From assembly GCA_036874045.1 (NCBI GenBank), contig CM072341.1:4662501-4726500 (forward strand): a stretch of 64,000 nucleotides of DNA. Direction: 5' to 3'. The stretch comes from Cymodocea nodosa. Its lineage: Eukaryota > Streptophyta > Magnoliopsida > Alismatales > Cymodoceaceae. The position numbers and the translations under genes are program-made. This document shows positions 1 to 64,000 of this stretch, piece by piece. Numbering within the stretch: position 1 is the stretch's first letter; each line of letters begins with the position of its first letter. The notes beneath the pieces were generated by a model that searched no databases, was not told the origin of the DNA, and was given only the letters and a program-made list of their open reading frames with translations.

Positions 1-845
1 GTCTATTATGCACGTGCTAAATTAAATAAAGCAGTCGGAAACTTAACAAGGGGTTTCAAAGGGTTACTGTATCTAACTATTCGATAGTTAAATAACAGTT
101 CGGTAAGTTACAGCTGCAAGTATCCGATTGAATGACAATTCTTATGTACGATCTGAAATCCTACGTGGGAAAAAGACTTAAGTGACTTTTCGGTAAGTTA
201 CAAGTATTTTTTGGAGAGTTACATGGCTAAGCCTCCGAAAAACCTAGGAAATCGGAAGGGTATATTGAAATACCTCTTTGAACGATAACTTACCATATTT
301 GGGACTGAAATCTTACCAAGTACAGCAGAATACATCCGTTGGAAGAAAAATATGATCGTTACACATGTTTAGTATATATACAAGCAATAGACAACAGAAT
401 TAGATAGCTTTTGCTCATTCATATATTTACACCAAGCTCAACAGAAGAAAGCCTTTGAGATCAAATCATCTTCAGCACATACAGACTCAATTTTTAGAAG
501 CTCATCACACACTCAACTCTAATACTTTCAAGCAAGTGTTTTATTGAAGTACATGGATCAAAAACTTTAGAGAAAGATTGGTTAGAGCTATGACCTGAAA
601 GCTCAATCAGATTGGTTGGTTCTTGCTTTAACCTTAAAGCAAGTGATTGTAAGTTTGTGAAAGTTTAGTGAAGCTTAAGTATCCCTTAGGGGTGGACTAG
701 CCGTTAGTGGTGAACCACCTAAAAATCTTGCGTGTATTACTTTTATTGTGTGCTTGCTAATTCTCCATATCAATCAGCCATTAAATTGTTAAGAAACAAA
801 TTATTACCATTCACCCCCCCTCTAGTAAGCCATCAGGTCCTAACA
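1..845 (+). mobile_element. LTR of family E (3' LTR or solo LTR), cut by the window edge
   Basis: The right end is CCTAACA at 839-845, preceded by a C-rich run (TTCACCCCCCC near 810), as in the complete family-E LTR at 54373-55863. Both LTRs share the block near 690-722 (GGTGGACTAGCC, then GGTGAACCACCTAAAAAT). A TATA-like run lies at 373-380. No primer-binding site follows the end, so this is either a 3' LTR or a solo LTR. The U3 part (1-350) carries scattered motifs of the type TTCGGTAAGTTACA and AACGATAACTTACC. The left end and its target duplication lie outside the window. Confidence 0.8.
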
Positions 846-1839
846 ATAAGCTCATACTTTTTCTATAGTTTAATAAGATCTACACATAAATCATTCTACA
901 AGTTTAATCAATCAAATTAAATGTATCCTTGATCATATGTATTTCATTTAATCCAAAAATCAACATTTTAGCTCTTTTAGGATTTCAGATAATTTACTAA
1001 GTTTTAGTTAAGCATTCTGATTTCTTTTTTTTAAAATCATGAAACTATTAAACTCAAAAAATTCAGCAAAAACATAAAATACTATATCTAGATTTGTATG
1101 AATAGTAAAATTCTGTAGCATTTTATATAACATTCAAGCAATTACAGTTCTTAAAAATTTTATAGTTTCAATTAACGGATAGTTACAGCAAATTCATTAA
1201 ATTTTTTTTTTAAATTTCCATAGAACTTTTGCAGTGCCATTCTAATTCCTTTAATTAATAAAATTACATGGCTGTTACTTTAATTACCTCCCCCCATGCC
1301 TACATTTTGCATTGTTCTCAATGAAAAGATTTTACAATAAATACAATAAATGTAGCAGGCATGAATATTGTTTCATTGACTTAGCACCTAACTCAACGAA
1401 CTAAGTTTAACTGTAAATTCAGGATAAGTAATCAATTACATACCTTATCCTTTTGTATCTCCTTCAATATCTTCCGATTTTTAATTCTGAAAAACTTTTC
1501 ATTCACAAATAAAAGAAAAATATATAACAAAATAACATTTAACAACAAAACATACTTGCTAAATCAGTGTCTTGTGTGGAACACAGGCTCCTATGCCTTT
1601 GGTGGCTCACAAGCAAGCTAGTTGGTTTCCTAGAACAGATACCAACAAACTGGATTGATATTTTGTTTTTTTCTTTTCTTATAAAATAAAACTAAAACTA
1701 AAATTTTTCTTCCATTTCTCTTTTTTTTCTAAAAATAAATGCAGAATACATACAAAATTAAATGCACAAAATCACAGTTTGAGAACATGATTGAAAAGTA
1801 GTAACAAATGGAATAAACGTGTCAGTCTAAGCAAACTTT
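846..1839 (-). other. Non-coding terminal segment of an Athila/Tat-type Ty3 element (PPT region), degraded
   Basis: No coding sequence is convincing here. On the minus strand the segment contains a CATTGAGAACAATG-like motif (1310-1323) followed by a GGGGGGAGG purine tract (1287-1295). That arrangement is familiar from just upstream of the 3' LTR of Athila/Tat retrotransposons. Around 895-945 it resembles the spacer between pol and ORF3 of the copia elements (TACAAGTTTAATCAAT and GATCATATG match). Element A inserted at 1840-1844, so this segment was originally continuous with 16657 onward, downstream of the F-box gene on the minus strand. I infer that it is the 3' end of element G or of a sister element. 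Confidence 0.5.
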
Positions 1840-1844
1840 TTAGG
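1840..1844. repeat. Target-site duplication of element A, left copy (TTAGG)
   Basis: TTAGG immediately precedes the 5' LTR, and the same five bases follow the 3' LTR at 16657-16661. This fixes the borders of element A and shows that both LTRs belong to one insertion. Confidence 0.93.
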
Positions 1845-2119
1845 TGTTGAGTATTTTGTTTTGATGATGTGTGCTAAATGAAAAATAATCATATTTGCTC
1901 AATTACTATTGCTTGTGAAAAGATATTAAAATCATAAATTAATACAGAAAAAGCTTACTGATATAAATACTTGTCTATATTGGATCTAAAATTATACTAA
2001 GTTAATAACTAGTCATTTCGTTGAATTAATTTCTCATTTAACTAAACATTAAGTTAACGTGTGTTTCCTATTGAAAAGCATGATATGCTTTTAAGTTATA
2101 TTTTCTATATCATGAACAG

Positions 2120-2640
2120 TGCACGTTTAGACAACTCGTTAAGTTAGAGTTTTATTCATATAGAGGTCACATGAGAACTCGTTAAGTTAGAGGCTTAAAG
2201 GTTAAAATAGGTCATGTGAGAACTCGTTGAGTTAGTGAGTAAAAGAAGAGACGAACTCGTTAAGTTAGTGCTGTACACGTGGTGAAATTATAAATTACGA
2301 ATGTTATATTGTATCACGTGAGGTGCACATGTTTAACTCATTAAGTTAACATAACTAAACACGTTGAGTTGCTATATTGAACACTAAGGCAATGTGTTAG
2401 GCTAGCATTATAAAATTAAGTTGTTATTTTTGCACATGGTAAAATTCTTATTATAAAAATATTTGTTTATTACTGGTTGGTTGAGTTATCTGTAACACAA
2501 CGAAGATGGTTCGTTGAGTTTGCGTAACACAACGGATATGGCTCGTTGAGTTAGCATAACACCACGGAGATAGTTCGTTGAGTTAGCTACAATACTTGTC
2601 ATGTGAGTTGGCACATGAGGAACTCATTAAGTTAGAAACG
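2120..2640 (+). promoter_or_regulatory. U3 motif array: AACTCGTTAAGTTAG-like repeats with G-box-like sites
   Basis: Copies of the GTTAAGTTAG/GTTGAGTTAG motif occur at roughly 2135, 2172, 2222, 2250, 2335, 2507, 2540, 2575 and 2620. They are interleaved with CACGTG or its one-step decay products CACATG and CATGTG. The array ends just upstream of the TATA run at 2647. Better preserved versions in element C's LTRs show the sites as exact CACGTG palindromes, the bHLH/bZIP core site. A transcriptional role is inferred from position only. Confidence 0.65.
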
Positions 2641-2646
2641 TTAAGT

Positions 2647-2656
2647 TATATATATA
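2647..2656 (+). promoter_or_regulatory. TATA box of the element A 5' LTR
   Basis: The decamer TATATATATA lies directly after the U3 motif array and upstream of the presumed R region. The same run stands at 15887-15896 in the 3' LTR and, in slightly shorter form, in every A-family LTR of the window. Confidence 0.6.
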
Positions 2657-3427
2657 CTTGTGTTACTCGTTTAGTTAACATTAAATTAACGACTTCTTAT
2701 TATACTTGATGAAAAATTTTAGACGAGAAAGTTTATTTTGTAGAAAACTTTTTCAAAGATCTAGGATTAATGATTAAAGAAAATTCGAAATGTAAACGTA
2801 GGCCAGAATGTGTGTATTTTGATGAAGGAAAAAGAAAAGACGTGAAGAAGTGGAAAACTGGTAGTGATTAAACGTGAAGGATATGCATGAAATGAAGATA
2901 GAGTATAAAAGGCATAGAATTCTCGTTGATTAGTTATCCTTGCACACTAAAAGAAAAATCTTTTCAAGGATCAAAAACACCTCTTCAGGGAAAAGTCTCA
3001 AGTGGAAGAAAATTCAGTGAAGAATAAAAAGGTAAGATATATGTCGCTGAAAATTTGAAGTATCAGATGGAAGAAAATTCAGTGAAGCAGAAAAAGGGAA
3101 GATATATGTTACTGAAGAATTGTTGAAGAAGAAAGAGAAGAAGAAGAAGAAAGATCTCAAACAAGGAGAAATGTTTTAAATTCCGCAAATTAGTTTTCTC
3201 TATTTGTAGTTATGAAATTGTATAGATGATATATGGTATCGAGAAATAATTGTATCTACAATTTCTAAGGAGAATTGAATTATATATTGTAATTGAAACC
3301 TTGAATAAAAATGATTTTATGAAAATAGTGTCTCAACTTGTTTTTGAGTTTTAAAGTTTCAATTATATTCAAAAATATTGAAAAACACAATTCACCCTCC
3401 TCTTATTTAGCTATACGATCCTACAAG

Positions 3428-3439
3428 TGGTATGAGAGC
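3428..3439 (+). other. Primer-binding site (initiator tRNA-Met) of element A
   Basis: TGGTATGAGAGC differs by one base from TGGTATCAGAGC, the complement of the plant initiator tRNA-Met 3' end. It starts two bases after the LTR end. Copies in elements B (45515-45526) and C (41608-41619) match exactly on the minus strand. Confidence 0.92.
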
Positions 3440-3625
3440 TTTGTTAATAATCTTTGATATAAAATTGATACCAACTTATTTAATATCATTGCTTATTCTG
3501 CCTTCCTTGTTTTTAAATAGAAATTAATATCTAAGCATACATTTAACTTTCTTGATTTAAGGCTCAAGTTGTTTTAAAGTTTTTAGACTGTTTAAAATCA
3601 AATAGGTTGAAAAATCTAAGGTAAG

Positions 3626-5875
3626 ATGGCTACTGGAAATGGTAATTTTTCTTTATATGAAGGCTAAAATCTTAATCGTCCTCCTTTATTTGATGGAATA
3701 CATTTTGAATATTGGAAATATAGGATAACTGTTTTTCTTCAAAGTATAGATCATAAGTTGTGGTTCATGATTTATAAACCATATACTTCGTTATCTACCC
3801 CTCATAATACTTGGACAATTACTAAAAAAGAAAATAAAACTCTGAATGCTAAGGGTTTAAATATTTTATTTTGTGCATTGAGTTATGAACAGTTCAGTAA
3901 AGTGTTGGCATATAAATCTGCTTATGAGGTGTGGCATGCATTAGAAGTTTCACATGAAGGTACTTCTCAAGTTAAAGAGACTAAGATAAACATGTTAATT
4001 CATAAGTATGAACTCTTTAAGATGCACGAAGACGAAAGTATTTCTGAGATGTTTTCTAGATTTCTTGATATCATAAACTCTTTAAAATGCTTAGGAAAGA
4101 AATTTGAATAGAAGGATTTGGTGAGGAAAATTCTTACATCCCTAAGTTCTAAATGGTCTCAGAAAATAACATCAATTGAGAAATCACGAGATTTAAATGT
4201 TTATACCATGAATGAACTTATAGGAAACTTAACAGCTTATGAAGTTCAATTAAATGAATCACTGAGTCACAACAAACTAAAAATGAAGAAAGAAATAGTC
4301 TTCGAAATTAATTCAGATTCTGATATATCTACTAATTCTGACAAGGATTTGATATTGTTGACTAGGAAATTCAAGAAAGCATGGAAAGCTAGGAAACAAT
4401 AAAGGAATAAAGATGACAAACCCTCAACATCAAAATCACTGAATGATAAGAATTCTTCATCCAGAAAGTATATATGTTACAACTATAAGAAACCTGGACA
4501 TCTTTCTCCAGATTGTCCTATAAGGAAAAATGAAAAGCATAGTAGGACAAATCAGAAGAAGATGGCTCAGAAAACTTAGAAAAAGTTTTACAAGAAAAAG
4601 GCTTTGAAGGTCACTTGGGATGAGACATCTGAAGAGTCTGAATCTGAGGAATCATCATCAAAATCTTCAAATTCAGAAGGGGAACTAGAGTTAGAAAACA
4701 TTGCTCATGTGTGCTTCATGATAGATGAGTCTGAGGTAATATCTAATCTTGAAAGTTATTCAAATTATAACTTTGATGAATTATTATGTGCTTATCATGC
4801 ATTATTACAAAAACTTAAAGTTTGTAAACTAGAAAATAAGAATATTAGAAACTCTTTATCCATTGTGGAAGAAGAAAATTGTTTCCTGTCTACTACTTTA
4901 GAAAAGTTTAAATGTGATAATGAAAATCATGCTAGAGATTTGCATAAATTTAGATTTAATGAATGTGTCTTGCATGAACAAATATAGAATACAAATGCTG
5001 AAAAATTTAAGATAGAATCTGAAAATGAAATATTGAGAAAAAATATAAATGATCTCGAATTAGAGATTGATAAATTAAAACTGAGAGAGCTAGATTTAAA
5101 TTCTACCATTGAGAAATGGAATTTAAGTCAAACTAAGTTAGACAAACTAACTAGTACCCCTACGGTGTCATATAAATTTGGCTTAAGATTTGATTATCCT
5201 AGATCTCAAGCCAATAAAGGATTTATTAGTAGCAGTTCAAGTAAATCTAAGACTAAAATTCCTTTTATCATGAAACAAGGTAATAAATATGTAGAAGTAA
5301 GTACTTCAAGGGATGAATCATGTAGTAATAATATAAATCAATGTGATTTGTCTAAATGTACTTCCAACATGACTATTAATGTTTCTCAAAATCTTGTTTC
5401 TTGTTCTGGAAATTTAGTTTCTAATATTTCTAAAATTTTAGACAATTGTAGTAAATTGTAAATTCAGAAACCCGAGCATGTAATTCAAAACACTAGTGTT
5501 AGACCAATTACTCATTTTGCATGTGATAAATCTGAAAATTCTTATGTAGAAAAAGATTTTGTATGTACTGAAAATTCAAATACAAGTACAAAATCTTGGT
5601 ATGAACTTACTGAAATGTATGAGCATGACCGAAATAAATTAACATGTGATAAAAATCAGTTTGGTCTTGGTTATACTACATCTTAAAATAAAAAGAATGA
5701 TTATAAGAGCAATAATGCTATAAGTAAGTATGATGCTAATGATAAGTCAACAATACTTACAACTAATAAGAATGTAAACGAAAATGTTAAACTTTTTTTA
5801 AACAAAAAGAAGAAATATGCGTTTAATGAACTTGGTCCTCAACAATATTGGGTACCAAGTAAAAGTTTTTCTTAA
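3626..5875 (+). pseudogene. gag: Element A gag (copia nucleocapsid), broken by stops
   Basis: The start ATG at 3626 matches the intact start of element C. Order: N-terminal copia gag domain (about 3626-4400, with FDGIHFEYWKYR and WHALEVSHEGTSQVKE), a zinc knuckle near 4470-4530, then an acidic serine-rich stretch and a long coiled coil (4600-5460). The CCHC knuckle has lost its second cysteine to tyrosine (C-x-Y). In-frame stops occur near residue 14 and at about 4111, 4402, 4580, 4987, 5461 and 5685. Most change CAA or CAG into TAA or TAG. The stop at 5873-5875 is shared with element C in frame and is probably the natural gag terminator. The product would package element RNA into virus-like particles, but this copy cannot. 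Confidence 0.88.
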
Positions 5876-8800
5876 TTTATTTTGTAGGAGGAAACAACAT
5901 CAAAGTGGATCTTGGACAGTGGAGCATCTAGTCACATGACCAGACAGAAAAGTCTACTACAAAATTTTACAAATACCATGAAAGGAAGTGCAACATTTGG
6001 AAACAAAAGCAAGGATAAAATCATAGGTATGGGTAATGTTCAAATAACTCCAACTTGTGTTATTTCGAATGTACTATATGTAGAAAACCTAGGATTTAAT
6101 TTGCTGAGTGTTATAAAACTAACTGAGAATGGATATTATGTAGTGTTTGAAAATAATGTATGCAAAATTATTGATAAAAATACAGATGAAATTAAGTTTA
6201 TTGCAAAAGGAAAAGGTTCTGTATGTATTTTATCTTTACCTTCTGGTGCAGTTGATTTAAATTCATGTTTGCTATCTGAAACTAGTGATGCATATCTATG
6301 GCATAGAAGGATTGGGCATATAAATATGAAAATGTTACATACACTATCTAAAAAACATTTAGTGAGAGGTTTACCAAAGATTAAATACTCAAAGGACTTT
6401 ATGTGTAATGCATGCGAGTTAGGTAAACTTTACAAAAACTCTTTTAAATCCAAAACTGATATTTCAAGCAAGAGAGTCTTAGAACTTATACAAATGGATC
6501 TATTTGGACCAACAAGAATCATGAGTTTTGGTGGTAAACGGTATGCATTTGTTTTAGTAGATGCTTCTCTAGATACACTTGGGTATATTTTCTAGCATCT
6601 AAGATAGAAGTTTTTGAAAAGTTTAAAATGTTTTGCAATTTTGTTCAAAATGAACAAAATGTCTCTGTTCAAAAACTTAGGAGTGATCATGGTTCAAAAT
6701 TTGATAATGATCAAATGGATAATTATTGTAATGAGCATGGCATTGATTACAAATTTTCTTTTCCAAGAACATCGTGTCAAAATGGTGTTGTTGAGAGAAA
6801 GAATAGATCACATCAAGAAATGGCCAGAACTATGTTGAATGAACATAAGTTACCTCAAAATCTTTGGGTTGAAGTAGTGAATACAGCTTGATATGTTATT
6901 AAGAGAAGTCACTTAAGACCTAGTGTTAATAAAACTCCTTTTGAAATTATGTTTAATAGGGTTCCAAAAATTTCCTATATGAAACCATTTGGCTGCAAAT
7001 GTTTTATTCTTAATACTAAGGATAAAAGGGATAAATTTCAGGCCAAAGTGGATGAAGGAATTTTTGTAGGTTACTCTACTAGAAGTAAAGCTTATAGAGT
7101 ATATAACAAGACTTCTAGAACTATTGAAGAAACCCTCTATGTAAGCTTCAATGAAAATTCTTTTAGAGAATCTTAATCTAAAGCTGATAATGATGATATG
7201 ATCAATTTCCCAAAAGAGTTAGAGATCAATAGAGAGATTGACAATTTATCTGAGAAAATAAAAAAATATGAACTTAAATGATCAAACCCATGATAAAAGT
7301 GATGGACCTTCAGATGTTGATGAGAATATTGAGGAAAATCAGAGAAATTGGTGTTATTCTTCATTACATCCCATTACTCAAGTCATTGGTAATATTAATG
7401 AGGGAGTTAAAACTAGAGCTTCAATAAATTTAAATAATATGTGTATGTTTGTTTCTATGGTGGAACCAAGGAATATACAAGAAGCATTATGTAATGAAAA
7501 TTGGATAGTGGCAATGCAAGAAGAACTAAATCAATTCATTAGAAATAATGTTTGGGAATTAGTATCTCCACTAGAATATTAGTCCATAATAGGTACAAAG
7601 TGGATCTTTAGAAACAAAACTAACGAAACTGGTCAAGTTATAAGGAACAAAGTTGGATTAGTTGCACAAGGGTATACACAGGAAGAATGACTAGATTATG
7701 ATGAAACATTTGCTCCTATGGCTAGGTTAGAAAGTATTAGAATATTATTGGCCTATGCTTGTCATATGGATTTTAAATTATATCAAATGGATGTAAAGAG
7801 TGCATTTCTAAATGGTTTAATTAATGAAGAAGTCTATGTAAACCAATGACCTGGATTTGAAGATATTAAAAATCCTGACTTTGTGTATAAATTGAAGAAA
7901 ACCTTATATGGGTTGAAGCAAGCACCTAGATCATGGTATGAAAGATTATCTACTTTTTTAATAGAAAAAGGCTATATCATGGGAAAAGTGGATCATACTC
8001 TATTTATCAAGAGAGATGGTAAAGATCAGATTGTTGTTCAAATATATGTGGATGATATAATCTTTGGAGCAACTTCTGATAAATTGATAAAAATATTTTC
8101 TAAAGAGATGACTAGTCAGTTTGAAATGAGTATGATAGGAGAACTTTCATATTTTCTTAGACTTCAAATTAAGCAAATGGATAAAGGTATATTTTTAAAT
8201 CAGGAAAAATATGCAGATGAAATGCTTAAGAAATTTAATTTTAATAATACAAGGATTCGAGGAACTCCTATGAGTACTTGTTTAAAGTTAGATATTGATG
8301 TCATAGGAAAATCAATAGATCAAAGAAAATATAGAAGTATGATTGGTTCTTTACTTTATTTGACTGCTAATAGACCTGATATTATGTTTGCTGTGTGTGT
8401 TTGTGCTAGATTTCAATCTAATCCTAAAGAATAACACTCAATTGTAGTTAAAAGAATATTTAGATATATAAAAGGAACTAAAAATTTCGGACTATATTAT
8501 TCTAAGGATGGTTCGATAGATCTTATAGGATATACTAATGCTAATTATGCAAGATCTAAATCTGATAGAAAGAGTACCAGTGGCACATGTCAATTATTGG
8601 GAAATAATCTAGTGTCATGGTTTAGTAAAAAGCAAAATTGTGTAGCACTTTCTACTACAAAAGCTGAATATGTTGCTGTTGCACTGTGTTGCACTCAGAT
8701 TCTGTGGATAAGGAAAACTTTAGAAGACTTTGGATTATCTTATGATACAATTGAGATTTATTGTGATAGTAATTCTGCAATAAATCTTTCCAAAAATCCT

Positions 8801-8995
8801 GTATTACATTCTAGAGCAAAGCATATAGAGGTTAAACATCATTTTCTAAGAGATAACGTAATTAAAGGAAAAATTAAATTAGAATTTGTGTCTAGTAAAA
8901 ATGAATTAGTTGATATATTTACAAAACCTCTAGACAAAAATACATTCTGCAACATAAGATTAAATTTGAGTATTTGTAGGCTATGTGATGTGTAA
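5876..8995 (+). pseudogene. pol: Element A pol (protease, integrase, reverse transcriptase, RNase H), decayed
   Basis: The order PR-IN-RT-RH is diagnostic of Ty1/copia. Protease keeps the catalytic WILDSGASSHMT near 5906. Integrase shows the HHCC region (WHRRIGH ... CNACELGK, 6299-6430) and the DHG and ERKNR segments, but a frameshift near 6565 breaks the catalytic core. RT (about 7480-8330) has KSAFLNG, YGLKQAPRSWYERL and the catalytic YVDD at about 8046. RNase H (about 8490-8990) has LSTTKAEY and AKHIEVKHH. A second frameshift lies between 7177 and 7267, and stops lie at 7582, 7688, 7848 and 8434, among others. The final stop, after CRLCDV, is shared with elements B and C. Confidence 0.92.
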
Positions 8996-10165
8996 AATGC
9001 TTAAACTCCACAAAAATATAAATATTATTGATGATGTTGTTCACCACATAGATATTATATACTTATCATAAATATTTAAGTAATATCTAAACTGCTGCTT
9101 AAGATACTATGTATTTATTGTAAAATCATAGTAGTATCTTATTGATTTTAAGTAGTTTATAAATTTTAATGATTTTCACGATTTTAAGTGGAAGTGTAAA
9201 TGAACAACATTAAATACTTCTGTAATTCTGAAATTTTGATTAAGTGTTTTCTTTGAATCGAGGAAAGTGCATATGATCATGCATAAATTTGACTTAATCG
9301 ATTAAACTTGTAAAATAATTTATATGTAACTCATCTTAAATTGTTAATCAAAAGTATAAGCTTATTGAAACTAATTCATATTTTCAATAAAATCATAGAA
9401 GTAAAAGTTGTATGAGATTTGTGTTTTACTACATTTGTATTAATAGAATACATATATATTGTGCGTAAAATGAAAAGTGCTTACAAAGTGAAAATCTTTG
9501 AGAGTTTATTGATTAGTTTGATCACGAGCCTTTTGTACTTGAGTAGATAGGTATGTAAGGATTATTGTCCTCAAAAAGGATTCTTTAAATCTGGCAACCT
9601 CAGGTCTTGATCAGATCTGGGATTGTTGACGAAAGCTCATTACACGGGTACATTAGAAAGCTCTTGTATGATTCAAACTTTTTCAAACTAACTTTTAAAG
9701 AAAATTATCAATAGTTATTGTTTTGAAAATAAAAAGTTGTTTCATTAATTACAGATATCTTTGGATCGAATATAGTTTCTACCAATATGACTACTGATTT
9801 ATTGAATCAACATTAGTACTTTTGAAAACGTTTATTTGAGATACATTCTTTTATTCTCCTTGAATTAATCATATTGATTTCAAAGTTGTGTTTTGATTCA
9901 TATACAGTATGAATTGATTCTAGAAATCATTTTTGATGAATTCAGAATATCGGAAGTCCGAAAAGAAAATTTAAAAGTCTAGCTATACTTAACATCTATT
10001 GTTATACAAGTATATTTAGTATGTTATTGAATATATAAGAAGTATATTTGTAGGGGGAGGATTAACAATGTCTAAAACAGATTAATATAATTTAGAATAC
10101 AAATCTTGGTTAATCTGAATTAAAGTCCTCTTAAGATCTTGATGAAATAATTTAAAAAGACAAAC
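8996..10165 (+). other. Conserved non-coding spacer between pol and ORF3 of element A (left part)
   Basis: No ORF is present. The stretch is recognisably conserved in B (28200-29412), C (34800-36037) and, in its core, even in the divergent element F (61150-61290). The most conserved core is 9530-9665, with a splice-donor-like AG|GTATGT at 9548-9555. A purine tract TAGGGGGAGG lies at 10051-10060. The spacer continues after the solo LTR, from 11931 to 12263. Confidence 0.7.
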
Positions 10166-10170
10166 AAACT

Positions 10171-11925
10171 TGTAGGATCGTATGGCTACACAAGAGGGGG
10201 GTGAATTGTGTATTTTTAATATTTTCTGAAATATATTTGAAACTTTAAAACTCAAAAACAAGTCGAGACATTGTTTTCATAAAATCATTTTTATTCAAGG
10301 TTTCAATTACAATATACAATTCAATTCTCCTCAGAAATTGTAGATGCAATTATATTTCGATACCATGTTTCATTTATACAATTTCATAACTACAAATAAA
10401 GAAAACTAATTTACGGAATTTAAAACATTTCTCCCTGTTTGCGATCTTTCTTCTTCTTCTTCTTCTTTCTTCTTCAACAATTCTTTAGTGACGAATATCT
10501 TGTCTTTTTATGCTTCACCGAATTTGCTTTCTTCTGATACTTCAAATCTTCAGTGACGAAAATCTTACCTTTTTATGCTTGACTGAATTTTCTTCCACTT
10601 GAGAGATTTTTCCCGAAGAGGTGTTTTTGATCTCTGAAAAAGATTTTTCTTTTGGTGTGCAGGGATGGTTTGATCCTTGAAAAGATTTTTCATTTTGTGT
10701 GCAAGGATAAATTGATCAACGAGAACTCTATGCCTTTTATACTGTATCTTCATTTCATGCATATCCTTCACGTTTAACCACTACCAGTTTTCCACTTCTC
10801 CACGTCTTTTCTTTTTCCTTCATCGAAACACACACGTTCTAACCCATTTTATATTTCGAATTTTCTTTAATCATCAATCTTGGATCTCTGAAAAATTTCT
10901 TGCAAAATAACCTTTCTCGTCCAAAAATTTTTCATCAGTGTAATAAGAAGTCGTTACTTTAATGTTAACTAAACGAGTAACATAAGTATATATATATAAC
11001 TTAACGTTTCTAACTTAACGAGTTCACCATGTGCCATTTCACGTGTCAAGTACTGTAGCTAACTCAACGAACTAAGTTCGTGGTGTTATGCTAACTGTAG
11101 GAACCAGCTTAACCTTTCTTTCGGAAGGTTAAACGATAACTCACCGAAAACAGTTTAAGTTTCGAATAGTTACAGATGTAAATCACCGAAAAACTCTTTA
11201 TATTATAAAACTAGTGAGACACGTGTCAAGACTTGAAAACATGACTTAAGTTACCTTTCGGATAGTTACGATTGTAAGTCTCTGAAAAACTTTAACTCAC
11301 CGATTCAGTAATAAACAAATGTTTTTATAATAAGAATTTTACCACGTGCAAAAATAACAACTTAAGTTTATAACGCTAACCTAATGCGTTGCCTTAGTGT
11401 TCAATATAGCAACTCAATGCATTTAGTTATGTTAACTTAATGAGTTAAACATGTGCACCTCACGTGATACAATACAACATTCGTAACTTATAATTTCACC
11501 ACGTGTATAACACTAACTTAACGAGTTCGTCTCTTCTTTTACTCACTAACTTAACAAGTTATCACGTGACTTATTTTAAACTTTAAGCCTCTAACTTGAC
11601 GAGTTCTCACGTGATCTCTATACAAACAAAACTCTAACTTAACGAGTTGTCTAAACGTGCACTGTTCATGATATAGAAGATATAACTTTAAAACATATCA
11701 TGCTTTTCAATAAAAACACACGTTAACTTAACATTTAGCTAAATGAGAAATTAATGCAACGAAACGACTAATTATTAACTTCAGATTCAATACAGACAAG
11801 CATTTATATCAGTAAGCTTTTTCTGTATTAATTGATGATTTTAATTTCTTTTCACAAGCAATAGTAATTGAGCAAATATGATTATTTTCATTCAGCACAC
11901 ATCATCAAAACAAAAATACTCAACA
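10171..11925 (-). mobile_element. Solo LTR of the A family, inserted in element A with AAACT target duplication
   Basis: On the plus strand it starts TGTAGGATCG and ends CTCAACA, the reverse complement of the A-family LTR. AAACT flanks it at 10166-10170 and 11926-11930, and there is no PBS, PPT or internal region. It is therefore a solo LTR left by recombination between two LTRs. At 1755 bp it is about 170 bp longer than its relatives, because 11098-11310 holds an unrelated motif block. It carries seven exact CACGTG sites (11040, 11220, 11343, 11461, 11500, 11563 and 11608). Confidence 0.93.
11098..11310 (-). repeat. Foreign motif block inside the solo LTR
   Basis: Where other A-family LTRs have one to three AACTCAACGAACCATC units, this LTR carries about 200 bp of a different vocabulary. 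Examples are TTTCGGAAGGTTAAACG, ACTCACCGAAAA and TTTCGAATAGTTACAG. The wording resembles the U3 of the family-E LTRs (1-350 and 54500-55110). Flanking LTR sequence resumes at the same homologous point (AGTAATAAACAAATG), so this looks like a module replacement and not a nested transposon. Confidence 0.65.
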
Positions 11926-11930
11926 AAACT

Positions 11931-12263
11931 ATTTTAGATTCATAAGAAGAGAATGTTAGAATAGTTTACAATGTTCTCAAGATAATGTTAAGTATAGCAT
12001 GTGTGTTGTCTTTGGAAGATTTCAATTGAAAGCATCCGAATTTTTGTTAAGTGTACTAACTGAACGTTATGTTATATAAGATAACGTGTAAAACTGCATC
12101 TAGACAACGTTTTACTCGTTAGGTTAGTTAACTCAATGAGTTATACTTGAATATTTCGGGTACCTTGATTGAATAAACTTTATTCAATATTCATTTAATA
12201 TCTAAACCCGACTTCTATACACGTTGAGTTATTCGCCTAAAACCCTATTTAAACACTTATTAC
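11931..12263 (+). promoter_or_regulatory. Upstream region of element A ORF3 with TATA-like box at 12246-12253
   Basis: This resumes element A after the solo LTR. It holds motifs of the LTR type (ACTCGTTAGGTTAG and AACTCAATGAGTTA, 12113-12148) and a conserved CCCTATTTAAACACTTAT box about 90 bp upstream of the ORF3 ATG at 12336. The same box precedes ORF3 in B (27909-27916) and C (34533-34540). An internal promoter for ORF3 is an inference from conservation and spacing. Confidence 0.5.
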
Positions 12264-12335
12264 ATGAGCAGTTTGGTTATTCGTAAACTTTGTCAAGAAA
12301 ATCTTTCCTACTTGTTACTGTTACAACCTGTGACT

Positions 12336-14608
12336 ATGGTCTCCAAGTTCTACAAAGGTCATAGTAGAGGAAAAGGCAAAAGTAGAGGAGATGCAAAAGG
12401 AAAAGAAATAGATACTAGTGAAGTTCCATGCACTTGGTTCAAGAAAATACTTCGAGTGGACAAAAGGTTAGCAGAAATTTATAGAGATTACTTCTTTCCT
12501 CAAGGTATACTAGATGAAGTTAGACAAGAGCTTCAAAATACTGATGAAAATATTACATATATGGGTATTCGAAGTAAATATGATAGAGAATACAGAATGA
12601 AATGTGCTGAAATTGCATTTCTCGAGCAGTATGCAAAATATTTGGAAAAAGGTGTAGGTACATCAACTAGAATTCCTCAAATACCAATAAACAGTACAAG
12701 ACTACATGCATTTGAGGAAGAACATGAATCAGCTATCCCTACCCCTTTATATTCAAAACAAGTAGAATCACATATTGCTTTAGATAAAAGAAAAGTTGAC
12801 AATCTTCGAAAGGCTATAGCAATAGAAAGTGCTTTTGAAGAATTAAAGCAGAAAACTTTTATGCAGCAATTTGAAAAGAAAACGGCAATACTTGTAGAAG
12901 AGAAACAAAAATATTATAGAAGAAGAAAAGTTAGAAAAATTATATCTACAGAAACAAAGTCTATTGGACAAGGACAATCGAATGAACATTTATTTCCAAA
13001 GGACAATGCATGTCTAAACATTGTACCTTACAATGCATCTGATAAACTCATCAATTCCGAGCATATTGAAACTGATGATGATAATGAGACTTTATTTTCT
13101 CTTGCTAGAAAACTTGAGAAGAAATGCAAGTCAAATATGAGCTCAAGTTTTTCTATTAGTTCAAGTCCTGATGATGCAAAAATTGAAAAATCAGAGCATT
13201 AGGCACCTAACATTGAACAAGTTGTTGCAGATATAATTGACAATATTGAGGCAGTAACTAGTTCACAAGCTGAATTGTCTGGAGTAGCAGATATTGAAAA
13301 CGTTAAGACTCTAGAAGAGCTAAACGTCAACCAGCATTCTTCAGAATCTATAGAAGTAGAGTGTGAGAATTCACAGCATATACAAATGGAACTATCTGTT
13401 GCAAAAATTGAAAAATTACAGATAGATACACAGGTTGATGAATTTGTGTAAAATTTGAACTCTGTATTTTCTATAGAAACTAAACAAATGAAAATGTGGT
13501 GGATATTGAAAATGTTCCTTACACTGTTGAAGTTGAAGAATCAAGTATACATACGTAGCTTCAAGATAATATTTTGATAGAGGAACAACATGACATTCAT
13601 TTTGAAGAAGAAGTTCCTAAAGATGAATTAAACTCTGAATCACGGCTTCAGGTATCACCTTCTTTTTGTACAATATTACAAATTCAAGGTAATTCAATTC
13701 ATTTTAGATTTGAAGAAGCATTGCAGAAATACAATAATTTGATTAAATATCAGATTCTGCATGCTAGACCAATAAAATTCAGAAATTTGATTGATATAAG
13801 AGATTTATTTGAGTATCAAGGCCTCATTCAATTCTTGCCAGTTGAAACAAAATGGAAGCAGTATAAAGAGCTTATTACAGCTTTTTACAGCAATCTGGTC
13901 AAGAATGAAAATATACTGAAAACTCAAATAAATAAATAGGAATTCATATTGTCTCCTAAGTTAATTTTTGAAATTTTGGGATTAAAGAATGAAGGTATTG
14001 TTGTTACAAATAGATTTGACATGATTAGACAACTGGAATGGAACATTCAGTCTTTATCAAATATTCCAGATGTACATTCTGAAATGAGATTAATGGAAAA
14101 TCTAAATGTAGAGGCAAGGTTTATTGCAAATATATTGCATGCCAATTTATTTCAAAGAGTTGGACACAATATGGAAGTCAGTAGAAGCTATTTATATGCA
14201 ACTTATGGTCTGCTGAATAGAATTCAAATCAATTGGTTTGATGTTTTTACTTCTCAACTACAGCATATGAGTTCAAAGTTATTTTATGGTGATGTTGTAT
14301 GTAAAATCCTTGCAAGCCAATTGAATTTATCTGATTGGTCTTTTGAAACTAAAGGCATGAGAGCTTTTAATATAAAAGATTTGCAAAAATTTCTAGCTTT
14401 GCATCAACTTCAACAACAACAACAACAACCAACAGATTGTACAGAACAAATTCGACCACAACATCCAAGTTATTTAGTTCAAGCAGAACAGCAAACCTAG
14501 ATACCTCCTAACCTAGATGATGTACTTAATGACATCAGAAATGATATTAGGCATCTATGAGATAAAATCTGTAATGCTATAAGTGATATACTTTGGAGGA
14601 ATAGATAA
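12336..14608 (+). pseudogene. Element A ORF3: Sirevirus envelope-like / plant transposon-protein ORF
   Basis: I chose the ATG at 12336 (MVSKFYKG) because it is shared with B and C; an in-frame ATG at 12264 lies upstream. The N-terminus is basic (RGKGKSRGDAKGK), followed by a long charged coiled-coil region (about 12420-13000), an acidic Ser/Glu-rich linker, and a conserved C-terminal half (13700-14400) with FLPVETKWKQY, FYSNLV, LFQRVGHNMEVS and LNLSDW. Then come a glutamine run and a short terminal helix. The C-terminal half resembles the 'putative plant transposon protein' domain seen in SIRE-type 3' ORFs. That assignment is from memory of the family, not from a search. Stops occur at 13202, 13451 and 13939, with a frameshift near 13490. 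Function is unknown. Confidence 0.7.
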
Positions 14609-15084
14609 CTGCTTGTTTGCTTGTTTCTAAATACAAAATGTAATGTTTGTATTCATTGAACAATACATTTTTCTATAAATGCTTACAATTCTTATTATTG
14701 TTTACAGAAAGCATTGTTGTAAATATATCTCTTACTATATATTCTGTGTAATTATCTTTTCGATTAATGACAAAAAAGGGGAGAAATGTTATAAAAATAA
14801 AAAGATGATTATGATTTTAAATTGCATATAGTATAAAGGGAGATGATATTTATGGTTATTGTATCTGAATGGTAGAGAAATGATACTTATATAATTATTG
14901 ACATCTGAAAGTTTTATTTCTGAGAGGTGAAATTTACACAAACAATAGAAATAAGCTTAAGTGAACTTAAGTCAACAAACTTGTTTGTTGAATTAAAAGT
15001 TAACCCAACAAAGGTGCTTTGTTGAGTTAAATATATTTCATAATTGATTTAATATGGTTTTGTCATCATCAAAAAGGGGGAGAT
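14609..15084 (+). other. 3' untranslated region of element A with two polypurine tracts
   Basis: There is no gene here. A minor purine tract (AAAAAAGGGGAGA) lies at about 14773-14785. The main PPT (AAAAAGGGGGAGA, 15071-15083) directly abuts the 3' LTR. Both tracts are preceded by a TGACAAAA or TGTCATCATC sequence, and the pair is repeated in B, C and F. Repeated PPTs before the 3' LTR are a known Sirevirus trait. Confidence 0.75.
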
Positions 15085-16656
15085 TGTTGAGTATTTTGTT
15101 TTGATGATGTGTGCTAAATGAAAAATAATCATATTTGCTCAATTACTATTGCTTGTGAAAGGATATTAAAATCATAAATTAATACAGAAAAAGCTTACTG
15201 ATATAAATACTTGTTTGTATTGGATCTAAAATTATACTAAGTTAATAACTAGTCATTTCTTTGGATTAATTTCTCATTTAACTAAATGTTAAGTTAACGT
15301 GTGCTTTCTATTAAAAAGCATGATATGTTTTTAAGTTATATTTTGTGTATCATGAATAGTGCATGTTTAGACAACTCGTTAAGTTAGAGTTTTGTTCGTA
15401 TAGAGGTCACATGAGAACTCGTTAAGTTAGAGGCTTAAAGGTTAAAATAGGTCACGTGAGAACTCGTTGAGTTAGTGAGTAAAAGAAGAGATGAACTCGT
15501 TAAGTTAGTGTTGTACACATGGTGAAATTATAAATTACGAATGTTATATTGTATCACGTGAGGTGCACATGTTTAACTCGTTAAGTTAACATAACTAAAC
15601 GTGTTAAGTTGCTATATTGAACACTAAGACAACACGTTAGGTTAGCGTTATAAACTTAAGTTGTTATTTTTGGACGTGGTAAAATTCTTATTATAAAAAC
15701 ATTTGTTTATTACTAGTTCATTGAGTTATCTGTAACACAACAAAGATGGTTCATTGAGTTAGCGTAACACAACGGATATGGTTCGTTGAGTTAGCATAAC
15801 ACCATGGAGATAGTTCGTTGAGTTAGCTACAGTACTTGTCACGTGAGTTGGCACATGAGGAACTCGTTAAGTTAGAAACGTTAAGTTATATATATACTTG
15901 TGTTACTCGTTTAGTTAACATTAAAGTAACGACTTCTTACTATACTTGATGGGATGAGAAAGTTTATTTTGTAGGAAAATTTTTCAGAGATCTAGGATTA
16001 ATGATTAAAGAAAATTAGAAATTTAAATGTGGGTCAGAATGTGTGTATTTCGAAGAAGGAAAAAGAAAAGACGTGAAGAAGTGGAAAACTGGTAGTGATT
16101 AAACGTGGAGGATATGTATGAAATGAAGATACAGTGTAAAAGGCATAGAATTCTCATTGATTAGTTATTCCTGCACACTAAAAGAAAAATCTTTTCAGGG
16201 ATCAAAAACACCTCTTCAGGGAAAAGTCTCAGGTGGAAGAAAATTTAGTGAAGAATAAAAAGGTAAGATATATGTCGCTGAAAATTTGAAATATCAGATG
16301 GAAGAAAATTCAATGAAGTAGAAAAAGGGAAGATATATGTTACTAAAGAATTGCTAAAGAAGAAAGAGAAGAAGAAGAAGAAACATCTCAAACACGGAGA
16401 AATGTTTTAAATTCTGCAAATTAGTTTTCTTTGTTTGTAGTTATGAAATTGTATAGATGATACATGGTATCGAGACATAATTGCATCTACAATTTCTGAG
16501 GAGAATTGAATTATATATTGTAATTGAAACCTTGAATAAAAATGATTTTATGAAAACAGTGTCTCGACTTATTTTTGAGTTTTAAAATTTTAATTATATT
16601 CGAAAATATTGAAAAACACAATTCACCCTCCTCTTGTGTAGCCATACGATTCTACA
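15085..16656 (+). repeat. 3' LTR of element A
   Basis: It begins TGTTGAGTATTTTG after the PPT and ends CGATTCTACA before TTAGG. It is colinear with the 5' LTR over its whole length. Differences are scattered and mostly C/T or G/A, so the insertion is not recent. Confidence 0.93.
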
Positions 16657-16801
16657 TTAGGCATAATTCTTCTTGCTATTAATTCTGTTTTAATGCAATT
16701 CGTTTTCCTTTTTAGCTTATAAACTTGTAGTATGTTATCAATACTAAATATAAGTGTATTTCCATTAATGAAATGAAATGCAAAAAGGGATCCTCTTCTA
16801 T
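16657..16801 (-). other. 3' flank of the F-box gene
   Basis: This short stretch lies between the right target duplication of element A (TTAGG, 16657-16661) and the F-box stop codon. I see no coding sequence in it. It was joined to 846-1839 before element A inserted. Confidence 0.6.
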
Positions 16802-17731
16802 TCAACATAGTGTAGCTATTTTTATTTCTACATCTATTTCAATGTATTCTTCTTCCCACTTCCATTCATTTAGGTCTTTTATAATCCATATTTGAAATTT
16901 CCTCAATTCATCCCACCATCTTATCAGATATAAAGTAGAATCATCATATTCATTATACCACATTCCTAATTGAATTTGATCATATTTTGTAGATGGTGGT
17001 TTAGCTATTTCACTTAGTATAGGTAATATTTCTATAAAATTATCATAATTATCTATGCTTACTATGTATAAATTAGATCTAAATGCAACTGATATATCTG
17101 TGACTAGATATATGTAACCATCAAGTATGACATGTATGTTGTTAATTAATGTTTTTTGTCCTAGATATATCATAGTATTTTCAGTCCAAGATCTATTTAG
17201 AAAATTATACACACTGAAGCATAAATCTTCATCCCAATTTCTAGTTGGTCTCTAATAATATAATTTTTCAGGAATGGTCAAATTTTTATCAAAAAATGTT
17301 AAAGCTAACCCACAATTTTCAGTTGGTACTTCATATCTTTTAGGCCTTCCTATATTCCATTCTTCTCTTGTAATAGGATTTCTAATCAAAATATCGGGTA
17401 ACAGAATTGCATACCTTGGTTTGGTTCTGTATATAATTAATCCTTCATCCATCCCCATAATATGATCTATTCCTTCTAATGTATTAGGTGGAATTCTAGC
17501 AGTTTCTTCCATATTCAGATATTCATAGCTGATTGAACTATGATTAAATGACTTCCATAAAAATCCATCTCTAATCTTAGTCATTTTTGTAGCTTGTAGT
17601 CCATGAAAATATTTTTCTCTAACATAGTCTTTGATTTCCTCTGATACACAACACAATCTGCATAGATATTTAGCTGATAGGTTACTCAGTACCTCCCTCA
17701 ATGCATCTAGTGGTAATTTCATCAATTCCAT
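16802..17731 (-). pseudogene. F-box protein gene with F-box-associated domain, one in-frame stop
   Basis: The ATG at 17731 opens directly into an N-terminal F-box (MELMKLPLDALREVLSNLS ... LCRLCCVSEEIKDYV, residues 1-40). F-box-associated repeats follow, with a NPITREEW motif near residue 120 and a closing WDELRKFQIWIIKDLNEW segment. About 310 codons is a usual length for this plant family. Such proteins are SCF ubiquitin-ligase substrate adaptors that bind SKP1 through the F-box. A TAG at about 17252-17254 interrupts the frame (YY*RPTRNW), but there is no frameshift, and the reading frame continues cleanly to TGA at 16802. A 3'-splice-like TTTTACAG sits 11 bases before the ATG, so a 5' exon is possible. 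It lies just downstream of a same-strand gag module, so it could be a host gene captured by a retroelement or a host gene flanked by one. Confidence 0.75.
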
Positions 17732-17950
17732 CTGTTGTGATTCTGTAAAACATAAACAAAAATTTAACAGAGACAAAATTAACATAACTACTTCACACCC
17801 TCGTGGGATTAGGTCATAACTTAACGGACTAAATTCGTTGAGTTAAGTAATAACTCTACGATACTACTAACTTTAATTAAACTTACATTTTTTTTCTTTT
17901 TATATATTTCCACTTACTATATTATACATAGTTACTTCAGTTATACTGTT
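17732..17950 (-). promoter_or_regulatory. Interval between gag module and F-box with splice-like signals and an LTR-type motif
   Basis: On the minus strand there are two GTAAGT donor-like sequences (complements at 17912-17917 and 17881-17886) and a pyrimidine-rich acceptor ending in CAG at 17743-17745. They would define an AT-rich intron of about 140-175 bases between the end of gag and the F-box ATG. The interval also holds one TTAACGGACTAAATTCG / TTGAGTTAA motif pair (17820-17846), the type that fills the LTRs. Splicing is a prediction only. Confidence 0.4.
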
Positions 17951-19705
17951 TCATTCAGCTACTCTCCCAAATGAGGTATCAATTTCATTAATAGTTCTAT
18001 TGATAGAGTTAGGTACTACTTGCATTGGCAATCCTCCAGCAGGTCTAACTTCAATTGATTTCTTCTGTCTAGGGGGTATATTTCTATTTATATTTTGATT
18101 TTGAATTGTAGCATTTCCAAACACAAGATCTAGACGTTTCTTTAATTATTGGATTATCTTTTCTAATTTCTCTATTCTAGATCCTTGCTCAATTAAAGTC
18201 TCATAACTTATATTTTTGTCATTTATATTTTCTCCTCCCTAGAAATTGTTGTTTCTCCAAGATAGATTTGGGTGATTTCTCCAATTAGGGTTATAAGAAT
18301 TTCCAAAGTTATCTTTCTAGTTTCTAACCTAAATAATATCTAGATCATTAACGTTTGCATTCTTTTTTGCTAGCTTTTGATTTAATGATAATTTTTCTAT
18401 TTTCTTTATTAATTCAGTTAATTTAACTTCAAGCATAGTGCTTGAATCTATTTCATGCATTCCCCTTGGCAATATTCTTTTATCTGTAATAGCTTTAGCT
18501 GAGTTTTCCCACTATGTAGTTCTTTTTGCAAAGTTTTCTAAATATGCCTATGCTTCTTCACTACACAGTTTTAAAAATCCATTCTAACAAGTAGATTCTA
18601 ATAAAGATTTCGTTGAAACATCTATGCCTTCATAAATTATACCTATTAATTGTGCTTTACTCATTGCATGATGTGGATATTGAGTCAGTAAATCTTTAAA
18701 TCTTTCAAAATATTTCTAGAATGATTCTTCCTATTTTTGGCTACACATTAATATTTCTTTCTTCTTGTTAATCGTTTGATGTGCAGGATAATATTTTTCT
18801 AGAAAAACAAAGCAAAATTTAGTCCATGAAGAAATTGAATAAGGTGATAGAGTATATAACCATCTCTTAGCTATGTCTTTTAAAGCAAAAGGGATATATC
18901 TAAGTTTAATAGCATCAATACTCATGTTCGGCATTTTCATCATTTGACAAACTTCGTTAAATTCTCTAAGGAAATAATAGGCATCCTCTCTTTCTAATCC
19001 ATGAAAATGTGGCAATTGACTAATATAATTAGATTTCAGTTCAAACCTATCTCCCTCAAAGTTTGGTAATCGAATACATGAAGGTTCATCAACTAATTCA
19101 AGATACAGAATTTCCCCTAATGGTTTCTCTATTGGAGTAGCCATCTCTTCTGGTTCTCCTTGGTCTTTTCCAATTTGAACAAATTCTTGAAATTCTCTTA
19201 TTTCTTCCTTAGTAGAAGGCCCCAAAATTGTTGCTCTTTCTAACGGCCTTGGTGGTGGAACTAAAGGTCCTGACTGCTGTTCCTCAAGGACAGGTCTTTC
19301 AGCAGTTAGCTCTTCTTGTTCTTCAGTTGCTTGTTCTTCATTTTCTTTCCTTTGTTGCTCCCAGATTACCCTTTGAGCCCGTCTACCTATGTGTGTTTTG
19401 AACTAGAGTCGGAACTTACGTTGGATCAATTCTAGGGCAACTTCATTATTTGGCCTGATTCTTCTCTCTTTGCTTACAGTAACTTTCATAGCAACTTTGA
19501 TTCTAGTTTCCATCATCTGAGGTATTGTTATGCCTAAATCAACAAACACTTTTCTCCAATAGAAAAGGTCAGATTCTACCTTTTGAAGCTCTTTTTCCCT
19601 CATTATATTCCTGATTTTCTACCTTGTGTGCCATTCCTTCGAATCTTTAAGAAATTCTGAAGTGTCAATTACAACCTCTTAGAATTTTGGTGTCATCTTT
19701 GCCAT
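17951..19705 (-). pseudogene. gag: Athila-type gag N-terminal module, 3' of the integrase
   Basis: The ATG at 19705 (MAKMTPKF) opens a frame ending at TGA 17951-17953, with about ten internal stops. Its Ty3/Athila retrotransposon gag domain (about 18560-19080) has ISQLPHFHGLEREDAYYF, LRYIPFALKDIAKRWLYTL and FLEKYYPAHQT, followed by an ERFKDLL...PHH segment and a NPNWRNHPNLSW segment near 18280. It has no zinc knuckle. Several stops stand where tryptophan or glutamine would be expected, consistent with C-to-T decay. In a normal Athila element this domain should lie just after the PBS, before protease. Here it lies 0.7 kb downstream of integrase and directly upstream of the F-box gene. It is either a second, truncated element in tandem or a rearranged gag. 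Confidence 0.75.
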
Positions 19706-20420
19706 CGTGGAGTTACGCAACGGAATGAATTTGCTCTGATATCTACTGGTCTACGTTCTAAATGATTCTACGGATAATACCCCCAAACCTTAAGTTAAGT
19801 ATAAATAAGCCCTAAGTTTAGGTAGGTTATCGGGTCATTTCCCACACAAACTCTCGCTCTCTCATCCATGGAATTACGGTTAACTCCACGGACAAAGTAT
19901 GTGGACTTAACTATAGTACTTCATTGAGTTATAGTTAACTCAATGAGGTAAGTTCGTTAACTTATCCTAGACTCAACAGAGTAAGTTTGTTGAGTTAAGT
20001 GTAACTCAACAGACTTTTCGTAAAGTTATATCTAATAAAAATACATATAATAATACTTTTTACTTCAGTCAAGACCGAAGAATTCCCGATTTAACCGATT
20101 CTTAATTTTCCAACATTTTAAAATTTTTCGATCAAACTGTTATATTCCTCGGTTGAACTGAAATTAAATATTTTCTTTTTTTCTCTCTATCGGTTAAACT
20201 GATACTATACTTCGGTAACATCGACATTAAACTAAATATAATATATAGATTTTTCTATGTTTTTATGTTTTAGTTAGATCGATGGATCTTGTCAGTTGAA
20301 CCGTAATGATTTTTTTCTTTTAAAATATGTTTTGGTAAAACTAATAATTCCTTCTGGTTGAACCGTGACTATGTTTAAATAAGGTTTTTTTTTATATATA
20401 TACACTTAGAAAATTTCTTA
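19706..20420 (-). promoter_or_regulatory. Spacer between integrase and gag module: possible LTR remnant or promoter
   Basis: No coding sequence is present. The half next to gag (19860-20040) is filled with GTTGAGTTA/TAACTCAA/CCACGGAC motifs, followed on the minus strand by a TATTTATA-like box (19800-19807) about 95 bases before the gag ATG. The other half (20060-20360) has repeated CGGTTAAACTG/GGTTGAACCG-like phrases. An ATATCAGAGC sequence at about 19733-19742 weakly resembles a tRNA-Met PBS. It does not match the LTR next to the tRNA-Asp PBS at 48498, so it is not an obvious 3' LTR of element G. Confidence 0.45.
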
Positions 20421-21741
20421 CTAAGTAAAGCTCGAGTAGTCCTCTACTCTTACTTCTTCTATAATTCCAAAAGAACTTTTTGGTATCTTCAAAATAGGTC
20501 TAAGTCTTTGTCCATTTACTTTAAATATATTCTGATTTTTAGGATTTCAATTTCAATAACTCCATAGGGATAAATATTTTGAACTATGTAAGGTCCTGCC
20601 CATCTAGATCTTAATTTTCTTGGATGGTTATGGAGTCTAGTCATGTAAAGATATACTTCTTGTCCTATTTCAAAGGTTTTTGGAATAATTTTCCTATCAT
20701 GCTAGAACTTCATTTTCTCTTTTTCTCTTACAGTTTTCAAATAAGCTTCATTCCTAAATTCTTCTAATTCAATCAATTGTATTTTTCTATTCTTAGCAGC
20801 TTGATTTAAATTAGTGTTCAGAGTTTTTAATGCCTAATAAGCTTTATGTTCAATTTCAGCCGGTAAATGACAACTTTTTCCATATACTAGCCTAAAAGGT
20901 GACATACCTAAGCTTGTCTTATAAGTAGTTCTATAAGCCCAAAGTGCATCTATCAATTTGTTAGCCCAATCTGTTCAAGTAGGATTTACTACTTTTTCTA
21001 AGTTTAACTTAATTTATTTGTTTTCACTTTCTACTTGTCCACTTGTTTGCAAATGATATGATGTTGCAATTTTGTGATTTACTCCATATTTCTTCATTAA
21101 GGCTTCAAAACTTCCATTACAGAAATGAGTTCCTCTATCACTGATAATAGCTTTAGGTATTCCAAATCTGGCAATTATATTAGTTTTTATAAAATGTATT
21201 ACCACTTTGTTATCATTAGTTTTTGTAGGAATAGCTTCTATCCATTTAGATACATAATCCACCCCCAACAATATATACTTAAATTGATTAGACATAGGAA
21301 ATGGACTCATAAAATCTATTCCCCACACATCAAAGATTTCAATCTCAATAATAGGATTAAGAGGCAACATATTCCTCTTTGATTTCTTCCTATTTGTTGA
21401 CATCTTAAACAATTTAAGCAATATTTATGAGCATCTTTGAATAATGTTGGCCAATAAAATCCACATTGCAGAATTTTAGCAGTATTTTTCCTTGAACCAA
21501 AATGCCCCCCACATGCTTGGTCTTGGCAGAAAGACAATATGCTCTGATATTCAGTTTCTGGAACACACTTCCTTAAAACTAGATCAGGACATTTCTTAAA
21601 TAAGTATAGGTCTTCCCAATAGTAATATTTTACTCTTGAAAAGAACAATTTCTTATCCTGTCTATTCCAATCCTTAGGTGTTAAACCAGTAACTAAGAAA
21701 TTAACTATGTCTACATACCAAGGCATTGTCTTGATGGTCAT
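20421..21741 (-). pseudogene. pol: Element G integrase, frameshifted
   Basis: The zinc-binding HHCC part (HFGSRKNTAKILQCGFYWPTLF ... CLRCQ, about 21400-21510) is followed by a frameshift near 21370. The catalytic core then reads [18 protein letters not shown] and SGQVESENK, with the D, D and E residues visible. After a stop at 21014 the C-terminal domain continues in frame fragments (TDWANKLIDALWAYRTTYKTS, then KLRSRWAGPYIV) to a terminal FKVNGQRLRP segment and stop at 20421. WGIDFMxPFP and the long C-terminal tail are typical of Athila/Tat Ty3 elements. No chromodomain is seen. The enzyme would insert element cDNA, but this copy is dead. Confidence 0.88.
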
Positions 21742-22463
21742 TAATTGTTCATTAGGAAAATTATCCTTGATTTCAATATTTGATTTTTCTACTTGTAATC
21801 TTGATAAATGATCTGCTACTACATTCTCACAACCTTTTTTATCTTTAATTTCTAGATCAAAATCTTGTAATAATAATATCCATTAGATCAATCTAGGTTT
21901 GGTCTCTTTCTTTGCTATTAGGTGTTTTAAAGCTGAATGATCCGTGTATACTATTACTTTAGCTCCAATCAGATATGATCTAAACTTTTCTAAGGCAAAC
22001 ACTACAACTAACAGCTCTTTTTCAGTAGTTGTGTAATTAACTTGAGCATCATTTAAAGTTTTGCTTGCATAATGAATCACTCTAAGAGATTTTTCTATCT
22101 TCTATCCCAACACTACTCCTACAGCAAAATCAGATGCATCACACATTAATTCAAATGGATGGCTCTAATCAAGTGCTTGTATTATAGGAGTTGAAATTAA
22201 GCTAGTTTAAGCTTGAAAAATGCTTCTTTGCAATTTTTATCAAAGTTGAATGAGATATCTTTTAATAGATTAGTTAAAGGTCTAGCTATTTTGCTAAAAT
22301 CTTTAATAAATCTTTTATAAAATCCAGCATGTCCTAGAAATGATCTAATATCTTTTACTGATTTAGGTTCTAGTAGATTAGAAATTACTTCTATTTTAGC
22401 TTTATCTACTTCCAACCTTTTCTTTGAAACAACATGTCCCAAGACTATTCCTTGTTTAACCAT
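21742..22463 (-). pseudogene. pol: Element G RT connection and RNase H
   Basis: The segment at 22197-22463 carries the conserved RT tail (GIVLGHVVSKKRLEVDKAKI, then RSFLGHAGFYKRFIKDFSKI). The RNase H part at 21883-22080 has [20 protein letters not shown] and [11 protein letters not shown], and it is followed by a DLEIKDKKGCENVVADHLSR segment. Stops at about 22195 and 21883 break the frame. RNase H removes the RNA strand during reverse transcription. Confidence 0.87.
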
Positions 22464-22478
22464 GAAGTGACATTTTTC

Positions 22479-23165
22479 TCAATTTAGAACCAGACTTTTT
22501 TCCACACAGCGTTTTAATACTTGGTCTAAATTGTTTAAACACACTTCATATGAAGTTTCATAAACATTAAAATCATCCATAAATATTTCTAAAAAATCTT
22601 TAGTCATTCTAGTGAATATGCCTTGCATACACCTTTGAAAGGTGGCTGGTGCATTGCATAATCCAAATAACATTCTCTTAAAAGCATAAGTTCCATTAGG
22701 ACAAGTGAAAGTTGTTTTCTCTTGATCCTCTAATGCTACTAGGACTTGGTTATATCCTAAATACCCGTCTAGGAAACAAAAATATTCTTGCCTTGCTAAT
22801 TTTTCTAGCATTTGATCTATGAAAGGTAATGAGAAATGATCTTTCCTAGTCACAACATTCAGCTTCCTATAGTCTATACACACTCTCCAGCTTGATTGAA
22901 TTCTAGTAGGTATCAAGTCTTGACTTTCATTTCTAATAACTGTTAATCCTAATTTCTTGGGAACTACATGGATTGGACTAACCCATGAACTATCAGAAAT
23001 CAGATAAATTATGTCATTATCTAACCATTTCACTATTTCCTTCCTAACTACTTCTTTAAGGTTTGGATTTAATCTTCTCTCAAGAATTCGAATTGGTTTA
23101 GCATTATCTTCTAAATATATGTGGTGATAGCATAAAGTTGCACTTAACCCTTTTATATCAGTCAT
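22479..23165 (-). pseudogene. pol: Element G reverse transcriptase core (Athila-type)
   Basis: There is an open stretch of 228 codons. In order it holds a RRLNP motif, a SSWVSPIHVVPKK segment, WRVCIDYRKLN, DHFSLPFIDQMLEKLA, a CFLDGYLGYNQ segment, EDQEKTTFTCP, FGLCNAPATFQRCM and the catalytic FMDDF box at about 22580. The wording, notably FMDDF and NAPATFQRCM, is that of Athila-type Ty3 RT. It continues into the connection region after one stop (the residue before EKCHFMVKQG). Confidence 0.92.
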
Positions 23166-23168
23166 AGT

Positions 23169-23660
23169 TCATTCTATTGCTTCTTTATAAGTTTTTACTA
23201 CATCTTTTAATTTAGCAATTTGATCTTTTAAATTTGAAGCAATAATGATTGGACATGTTCGTTTTTCTTCCAGAAATATATAGGTTAATTCAGGAGGTAA
23301 ATGTTTTAATTCTAACTGTTGCCCACTAGAAGCTAGGGCTCCTAATTGAACATCATCATTTTCTAAATTAATTTCTTCCTGATCTCTTTCTATATTTATG
23401 CTTTCACTTTCTTCTAAAGTTTTAGGATTGAGTTGCTTATTTAATTTTTCTTGAATCACATCATCTAGCATATCTTCTTCATCCTCTAAAAAGTCAATAG
23501 TATGTAAGGACATTTCTAATTCCTTAAACATTTTTGGTTTGAAAATGTTTAGTTAAGTATCCTCATTACCATATGCTAACTTCATTACTCCAGTTTTACA
23601 GTTAATAATAGCCCCTGATGTTACTAAAAATGGTCTTCCCAAAATTAAAAATGTACCATT
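23169..23660 (-). pseudogene. pol: Element G protease C-terminus and PR-RT linker
   Basis: Just inside the GTTTT target site of element B the frame reads GTFLILGRPFLVTSGAIINC, the conserved Athila protease C-terminal block. The rest of the protease lies 23.3 kb away at 47014. An acidic linker (23169-23531, EEDMLDDVIQEKLN and so on) follows, then ELTYIFLEEKRTCPIIIASNL just before RT. The match across element B shows the two halves were one gene. Confidence 0.85.
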
Positions 23661-23665
23661 GTTTT
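23661..23665. repeat. Target-site duplication of element B, left copy (GTTTT)
   Basis: GTTTT lies next to the LTR end here and again at 47009-47013. This defines element B as one insertion within the Athila protease gene. Confidence 0.92.
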
Positions 23666-25215
23666 TGTAGGATCGTATGGCTATACAAGAGGGGGGTGAA
23701 TTGTGTTTTTCAACATTTTCGAATTTAATTGAAACTTTAAAACTCAAAAACAAGTTGAGACATTGTTTTCATAAAATCATTTTTATTCAAGGTTTCAATT
23801 ACAATATACAATTCAATTTTCCTCAGAAATTGTAGATGCAATTACATCTCGATACCATATATCATCTAAACAATTTCATAACTACAAATATAGAAAACTA
23901 ATTTGCGGAATTTAAAACATTTCTCCCTATTTGAGATATTTCTTCTTCTTCTTCTTCTCTTTCTTCTTCAGCAATTCTTCAGTGGCGAATATCCGGTCTT
24001 TTTATGCTTCACCGAATTTGCTTTCTTCAGATACTTTAAATCTTTAGTGACATATATCTTACCTTTTTATGCTTCACTGAATTTTCTTCCACCTGAGAGA
24101 TTTTCCCCGAAGAGGTGTTTTTGATCTTTGAAAAGGTTTTTCATTTGATGTGCAAGGATAATTTGATCAACGAGAATTCTATGCCCTTTTATACTATATC
24201 TTCATTTCATACATATCCTCCACATTTAATCACTACCAGTTTTCCACTTCTTCACATCCTTTCTTTTTCCTTCATCGAAATACACACGTTCTAACCCACG
24301 TTTACATTTCGAATTTTCTTTAATCATTAGTCTTGGATCTCTGAAAAATTTCCTGCAAAATAAACTTTTTCGTCCAAAATTTTTCATCAATGTAATAAGA
24401 AGTCATTACTTCAATGTTAACTAAACGAGTAACATAAGTATATATATAACTTAACGTTTCTAACTTAATGAGTTCCTCATGTGCCAATTCACGTGACTAG
24501 TACTGTAGCTAACTCAACAAACTAAGTCTGTGGTGTTACGCTAACTCAATGAATCATCTCCGTTGTGTTACGATAACTTAACGAACTAGTGATAAGCAAA
24601 TGTTTTTATAATAAGAATTTTACCACGTGCAAAAATAACAACTTAAGTTTATAACGCTAACCTAACGCGTTGCCTTAGTGTTCAATATAGTAACTCAACG
24701 CGTTTAGTTATGTTAACTTAATGAGTTAAACATGTGCACCTCACGTGATACAATATAACATTTGTAACTTATAATTTCACCATGTGTATAACACTAACTT
24801 AACGAGTTCGTCTCTTCTTTTACTCACTAACTTAACGAGTTCTCACGTGACCTAATTTAACCTTTAAGCCTCTAACTTAACGAGTTTTCACGTGACTTCT
24901 ATACAAATAACACTCTAACTTAACGAGTTGTCTAAACGTGCACTGTACATGATACAGAAAATATAACTTTAAAACATATCATGCTTTTCAATAAAAACAC
25001 ACGTTAACTTAACGTTTAGTTAAATGAGAAATTAATGCAATGAAACGACTAGTTATTAACTTAGTACAATTTCAGATCCAATACAGACAAGTATTTATAT
25101 CAGTAAACTTTTTCTGTATTAATTGATGATTTTAATTTCTTTTCACAAGCAATAGTAATTGAGCAAATATGACTATTTTCATTTAGCACACATCATCAAA
25201 ACAAAATACTCAACA
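23666..25215 (-). repeat. 3' LTR of element B
   Basis: On the plus strand it runs TGTAGGATCG...CTCAACA. The PPT (complement TCTCCCCCTTTTT, 25218-25229) abuts it. It carries the U3 array with several exact CACGTG sites between 24650 and 24900. Confidence 0.93.
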
Positions 25216-25690
25216 ATCTCCCCCTTTTTGATGATGACAAAACTATATTAAATCAATTATGAAATATATTTAACTCAACGAAGCACCTTCGTTGGGTTAA
25301 CTTTTAATTCAACAAACAAGTTTGTTGACTTAAGTTCACTTAAGCTTATTTCTATTGTTTGTGTAAATTTCACCTTTCAGATGTCAATAATTACATAAGT
25401 ATCATTTCTCTAATTATCATCTATCAGATTACAATAACCATAAATATCATCTCCCTTTATATTATATGTAATTAAAATCATAATCATCTTTTTATAACAT
25501 TTCTCCCCCTTTTGTCATTAATCAAAAAGATAATTATAGAGAATATATATAGTAAGAGATATATTTACAGCAACTCTTTCTGTAAACAATAATAAGAATA
25601 GAATACATTTATAGAAAAATGTATTGTTCAATGAATAAAACAAGGAATACGAACATTACATTTTGTATTCAGAAATAAGCAAACAGAAAG
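25216..25690 (-). other. 3' UTR of element B with two polypurine tracts
   Basis: The main PPT lies next to the LTR and a second one (complement TTTCTCCCCCTTTT) lies at about 25500-25513. The arrangement matches element A. No gene is seen. Confidence 0.7.
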
Positions 25691-27826
25691 TTATCGATCC
25701 CTCCTAAGTATATCACTTATAGCATTACATATTTTATCTCCTAGATGCCTAATATCATTTCTGATGTCGTTAAGCACTGCATCTAGGTTAGGAGGTAGCT
25801 GAGGTTGCTGTTCTGCTTGAACTGAATAAGTTTGTTGTTGTGGTTGTATATGTTTTGTACAATCAGGTTGTTGTTGTTGAGGTTTATGCATGGCCTGGAA
25901 TCATTGTAAATCTTTTACACTAAATGCTCTCATGCCTTTAGTTTCATAGGGCCAGTCGGATAAATTCAATTGGCTTGCAAGGATTCTACATACAGTATTA
26001 CCATAAAATAACTTTGAACTCATATGCTGTAGTTTAGAAGTAAAAACATCAAACCAATTGATTTGAATTCTATTCAGTAGGCCATAAGTTGCATATAAAC
26101 AGCTTTTGCTGACTTCTAAATTGTGTCCAACTCTCTGAAATAAATTTGCATGCAATATATTTGCAATGAACCTTGCCTCTGCATTCAAATTTTCCATTAA
26201 TCTCATTTCAGAATATACATCTGGAATTTTTGTTAAAGACTGAATGTTCCATTCCAGTTGTCTAATCTTGTCAAATATGTTGGTAACAACAACACCTTCA
26301 TTTCATAATCCCAAAACTTTAAAAATTAACTCAGGAGACAATATAAACTCCTATTGATTTATTTGAGTTTTCAGAAAATTTTCATTCTTGACCAGATTGC
26401 TATAAAAAGCTGCAATAAGCTCTATGTATTGCTTCCATTTCGTTCCAACTGGCAAGAATTAAATGAGGCCTTGATACTCAAATAGATCTTTTGTTTCTAT
26501 CAAATTTTTGAATTTTATTGGTCGAGCATACAGAATTTGACATGTAATCAGATTATTATATTTCTACAATGCTTCTTCAGATCTAAAATGAATTGAATTA
26601 CCTTAAATTTTTAATATTGTACACAAAGAAAGTGATACCTGTAGCCTTGATTTAGAGTTTAATTCATCTTTAGGAACCTCTTCTTCAAAATGAATGTCAT
26701 GTTGTTCCTTTGTGAAAATATTTTCTTGAAGTTGTGTATGTAAGCTTGATTCTTCAGCTTCAATAGATATCTCCATTGATACATGTTGTGAATTCTTAGA
26801 TTCTACTTCTATAGATTCTGAAGAAGGCTGGTTAACGTTTAGCTCTTCTGGAGTCTTAACATTGCCAATATCTACTGCTCTAGACAATTTAGCCTGTGAA
26901 CTAGTTACTACCTCAACATTTTCAATTATATCTGCAATAACTTGGCCAATATCAGGAGCCTGATGCTTTGATTTTTCAATTTCTGCATCATCAAGACTTG
27001 AACTAATAGAAAAACTTGAGCTCATATTTGACTTGTATTTCTTCTCAAGTTTTCTAGCAAGAGAGAATAAAGTCTCATTATCATCATCAGTTTCAGTATG
27101 CTCAGAACTGATGAGTTTATCAGATGCATTATAAGTTACAATGTCTAGACATACATTGTCCTTTGGAAATAAATTCTCATTCGATTTTCCTTTTTCAACA
27201 GACTTTGTTTCCTTAGACATAATTTTTCTGACTTTCCTTCTTCTATAAAATTTCTGTTTCTCCTCTTCAAGTATTGCTGTTTTCTTTTCAAATTGCTCCA
27301 TAAAAGTTTTCTGCTTTAATTCTTCAAAAGTACTTTCTATTGCTATAGCCTTTCAAAGACTGTCAACTTTTCTTTTATCTACAGTAATATGTGATTCTAC
27401 TTGTTTTGAATATAAAGGGGTAGGGATAGTTGATTCATGCTCTTCCTCAAATGCATGTAGTCTTGTACTGTTTATTGGTATTTGAGGAATTCTAGTTGAT
27501 GTACCTACACCTTTTTCCAAATATTTTGCATACTACTCGAGAAATGCAATCTCAGCACATTTCATTCTGTATTCTCTATCAAATTTACTACAAATACCCA
27601 TGTATGTAATATTTTCATTAGTATTTTGAAGCTCTTGTCTAACATCATCTAGTATACCTTGAGGAAAGAAGTAATCTCTATAAATTTCTGCTAACCTTTT
27701 GTCCACTCGAAATATTTTCTTGAACCAAGTGCGTGGAACGTCATCATTCTCTATTTCTTTTCCTTTTGCATCTCCTCTGCTTTTGCCTTTTCCTCTGCCA
27801 CGACCTTTGTAGAACTTGGAGACCAT
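25691..27826 (-). pseudogene. Element B ORF3 (Sirevirus envelope-like ORF), broken
   Basis: The start MVSKFYKGRGRGKGKSRG at 27826 matches elements A and C. Order: basic N-terminus, WFKKIFRVDKRLAEIYRDYFF, coiled coil with RRRKVRKIM, Ser/Glu-rich linker (26603-27301), conserved C-terminal region (25901-26600) with LFQRVGHNLEVS and QINWFDVFTSKLQHMSSKLF, and a terminal helix (DIRNDIRHLGDKIC) ending at 25691. Stops or frame changes occur near 27533, 27345, 26600, 26300 and 25900. The protein family is shared with A, C and F; its function is not known. Confidence 0.7.
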
Positions 27827-29412
27827 CGTCATAGGTTGTAATAGCAATAAGTGGGAAAGATTTTCTTGACAAAGTTTACAAATAACCTAAGTACCTGTGT
27901 AATAAGTGTTTAAATAGGGTTTTAGGCAAATAACTCAATGTGAAGAGAAGTCGAGTTTAGATATTAAATGAATATTGAATAAAGTTTATTCAAACAAAGT
28001 ACCTGAAATATTCAAGTATAACTTATTGAGTTAACTAACCTAACGAGTAAAACACTGTCTAGAGGCAGTTTTACACGTTACCTTATCTAACATAATGTCC
28101 AGTTAGTACACTTAAAACAATTTTTGGATGCTTCTAACTGAAATGTTCTGAACACATCACAATAGCTATACCTTATCATTTTCTTGAGAACATTGTAAAC
28201 TATTCTAACATTCCTATCCTTTGAATTTAAAATAGTTAGTTTGTCTTTGTAAATTATTTCATCAAGCTTTTAAGAGGAAATTAATTCAGATTAACCAAGA
28301 TTTCTATTCTGAATTATATTAATTTGTTTTGGACATTGTTAATCCTCCCCCTACAAATATACTTCTTATATATTCAATAACATAAAAAATATACTTGTAT
28401 AACAATAGATGTTAAGTATAACTATACTTTTAAATTTTCTTTTCAGAAACTTTCGTTATGCTGACTTCATCAAAAATAATTTCCAGAATCAATTCCTACT
28501 GTATATGAATCAAAACACAACTTTGAACTCAATATGATTAATTCAAGGAGAATAAAAGAATGTATTTCAAATAAACATTTTCAAAAGTACTAATGTTGAT
28601 TCAATAACTCAATAGTCATATTGGTAGAAACTATATTTGATTCAAAGATATCTGTAATTAATGAAATAACTTTTTCTTTTCAAAACAGTAATTATTGATA
28701 ATTTTCTTTAAAAGTTAGTTTGAAAAGCTTGAATCATACAAGAGCTTTCTAATGTACCCGTGTAATGAGCTTTCAGTTAACAATCCCAGATCTGATCAGG
28801 ACCTTAGGTTGCTAGATTTAAAGAATCCTTTTTCAGGACAACAATCCTTACATATCTATCTACTCAAGTACAAAAGGCTCGTGATCAAAATGATCAATAA
28901 ACTCTCAAAGATTTTCACTTTGTAAGCACTTTTCAATTTAAGCACAGTATATATGTATTCCATTAATATAGATGAAATAAAACACAAATCTTATGCAATT
29001 GTTACTTCTATGATTTTACTGAGAATATGAATTAGTTTCAATAAGCTTATACTTTTGATTAATAGTTTAATATGAGTTACATATAACTTATTCTACAAGT
29101 TTAATCAATTAAGTCAAATTTATGCATGATCATATGCACTTTCCTTGATTCAAAGAAAACACTTAATCAAAATTTCAGAATGTCAAAAGTATTTAATGTT
29201 TTTCATTTACACTTCCACATAAAATCGTAAAAACCATTAAAATTGATAAACTACTTAAAATCAATAAATACTACTATGATTTTACAATAAATACATAGTA
29301 TCTTAAGCAGTAGTTTAGATATTACTTTAGATATTTATGATAAGTATATAAAATCTATGAGGTGAACAACATCATCAATACTATTTATCTTTTTATGTGG
29401 AGTTTAAGCATT
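27827..29412 (-). other. Pol-ORF3 spacer of element B
   Basis: Non-coding. It contains the ORF3 TATA-like box (27909-27916), an internal purine tract (complement CCTCCCCCTACA, 28343-28354) and the conserved core at about 28735-28870. The donor-like sequence has decayed here to ATATGT. Confidence 0.65.
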
Positions 29413-30124
29413 TTACACATCACATAGCCTACAAATACCCAAATTTAATCTAATGTTGTAGAATGTACTTTCGTCTAGAGGTTTTGTAAATATATTAGCT
29501 AATTGATTTTTACTAGACACAAATTCTAATTTAATTTTTCTTTCAATTACGTTATCTCTTAGAAAATGATGTCTAACCTCTATATGCTTTGCTCTAAAAT
29601 GTAATACAGGATTTTTGGAAAGATTTATTGCAGAATTATTGTCACAATAAATCTCAGTTGTATCATAAGATAATCCAAAATCTTCTAAAGTTCCATAGAA
29701 TCTGAGTGCAACACAGTGTAGTAGCAACATATTCAGCTTCTGTAGTAGAAAGTGCTACACAGTTTTGCTTTTTACTAAATCATGACACTAAATTATTTCT
29801 CAATAATTGACATGTGCCACTTGTACTTTTTCTATCAGATTTAGAACCTACATAATCAGCATTAGTATATCCTATAAGATCTATTGAACTATCCTTAGAA
29901 TAATACAGTCTGAAATTTTTAGTTCCTTGTATATATCTAAATATTCTTCCAACTGCAATTGAGTGTGATTCTTTAGGATTAGATTGAAATCTAGCACAAA
30001 CACACACAGTAAACATAATATCAGGTCTACTAGCAGTCAAATAAAGTAAAGAACCAATCATACTTCTGTATTTTCTTTGATTTATTGATTTTCCTATGTC
30101 ATCAATATCTAACTTTAATGAAGT
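29413..30124 (-). pseudogene. pol: Element B pol 3' part (RT end, RNase H)
   Basis: The minus-strand reading has SLLYLTASRPDIMF, GYTNADYVGSKSDRKSTSGT and, after a frameshift near 29740, the RNase H tail (AKHIEVRHHFLRDN). It ends at the shared CRLCDV stop. The segment starts at the GAAGT target of element C and continues at 43232. Confidence 0.88.
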
Positions 30125-31705
30125 TGTAGGATCGTAGGGCTACATAAGAGGGGGGTGAATTGTGTATCTTTAATATTTTCTGAAATATATTTGAAACTTT
30201 AAAACTCAAAAACAAGTCGAGACATTGTTTTCATAAAATCATTTTTATTTAAGGTTTCAATTACAATATACAATTCAATTTTCCTCAGAAATTGTAGATG
30301 CAATTATATTTCGATACCATGTATCATCTAAACAATTTCATAACTACAAACAGAGAAAACTAATTTGCGGAATTTAAAACTTTTCTCCCTGTTTGAGATC
30401 TTTCTTCTTCTTCTTTTTCTTCTTCAGCAATTCTTTAGTGATGAATATCTTGTCTTTTCATGCTTCACCGAATTTGCTTTCTTCTGATACTTCAAATCTT
30501 CAGTGACGAAAATCTTACCTTTTTATGCTTCACTGAACTTTCTTCCACTTGAGAGATTTTCCCCGAGAAGGTATTTTTGATCACTGAAAAAGATTTTTCT
30601 TTTGGTGTGCAGGGATAGTTTGATCCTTGAAAAGATTTTTTGTTTTGTGTGCAAGGATAAATTGATCAACGAGAATTCTATGCCTTTTATACTGTATTTT
30701 CATTTCATGCATATCCTTCACGTTTAACCACCACCAGTTTTCCACTTCTCCACGTCTTTTCTTTTTCCTTCATCGAAACACACACGTTCTAACCCACGTT
30801 TATATTTCAAATTTTCTTTAATCATCAGTCCTGGATCTTTGAAAAATTTCTTGCAAAATAAACTTTCTCGTCCAAAAGTTTTTCATCAGTGTAATAAGAA
30901 GTCGTTACTTTAATGTTAACTAAACGAGTAACACAAGTATATATATAACTTAACGTTTCTAATTTAATGAGTTCCTCATGTGCCATTTCACGTGACAAGT
31001 ACTGTAGGTAACTCAACGAACTATGTCCGTGGTGTTATGCTATCTCAACAAACCATCTCTGTTGTGTTATGATAACTCAACGAACCAGTAATAAACAAAT
31101 GTTTTTATAATAAGAATTTTACCACGTGCAAAAATAACAACTTAAGTTTATAATGTTAACCTAACGCGTTGCCTTAGTGTTCAATATAGCAACTCAACGC
31201 GTTTAGTTATGTTAACTTAACGAGTTAAACATGTGCCCCTCACGTGATACAATACAACATTCGTAACTTGTAATTTCACCACGTGTATAACACTAACTTA
31301 ACGAGTTCGTCTCTTCTTTTACTTACTAACTTAACGAGTTATCACGTGACCTATTTTAACCTTTAAACCTCTAACTTAAGGAGTTCTCACGTGACCTTTA
31401 TACAAACAAAACTCTAACTTAACGAGTTGTCTAAACGTGCACTGTTCATGATACAGAAGATATAACATTAAAACATATCATGCTTTTCAATAAAAACACA
31501 CGTTAACTTAACGTTTAGCTAAATGAGAAATTAATGCAACGAAACGACTAGTTATTAACTTCAGATCGAATACAGACAAGTATTTATATCAGTAAGCTTT
31601 TTCTGTATTAATTGATGATTTTAATTTCTTTTCACAAGCAATAGTAATTGAGCAAATATGATTATTTTCATTCAGCACACATCATCAAAACAAAAATACT
31701 CAACA
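30125..31705 (-). repeat. 3' LTR of element C, with a well preserved U3 array
   Basis: TGTAGGATCG...CTCAACA on the plus strand. The U3 array (about 30950-31440) shows the cleanest form of the motif series: repeated CTAACTTAACGAGTT directly followed by a CACGTGACC-type palindrome, with a period near 50 bp (about 31290-31410). Six exact CACGTG sites are present. The TATA run is at about 30940-30950 (plus-strand coordinates). Confidence 0.93.
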
Positions 31706-32201
31706 ATCTCCCCCTTTTTGATGATGACAAAACCATATTAAATCAATTATGAAATATGTGTAACTCAACAAAGCACCTTCATTGAGTTAACTTTTAATTC
31801 AATAAACTTGTTTGTTGACTTAAGTTCACTTAAGCTTATTTCTATTGTTTGTGTAAATTTTACCTCTCAGAACTAAAACTCTTAAATGTCAATAATTATA
31901 TAATATCAGTTTTCTAATTATCATCTGTCAGATTACAATAACCATTTAAATAGCATCTTCTTTTATAATATATATATGCAATTAAGATCATAATCATCTT
32001 TTTATAATATTTCTCCCCCTTTTTGTCATTAATCAAAAAGATAATTACAAAGAATATATATACATATATAAGAGATATAATTACAACTCTTTCTATAAAC
32101 AAGAATAATAATTGAAGACATTTACAGAAAAATGTATTATTCAATGAATCAAACAAGTAATACAAACATTACATTTTATATTCAGAAACAAACAAAAATA
32201 G
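31706..32201 (-). other. 3' UTR of element C with two polypurine tracts
   Basis: The main PPT complement (TCTCCCCCTTTTT) is at 31708-31720, and a second (TTTCTCCCCCTTTTTG) is near 32010-32025. An AT repeat (TATATATA) lies near 31970. No supported gene. Confidence 0.7.
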
Positions 32202-34450
32202 TTAGCGACCCCTCCTAAGTATATCACTTATAGCAGTACATATTTTATCTCCTAGATGCCTAATATCATTTCTGATGTCGTTAAGCACTACATCTAAGTC
32301 AGGAGGTAGCTGGGTTTGCTGTTCTGCTTGAACTGAATAACTTTGTTGTTGTTGTTGTTGTATATGGTCTATATCAGGTTGTTGTTGTTGTTGTCGTTGA
32401 GGTTTATGCATGGCCTGAAATTTTTGCAAATCTTTGACACTAAATGCTGTCATGCCTTTAGTTTCAGAGGGCCAGTTGGATAAATTCAATTGGCTTGCAA
32501 TGAGTCTACATACAGCATCACCATAAAATAACTTTGAACTCATATGCTGTAGTTGAGAAGTGAAAACATCAAACCAATTGATTTGAATTCTATTTAGCAA
32601 GCTATAAGTTGTATATAAAAAACTTTTGCTGACTTCCATATTGTGTCCAACTCTCTGAAATAAATTTGCATGCAATATATTTGCAATAAACATTGCCTCT
32701 GCATTCAGATTTTCCATTAATCTCATTTCAGAATATACATCTAGAATTTTTGATAAAGACTGAATGTTCCATTCCAGTTGTCTTATCATGTCAAATATGT
32801 TGGTAACAACAACACCTTCATTCTTCACCTCAGGAGACAATATAAACTTCTGTTCATTTATTTGAGTTTTCAGAAAATTTCCATTCTTGACCAGATTGCT
32901 ATAAAAAGCTGCAATAAGCTTTGTGTATTGCTTCCATTTCGTTCCTACTGGCAAGAATTTAATGAGGCCTTGAAACTCAAACAAATCTCTTATGTCCATC
33001 AAATTTCTGAATTTTATTGGACGAGCATGCAGAATTTGACATGTAATCAGATTATTGTATTTCTGCAATGCTTCTTCAGATCTAAAATGAATTGTATTAC
33101 CTTGAATGTTTAACATTGTACACAAAGAAGGTGATACCTGAAGCCGTGATTCAGATATTAATTCATCTTCAGGAACCTCTTCTTCAAAATGAATGTCATG
33201 TTGTTCCTCTTCCAAAATATTATCTTGAAGCTGCTCAGGTAAGCTTGATTCTTCAGCTTCAACAGTGTTAGGAACATTGTCAATAGGCTCAACATTCATC
33301 TGTTTAGTCTCTATAGAATGTTCAAAGTACAATTTTTCTACAAATTCTACAGCCGGTGTATCTATCTGTAATTGTTCATTTTGTTCAACAGATATTTCCA
33401 TTGATTCATGCTGTGAATTCTCAGACTCTGCTTCTATAGATTTCGTAGAAGGCTGGTAAACTTTTAGCTCTTCTGGAGTCTTAACAATTTCAATATCTGC
33501 TACTCCAAACAATTCAGCCTTTGAAGTAGTTACTGCCTCAACATTGTCAATTATATCTGCAATAACTTGTTCAATGTCAGGTGCCTGATGCTCTGATTTG
33601 TCAATTTCTGCATCATTAGGACTTGTATTAATAGAAAAACATGAGCTTATATTTGACTTGGATTTCTTCTCAAGCTTTCTAGCAAGGTAAAATAAAGTCT
33701 CATTATCTTCATCAGTTGCAGTGTGTTCGGAACTGATGAGTTTATCAGATGCATAATAAGGTACAATGTTTAGACATACATTGTCCTTTGAAAATAAATT
33801 TTCATCTGATTTTCCTTTTCAATAGACTTTGTTTCCTTAGACATAATTTTTCTGACTTTCATTCTTCTATAACATTTTTGTTTCTCCTTTTCAAGTATTG
33901 CTATTTTATTTTCAAATTGGTCCATAAAAGTTTTCTGCTTTAATTCTTCTAAGGCACTTTCTATTACAATGACCTTTCGAAGACTATCAACTTTTGTTTT
34001 GTCTACAGCAATATCTGATTCTACTTGTTTTGAATATAAAGGAGTAGGGATAGCTGATTCATGCTCTTCCTCAAATGCATGTAGTCTTGTACCGTTTATA
34101 GGAGTTTGAGGAGTTCTATTTGATGAACCTACACCTTTTTCAAAATATTTTGCATACTGTTCCAAAAATGCAATCTCAGCACATTTCATTCTGTATTCTC
34201 TATCATATTTACTTCGAATACCCATGTATGTAATACTTGCATCAGTATGTTGAAGTTCTTGTCTAACTTCATCTAATATATCCTGAGAAAAGAAGTAATC
34301 TCTATAAAGTTCTTCTAACCTTTTGTCCACTTGAAATATTTTCTTGAACCAAGTACGTGGAACTTCATCATTCTCTATTTCTTTTCCTTTTGCATTTCTT
34401 CTGCTTTTGCCTTTTCCTCTGCCACGACCTTTGTAGAACTTGGAGACCAT
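32202..34450 (-). pseudogene. Element C ORF3 (Sirevirus envelope-like ORF), single frameshift
   Basis: The start is MVSKFYKGRGRGKGKSRRN at 34450. The first 225 codons (to about 33770) include WFKKIFQVDKRLEELYRDYFF and a coiled coil. A frame change follows near 33820, with a further break before about 33512. The downstream part (33512-32202) is open for 436 codons and ends DIRNDIRHLGDKICTAISDI. It includes an acidic linker, a conserved core (LFEFQGLIKFLPVGTKWKQY, FYSNLV, LFQRVGHNMEVS, LSNWPSETKGM) and a Gln-rich tract encoded by CAA repeats. I see no convincing signal peptide or transmembrane segment. Calling it envelope-like rests on position and on Sirevirus precedent. The protein could instead be a capsid accessory or nuclear factor. 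Confidence 0.72.
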
Positions 34451-36037
34451 CGTCGCAGGTTGTAACAGCAACAAGCGGGAAAGATTTTCTTAACAAAGTT
34501 TACAAATAACTTAAGTCCCCGTGTTATAAGTATTTAAATAGGGTTTTTAGGCATATAACTCAACGTGAAGATAAGTCGGGTTTAGAAATTAAATAAATAT
34601 TGAATAAAGTTTATTCAATCAAGGTACCCGAAATATTCAAGTATAACTCGTTGAGTTAACTAACCTAATGAGTCAAACGCTGTCTAGAGGCAGTTTTACA
34701 CGTTATCTTATCTAATATAACGTCTAGTTAGTACACTTAAACAAGTTTCAGATGCTTCCAACTAAAACCTTCCGAAAACAACACACATGCTAAACTTAAC
34801 ATTATCTTGAGAACATTGTAAACTATTTGAACATTTTGTCTTTTGAATCAAGAATAGTTTATTTGTCTTTTTAAATTATTTCATCAATATTTTAAGAGGA
34901 CATTAATTCAGATTAACTAAGATTTGTATTTTAAATTATATTAATCTATTTTTGACATTGTTAATGCTCCCCCTACAAATATACTTCAAATATATTCAAT
35001 CAAAATACAAAATATACTTGTAGTGACAATAGATGTCAAGTATAACTATACTTTTACATTTTATTTTCAGAGACTTTCGTTATCCTGACATCATCAAAAA
35101 TGATTTCCAGAATCAATTCCTACTATATATGAATCAAAACACAACTTCGAAATCAATTCGATTAATTCAAGGAGAATAAAAGAATGTATCTCAAATAAAC
35201 GTTTTCAAAAGTACTAATGTTGATTCAATAAATCAGTAGTCATATTGGTATAAACTATATGCGATTCAAAGATATCTGTAATTAATGAAACAACTTTTTC
35301 TTTTCAAAATAGTAAATATTGATAATTTTCTTTAAAAGTTAGTTTGAAAAGCTTGAATCAAACAAGAGCTTTCTAATGTACCCGTGTAATGAGCTTTCAG
35401 TCAACAATCCCACATCTGATCAGGACCTTAGGTTGCTAGATTTAAAGAATCCTTTTTCAGGACAACAATCCTTACATACCTATCTGCTCAAGTACAAAAG
35501 GCTCGTGATCAAATTGATCAATAAACTCTCAAAGATTTTCACTTTGTAAGCACTTTTCATTTTAAGCACAGTATATATGTATTCCATTAATACAGATGCA
35601 ATAAAACACAAATCTCATAAAATTTTTACTTCTATGATTGTACTGAGAATATGAATCAGTTTCAATAAGCTTATACTTTTGATTAACAGTTTAAGATGAG
35701 TTACATATAACTTATTCTACAAGTTTAATCAATTAAGTCAAATTTATGCATGATCATATGCATTTTCCTTGATTCAAAGAAAACATTTAATCAAAATTTC
35801 AGAATGTCAGAAGTATTTAATGTTTTTCATTTACACTTCCACTTAAAATCATAAAAACCATTAAAATTGATAAACTACTTAAAATCAATAAGATACTACT
35901 ATGATTTTACAATAAATACATAGTATCTTAATAAGCAGTTTAGATATTACTTTAGATATTTATAATAAGTATATAATATCTATGAGGTGAACAACATCAT
36001 TAATAATATTTATCTTTTTATGTGGAGTTTAAGCATT
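34451..36037 (-). other. Pol-ORF3 spacer of element C
   Basis: Non-coding and conserved with A and B along its length. Landmarks are the TATA-like box 34533-34540, LTR-type motifs (ACTCGTTGAGTTAACTAACC, about 34645-34670), an internal purine tract (complement CTCCCCCTACA, 34966-34976) and the conserved core 35360-35520 with an intact AG|GTATGT donor-like sequence on the minus strand near 35477. Confidence 0.7.
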
Positions 36038-39000
36038 TTACACATCACATAGCCTACAAATACCTAAATTTAATCTAATGTTGCAGAATGTATTTTCGTG
36101 TAGAGGTTTTGTAAATATATCAGCTAATTGATTTTTACTAGACAAAATTCTAATTTAATTTTTCCTTTAATTACGTTATCTCTTAGAAAATGATGTCTAA
36201 CCTCTATATGCTTTGCTCTTGAATGTAAAACAGGATTTTTGGAAAGATTTATTGCAGAACTACTGTCACAATAAATTTCAGTTGTATCATAAGATAATCC
36301 AAAATCTTCTAAAGTTTGCCTTATCCACAGAATCTAAGTGCAACACAGTGCAGCAGCAACATATTCAGCTTCTGTAGTAGAAAGTGCTACACAGTTTTGC
36401 TTTTTACTAAACCATGACACCAAATTATTTCCCAATAATTGACATGTGCCACTGGTACTCTTTCTATCAGATTTAGATCCTACATAATTAGCATCAGTAT
36501 ATCCTATAAGATCTATTGAACTATCCTTAGAATAATACCGTCTGAAATTTTTAGTTCCTTGTATATATCTAAATATTCCTTTAACTACAATAAAGTGTGA
36601 TTCTTTAGGATCAGATTGAAATCTAGCATAAACACACACAGCGAACATAATATCAGGTCTACAAGCAGTCAAATAAAGTAAAGAACCAATCATACTTCTG
36701 TATTTTCTTTGATCTATAGATTTTCCTAGGTCATCAATATCTAACTTTAAAGTAGTACTACTCATAGGAGTTCCTCGAATCCTTGTATCATTAAAATTAA
36801 ATTTCTTAAGCATTTCATCTACATATTTTTCCTGATTTAAAAATATACCTTTATCCATTTGCTTAATTTGAAGTCCTAGAAAATATGAAAGTTCTCCTAT
36901 CATACTCATTTCAAACTAATTAGTTATCTCTTCAGAGAATATTTCTATCAACTTATCAGAGGTTGCTCCAAAGATTATATCATCCACGTATATTTGAACA
37001 ACAATCTGATCTTTACCATCTCTCTTAATAAATAGAGTATGATCCACTTTTCCCATGATATAGCCTTTTTCTATTAAAAAAGTAGACAATCTTTCATACC
37101 ATGATCTAGGTGCTTGCTTCAAACCATATAAGGCTTTCTTCAATTTATACACAAAGTCAAGATTTTTAATATCTTCAAATCCAGGTGGTTGTTTTACATA
37201 GACTTATGCATTAATTAAACCATTTAGAAATGCACTCTTTACATCCATTTGATATAATTTAAAATCCATATAACAAGCATAGGCCAATAATATTCTAATA
37301 CTTTCTAACCTAGCCATAGGAGCAAATGTTTCATCATAATCTAATCCTTCTTCCTGTGTATACCCTTGTGCAACTAATCTAGCTTTATTCCTTATAATTT
37401 GACCAGTTTCGTTAGTTTTGTTTCTAAAGATCCACTTTGTACCTATTATGGACTGATTTTCTAGTGGAGAGACCAATTCCCATACATCATTTCTGATGAA
37501 TTGATTTAGTTCTTCTTGCATTGCCACTATCTAATTTTCATCAGATAATGCTTCTTATATACTCCTTGGTTCCACCATAGAAACAAACATACACATACTA
37601 TTTAAATTTACTGAAGCTCTAGTTTTAACTCCCTCATTAATATTACCAATGACTTGAGTAATGGGATGTGATGAAGAATAACGCCAATTTCTCTGATTTT
37701 CCTCAATATTCTCATCAACATCTGAAAGTCCATCACTTTCATCATTACTTTGATCATTTAAGTTCATATTTTTGATTTTCTCAGATAAATCATCAATCTC
37801 TCTATTGATCTCTAACTTATTTGGAAAATTGATCAAGTCATCATTATCAGCTTTAGATTGAGATTCTCTAAGAGAATTTTCATTGAAGCTTACATGGAGG
37901 GTTTCTTTAATAGTCCTAGAAGTCTTGTTATATACTCTATAGGCTTTACTTCTAGTAGAGTAACCTACACAAATTCCTTCATCCGATTTGGCTTGAAATT
38001 TATCCCTTTTATCCTTAGTATTAAGAATAAAACACTTGCAGCCAAATGGTTTCATATAGGAAATTTTTGGAACCCTATTAAACATAATTTCAAAAGGAGT
38101 TTTATTAACATGAGGTCTTAAATGACTTCTATTAATAACATAACAAGCTGTATTTACTGCTTCAGCCCAAAGATTTTGAGGTAACTTATGTTCATTCAAC
38201 ATAGTTCTAGCCATTTCTTGAAGTGATCTATTCTTTCTCTCAACAACACCATTTTGACACGGTGCTCTTGGAAAAGAAAATCTGTAATCAATGCCATGCT
38301 CATTACAATAGTTATCCATTTGATCATTATCAAATTTAGTTCCATGATCACTCCTAAGTTTTTGAATAGAGTCACTTTGCTCATTCTAAACAAAATTGCA
38401 AAACATTTTAAATTTTTCAAAAACTTCTGTCTTAGATGTTAGAAAATATATCCAAGTGTATCTAGAGAAGTCATCTACTAAAACAAATACATACCGTTTA
38501 CCACCAAGACTCATGATTCTTGTTGGTCCAAATAGATCCTTATGTATAAGTTCTAAGACTCTCTTGCTTGAAATATCAGTTTTGGATTTAAAAGAGTTTT
38601 TGTGAAGTTTACCTAACTCACATGCATCACACATAAAGTTCTTTGAGTATTTAATATTTGGTAGACTTCTCACTAAATGTTTTCTAGATAGTTTATGTAA
38701 CAGTCTCATATTTATATGCCCAATCCTTCTATGCCATAGATATGCATCACTAGTTTCAGCTAGCAAACATGAATTTAAATCAACTACACCAGAAGGTAAA
38801 GATAAAATACATATAGAACCATTTCTTTTAGCAATAAACTTAATTTCATTTGTATTTTTATCAATTATTTTGCATACATTGTCGTCAAACACTACATAAT
38901 ATCCATTTTCAGTTAGTTTTATGACACTCATCAAATTAAATCCTAGGTTTTCTTCATATAGTACATTCGAAATAACACAAGTAGGAGTTATTTGAACATT

Positions 39001-39159
39001 GCCCATACCTATGATTTTATCTTTGCTTTTGTTTCCAAATGTTACACTTCCTTTCATGGTAATTGCAAAATTTTGTAATAGACTTTTTTGTCCGGTCATG
39101 TGACTTGACGCTCCACTGTTCAAGATCCATTTTGATGTTGTTTCCTCCTGCAACACAAA
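36038..39159 (-). pseudogene. pol: Element C pol (PR-IN-RT-RNase H)
   Basis: Protease begins just after the gag stop, but the catalytic box reads WILNSGASSHMT (about 39110-39140), so the essential Asp is Asn. Integrase (38100-38750) keeps HRRIGH...CDACELGK, VFVLVDDFSRYTW and GVVERKNRS. RT (37530-36600) has the YVDD box at about 36975. RNase H has LSTTEAEYVAAALC and then frameshifts near 36334 and 36150 before the shared CRLCDV end at 36038. In-frame stops lie near 38386, 37555, 37529, 37204 and 36916. It is the most complete copia pol in the window and shows the family's order and length best. Confidence 0.93.
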
Positions 39160-41421
39160 TTAAGAAAAACTTTTTCTTGGTACCCAATGTTGTTGAGGAC
39201 CAAGTTCATTAAATGCATATTTCTTCTTTTTGTTTAAAAATAGTTTAACATTTTCATTTATATTCTTATTAGTTTTAAGTACTATTGATTTATCATTAGC
39301 TTCATACTCACATATACCATTATTGCTTTTGCAATCATTCTTTTTGTTTTCAGATGTAGTAGTATAATCAAGACCAAACATATTTTTATCAGATGTTAAT
39401 TTATTTTGGTCATGCTTATACATTTCTGTAAGTTCATACCAAGATTTTGTACTTGTATTAACACTTTCCGTACATACAAAATCTTTTTCTACACAAGAAT
39501 TTTTTGTTTTATCACATGCAGAATTAGTAATTGGTCTAATACCAGTGTATTGAATTACATGCTCAGGTTTCTAAATTTTTAGTTTACTATAATTATCTGA
39601 AATTTTAGAAACATTAGAAACTGAATTTCCAGAACAAGAAACAAGATTTTTAAAAACATTTATGGTCATGTTAGAAGTACAATTTGACAAATCACATTGA
39701 TTTATATTATTACTGCATGATTCATCCCTTGAAGTACCTACTTCTACATATTTATTACCTTGTTTCATAATAAAAGGAATTTTAGTCTTAGATTTACTTG
39801 AACTGCAACTAATAAATCCATTATTGGTTTGAGATTCAAGATATTCAGGATAATCAAATCCTAAGCCAAATTTATAAGACACCGTAGGGGTACTAGTTAG
39901 TTTGTCTAACTTAGTTTGACTTAAATTCCATTTCTCAAAGGTAGAATTTAAATCTTGCTCTCTCAGTTTTAATTTATCTATCTCTAATTCAAGTTCATTT
40001 ATATTGTTTCTCAACATTTCATTTTCAGATTCTATCTTTAATTTTTCAGCATTTATATTCTGTATTTGTTCATGCAAGATACATTCATTAAATCTAAATT
40101 TTTGCAAATCTCTAGCATGATTTTCATTATCACATTTAAACTTTTCTAAAGTAGTAGACAGGAAACAATTTTCTTCTTCTATAATGGATGAAGATTTTCT
40201 AATATTCTTATTTTCTAGTTTACATACTTTAAGTTTTTGTAATAATGCATGATAAGCACATAATAATTCATCAAAGTTGAAATCTGAATGACTTTCAGGA
40301 TCAGATATTACCTTAGACTCATCTGCCATGAAGCACACATGAGCAACATCTTCTAACTCTTGTTCTCCTTCTGAATGTGAAGATTTTGATGATGATTCCT
40401 CAGATTCAGACTCTTCAGACGTGTCATCCCAAGTGACCTTCAAAGCCTTTTTCTTGTAAAACTTTTTCTGAGTTTTCTAAGCCGTCTTCTTCTGATTTGT
40501 CCTACTTTGCTTTTCATTTTTCCTCATAGGACAATTTGGAGAAAGATGTCTAGGTTTCTTACAATTGTAACATACATACTTTCTGGATGAAGAATTCATG
40601 TCATTCAATGATTTTGACGTTGAGGGTTTATCATTTTTGTTCCTTTGCTGTTTCCTAGCTTTCCATGCTTTCTTGAATTTCCTAGTCAGCAAAATCAAAT
40701 CCTCGTCAGAATCAGTAGATATATCAGAATCTGAATTAATTTCGAAGGCTATTTCTTTCTTCATTTTTAGTTTATTGTGACTCAGTGATTCATTTAATTG
40801 AACTTCATAAGTTGTTAAATTTCCTATAAGTTCATTCATAGAATAAACATTTAAATCTCGTGATTCCTCAATTGATGTTACTTTTTGAGACCATTTAGAA
40901 TTTAGGGATCTGAGAATTTTCCTCACCAAATCCTTCTGTTCAAAATTCTTTCCTAAATATTTTAAAGAGTTTATGATATCAAGAAATCTGGAAAACATCT
41001 CAGAAATATTTTCGTCTTCATGCATCTTAAAGAGTTCATACTTATGAATCAACATGTTTATTTTTGTCTCTTTAACTTGAGAAGTACCTCTATGTGAAAC
41101 TTCTAATGCATGCCACACCTCATAAGCAGATTTATATGCTGACACTTTACTGAACTGTTCATAACTCAATGCACAAAATAAAATATTTAAGCCCTTAGCA
41201 TTCAGAGTTTCATTTTCTTTTTTAGTAATTGTCCAAGTATTATAAGTAGTAGTTAACGAAGTATATGGTTTAGAAATCATGAACCACAACTTATGATCTA
41301 TACTTTGAAGAAAAACAGTCATCCTATATTTCCAATATTCAAAATGTATTCCATCAAATAAAGGAGGACGATTAAGATTTTGGCCTTCATATAAAGAAAA
41401 ATTACCATTTCCAGTAGCCAT
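39160..41421 (-). pseudogene. gag: Element C gag with long coiled-coil extension, two premature stops
   Basis: The ATG at 41421 (MATGNGNFSLYEGQNLNRPP) starts a copia gag. The gag domain covers residues 1-200, a CCHC zinc knuckle (CYNCKKPRHLSPNC) lies near residue 280, and then comes an acidic serine-rich block (EESESEESSSKSS) and about 300 residues rich in K/E/L/N heptads, a probable coiled coil (40300-39900). Premature TAG codons at 40477 and 39571 both look like CAG decay. The terminal TAA at 39160-39162 is in frame with pol and is also present in A and D. At about 750 residues this is far longer than a typical copia gag and fits the Sirevirus/Maximus type. Confidence 0.9.
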
Positions 41422-41607
41422 TTTACCTTAGATTTTTCAACCTATTTGATTTTAAACAGTCTAAAAACTTTAAAACAACGTGAGCCTTAAATCAATAGAG
41501 TTAAACGTATGCTTAGATATTAATTTCTGTTTAAAAACAAGGAAGGTAGAATAAGCAATGATATTAAATAAGTTGGTATCGATTTTATATCAAAGATTAT
41601 TAACAAA

Positions 41608-41619
41608 GCTCTGATACCA
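41608..41619 (-). other. Primer-binding site of element C
   Basis: GCTCTGATACCA on the plus strand is the exact complement of TGGTATCAGAGC, two bases from the LTR end. It indicates initiator tRNA-Met priming. Confidence 0.94.
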
Positions 41620-41621
41620 CT

Positions 41622-43231
41622 TGTAGGATCGTATGGCTATACAAGAGGGGGCTGAATTGTGTTTTTCAACATTTTCGAATTGAATTGAAACTTTAAAACT
41701 CAAAAACAAGTCGAGACATTGTTTTCATAAAATCATTTTTATTCAAGGTTTCAATTACAATATACAATTCAATTCTCCTCAGAAATTGTAGATACAATTA
41801 TATTTCGATACCATGTATCATCTAAACAATTTCATAACTACAAACAGAGAAAACTAATTTGCAGAATTTAAAACTTTTCTCCCTGTTTAAGATCTTTCTT
41901 CTTCTTCTTTTTCTTCTTTAGCAATTCTTCAATGACGAATATCTTGTCTTTTCATGCCTCACCGAATTTGCTTTCTTCTAATACTTTAAATCTTCAGTGA
42001 CGAAAATCTTACCTTTTTATGCTTCACTGAACTTTCTTCCACTTGAGAGATTTTCCCCGAGAAGGTGTTTTTGATCCCTGAAAAAGATTTTTCTTTTGGT
42101 GTGCAGGGATGGTTTGATCCTTGAAAAGATTTTTCGTTTTATGTGCAAGGATAAATTGATCAACTAGAATTCTATGCCTTTTATATTGTATCTTCATTTC
42201 ATGCATATCTTTCACGTTTAACCACCACCAATTTTCCACTTCTCCACGTCTTTTCTTTTTCCTTCATCGAAACACACACGTTCTAACCCACGTTTATATT
42301 TCGAATTTTCTTTAATCATCTGTCTTGGATCTTTAAAAAATTTCTTGCAAAATAAACTTTCTCGTCCAAAAGTTTTTCATCAGTGCAATATGAAGTCGTT
42401 ACTTTAATATTAACTAAATGAGTAACACAAGTATATATATAACTTAACGTTTCTAACTTAACAAGTTCCTCATGTGCCATTTCACGTGACAAGTATTGTA
42501 GCTAACTCAACGAACTATGTCCGTGGTGTTATGCTATCTCAACCAACCATATCTGTTGTGTTATGATAACTCAACGAACCATCTCCGTTGTGTTATGATA
42601 ACTCAACGAACCAGTAATAAACAAATGTTTTTATAATAAGAATTTTACCACATGCAAAAATAACAACTTAAGTTTATAACGCTAACCTAACGCGTTGCCT
42701 TAGTGTTCAATATAGCAACTCAACGCGTTTAGTTATGTTAGCTTAACGAGTTAAACATGTGCACCTCACGTGATACAATACAACATTCGTAACTTATAAT
42801 TTCACCACGTGTATAACATTAACTTAACAAGTTTGTCTCTTCTTTTACTCACTAACGTAACGAGTTATCACATGACCTATTTTAACCTTTAAGCCTCTAA
42901 CTTAATGAGTTATCACGTGACCTCTATACAAACAAAACTCTAACTTAACGAGTTGTCTAAACGTGCATTGTTCATGATACAGAAGATATAACATTAAAAC
43001 ATATCATGCTTTTCAATAAAAACACACGTTAACTTAACGTTTAGCTAAATGAGAAATTAATGCAACGAAACGACTAGTTATTAACTTCAGATCGAATACA
43101 AACAAGTATTTATATCAGTAAGCTTTTTCTGTATTAATTGATGATTTTAATTTCTTTTCACAAGCAATAGTAATTGAGCAAATATGATTATTTTCATTCA
43201 GCACACATCATCAAAACAAAAATACTCAACA
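41622..43231 (-). repeat. 5' LTR of element C
   Basis: TGTAGGATCG...CTCAACA, 1610 bp. It is colinear with the 3' LTR except for one extra unit of about 32 bp (CTCAACGAACCATCTCCG...) at 42575-42612, where the partner has one unit fewer. Confidence 0.93.
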
Positions 43232-43865
43232 GAAGTACTCATAGGAGTTCCTCGAATCCTTGTATCATTAAAATTAAATTTCTTAAGCATTTCATCTATA
43301 TATTTTTCCTAATTTAAAAATATACCTTTATCCATTTGCTTAATTTGAAGTCCTAGAAAATATGAAAGTTCTCCAATCATACTCATTTCAAACTGATTAA
43401 TCATCTCTTCAGAGAATATTTTTATCAACTTATCAGAGGTTGCTCCAAAGATTATATCATCCACGTATATTTGAACAACAATTTGATCTTTACCGTCTCT
43501 CTTGATAAATAGAGTATGATCCACTTTTCCCATGATATTGCCTTTTCTATTAAAAAAGTAGATAATCTTTCATACCATGATCTAGGTGCTTGCTTCAAAC
43601 CATATAAGGCTTTCTTCAATTTATACTCAAAGTCAGGATTTTTAATATCTTCAAATCCAGGTGGTTGTTTTACATAGACTTCTTCATTAATTAAACCATT
43701 TAGAAATGCACTCTTTACATCCATTTGAAATAATTTAAAATCCATATAACAAGCAGAGGCCAATAATATTCTAATACATTCTAACCTAGCCACAGGAGCA
43801 AATGTTTTATCATAATCTAGTCTTTCTCTTTCTTCTTGTGTATACCCTTGTGCAACTAATCTAGC
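43232..43865 (-). pseudogene. pol: Element B RT fragment upstream of element C insertion
   Basis: The minus strand reads [56 protein letters not shown] and YVDDIIFGATSD. It ends at the GAAGT target, after which the gene continues at 30119. A frameshift lies near 43535. The segment begins at a deletion junction with gag at about 43866. Confidence 0.9.
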
Positions 43866-45328
43866 TTTCTCAGTTTTAATTTATCTATCTCTACCTCAAG
43901 ATCATTTATATTGTTTCTCAACATTTCATTTTCAGATTCTATCTTTAATTTTTCAGCATTTGTATTTTGTATTTGTTCATGCAAGACACATTCATTAAAT
44001 CTAAATTTATGCAAATCTCTAGCATGATTTTCATTATCACATTTAAACTTTTCTAAAGTAGTAGACATGAAACAATTTTCTTCTTCCAGAATGGATAAAG
44101 AGTTTTCGATACTCTTATTTTCCAATTTACAAACTTTAAGTTTTTGTAATAATGCATGATAAGCACATAATAATTCATCAAAGTTAAAATCTGAATGACT
44201 TTTAGGATCAGATATTACCTCAGACTCATCTACCATGAAGCACACATGAGCAACGTCTTCTAACTCTTGTTCTCCTTCTGAATGTGAAGATTTTGATGAT
44301 GATTCCTCATATTCAGACTCTTCAGACGTGTCATCCTAAGTGACCTTCAAAGCCTTTTTCTTGTAAAAATTTTTCTGTGTTTTCTATGCCGTCTTCTTCT
44401 GATTTGTCCTACTTTGCTTTTCATTTTTCCTTATAGGACAATCTAGAGAAAGATGTCCAGGTTTCTTACAGTTGTAACATACATACTTTCTGGATGAAGA
44501 ATTCTTGTCATTTAGTGATTTTGACATTGAGGGTTTGTCATTTCTGTTCCTTTGCTATTTCCTAGCTTTCCATGCTTTCTTGAATTTCCTAGTCAACAAA
44601 ATCAAATCCTCGTCAAAATCAGTAGATATATCAGAATCTGAATTAATTTCAAAGGCTATTTATTTCTTCATTTTTGGTTTGTTGTGACTCAGTGATTCAT
44701 TTAATTGAACTTCATAAGCTGTTAAGTTTCCTATAAGTTCATTCATGGTATAAACATTTAAATCTCGTGATTCCTTAATTAATGTTACTTTCTGAGGCCA
44801 TTTAGAACTTAGGGATCTGAGAATTTTCCTCACCAAATCCTTCTGTTCAAAATTCTTTCCTAAGTATTTTAAAGAGTTTATGATATCAAGAAATCTGGAA
44901 AACATCTCAGAAATACTTTTGTCTTCATGCATCTTAAAGAGTTCATACTTATGAATCAACATGCTTATTTTAGTCTCTTTAACTTGAGAAGTACCTTCAT
45001 GTGAAACTTCTAATGTATGCCACACCTTATAAGCAGATTTATATGTCGACACTTTACTGAACTGTTCATAACTCAATGCACAAAATAAAATATTTAAGCC
45101 CTTAGCATTTAGTGTTTAATTTTCTTTTTCAGTAATTGTCTAAGAATTATAAGGGGTAGATAACAGAGTATATGGTTTAGAAATCATGAACCACAACTTA
45201 TGATCTATATTTTGAAGAAAAATAGTCATCCTATATTTCCAATATTCAAAATGTATTCCATCAAATAAAGGAGGACGATTAAGATTTTGGTCTTCATATA
45301 AAGAAAAATTACCATTTCTAGTAGCCAT
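43866..45328 (-). pseudogene. gag: Element B gag, 3' part deleted
   Basis: The start MATRNGNFSLYEDQNLNRPP at 45328 is homologous to element C. The copia gag domain, an intact-looking knuckle region (about 44440-44480), an acidic Ser-rich block and a coiled-coil part (44245-43870) follow. The frame then runs into RT sequence through a deletion that removed the gag end, protease and integrase. Stops lie near 45140, 44660 and 44330. Confidence 0.87.
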
Positions 45329-45514
45329 CTTACCTTATATTTTTCAACCTATTTGATTTTAAATAGTCTAAAAACTTTAAAACAACTTGAGCCTTATATC
45401 AAGAAAGTTAAATGTATGCTTAGATATTAATGTCTGTTTAAAAACAAGGAAGGTAGAATAAGCACTGATATTAAATAAGTTGGTATTGATTTTATATCAA
45501 AGATTATTAACAAA

Positions 45515-45526
45515 GCTCTGATACCA
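45515..45526 (-). other. Primer-binding site of element B
   Basis: GCTCTGATACCA on the plus strand, an exact complement of the initiator tRNA-Met PBS, next to the LTR end at 45529. Confidence 0.93.
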
Positions 45527-45528
45527 CT

Positions 45529-47008
45529 TGTGGATCGTATGGCTATACAAGAGGGGGCTGAATTGTGTTTTTCAACATTTTCGAATTTAATTGAAACTTT
45601 AAAACTCAAAAACAAGTCGAGACACTATTTTCATAAAATCATTTTTATTCAAGGTTTCAATTAAAATATACAATTCAATTCTCCTCAGAAATTATAGATG
45701 CAATTATATCTCGATACCACGTATCATCTAAACAATTTCATAACTACAAACAGAGAAAACTAATTTGCGGAATTTAAAACATTTCTCCCTGTTTGAGATC
45801 TTTCTTCTTCTTCTTCTCTTTCTTCTTTAGCAATTCTTCAGTGACGAATATCCTGTCTTCTTATGCTTCACCGAATTTGCTTTCTTTTGATACTTTAAAT
45901 CTTTAGTGACATATATCTTACCTTTTTATGCTTCACTAAATTTTCTTCTAGTTGAGAGATTTGCCCCGAAGAGGTGTTTTTGATCCCTGAAAAGATTTTT
46001 CATTTGATGTGCAGGGATAATTTGATCGACGAGAATTCTATGCCCTTTTATACTGTATCTTCATTTCATGCATATCCTCCACGTTTAATCACTACCAGTT
46101 TTCCACTTCTTCACATCTTTTCTTTTTCCTTCATCAGAAGACACATGTTCTGACCCATGTTTACATTTTGAATTTTCTTTAATCATCAGTCTTGGATCTT
46201 TGAAAAATTTCCTGCAAAATAAACTTTCTTGTCCAAAATTTTTCATCAGTGTAATAAGAAGTCATTACTTTATTGTTAACTAAACGAGTAACATAAGTAT
46301 ATATATAACTTAACGTTTCTAATTTAACGAGTTCCTTATATGCCAATTCACATGACTAGTATTGTAGCTAACTCAACAAACTAAGTCTGTGGTGTTACGT
46401 AGCTCAACGAACCATCTCCGTTGTGTTACAATAACTTAACAAACCAGTGATAAACAAATGTTTTTATAATAAGAATTTTACCATGTGCAAAAATAACTTC
46501 AGTTTATAATGCTAACCTAACACGTTGCCTTAGTGTTCAATATAGGAACTCAACGCGTTTAGTTATGTTAAACATGTGCACCTCACGTGATACAATATAA
46601 CATTCATAACTTATAATTTCACCACATGTATAACACTAACTTAACGAGTTCGTCTCTTCTTTTACTCACTAACTTAACGAGTTCTCATGTGACCTAATTT
46701 AACCTTTAAGCCTTTAACTTAACGAGTTCTCACGTGATCTCTATACAAATAATGCTCTAACTTAATGAGTTGTCTGAACGTGCACTGTACATGATACAGA
46801 AAATATAACTTTAAAACATATCATGCTTTTCAATAAAAACACATGTTAACAACTTAGTATAATTTCAGATCCAATATAGACAAGTATTTATATCAATAAA
46901 CTTTTTTTGTATTAATTGATGATTTTAACTTCTTTTCACAAGCAATAGTAATTGAGCAAATATGATTATTTTCATTTAGCACACATCATCAAAACAAAAT
47001 ACTCAACA
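45529..47008 (-). repeat. 5' LTR of element B
   Basis: It begins TGTGGATCG (one A lost compared with TGTAGGATCG) and ends CTCAACA before GTTTT. At 1480 bp it is about 70 bp shorter than its partner, mainly through losses near 46565 and 46850. Older decay than element C is visible as CACATG or CATGTG in place of CACGTG. Confidence 0.92.
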
Positions 47009-47013
47009 GTTTT

Positions 47014-48440
47014 TATGCTTAATTTTGTTGGGAATCAAAAATTACAATATCAATAGGATATATGAAGTTTTTGATTTTAATTAAGACATCCTCTATTTTT
47101 CCTCTAAGGTATCTTATACTTCTATCAGCTAATTGAATAATAGTCCTAATAGGGATTAAGCTTTCTAATCCTAAGGATGCAAATATATCACTTGGCATAA
47201 CATTTATACATGCACCTAAGTCTATTAAGGTTCTTTCTAGAATGATATTTCCTATGGTGCATGATATAATAGGAATTCCAAGATCAGATAACCTTTTAGG
47301 AATTTGTGGCAGAAATAGGGAACTACTTTACTCAGCTAAAAATACTTTCCTTAAAACTTTTCGCTCTCTTTTTTTAGTACACCAATCCTTAAGAAATTTA
47401 GCACAAGGTGGCATTTTTTGCAATAAGTCTAACAAAGGAATGTTAACTTGTACTTTTTCAAAAATTTCTCTAATTTTTTCTTGTTTTTTAGGAAATGTCT
47501 ATTGTAATCTTTTAGGATAGGGTACTAATGATTGTGATTTAAAAGATTCTTTTTCTTTCATTTAATTTATTTGGTCATTTTTAGTCTCATTTTCAGATTC
47601 ATATTTTTCTTCATTGATTTCTATATTTTCAGTTATTACATTTTCATTATCATTTTGATTTTTTCTCTTATCCACCTTCATATTATTTTCTTTTTGAATT
47701 CTTGGTGGTATATCAGTTCCAGATCTTAATGTTATACATTCATCTTCCAGATTTTCGTTACATTCTTGATGTTCTTGTATATCATTTTCGTGATTATGAT
47801 CTTCAACTATTTTTAGTTTTAAATTGCATTCTTTAAATTCTATTGCATTAGTATTTTCTTTTGTTTGTATGTCTTGCAAATTATGCAGATCTGTAACATG
47901 AAAGTTTTCATTTGTGTTTTCTTGTTGCATTACTTGTAATTTCATTGTAAATTCATCCAATGCTTTTAGTTTTCTTTCCAAATCATCTAATCTCATTGCA
48001 TTCAATTTTTGATCAATTTTCATTATGGTTTTTTCAGTTTCGTAAATGATATTAATTTTAGGTTCTGAATATTCTTCTCTATAGTTTAATTGGTTGACTT
48101 CCTGTTGTTGAAACATATATTGTTCCAGTTTGTTCATGTTTTTCTCTAAGCTATGCTCCAGTCTATTATACCTATCTCAAACTTCCTTGTCTCTCAACAT
48201 ATTACACATTCTAAGCTGACCATTAGTTGGGTAAACCATAGGATTCTCATACTAAGATCTATTATATTGAAGATAATTCATTTGTTGTTCATGTGATCTA
48301 ACCATTTGCAATCGTCTCAATTTCACACAATTAGAAATGTCGTGACCTTCCAACTTACAAAATTCACATATGCTAACTACAACTTTCAGAAATCTTTGAG
48401 CATAAGCATATGTCATATTCTCAATTATAGAATAAAACAC
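47014..48440 (-). pseudogene. gag-pro: Element G gag zinc knuckle, linker and protease N-terminal part
   Basis: Read on the minus strand there is a CCHC zinc knuckle (CEFCKLEGHDISNC, about 48328-48369), a K/E/N-rich coiled-coil linker (47562-48137) with CITLRSGTDIPP (an Athila gag landmark), and an aspartic protease with DLGACINVMPSDIF (about 47195-47235), then LADRSIRYLRGKIEDVL. It is cut at 47013 by element B and resumes at 23660. The usual Athila gag N-terminal domain is absent: only about 60 bases separate this part from the PBS. Confidence 0.85.
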
Positions 48441-48497
48441 ACAACACTCCTCTTGCTATTAAAACAAAACAGCACTTACAGTTGCTTAGCTTCTCAA

Positions 48498-48515
48498 TCC
48501 CTGGCAACGGCGCAA
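48498..48515 (-). other. tRNA-Asp-type primer-binding site of element G
   Basis: TCCCTGGCAACGGCGCAA on the plus strand differs by two bases from the 3' end of plant tRNA-Asp (TCCCCGGCAACGGCGCCA). It is therefore the PBS of a minus-strand Athila-type element. Nothing upstream folds as a tRNA gene. Confidence 0.85.
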
Positions 48516-48522
48516 AAAAACT

Positions 48523-50496
48523 TGTTTGGTTGTGAAAGATTAAATCAAACAACTTGTTTACTTTGTCTTTATGCTTATATCAATAATTACTTTTAAAAGT
48601 AAACTAACAACCTTTCACACAAATTAGATATTAATTCCAATTTGTATTTTAACTACAAGTGCACAATGTATATTGTATTTGTGTGCAAGTATAGGTCGAT
48701 CCCATATAGATTGAGTAAGAATTGTGTACTGTCCTGATTTTTATATTAGAGTTTATATGTTCAGTTAAGCACTCCGTTGAGTTACAGTTAACACAACAAA
48801 CTAAGTTCGTGGAGTTATAGCTAACTCAACGTACTAACCTCGTGGACTTAAGTTAACTCCACGAGCCTATCTTTTCAGTTAAATACTACTATTTACAAAG
48901 GAATCCGGCTAACCATTGGGCGATTCCATAGATTGTAAATAACATCAATTAAGCTCTTTAATGCTAGTTGATATTAGATTTATCATTAAGTAACACTAAC
49001 ATTCAGATATTTCAAACAGTAACCCTTAAAATCTTTATGTATCTGGAATGAATCAATTTCAGTAAACTATAAAACTATTTTCTATTTTCTAAATCAAACA
49101 AACATAAAGCATTCACAATACTGACAATGATAACATTAATCACGATACAAAACAAACAATACAACACTTAAATACTTAAATACTAAATGTAAACACAAAT
49201 AAGTTGTTGTTTTTGGTATTTTTGTTTTGATATGTTCATGAAAATGAGTGAAAGGTGAAATGTAAAAATCTCTATCGATAGTAAATAATTCCGTCACTAC
49301 ATGCGACATGATTACACCACTGAAAACTTAATCACTTACAATCTTGTCTCCTCTCCCTATAGAATCGCGAGTCTAGAATTGCAAGATGATCTCCTCAGCA
49401 TACTGGCATCAACCCAAAACCAAGGCTAGAAGCTTTATGTTCTCTTGAGATATGAGTTGGTGCTTGGTGAAAATGGCTTCCCTTCCTATGACACGATCAC
49501 TCCTCACAATGGTTGTCAAGGATCGTGTTTGGCTCGGAATCGACTCAACATCAGGAAAGTATCCTCACTGACCTCCAATGGTTGGTGATTATGGTGATGG
49601 TGGTGTGGAGCTTCAAGGAACTTCCAACGCTTCTTGCAGTTAGCGCGGTCCTCCACCTCTACACACACACCTTCTTCATCTTTTCTCCTTTTCTTTTATA
49701 TTTCTTAGTAGTAACTGCTTCTACTTAGATTTCCTTCATTCATATCAACAATGGTGATTTCTTCTTCCTTCCACGAGTGAATTCCTATGTGATACGTGCA
49801 ATTGTGGTTTTCCTTCGAATGTCCTATTTCTGTAACTGCTATAGTGGCATATTAGAAAATAAATGGTCCGTGGAGTTACAGATAACTCAACGGACTTACT
49901 TCATTGATTTAACTATAAAACACGTGCAATAAAGAAATAAGCTACTAACATAATGCGTTACCTTAGTGTGTATTCATGTAACTCAACGTGTACAGTTATG
50001 CTAACTTAATGAGTTAAACATGTGCATCTCACGTGATCTACTAAAGCATTTAAATTCAACACGTGCATAATTCTAACTTAACAAATTTAGATATTTCAGA
50101 CATTTAAGAACCTAACTATCTGATGCCCAGATGCATTTCAGATAGTTAATAGATAACTTAGCGAAAATCCACTTAAGTCATGCATTAAGGTTTCAACACA
50201 TGCATTCCAGGAAATAATAAAATATTCTTTTAAAGCATACTATCTGGTACATGCAGTATAACTCTCCGAAATAACAAAAAGTTCGGATACTTAAGAATTT
50301 TACAGCTTGCAATTTACTGACAATTCAGAAATATACTAAATTAACATTTATTCCCTGAAATTATGTAGATTCTTTCATTAAAGCTTATAACAGTGCAATT
50401 ATAACATAATGGCTTAATTCTCATATGATAAGCTAAATATTATGCAATTAACCATCATTTAACTGTTAATATTATGCACTTTTTCATTCTAAACAG
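48523..50496 (-). repeat. 5' LTR of element G (Athila-type), high-coordinate end uncertain
   Basis: It adjoins the tRNA-Asp PBS. Around 48650-48715 it has the AAGTGCAC ... GGTCGATCCCATATAGATTG phrase, typical of the 3' part of Athila/Tat LTRs. A less AT-rich block at 49300-49700 gives no credible gene. The portion 49910-50100 matches the copia A-family LTR (TAATGCGTTACCTTAGTG ... GAGTTAAACATGTGCATCTC). The segment ends where element D gag begins. I could not identify the second LTR copy inside the window. Confidence 0.6.
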
Positions 50497-52722
50497 TAAT
50501 TTATCTTTGTATGAAGGCTACAATCTTAACTGTCCTCCTTTATTTGATGGAATACATTTTGAATATTGGAAATATAGGACGATAGTCTTTCTTCAAAGTA
50601 TAGATCATAAGTTATGATTTCTAAACCATATACTCTGTTAACTACTCTTTATAATATTTAGATAGTTACTAAAAAAGAGAATGAAACTCTAAATGCAAAA
50701 GGCTTAAATATCTTATTTTGTGCATAAAGTTATGAACAGTTCAATAAAGTGTTGACATATAAATCTACTTATGAGGTGTGGCATGCAATAGAAGTTTCGT
50801 ATGAAGGTACTTCTCAAGTTAAAGTGGCTAAGATTAATATGTTAATTCAAAAGTATGAACTCTTTAAGATGTATGATAATGAAAGTATTTCTGAGATGTT
50901 TTCTAAATTCCTAGATATTATAAAATCTTTAAAATGCTTAGGCAAGAATTTTGAATAGAAGGATTTGGTGAGAAACTCTCAGATCCCTAAGTTTTAAATG
51001 GTCATAAAAAGTAATTACAATTAAGGAATCACGAGACTTAAATATCTATACTATAAATGAACTTATAAGAAATTTGACTACTTATGAAGTTTAATTAAAT
51101 GATTTCCTGAGTCATAATAAATTCAAATTGAAGAAAGAAATTATCTTCGAAATTAATTCAGATTTTGATATCTCAACTGATTCTGATGAGGACTTCATTT
51201 TGTTAACTAGAAAATTCAAGAAAGCATGGAAAACTAGGAGATAGCAAAGAAACAAAAATGACAAACCCTCAACATCAAAATCTCTGAATAAAAAAGATAC
51301 TTCATCTAAAAAGTATGTATGTTACAACTATAAGAAACCTAGATATCTTTCTCCAGATTGTCCTATAAGGAAAAATAAAAAAAAGTAGGACAAATCAGAA
51401 GAAGGCTTAGAAAACTCAAAAAAGTTTTATAAGAAAAAAGTTTTGAAAGTCACTTGGGATGATATGTTAGAAGAATTTGAATTTAAGGAATTATCGTCAA
51501 AATTTTCACATTCAAAAGAAGAAAAAGAGATAGAAGATGTTGCCAACGTGTGCTTCATGGTAGATGAATCTAAGGTAGTTTCTATCTTGAAAATCATTCA
51601 GATTTTGACTTTGATAAATTATTATGTGTTTATAATGCATTATTGCATAAACTTAAAGCTTGTAAATTGGAAAATAAGAATATTAGAAATTCCTTGTCCA
51701 TTGTGGAAGAAGAAAATTATTTCTTGTCTAAAACTTTAGGTAAATTTAAATGTGATAATGAAAAGCATGCTGCAAATTTGCATAGATTTAAATTTAATGA
51801 ATCTATTCTGCATGAACAAATATAGAATATAAATACTGAGAAATTAAAGATAGAATCTGAAAATGAAAAACTAAGAATCAACATAAATGATATTGAGTTA
51901 GAAATTGATAAACTAAAACTAAGAGAGCAAGAGTTAAATTCCACAATTGATAAATGAAATTTAAGTCAAACAAAGTTAAACAAACTAACTAGTACTCTAG
52001 GGGTGTCTTATAAATTTGGCTTAGAATTTGATTATCTTGAATACTTTGAATCTCAAGCCAATAAAAGATTTATTAGTTGCAGTTCAAGTAAATTTAAGAC
52101 TAAAATTCATTTTATTATGAAACAAGGTAATAGATACATAGAAATAGGTTCTTGAAGGGATGAATAATGCAATAATGATATAAATCAATGTAATTTATCT
52201 AAATATACTTCTAATATGACAATTAATGTTTTTAAAAGTCTTGTTTCATGTTTTGGAAATTCAATTACTAATGTTTCAAAAATCTAAAATACTTGTAGTA
52301 ATCTAGAAATTCAGAAACCTAAGCATGAAATTTAAAATATTAGTATTAGACCCATTACTAGTTCTACATGTTCTTTATCTAACAATTCATGTGTAGAAAA
52401 AGATTTTGTATGTATTGAAAATTTAAATACAAGTACAAAATCTTGGTATGATCTTATTGAACTATATGAGTATGACCAAAATGAATTAACATCCAATAAA
52501 AATTAGTTTGGTCTTAGTTATACTACATTTGAAAAAAAAAAGAATGTTTATGAAAGAAATAATTCTTTAAGTGAGTATAAAGCTAATGATAAATCAATAA
52601 TACTTACAAATAATAAGATTATAAATGAAAATGTTAGATTGTTCTTAAACGAAAAGAAGAAATATGTTTTTAATGAACTTGGTCCTCAAAGACATTGGGT
52701 ACCAAGAAATAGTTCTTCTTAA
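50497..52722 (+). pseudogene. gag: Element D gag, heavily decayed
   Basis: Recognisable blocks are PPLFDGIHFEYWKYR (50530-50580), EVWHAIEVSYEGTSQVK (50770-50825), a knuckle region with the second Cys lost (51318-51370), an acidic block (51460-51540) and a coiled coil (51640-51950). It ends at the TAA (52720-52722) in the same position as the gag stops of A and C. Confidence 0.85.
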
Positions 52723-54372
52723 TTTGTTTTTACAGGAGAAAACAATATCAAAATGGATTTTGGATAGTGGAGTATCAAGTCACTACATGACTAGACAGAA
52801 AAGCCTACTAACAATTTTACAAATGCTAAGAAAGAGTGTGTAATATTTGGAAATATAAGCAATGATAAAATCATATGTATAGGAAATGTTTAAATAACTC
52901 TTATTTGTGTTATTTCAAATGTACTATATGTAGAAAACCTAGGATTTAATCTGCTAAGTGTTATACAACTAATTGATAATAGATACTATGTACTGTTTGA
53001 AGATAAGATATGCAAAATTATTGATAAAATTATAGATGAACTTAAGTTTATTGCTAATAGAAAAGGTACTGTATGTATTTTATCTTTACCTTCTAGTGCA
53101 ATTGATTTAAATTCATATTTGCTAGTTGAAACTAGTGATGCATATCTTTGGTATAGAAGGATCAGGCATATAAGTATGAAACTATTGCATAAATTATCTA
53201 GTAAAAATTTAGTAAGAGGTTTACCAAAGATTAAAGACTCAAAAGATTTCATGTGTAATGCATGTGAGCTAGGTAAACTTCATAAAAACTCTTTTAAATT
53301 CAAAAATGATATATCAAGCAAGAGAGTCTTAGAACTTATACATATGAATCTTTTTAGATCAGCAAGAACTATGAGTCTTGGTGGTAAACAGTATGTATTT
53401 GTTTTAATAGACGACTTCTCTAGATACACTTGGGTATATTTTCTAGCATCTAAAATAGAAGTTTTTGAAAAATTTAAAATATTTTGCAATCTTGTTCAAA
53501 ATGAACAAAGTGTCTCTATTCAAAAACTTAGGTGTAATCATGGTACTGAATTTGAAAATGATTAAAAGGATATCTACTATAAAGATCATGACATTGACCA
53601 CAGATATTCTTTTCCAAGAGCACTTTGTCAAAATGGTGTTGTTGATAAAAAGAATTGATCACTTTAGGAAATGGTCATAACTATGTTAAACGAACATAGT
53701 TTACCTCAAAATCTCTAGGCTAAAGTAGTTAATATAGCTTGTTATATTATTTATAAAAGTCACTTAAGACCTCTTGTTAATAAAACTCCTTTTGAAATTA
53801 TGTATGGTAGGGTTCCAAAAATTTCCTATATAAAACCATTTGGCTATAAATATTTATTCTTAACACTAAGGATAAAAGGGATAAATTTTAAGCCAAAGCG
53901 AATGAAGGAATTTTTGTAGGTTACTCTATTAGAAGTAAAACCTATAGAGTTTAAAACAAGACTTCTAGAACCATAAAAGAAACTCTTCATGTGAGCTTTA
54001 ACGAAAATTCATTTAGAAAATCAAAATCTAAAGATGATAATGATGATATCATTAGTTTACCAAAAGAATTAGAGATTGATAAAGAGATTGAAGATTTATT
54101 TGAGAAAATTAGAAATATGAACTTGAATGATCAAATTGATGATCAAGGTGATACACTTTCAGATGTGGATGAGAATAATGAGGAAAATCATAGAAATTGA
54201 CGTTATTCTTCATCACATCCTATCACTTAAGTCATTGGTGATATTAATAAAGGAATTAAAACTAGAGCTTCATTAAATTTAAATAGTATGTATATATTTG
54301 TTTCTATGGTGGAACCAAAGAATATAGATGAAGCCATATCCAATGAAAATTGGATATTAGCAATGCAAGATG
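52723..54372 (+). pseudogene. pol: Element D protease-integrase remnant
   Basis: Protease reads WILDSGVSSHYMTRQ with one inserted codon. Integrase shows YLWYRRIRHISMK (the first His of HHCC lost), CNACELGKLHKNS, VLIDDFSRYTWVYF and a decayed QNGVVDKKN. The terminal MVEPKNIDEAISNENW segment marks the approach to RT before the E LTR at 54373. Confidence 0.88.
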
Positions 54373-55863
54373 TGTTAGAACCCTTATGTTTTGATAATGT
54401 AAAAATCCATGTGAGGAATCAAGTTGTATTTCATAAGATAGTTATAGAAGATAGTTCAGTTAGCTGCAGGTTAGAAGAAGGAATTTTTAAAAAGTTCCAA
54501 GAGAAACTATCTGAAAGAGGAATAGTTTCGGAAGGTTCTAGGTAAAACTATCCAAAAGGGAAAAGAGCTTTGAAAACTTTGAAATAAAGTTTCGGAAGGT
54601 TTCAAGAGAAACTATCTGAAAGGCAAATGTTTTTGGAAGGTTTCAAATGGTAAACCGAAACTAGAGAAAAACATGTGCAGAACTTAAAGTATCACGTGAC
54701 ATAGAGAAAAATAACTGTTCAAGATATCAAATACTTTCAAAAGGATCTTTCAGAAGGTTTGAAGTGAAACTATTCGGAAGTCAAGTCATTTCAGAAGGTT
54801 TCAAATTCAAGGAGTTCAAACTTCAGGAAACCTTACATGACAAAATTAAATATTCATGTGACAGGTATAAAAAGCCTTTGGAGAGTTTAAGAAATGATTT
54901 TGGAAGGTTTCAAATGAAACATTCTAAAAGATAGAATAAATCGAAAGGTTTCAAGCTAAATGTCTGAAATACAATTAAAACCATGTGCCTAACTTAAATC
55001 TCACGTGACAGGAATATGAGAGTAACTATTTGACCCTTCGAATAGTTTCAAAGATAGTTTTTGGAAGGTTTCAACATGAAACTATTCAAAAATCTAATAA
55101 AATTGGAAGGTTACAAAAAGGTAGTATATTAAATGATAACTTTCTATTTATAGAACTAGTAGATCAGTAAGTATAGTAGAATAAATCTGTTAAAGAGAAA
55201 TATGATTGTTGGATTTACAAATATAAATACAACTAGATTATTGAACAACAAGTAGAGTTGAGAAAATAGAGATACATAGAATATACATTGTAGATCCTCT
55301 TCCATTACAGAAGAAAATATACTTCAAATCATATACAATAGAGAATAGATTGAGAAAGTTGAATTCAAGAGAAGATTCTCAAAGCTCTCCATGCATTGAA
55401 AGTCTGGTCTAAGAAGGATCATTGGTTCATGGCTTCAACTAGAAAGCTGCACACTGTGTTGGTTTGAGTTTTGACTTAAAAACTCAAAGAGATTGGTTGC
55501 TGAGTTTTGACTTGAATGCTCTAGGTTGGTTTGCTAAAGTTTTGACCTAAAACTTCTAAGAGGTGTTGGTTGGAGCTACAACAAGAAAGTTCAAGTGAAT
55601 GGTTGGTACTTGCTTCGATCTGAAAGTAAGTATATGTAAGTGTTTGAACACTTAGTAAAACTCAAGTGATCCTTGAGGGTGGACTAGCCAAGTTGGTGAA
55701 CCACCTAAAAATTCCTTGTATTCTTATTTATGTTTTCCACTATGCATGATTTATTTACCTATTTAATACTTGTGCATATTGATTAATCAAATAAGTTAGA
55801 AAAGCTTAAAATGACACATAGATCACCATTCACCCCCCTTTAGTGAGCCATTTGGTCCTAACA
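54373..55863 (+). repeat. 5' LTR of element E with an inverted-repeat motif array in U3
   Basis: U3 (54500-55110) repeats a phrase close to TTCGGAAGGTTTCAA, followed by GAAACTATCTGAAAG, about eight times with irregular spacing. Each unit can pair GGTTTC with GAAAC. A few CACGTGAC-type sites are interspersed (54693, 55002). The R/U5 end shares GGTGGACTAGCC and GGTGAACCACC with the LTR at 1-845. Confidence 0.85.
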
Positions 55864-55975
55864 ATTGGTATCAGAGTAGGTTGATCTCATTTTATAGATT
55901 TAACCATCTGAGATCATGACATTAATTCATAGAGAGGGTTAGAATATCTATCATCCACCCATGTTTCATGGTAAC
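54373..55975 (+). mobile_element. Element E: 5' LTR, PBS and gag start, interrupted by element F
   Basis: The LTR (54373-55863) has TGTTAGAACC...GGTCCTAACA termini. A TTGGTATCAGAG primer site follows at 55865-55876. The first internal codons near 55917-55975 resemble a copia gag start (a PPMFHG-like segment). Element F then inserts at 55976. The remainder of E lies outside the window. Confidence 0.87.
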
Positions 55976-57740
55976 TGATAGGAAATGTTTATACTTAAGA
56001 GGGGGGTGAATTAAGTATCATGCAAATTTAGTAGTATATTTGGTCCCTTTTTAAATCTAGGTAAAGCGGAAATAAAATAGAGATTAAAACACACAAACAA
56101 TTTATAGTGGTTCCCCTCAACCTAGGTACGTCCACTCCTTGAGTCCTTACTTAAGAATTCACTATCCTTAGGAGTTTTTGGTTCACTCAAAACCTAGTGT
56201 CTCTAGCTTTAATCAAAAGCTAGATCAACTTTAACAAGGCAGTGATCCTTTGTCAAGTTCTCCTTCTAACTATATGAACCCTTGCATAGGTACTGTGCTA
56301 ACTATACTAGCCTATGTATAGTTATCTACACAACTTTACGTGCTCCCATAAAGTTCCTCTAAAACTCTTTTGAAAGAATACCTTTCAGAGTTTCTTCCAC
56401 AACATCCCTTGTGAATAAGTTCTCTTTTTTAATTAAATGATTTAATGCAAAGAGGAATTAATCATGAAAGCATAAACATAATACAACTTTCCTCTTGTAG
56501 ATATGGCAACACTTAAATCTTTAAGTAATTTCTTTGTTGCTTCGGAGTTCCTTTTGATAACTTTTAGCTTAAGTTCTTCATGTATCTTCAAGTCTTCTTA
56601 GAATTTTCTCTCTAGAGTTTTTGCCAAAAGGCAACTCACTTACAAACATTGATTTTACTCAATTTATATTTCATTGAGAAAATATAACTATTTGCACACA
56701 ATCCTACAACACGTTCTTTCTCTTCTAGATTTTCTGCAACTACTTACTACATGATTGTTGAGACATAATTGGTTCGTGAAGTTAGCAAAACTCAACGAAC
56801 TTACTCCGTAGACTTAACAATAACTCAATAGACCTACTTCGTGGAGTTAGCTTTACTCAACGAACTTACTTTGTGGACTTAACTATAACTCAATGGATTT
56901 GCTTCGTGGAGTTTACTTAACAGACTTACTTCGTCGACTTAACTTTACTCAATGGACTTACTTCGTGGACTTAACTTTTTCTGAACCATAATCTTTTAAT
57001 CTTGTCTTTTTCAAATCGATATCTAATTGCCATATATAAATATTTTGACCGAGTCTTTTGTAATATGGTGAAACGTGTGTATGTTTACATGCGTGCCATG
57101 TGTCATCTGCAAAACAATTAATCCTGCACCAAAACTTTGATTAAATAAAACTATAATAATTAAATGCATTCATCAAAGTCCTAACATTACGACCCTTCAT
57201 AGAGTTATGCCCATAACTTTACGAACTTATGCAAAGCAGAATATTACGAACATCCATAAACTTATCTCCTTAACTTTACAAACTCCTACAGGTTGATACG
57301 TGTAAAATATAATTCTATATCTTTTTATAAACTACCTATGCTAGACTTATAACTTTACGAACCCCATTAGGAAATAACCTTATGAAGGTTCGTCAAGTTA
57401 TCCTAATAACCTTATAGATTCTATATATCATAAGTTTATGAAGGTCCTTAACGTTAAAGTCATATCTTTATGAACTTAAGACTTAACTTATATAAATCCA
57501 TAACTTTACAGTTGTTCATCAATTTATCATCTTAAGTATATAAGTTGCCGTAAAATTATATACTAAAATTAAATTTAGAGTTTTAAACTAGAGTTATAAG
57601 TCAGATAAATTTCCGATTATACTTAAACATTATGTACTTGATATTATTTATGAAATTCATCATTTTGCATACTTTAAAAAATCATTTTATCACTCATCAA
57701 AATCTATCAATATTAATGAATAAGAACATTATCCTTAACA
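55976..57740 (-). repeat. 3' LTR of element F
   Basis: TG...CA termini, 1765 bp, with the GAGGGGGGTGAATTAAG end shared in style with other families. It holds a 33-bp-period array (56771-56985) and a looser series of ATAACTTTACGAAC motifs (57180-57520). Confidence 0.82.
56771..56985. repeat. Minisatellite-like array, about 33 bp x 6.5, in the element F LTR
   Basis: Units follow TCGTGGAGTTAGC...TTTACTCAACGAACTTAC and TTGTGGACTTAAC...TAACTCAATGGATTTGC, alternating in register. Each unit carries a GGAGTTA...TAACTC-like inverted pair. The phrase resembles the AACTCAACGAAC motif of the A-family LTRs. Confidence 0.75.
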
Positions 57741-57985
57741 ATCTCCCCCTTTTTGATGATGACAAAACTTTTCAAATAAGTCAAACATGCAATAAGAAAT
57801 TTAACATTTCATAAACATTTAGCATTTAACATACTCATTTTACTTCCTAAAATAAAATTCAAACCATTTAGGCAATCATTTGATTCAACATATTTGAAAT
57901 GTAACTTCTCCCCCTTTTTATTATTTCAAAAAGTAAACAGGTACAAATGGTTTTACATTACATGAATACAAGTGAAGATTTGCAA
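57741..57985 (-). other. 3' UTR of element F with two polypurine tracts
   Basis: The main PPT complement TCTCCCCCTTTTT is at 57743-57755, and a second (CTTCTCCCCCTTTTTA) is at about 57907-57922. No gene. Confidence 0.7.
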
Positions 57986-60238
57986 CTACAACTTGTCTTT
58001 TAAGTTTTCAATATCTGCCTGCATTATTGCCATTGTTTTTTTTGTAGTTGTTTGATCCTTGCAAGTAGCAGAAGGTTAGTTGAAGATCTATCTTCAAAAG
58101 AGGAGGGTTCTATCTGTGTATGTGTTTGATCTCCTGAAGTAGATGGTACTATGGTAATTGATTGTCTATAAGTTGATGTAGTGTCATTTACTGCAAATTG
58201 TGTAAAATCATTTATAGTCAAATACCTTGACCTTTGCTGACAGATTGTCCATTTGGCCAAAGATAAAGATCCACTTAGTAATCTATATATGGCATCTCCA
58301 AAAAATAATTTTGTTTTGACATATTTCAGTTTGGAGTTAAATACCCTATACCAATTTACTTGGATCATGTTCATGACAGCATAAGTGACCAATTTAACAA
58401 ACTGGCTTAATTTCAATTCATGCCCTTACCTTTGATATATTGTTCTTATAAGAACAAAGGCAATAATTGAACTTTTCCATTAAGATATTTCATTTTGTTT
58501 AATAGTGGAATTGCAGGATCTATGCAAAGACATGATTTAATATCTAAATCTTTCCAACCTAAGCCAACTGTAGTTTTTAAAATTTCCAAAATAGTATTTC
58601 TTAAACCTAGCTACTGATAACATAGTTCAAGACATAACTCAATATCTTATTCTTCAATGTTGGTTATCAGTCGGCCTTCCACTTCAATTAAATTACTATA
58701 AAATACAAGTACTAAACCATTGATATAAGAAAAAATATTTTCTTCTTGAAAATCTTGATTAGCCCTTGAAATTCAAATAATCCATAGATGTCCTACAATT
58801 TTCTCCAGTCTATAGGTCTGCTATAAAGTATGTCAGAAGATTTATAGACCTTATACTTCTCTTGAGCTGCTTGATTTTGGAAGTATAGTGGAGAAAATTC
58901 TATATCAGGAAATTGTTGAAGTGGTGATTTTTCTATTAACTCAACTAGTCTTTGAATAGTCTCTTCAATATGAGTTCCAAATGATTCGTCTTTATGTTGT
59001 TATTCAATAATTGGAGGAGGGATTGTTGTATGTGTTGAATCGTGACTATAAGTAGTATATCTATGATCTACATTAATACCCTCATCCATTGGTGTAGTGA
59101 TATTCACAAAAGTATCCTATATACTTGTTTTTGTAATATCAGCTAATGGAGATTTTGCTATTTCTGTATTTTCAAAATCTATACTATCTATAAGCTCATT
59201 CAAAATTTCTCTAATAATGACAGCTAGATTGATTGGAGAAGGAGTAGGAATCACTAGGTCATCAAAATGTGGTTGTGAAGTAGTGGATTGACTAGAAGAA
59301 GTTGCATGGGAACTTATTGTTCTCATCTTGTGAGTGTAAGTTTGAGGAAATTGTTCAAACTTCCTTTTCCTAATAATCAAGGGAAGTTATTCTTCGTCAT
59401 CACTTTCTTTGTGTCCTTCAACTAGACCTTTTAATTTTCTACTATTTTCTATTTCAAACTACTTCTTTTTCCACTTTCTATATTGAATTCCTTCTCTTTT
59501 CCATTTGTCAAATTCTTTGGAGGCTGCCATATGTGCTTCTTGTATTGATAATTTTGCATCCAATAGAATTTTGACAAAGTTTGCAAATAACTGCCTTTCA
59601 TCTTGATTTTCAAGAGTGTATGGTAGAGTAGTATCTTGTACTGTATTATCTCCTATAGCATCTTCAGCTTCAATTTGATTCTTTCTGCACTAATCAAACT
59701 CAATAGAAGCTTGATATTTGGCAGTTGATAGATCCTCTCCAACTACTAATAATAAATGTACTATCTCCTCATATCTAGGTTTATCAAACAGTAAATGAGG
59801 AGTGAAGAACAATGGTGCTTCTTCCCATTCTTCTTTAGGAGCATTTTTCTGTGATTGTTTAACTATACATTGTCCATATTCTATGTTTTCAAATTTATAA
59901 GTTTTTCTAGTAGCTTAAACATATATTTCCTGTTGAATCTAGAAAATAGATTTCTTTTTAATCAGTTCATGAGCTACTGTATTGAGAGGTTGTAAAGCTT
60001 TTTCTTTTGCTACCTCTTTTTCAATGACTCTTTTAACTTTAGTAGCAAACTCTTTAGTTGACAAAATATTCTCTAAGTTACACAACCTAGTTATTTGACA
60101 ATATTGAATGTGTAACTGTTCCGTCTATTTTACCATGTCAGACTTTTTCAACCTTTTGTCATTATGCCAATACGCTGCAACTTGATGAAAAATAGTAAAA
60201 TCTACCTTGCTTTCCTAGTCTAAAGATCTTTGAGCCAT
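57986..60238 (-). pseudogene. Element F ORF3, diverged homologue of the A-C ORF3
   Basis: The probable start is MAQRSLD at 60238. Recognisable parts are a Lys/Glu coiled coil (59950-60200), a Ser/Thr/Pro-rich linker (59117-59380) and the conserved C-terminal region 58024-58416, with MNMIQVNWYRVFNSKLKYVKTKLFFGD and LSLAKW. These align with QINWFDVFTSQLQHMSSKLFYGD and LNLSDW of element A. A short terminal helix ends at TAG 57986. Stops and frame changes are numerous. Conservation of the same core across diverged families argues that ORF3 was under selection in the ancestors. Confidence 0.65.
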
Positions 60239-61654
60239 TGTGTCCTAGCTTTTCATCTATAATTTCTATCTTAGCTCCATCAGGTTTTAGGTAGAAGATG
60301 ATGAACCAAATGAGGTTTTAGGCAAAGTACCAAACCTTAAATATATAAAGTTTATCGGGTAAATAGATTTTAAATTAATTCAACTTTGATTAATATAGTT
60401 AGTATCCAAAAATTATAAGTTTACGAACTCTTTCGTAACGTTATGGCTTTAAGATTACAAAATTAATTTATATATATAAAGAAATTTTTTCATTTTTACA
60501 CAACCAAATATGTCTTCGTAAACTTAATGCATTAACTTTACGAGGTTTTATAAACTTACCCTAGTTAATAGTACGAGGTTTGTATACTTAAATCTTAAGT
60601 TTACGAGGTCTCATAAACTTAGCTAACTATCTAGGCTTGATTAAAAATTGTGAATGTACTTCCTAAATATTTCTTAGTTTTTATAAGTTTTTCTTAGTTT
60701 TTATCAGGTTTTCTCAGTATTTTTCAACTTTTCCCCCTTACACATGTGCACTAAGCTTAAACAGTAACTGTAATGAAAAATAATAATGAAACAAACTAAA
60801 AAGAAGTAGATACTAAAAGAAATAAATACTGAAAGAAGTAAACAAAATATAATATACCATGTAATTTTTTGTTTAACATTTCATGTGCTTCTAATCGTAA
60901 TATCATATTAGAAAACTTACAGTTTCAAATACGAAATCAAATATGATTTGATATATAGATTTCTTTAGCATAACCAATTTATTGCAAACTTTCAATCTCA
61001 TATAGAAGTATAAATAGTGTATCTTTATGAAACACAATTAGATATTGACATATATTAGTGTATCATGTTAGTAATAAGTTAATCTTTTGAACTATTTCAC
61101 CAACTTATATATATATATATATTTTTCATACATATATTAAATCCATTAACAACTAGACTTTCTATTATACCCTTGTACCAAGCTTTTAGTCAACAATCCT
61201 AAATCAATTTAGACCTTAGGTTGCTAGATTTTAAGATATCCCTTCGTACCTACTAGCTCAAGTATAATAGGCTTATGGGACTACTTTTTTTTATTAATAC
61301 ATATCAATTGGACTTTTGTCTATTGATATTCTAAAAATAAAACAAAAGTGAGATGATGCTATTGTTAGATATCAATTCTGAATAATAGAAATTAAGATAC
61401 AGATTTATAACTTCATATGAAGGATTTTAGTTGTCAACTCTTCAATCATACTTAGTTTCTCTTCTAACAATCAAATCAAAATTTGAAATATTTATCTGAA
61501 CATAAGTTTATCTTCTAAAATTAGATTTTCAGCACATTTAATGTTAACATTTTAACTGATACTATATAATTGTCAAATCATATGAAAATAATTAACATTC
61601 ACAATATCAAAAACATCGTAAATTAGTTAAAACATTAAAATACCTAAAATCAGG
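60239..61654 (-). other. Pol-ORF3 spacer of element F
   Basis: Non-coding. It contains a TATATATAAAG-like box near 60340-60350, a run of TTTACGAGGT/AACTTTACGA motifs (60415-60625), a purine tract (complement TTCCCCCTTA, about 60728) and, at 61150-61290, the core conserved with elements A-C. A (TA)n run lies at about 61107-61122. Confidence 0.65.
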
Positions 61655-62174
61655 ATGCACTAGATAGCTTTTCATACATCATGTAGTTTGCATACACCTA
61701 AATTTCTTCTTAGATTTGAAAAAGTATTTTCATCTAATGGTTTAGTAAATAGATTTGCTAATTGTTTAGTAGTAGGAATAAAATTTAATTTAATTTAATC
61801 TTTCCTTTTAGAACATTATCCCTTAAGAAATGATGTCTAACTTCAATGTGTTTTGACCTAGAGTGTAATATAGGATTTTTGGAAAGACTAATAGCAAAAC
61901 TACTATCACATAGAATGCACTGGATAGCTTTTTAAACATCACGTTGTTTGCATACACCTAAATTTCTTCTTAGATTTGAAAAGGTATTTTCATCTAATGG
62001 TTTAGTAAATAGATCTGCTAATTGTTCAGTAATAGGAATAAAATTTAATTTAATCTTTCCTTTTAGAACATTATCCCTTAAGAAATGATGTCTAACTTTA
62101 ATGTGTTTTAACTTAGAGAGTAATATAGGATTTTTGGAAAGACTAATAGCAGAACTATCACATAGAATTTTAAT
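61655..62174 (-). repeat. 260-bp tandem duplication at the pol end of element F
   Basis: 61655-61914 and 61915-62174 are two direct copies of the RNase H C-terminal coding end, both containing the complement of the GVCK-type end and the FTKPLDENTF segment. They differ by point changes and a 5-bp TTTAA expansion in the left copy. The right copy continues colinearly into RNase H. Confidence 0.85.
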
Positions 62175-62765
62175 TTGTACCAAATGTATTCCAAAATCTT
62201 TTAGGGTTTGTCTAATCCATAAAACTTGAGCATAGCATAATGAAGTTGCCACATATTTAGCTTCGGTAGTGGACAAAGCAACACAATTTTGTTTCCTACT
62301 ACACCAAGAAACTAAAGAATTTCCTAATAGTTGACATGTTTCACTTGTACTCTTTCTATCTGATTTGCTCCCTACATAATCAGCATCACTATACCCTATA
62401 AGATCTATAGAACTGTCTTTAAAGTAGAATATACCATAATTTGGAGTGCCCTGAAGATATCTAAAAATTCTCTTAACAACATTTAAATGAGACATTTTAA
62501 GATGTGCCTAAAACCCTGCACACACATAAACATAATATCTGATACCACTAAACATAATATCTAGTCTACTAGCTATTAGGTATAATAGAGATCTAATCAT
62601 ACTCTTATATTTCTTTTGGTCTATTGGTTTTCCTATACTATCTTTGTCTAGCTTTAGAGATGTACTCATAGGTGTGACTTTAATTTTAGTATTTGTAAAC
62701 TCAAACTTTTTAAACAACTCATTTGTATATTTTTCCTGATTTATAAAAATTCCTTTAATAGTTTG
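61932..62765 (-). pseudogene. pol: Element F pol 3' part (RT end, RNase H)
   Basis: The minus-strand reading has KKYKSMIRSLLYLIASRLDIMF (62560-62640), then after a disrupted stretch HLNVVKRIFRYLQGTPNYGIF, SDADYVGSKSDRKST, LVSWCSRKQNCVALSTTEAKY, an AISLSKNPI segment, HIKVRHHFLRDN and the terminal CKQRDV at 61932. The RNase H active-site region is recognisable, but a codon is missing near CDSSAIS. The upstream part is cut by the LTR at 62766. Confidence 0.88.
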
Positions 62766-64000
62766 TGTAGGATCGTATGGCTACACAAGAGAGGGGTGAA
62801 TTGTGTTTTTCAACATTTTTGAATATAATTGAAACTTTAAAACTCAAAAACAAGTCGAGACACTATTTTTATAAAATAATTTTTATTCAAGGTTTCAATT
62901 ACAATATATAATTCAATTCTCCTCAAAAATTGTAGAGGCAATTATATTTCGATACTATGTTTCATCTATACAATTTCATAACTACAAATAGAGAAAACTA
63001 ATTTGCGAAATTTAAAACATTTCTCCCTGTTTGAGATCTTTCTTCTTCTTCTTCTCTTTCTTCTTTAGCAATTCTTTAATAACAAATATCTTGTCTTTCT
63101 CTACTTCACTGAATTTGCTTTCTTCTGATACTTTAAATCTATAGTGACAAAAATCTAACCTTTTCTGCTTCACTGAATTTTCTTCCATCTGATACTTCAA
63201 ATCTTCAATGACATATATCTTACCTTTTTATGCTTCACTGAATTTTCTTCCACCTAAGAGCTTTTCCTCGAAGAGGTGTTTTTGATCATTGAAAAGATTT
63301 TTCTTTTGGTGTGCAGGGATAATTGATCAACGAGAATTCTATGCCTTTTATACTATATCTTCATTTCATGCATATCATCCACATTTAATCACTATCAGTT
63401 TTCTACTTCTTCACGTCTTTTCTTTTTCCTTCATCAAAATACACACATTCTGACCCATGTTTACATTTCAAATTTTCTTTAATTATCAATCCTGGATCTC
63501 TAAAAAATTTCTTGCAAAATAAACTTTTTCTTCCAAAATTTTTCATCAAGTATAATAAGAAGTCGTTACTTTAGTGTTAACTAAACGAGTAACACAAGTA
63601 TATATATAACTTAACGTTTCTAAATTAACGAGTTCCTCATGTGCCAACTCACGTGACAAGTACTGTAGTTAACTCAACGAACTATCTCTGTGATGTTACG
63701 CTAACTCAACGAACCATCTCCGTTGTGTTACAAATAACTCAACGAACCAGTAATAAACAAATGTTTTCATAATAAGAATTTTACCACATGCAAAAATAAC
63801 AACTTAAGTTTTCTAACGCTAACCTAACACGTTGCCTTAGTATTCAATATAGCAACTCAGCGCGTTTAGTTATGTTATAGCAACTCAACGCATTTAGTTA
63901 TGTTAACTTAACGAGTTAAACATGTGCACTTCACGTGATACAATATAGCATTCGTAACTTATAATTTCACCATGTGTACAACACTAACTTAAGGAGTTTG
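62766..64000 (-). mobile_element. A-family LTR inserted in element F, running off the right edge
   Basis: It starts TGTAGGATCG at 62766 and keeps the GAGGGGTGAATTGTG end, the TTCTTCTTCTTC stretch near 63045, the TATATATA box near 63600 and the beginning of the U3 array. A 24-25 bp direct repeat (TAGCAACTCA...TTTAGTTATGTTA) occurs at about 63850-63903. Whether it is a solo LTR or part of a complete minus-strand element cannot be seen. The presumed left target duplicate is GTTTG (62761-62765). Confidence 0.88.

Follow-up and report, generated by a model that had tools for sequence, protein, structure and literature searches.

The window analysed here is a 64,000-nucleotide stretch of the Cymodocea nodosa genome (contig CM072341.1 of assembly GCA_036874045.1) that holds three copies of a Ty1/copia Sirevirus family (A1, A2 and A3), a Ty3/gypsy element (G) and a member of a second Sirevirus family (F), as listed in Table 1. 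A2 lies within A3 and A3 within G, and a reverse A LTR copy (10168-11926) sits within A1. The LTR ends, PBS, PPT and target-site duplication of A1 could be read directly from the sequence. At the 3' LTRs of all three A copies, AAAAAGGGGGAG-AT-TGTTGAG matches the Sirevirus signature PPT AGGGGGAG-AT followed by the LTR start TG, and an inverted repeat typical of Sireviruses surrounds the PPT (TCATCATCAAAA ... TTTTGATGATG). The junction of the 5' LTR with the internal region reads CA-AGTGG-TATCAGAGC in A2 and A3, matching the Sirevirus form CA-N5-TATCAGAGC, and carries one substitution in A1. The copia order of integrase before reverse transcriptase is seen on the minus strand (rve in 38389-39159, RVT_2 in 36337-36915), these two domains scoring below the curated cut-offs and the copia gag PF14223 and SH3_retrovirus above them. 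F is Ty1/copia like A: it has more than one PPT (57743 and 57908), of the form AGGGGGAG-AT-TG, and its RNase H is 67% identical to that of A.

Table 1 Features of the window (positions counted from its first letter)
Feature	Position	Strand	Details
A1, Sirevirus (Ty1/copia)	1845..16656	+	LTRs 1845-3426 and 15085-16656; TTAGG on both flanks; found by self-BLAST
A1 U3 array	2130..2680	+	AACTCGTTAAGTTAG units with CACGTG, then 32-bp dyads TAACTCAACG/CGTTGAGTTA
A pre-ORF3 linker with motif dyad	11927..12263	+	previously cited as 12113-12148
A1 ORF3 region	12264..14605	+	split into several frames; G ORF3 homologous
F-box ORF (PF00646) of G	16805..17842	-	split by one stop in the window copy
Dyad at F-box ORF start	17815..17862	-	
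G gag part (PF03732)	18734..19139	-	downstream of pol in the G family
G ORF3 N-terminal piece	19141..19402	-	in-frame fusion to gag at 19140; ORF 18734-19402 compared with L033 ORFs
G pre-ORF3 dyad array	19878..20042	-	previously cited as 19860-20040
G linker	20043..20420	-	strict CGGT-N2..4-ACCG palindromes (Sirevirus RM class) in other copies
G pol	20421..23552	-	RT (PF00078) before integrase (PF17921, PF00665)
A3, Sirevirus copy	23665..47008	-	AAAAC on both flanks; inserted in G
A2, Sirevirus copy	30124..43231	-	LTRs 30124-31705 and 41621-43231; PBS 41608; PPT 31708
A2 3' LTR U3 array with CACGTG	31240..31430	-	type example of the earlier note
A2 pre-ORF3 linker with motif dyad	34490..34860	-	previously cited as 34645-34670
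G 5' LTR	48540..50495	-	TG start at 50495; 3' end somewhere between 48667 and 48540
G LTR second dyad array	48773..48867	-	near LTR 3' end, downstream of TATA-like box
G U3 block	49867..50088	-	homologous to A LTR offset 398-657, on the same strand; CACGTG and motif sites
F	54400..57740	-	LTR start near 57740 beside PPT AGGGGGAG-AT-TG; 54400 is an arbitrary LTR limit
F LTR dyad array	56771..56985	-	period 32
F ORF3 piece	58027..58937	-	one half-site upstream, at 58937

Several places that an earlier note on this DNA had treated separately, namely an "Athila LTR" (48775-48870 and 49868-50100), the sequence before a "displaced gag" (19860-20040) and a site at an F-box ATG (17820-17846), are parts of the single element G, which has been split by A insertions. 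The G LTR was identified as the segment that at other loci precedes pol (L042, L044) and also follows the F-box ORF (L041). Athila-type Ty3/gypsy elements place reverse transcriptase before integrase, have a PF03732 gag and carry an extra ORF after pol. G shares all of these traits but has its gag beyond pol and ORF3, with the F-box ORF next, and its ORF3 resembles that of copia Sireviruses. The gypsy order of gag before pol is absent; gag follows ORF3 in five loci (L033, L034, L063, L064 and L065), and in L056 it follows a piece of ORF3. Since the F-box ORF travels with G, the site at its start cannot be read as the promoter of a host F-box gene. In the window copy, most of ORF3 and the true pre-gag array are absent at junction 19140; 21 of 23 other loci match this copy from 19140-19145 onward and share other DNA beyond that point. 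The array at 19860-20040 is the pre-ORF3 array of G. A GCGCCGTTGCC string near 48500 looks like a candidate Athila-type PBS. A Sirevirus PBS-like 9-mer is also present at 19733 in the pre-ORF3 linker of G, possibly by chance.

The earlier note had claimed that one motif recurs at several places in this DNA, and it does: recognisable copies are found at each of the eight places cited, and counts lie far above those of 20 dinucleotide shuffles. The window contains 125 TAACTCAACG half-sites at up to 1 mismatch (2.9 +/- 1.3 in shuffles), 89 copies of TAACTTAACGAGTTA at up to 3 mismatches (5.4 +/- 1.9) and 37 of CACGTG (1.45 +/- 1.1), so a density no higher than in shuffled sequence can be dismissed. 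Across the whole genome, a 24-base array piece has 1093 matches at up to 1 mismatch (reversed control, 0). With feature boundaries drawn by the analyst after the arrays had been viewed, 120 of the 125 half-sites map to one of four places: an LTR, a linker preceding an ORF, the sequence ahead of the F-box ORF, or a position next to the PPT. The remaining five are spread over 42.7 kb, three of them at one equivalent gag position in three A copies. Most CACGTG copies belong to A LTRs (31/37), with 3/37 in the G LTR; it is missing from the F array and from most arrays in internal regions. Blind sampling of 21 genome stretches gave 90 half-sites, 86 of them in sequence that shares homology with the window or with the fetched G loci. 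Candidate host factors would be MYB or MYB3R proteins for the partner motif and bHLH/bZIP proteins for CACGTG.

Several arrays also have a consistent position relative to candidate TATA boxes. Where an A LTR has a TATA box (seven LTRs), 75 half-sites are upstream of the box and none downstream. TATA-like strings are also present elsewhere in these LTRs, in a window rich in AT, and boxes were picked for constant place and sequence; on this basis TATAAAAGG follows the last half-site by 234-236 bp in six of eight A LTRs and by 264 bp in one, and was not found in the eighth. In the A1 LTR it lies at offset 1060, after the U3 array. In G LTRs a TATAAAAG box is found 178-204 bp past the U3 array (3/3), and in all six gag-bearing G copies ATTATAAATATAG follows the pre-gag array, the spacing being 190 bp in four copies, 204 bp in a fifth and 171 bp in the sixth. 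No clear forward TATA separates ORF3 of G from the array before it, and the F-box dyad lies within a 5' extension of its ORF. The idea that motif copies precede a TATA-like box applies to the A LTRs, to the U3 array in G LTRs and to the putative promoter of G gag, but not to the second G LTR array, which is downstream of the box.

The U3 arrays of A and G are related by more than their motifs. By BLAST, three G LTR copies match the A U3 with best E values of 8e-30, 3e-27 and 1e-25, and a G solo LTR (L060/L047) is colinear with A over about 530 bp (547 columns) at 69% identity (E 1e-71). Its first 190 bp have no match in A, and beyond 720 there is one 42-bp match. Shuffles of its U3 gave one weak match in 20 at sensitive settings and none in 20 at default, and none of nine non-TE stretches matched the U3. 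Counted inside the BLAST homology, A-motif columns are 85-90% identical between this LTR and seven A LTRs, against 64-71% for other columns, and no circular shift reaches this motif-column conservation in any of the seven pairs; with the non-homologous ends included, the A-G figures are 80.4% and 61.6%. Among 49 non-independent pairs (7 G x 7 A LTRs), A-defined motif columns are better conserved in all 49 and G-defined ones in 43. The direction is reversed in the other six, five of which involve A45528, and the G LTR L035 gave no clear effect with any A copy. Within the G family there is almost no such signal, with motif columns at 0.930 and the rest at 0.923 (0.965 and 0.939 excluding CpG; 22/24 copies).

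One alternative is convergence, in which LTRs with no common origin would each have evolved or amplified binding sites for the same host transcription factors. This would fit the arrays of the F LTR and those before ORF3, gag and the F-box ORF, which match A and G only at the motif level and in both orientations, as well as the fixed commonest half-site steps (19 and 13-14 bp), as expected of dimer sites. However, the A and G blocks are colinear over hundreds of bases, at nearly equal LTR offset and on the same strand, with intervening non-motif bases included, which supports exchange and excludes convergence for the U3 block; as a general account convergence is unlikely. The earlier note had left the choice between convergent and exchanged elements open, and for this block only the latter stands. 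Its description of the carriers as unrelated superfamilies holds for A and F (copia) against G (gypsy), but not for A against F, both of which are Sireviruses.

The homology between A and G extends to a coding region. ORF3 of A and G is 32% identical over 285 aa (E 2e-42), and ORF3 of the copia element F is closer to that of gypsy G (44-47%) than to that of A (32-35%), despite the 67% identity of F and A in RNase H. In an unrooted tree built from short pieces, F groups with G. G also carries dyad arrays before ORF3, gag and the F-box ORF. When these three linkers were compared with G and A LTRs by BLAST, matches were confined to the arrays and their surroundings, giving no support to an LTR origin of the putative G internal promoters. 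The likeness of the arrays inside G, and of the F LTR array, to the other arrays is at the motif level only.

Taken from sequence comparison, our preferred reading, to which we give a probability of roughly three in four, is that the arrays are promoter-proximal control modules and that a U3 piece and ORF3 have been exchanged between copia Sireviruses and gypsy G. In Sirevirus A, the arrays make up the part of U3 that precedes the LTR TATA, with a further copy before ORF3, in the known "repeated motif" (RM) layout. The U3 piece and ORF3 would have passed between the superfamilies probably by template switching or recombination, and G would now bear a copia-type U3 within gypsy LTR ends. G also repeats the dyad array before ORF3, before the gag downstream of pol and before the F-box ORF; since an array stands before each ORF, each probably has its own promoter, with internal transcription starts predicted there. 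Transcription factors would bind the arrays, and these elements may respond to one host factor set. More tentatively, and with slightly less than even odds in our judgement, a U3 enhancer and ORF3 cassette may have crossed between copia and gypsy, with G using array copies as separate ORF3, gag and F-box promoters. G would then resemble a virus of several genes under a common regulatory code more than a one-transcript retrotransposon.

Palindromes could instead act as RNA structures or as small-RNA or methylation targets, rather than as factor sites. Three G arrays have fold z-scores of -4.9, -5.2 and -4.0 and the F-box dyad -2.8, so an RNA role may exist there; the F array scores -3.1. Many within-array changes are, by eye, C to T or G to A at CpG, and the palindromic LTR region of maize Sireviruses is reportedly a small-RNA hotspot. 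Against this, the A U3 array has a fold z of only -0.8, the sites in A LTRs keep to the upstream side of the TATA box, and the single G hairpin tested had no covariation above shuffles (380/500 reach its score, a weak test in which 4 of 9 pairs are invariant). We regard hairpins as an improbable main function. An origin of the motif copies of G, F and the F-box region from nested A-LTR fragments is scarcely credible: A elements are nested in G in the window and an A LTR lies inside the G locus L033, but 36 of the 125 half-sites are outside A LTRs, G arrays recur in G copies elsewhere in the genome, A LTRs match G internal arrays within the array only, the pre-ORF3 array aligns in 24/24 G loci (fetched by likeness to that stretch), and the G U3 block occurs with G-specific ends in G LTR copies at other loci, which refutes such fragments as a complete explanation.

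The proposed exchange of U3 and ORF3 can be set against known systems. In the sections of Bousios et al. 2010 (PMC2829016) that describe them, Sirevirus RMs are palindromic, lie in the upper LTR half before the TATA, have further copies upstream of the ENV-like gene and are termed Sirevirus-specific; the same text supports internal promoters in plant retroelements without proof. A shows this arrangement, with palindromic repeats in U3 before the TATA and before the ENV-like ORF, but its motif is the AT-rich TAACTCAACG with CACGTG, its dyads taking the degenerate form CAACG[A/G]..[T/C]CGTTG, unlike the plain CGG-CCG core given for RMs. In G, CGG-CCG-core palindromes are present in the linker in 22/24 loci. 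CGGT-N-ACCG palindromes there resemble Sirevirus RMs and in 6/24 loci include exact matches to the consensus of Osr10 and Osr8, which is a single sequence given on opposite strands; no strict CGGT-N2..4-ACCG palindrome was found in the linker of the window copy (20043-20420). Thus RM-type motifs are present outside Sireviruses. Unlike the RMs described in that text, motifs of this class, together with a homologous U3, are found here in a Ty3/gypsy element, where they also precede gag and F-box ORFs. A parallel can be drawn with Triticeae complex LTR elements from template switching (PMC1950507), in which two parents are fused during reverse transcription; its abstract concerns fused elements and says nothing of U3 modules passing from one superfamily to another. 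Judged by titles and abstract openings, no report of Sirevirus-type motifs in gypsy LTRs was found. Palindromic arrays before the TATA and before an extra ORF are thus already known from Sireviruses, and their presence in gypsy G as well is new.

These comparisons suggest that retrotransposons of such kinds trade promoters. If this is right, the copia/gypsy divide is no barrier to LTR promoters, which move as modules, and elements with unrelated replication proteins could therefore be co-activated and co-silenced. G would offer a concrete case of internal promoters in plant retroelements and would show how gag could be produced separately from pol. The homologous U3 of A and G, in which motif columns are better conserved than the sequence around them, is a ready footprint for host-factor discovery.

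The half-site, counted with up to one mismatch, occurs 125 times in the window against 2.9 in shuffles, and its frequent neighbour CACGTG 37 times against 1.45. Genome-wide (374.6 Mb), a 24-base piece of an array has 1093 matches and the reversed control 0. The motif is thus commoner than chance, and the observation of the earlier note is confirmed. A blind sample of 96 kb comprised 21 stretches whose round-number positions had been set in advance, six of them drawn from a first set of eight; 86 of its 90 half-sites fell within DNA showing homology to either the window or the fetched loci of G, a Ty3/gypsy element, and the nine stretches without such homology (40 kb) held one half-site. Because half-sites in the blind stretches track this homology, the motif is a property of these elements and not of host DNA at large.

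Three long copies of the Sirevirus (Ty1/copia) family A were delimited from self-comparison of the window and from element ends. PMC2829016 lists as Sirevirus hallmarks a PPT signature, a PBS layout and an inverted repeat around the PPT; A shows all three, with AGGGGGAG-AT-TG at the PPT and CA-N5-TATCAGAGC at the PBS. Family F is a second Sirevirus, because it shares the PPT signature and the RNase H pieces of F and A agree at 67% identity.

Features of the window and of other loci (L0xx) of the source genome
Feature	Position	Strand	Remarks
A1	1845-16656	+	flanks TTAGG
A3	23665-47008	-	flanks AAAAC
A2	30124-43231	-	nested within A3
F	LTR from about 57740	-	PPT signature as in A
G LTR	50495 to about 48540	-	upstream of pol in L042, L044; downstream of F-box ORF in L041
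Sirevirus internal region	50496-54370	+	about 85% to A; adjoins G LTR start
F-box ORF carried by G	16805-17842	-	also in L034, L062, L063, L064, L065
Copia RNase H-like segment	844-1211; L041 1149-1972 (reverse complement)		two copies, between F-box ORF and G 3' LTR
G LTR-like segment	L042 2167-2481 (reverse complement)		78% identical to G LTR part 50394-50089; in a third Sirevirus-like family, where it separates pol from ORF3
G ORF3	L033 4808-3738	-	sub-threshold match of 23.8 bits (cut-off 45) to PF20167, Transposase_32, a putative plant transposon protein

The pieces on the minus strand that A insertions separate fit a single Ty3/gypsy element, G, in which RT precedes integrase and gag is PF03732. 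A composite of several loci gives the order LTR, pol, array, ORF3 (an extra ORF after pol), array, gag, array, F-box, LTR. The complete ORF3-array-gag-array-F-box stretch is found in L034, L063, L064 and L065; ORF3, array and gag were seen in L033 and L056 (ORF3 in the latter being a piece only), and gag has been lost from L062. From the RT/integrase order, the PF03732 gag, the LTR placement and the order across loci, the sites earlier ascribed to an Athila LTR, a displaced gag and an F-box gene are not separate contexts and all lie within G. In six loci (L033, L034, L056, L063, L064, L065) gag comes after both pol and ORF3 and has an array and a conserved TATA-like box to itself; L042 keeps a gag/pol remnant of the ITLRSG type upstream of pol. 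The window copy has an ORF3 piece fused to gag at 19140 and lacks the pre-gag array together with the bulk of ORF3, since matches begin at 19140-19145 in 21 of 23 other loci (later in L026 and L028) and other G copies have different DNA in common beyond the junction. The dN/dS of the F-box ORF, 0.38-0.50 in four pairwise piece comparisons, suggests that the protein is under selection; the open frame has the motif dyad (two half-sites) itself as its 5' end. The copia RNase H-like segment is either a G part or an old insertion, and the 50495/50496 junction looks as if G had inserted into the Sirevirus internal region.

Seven A LTRs keep a TATAAAAGG box, selected by us among the TATA-like strings of these AT-rich LTRs; all 75 of their half-sites fall in the 6937 bp before it and none in the 3864 bp after it, an eighth LTR being excluded where the box was not found. 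The commonest half-site steps, 19 and 13-14 bp, make dyads of 32-33 bp, and the last half-site precedes the box by 234-236 bp in six of eight A LTRs and by 264 bp in one. The U3 array of G is followed after 178-204 bp by a TATAAAAG box in all three LTRs, and the pre-gag array by ATTATAAATATAG in all six copies that have gag, four times at a distance of 190 bp. A second array lies downstream of TATAAAAG in the G LTRs of the window and L041, L044 ending before that point, and no clear forward TATA was found before G ORF3. The proposed placement before a TATA-like box thus holds for the A LTRs and for the U3 and pre-gag arrays of G, and not for the second LTR array of G. The arrays are probably promoter-proximal factor sites, and one host factor set might read those of A, F and G, as the earlier note proposed. 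For A, the layout is already known biology. The layout agrees with the idea of an internal promoter for ENV discussed in PMC2829016, and carries that idea over to gag. Reading the arrays as hairpins draws some support from the fold scores of the G arrays, but the A array folds no better than shuffles and one covariation test run lent no support.

In 22 of 24 G loci, strict CGGT-N2..4-ACCG palindromes precede the pre-ORF3 array; these 24 loci were fetched by likeness to 19640-20100 and so represent one family and not independent finds. The palindromes also occur in L033 and L034. They are absent from the window G copy and L013, and all other loci searched gave one more match (L051). In the window as a whole no strict match occurs and there are 7 relaxed ones, against 0 and 1.2 in its shuffles. 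The commonest of 55 strict palindromes is CGGTTCAACCG (20), and the Osr10 consensus CGGTCTGACCG, given in PMC2829016, is matched exactly on either strand in 6 loci. The same paper states that the Sirevirus motif is absent from classic elements; gypsy family G, which carries it, is an exception.

Part of the U3, the LTR part before the TATA-like box, can be aligned directly between A and G. Offset about 408-629 of three G LTR copies aligns to A LTR offset 398-657 on the same strand, with identical runs also outside the motif. A further G LTR (L060/L047), which has a G-type start and is located inside another G pol, matches A with 69% identity along 547 alignment columns (E 1e-71), pairing G offset about 192-709 with A offset 213-741; its first 190 bp do not match A, and beyond 720 there is one 42-bp match. 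Twenty shuffles gave one weak match at sensitive settings and 0 at default settings, and none of nine non-TE stretches matched. Of the earlier alternatives, 'convergent or exchanged', this colinear block, with its non-motif identity, supports exchange and excludes convergence for the U3 block. Within this homology and with motifs taken from the A side, motif columns of L060/L047 against seven A LTRs are 85-90% identical and others 64-71%, an effect equalled by no circular shift in 7/7. With G-side motifs it is kept in 6/7 (at most one shift as high) and not in the LTR A45528 (85 of 484 shifts). Across 7 G x 7 A LTRs, pairs that are not independent, motif columns are better conserved in 49/49 (A-side) and 43/49 (G-side), with no clear effect in the G LTR L035; within the G family they are hardly more conserved than others. 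As read from these alignments of non-independent pairs, the A-G pattern speaks for selection on the motifs.

ORF3 can be compared across the superfamilies as well. The A and G proteins are homologous, with 32% identity over 285 aa (E 2e-42), and ORF3 of F is 44-47% identical to gypsy G versus 32-35% to A. F ORF3 is thus nearer to G than to A, yet the RNase H identity between F and A reaches 67%, a pattern not predicted by simple descent with pol. The ORF3 tree, unrooted and built from short pieces, gives no direction of transfer; the pattern points the same way as U3. Judged by sequence homology, U3 and ORF3 are common to copia A and gypsy G by common descent, a relationship that is new as far as the listed literature searches show.
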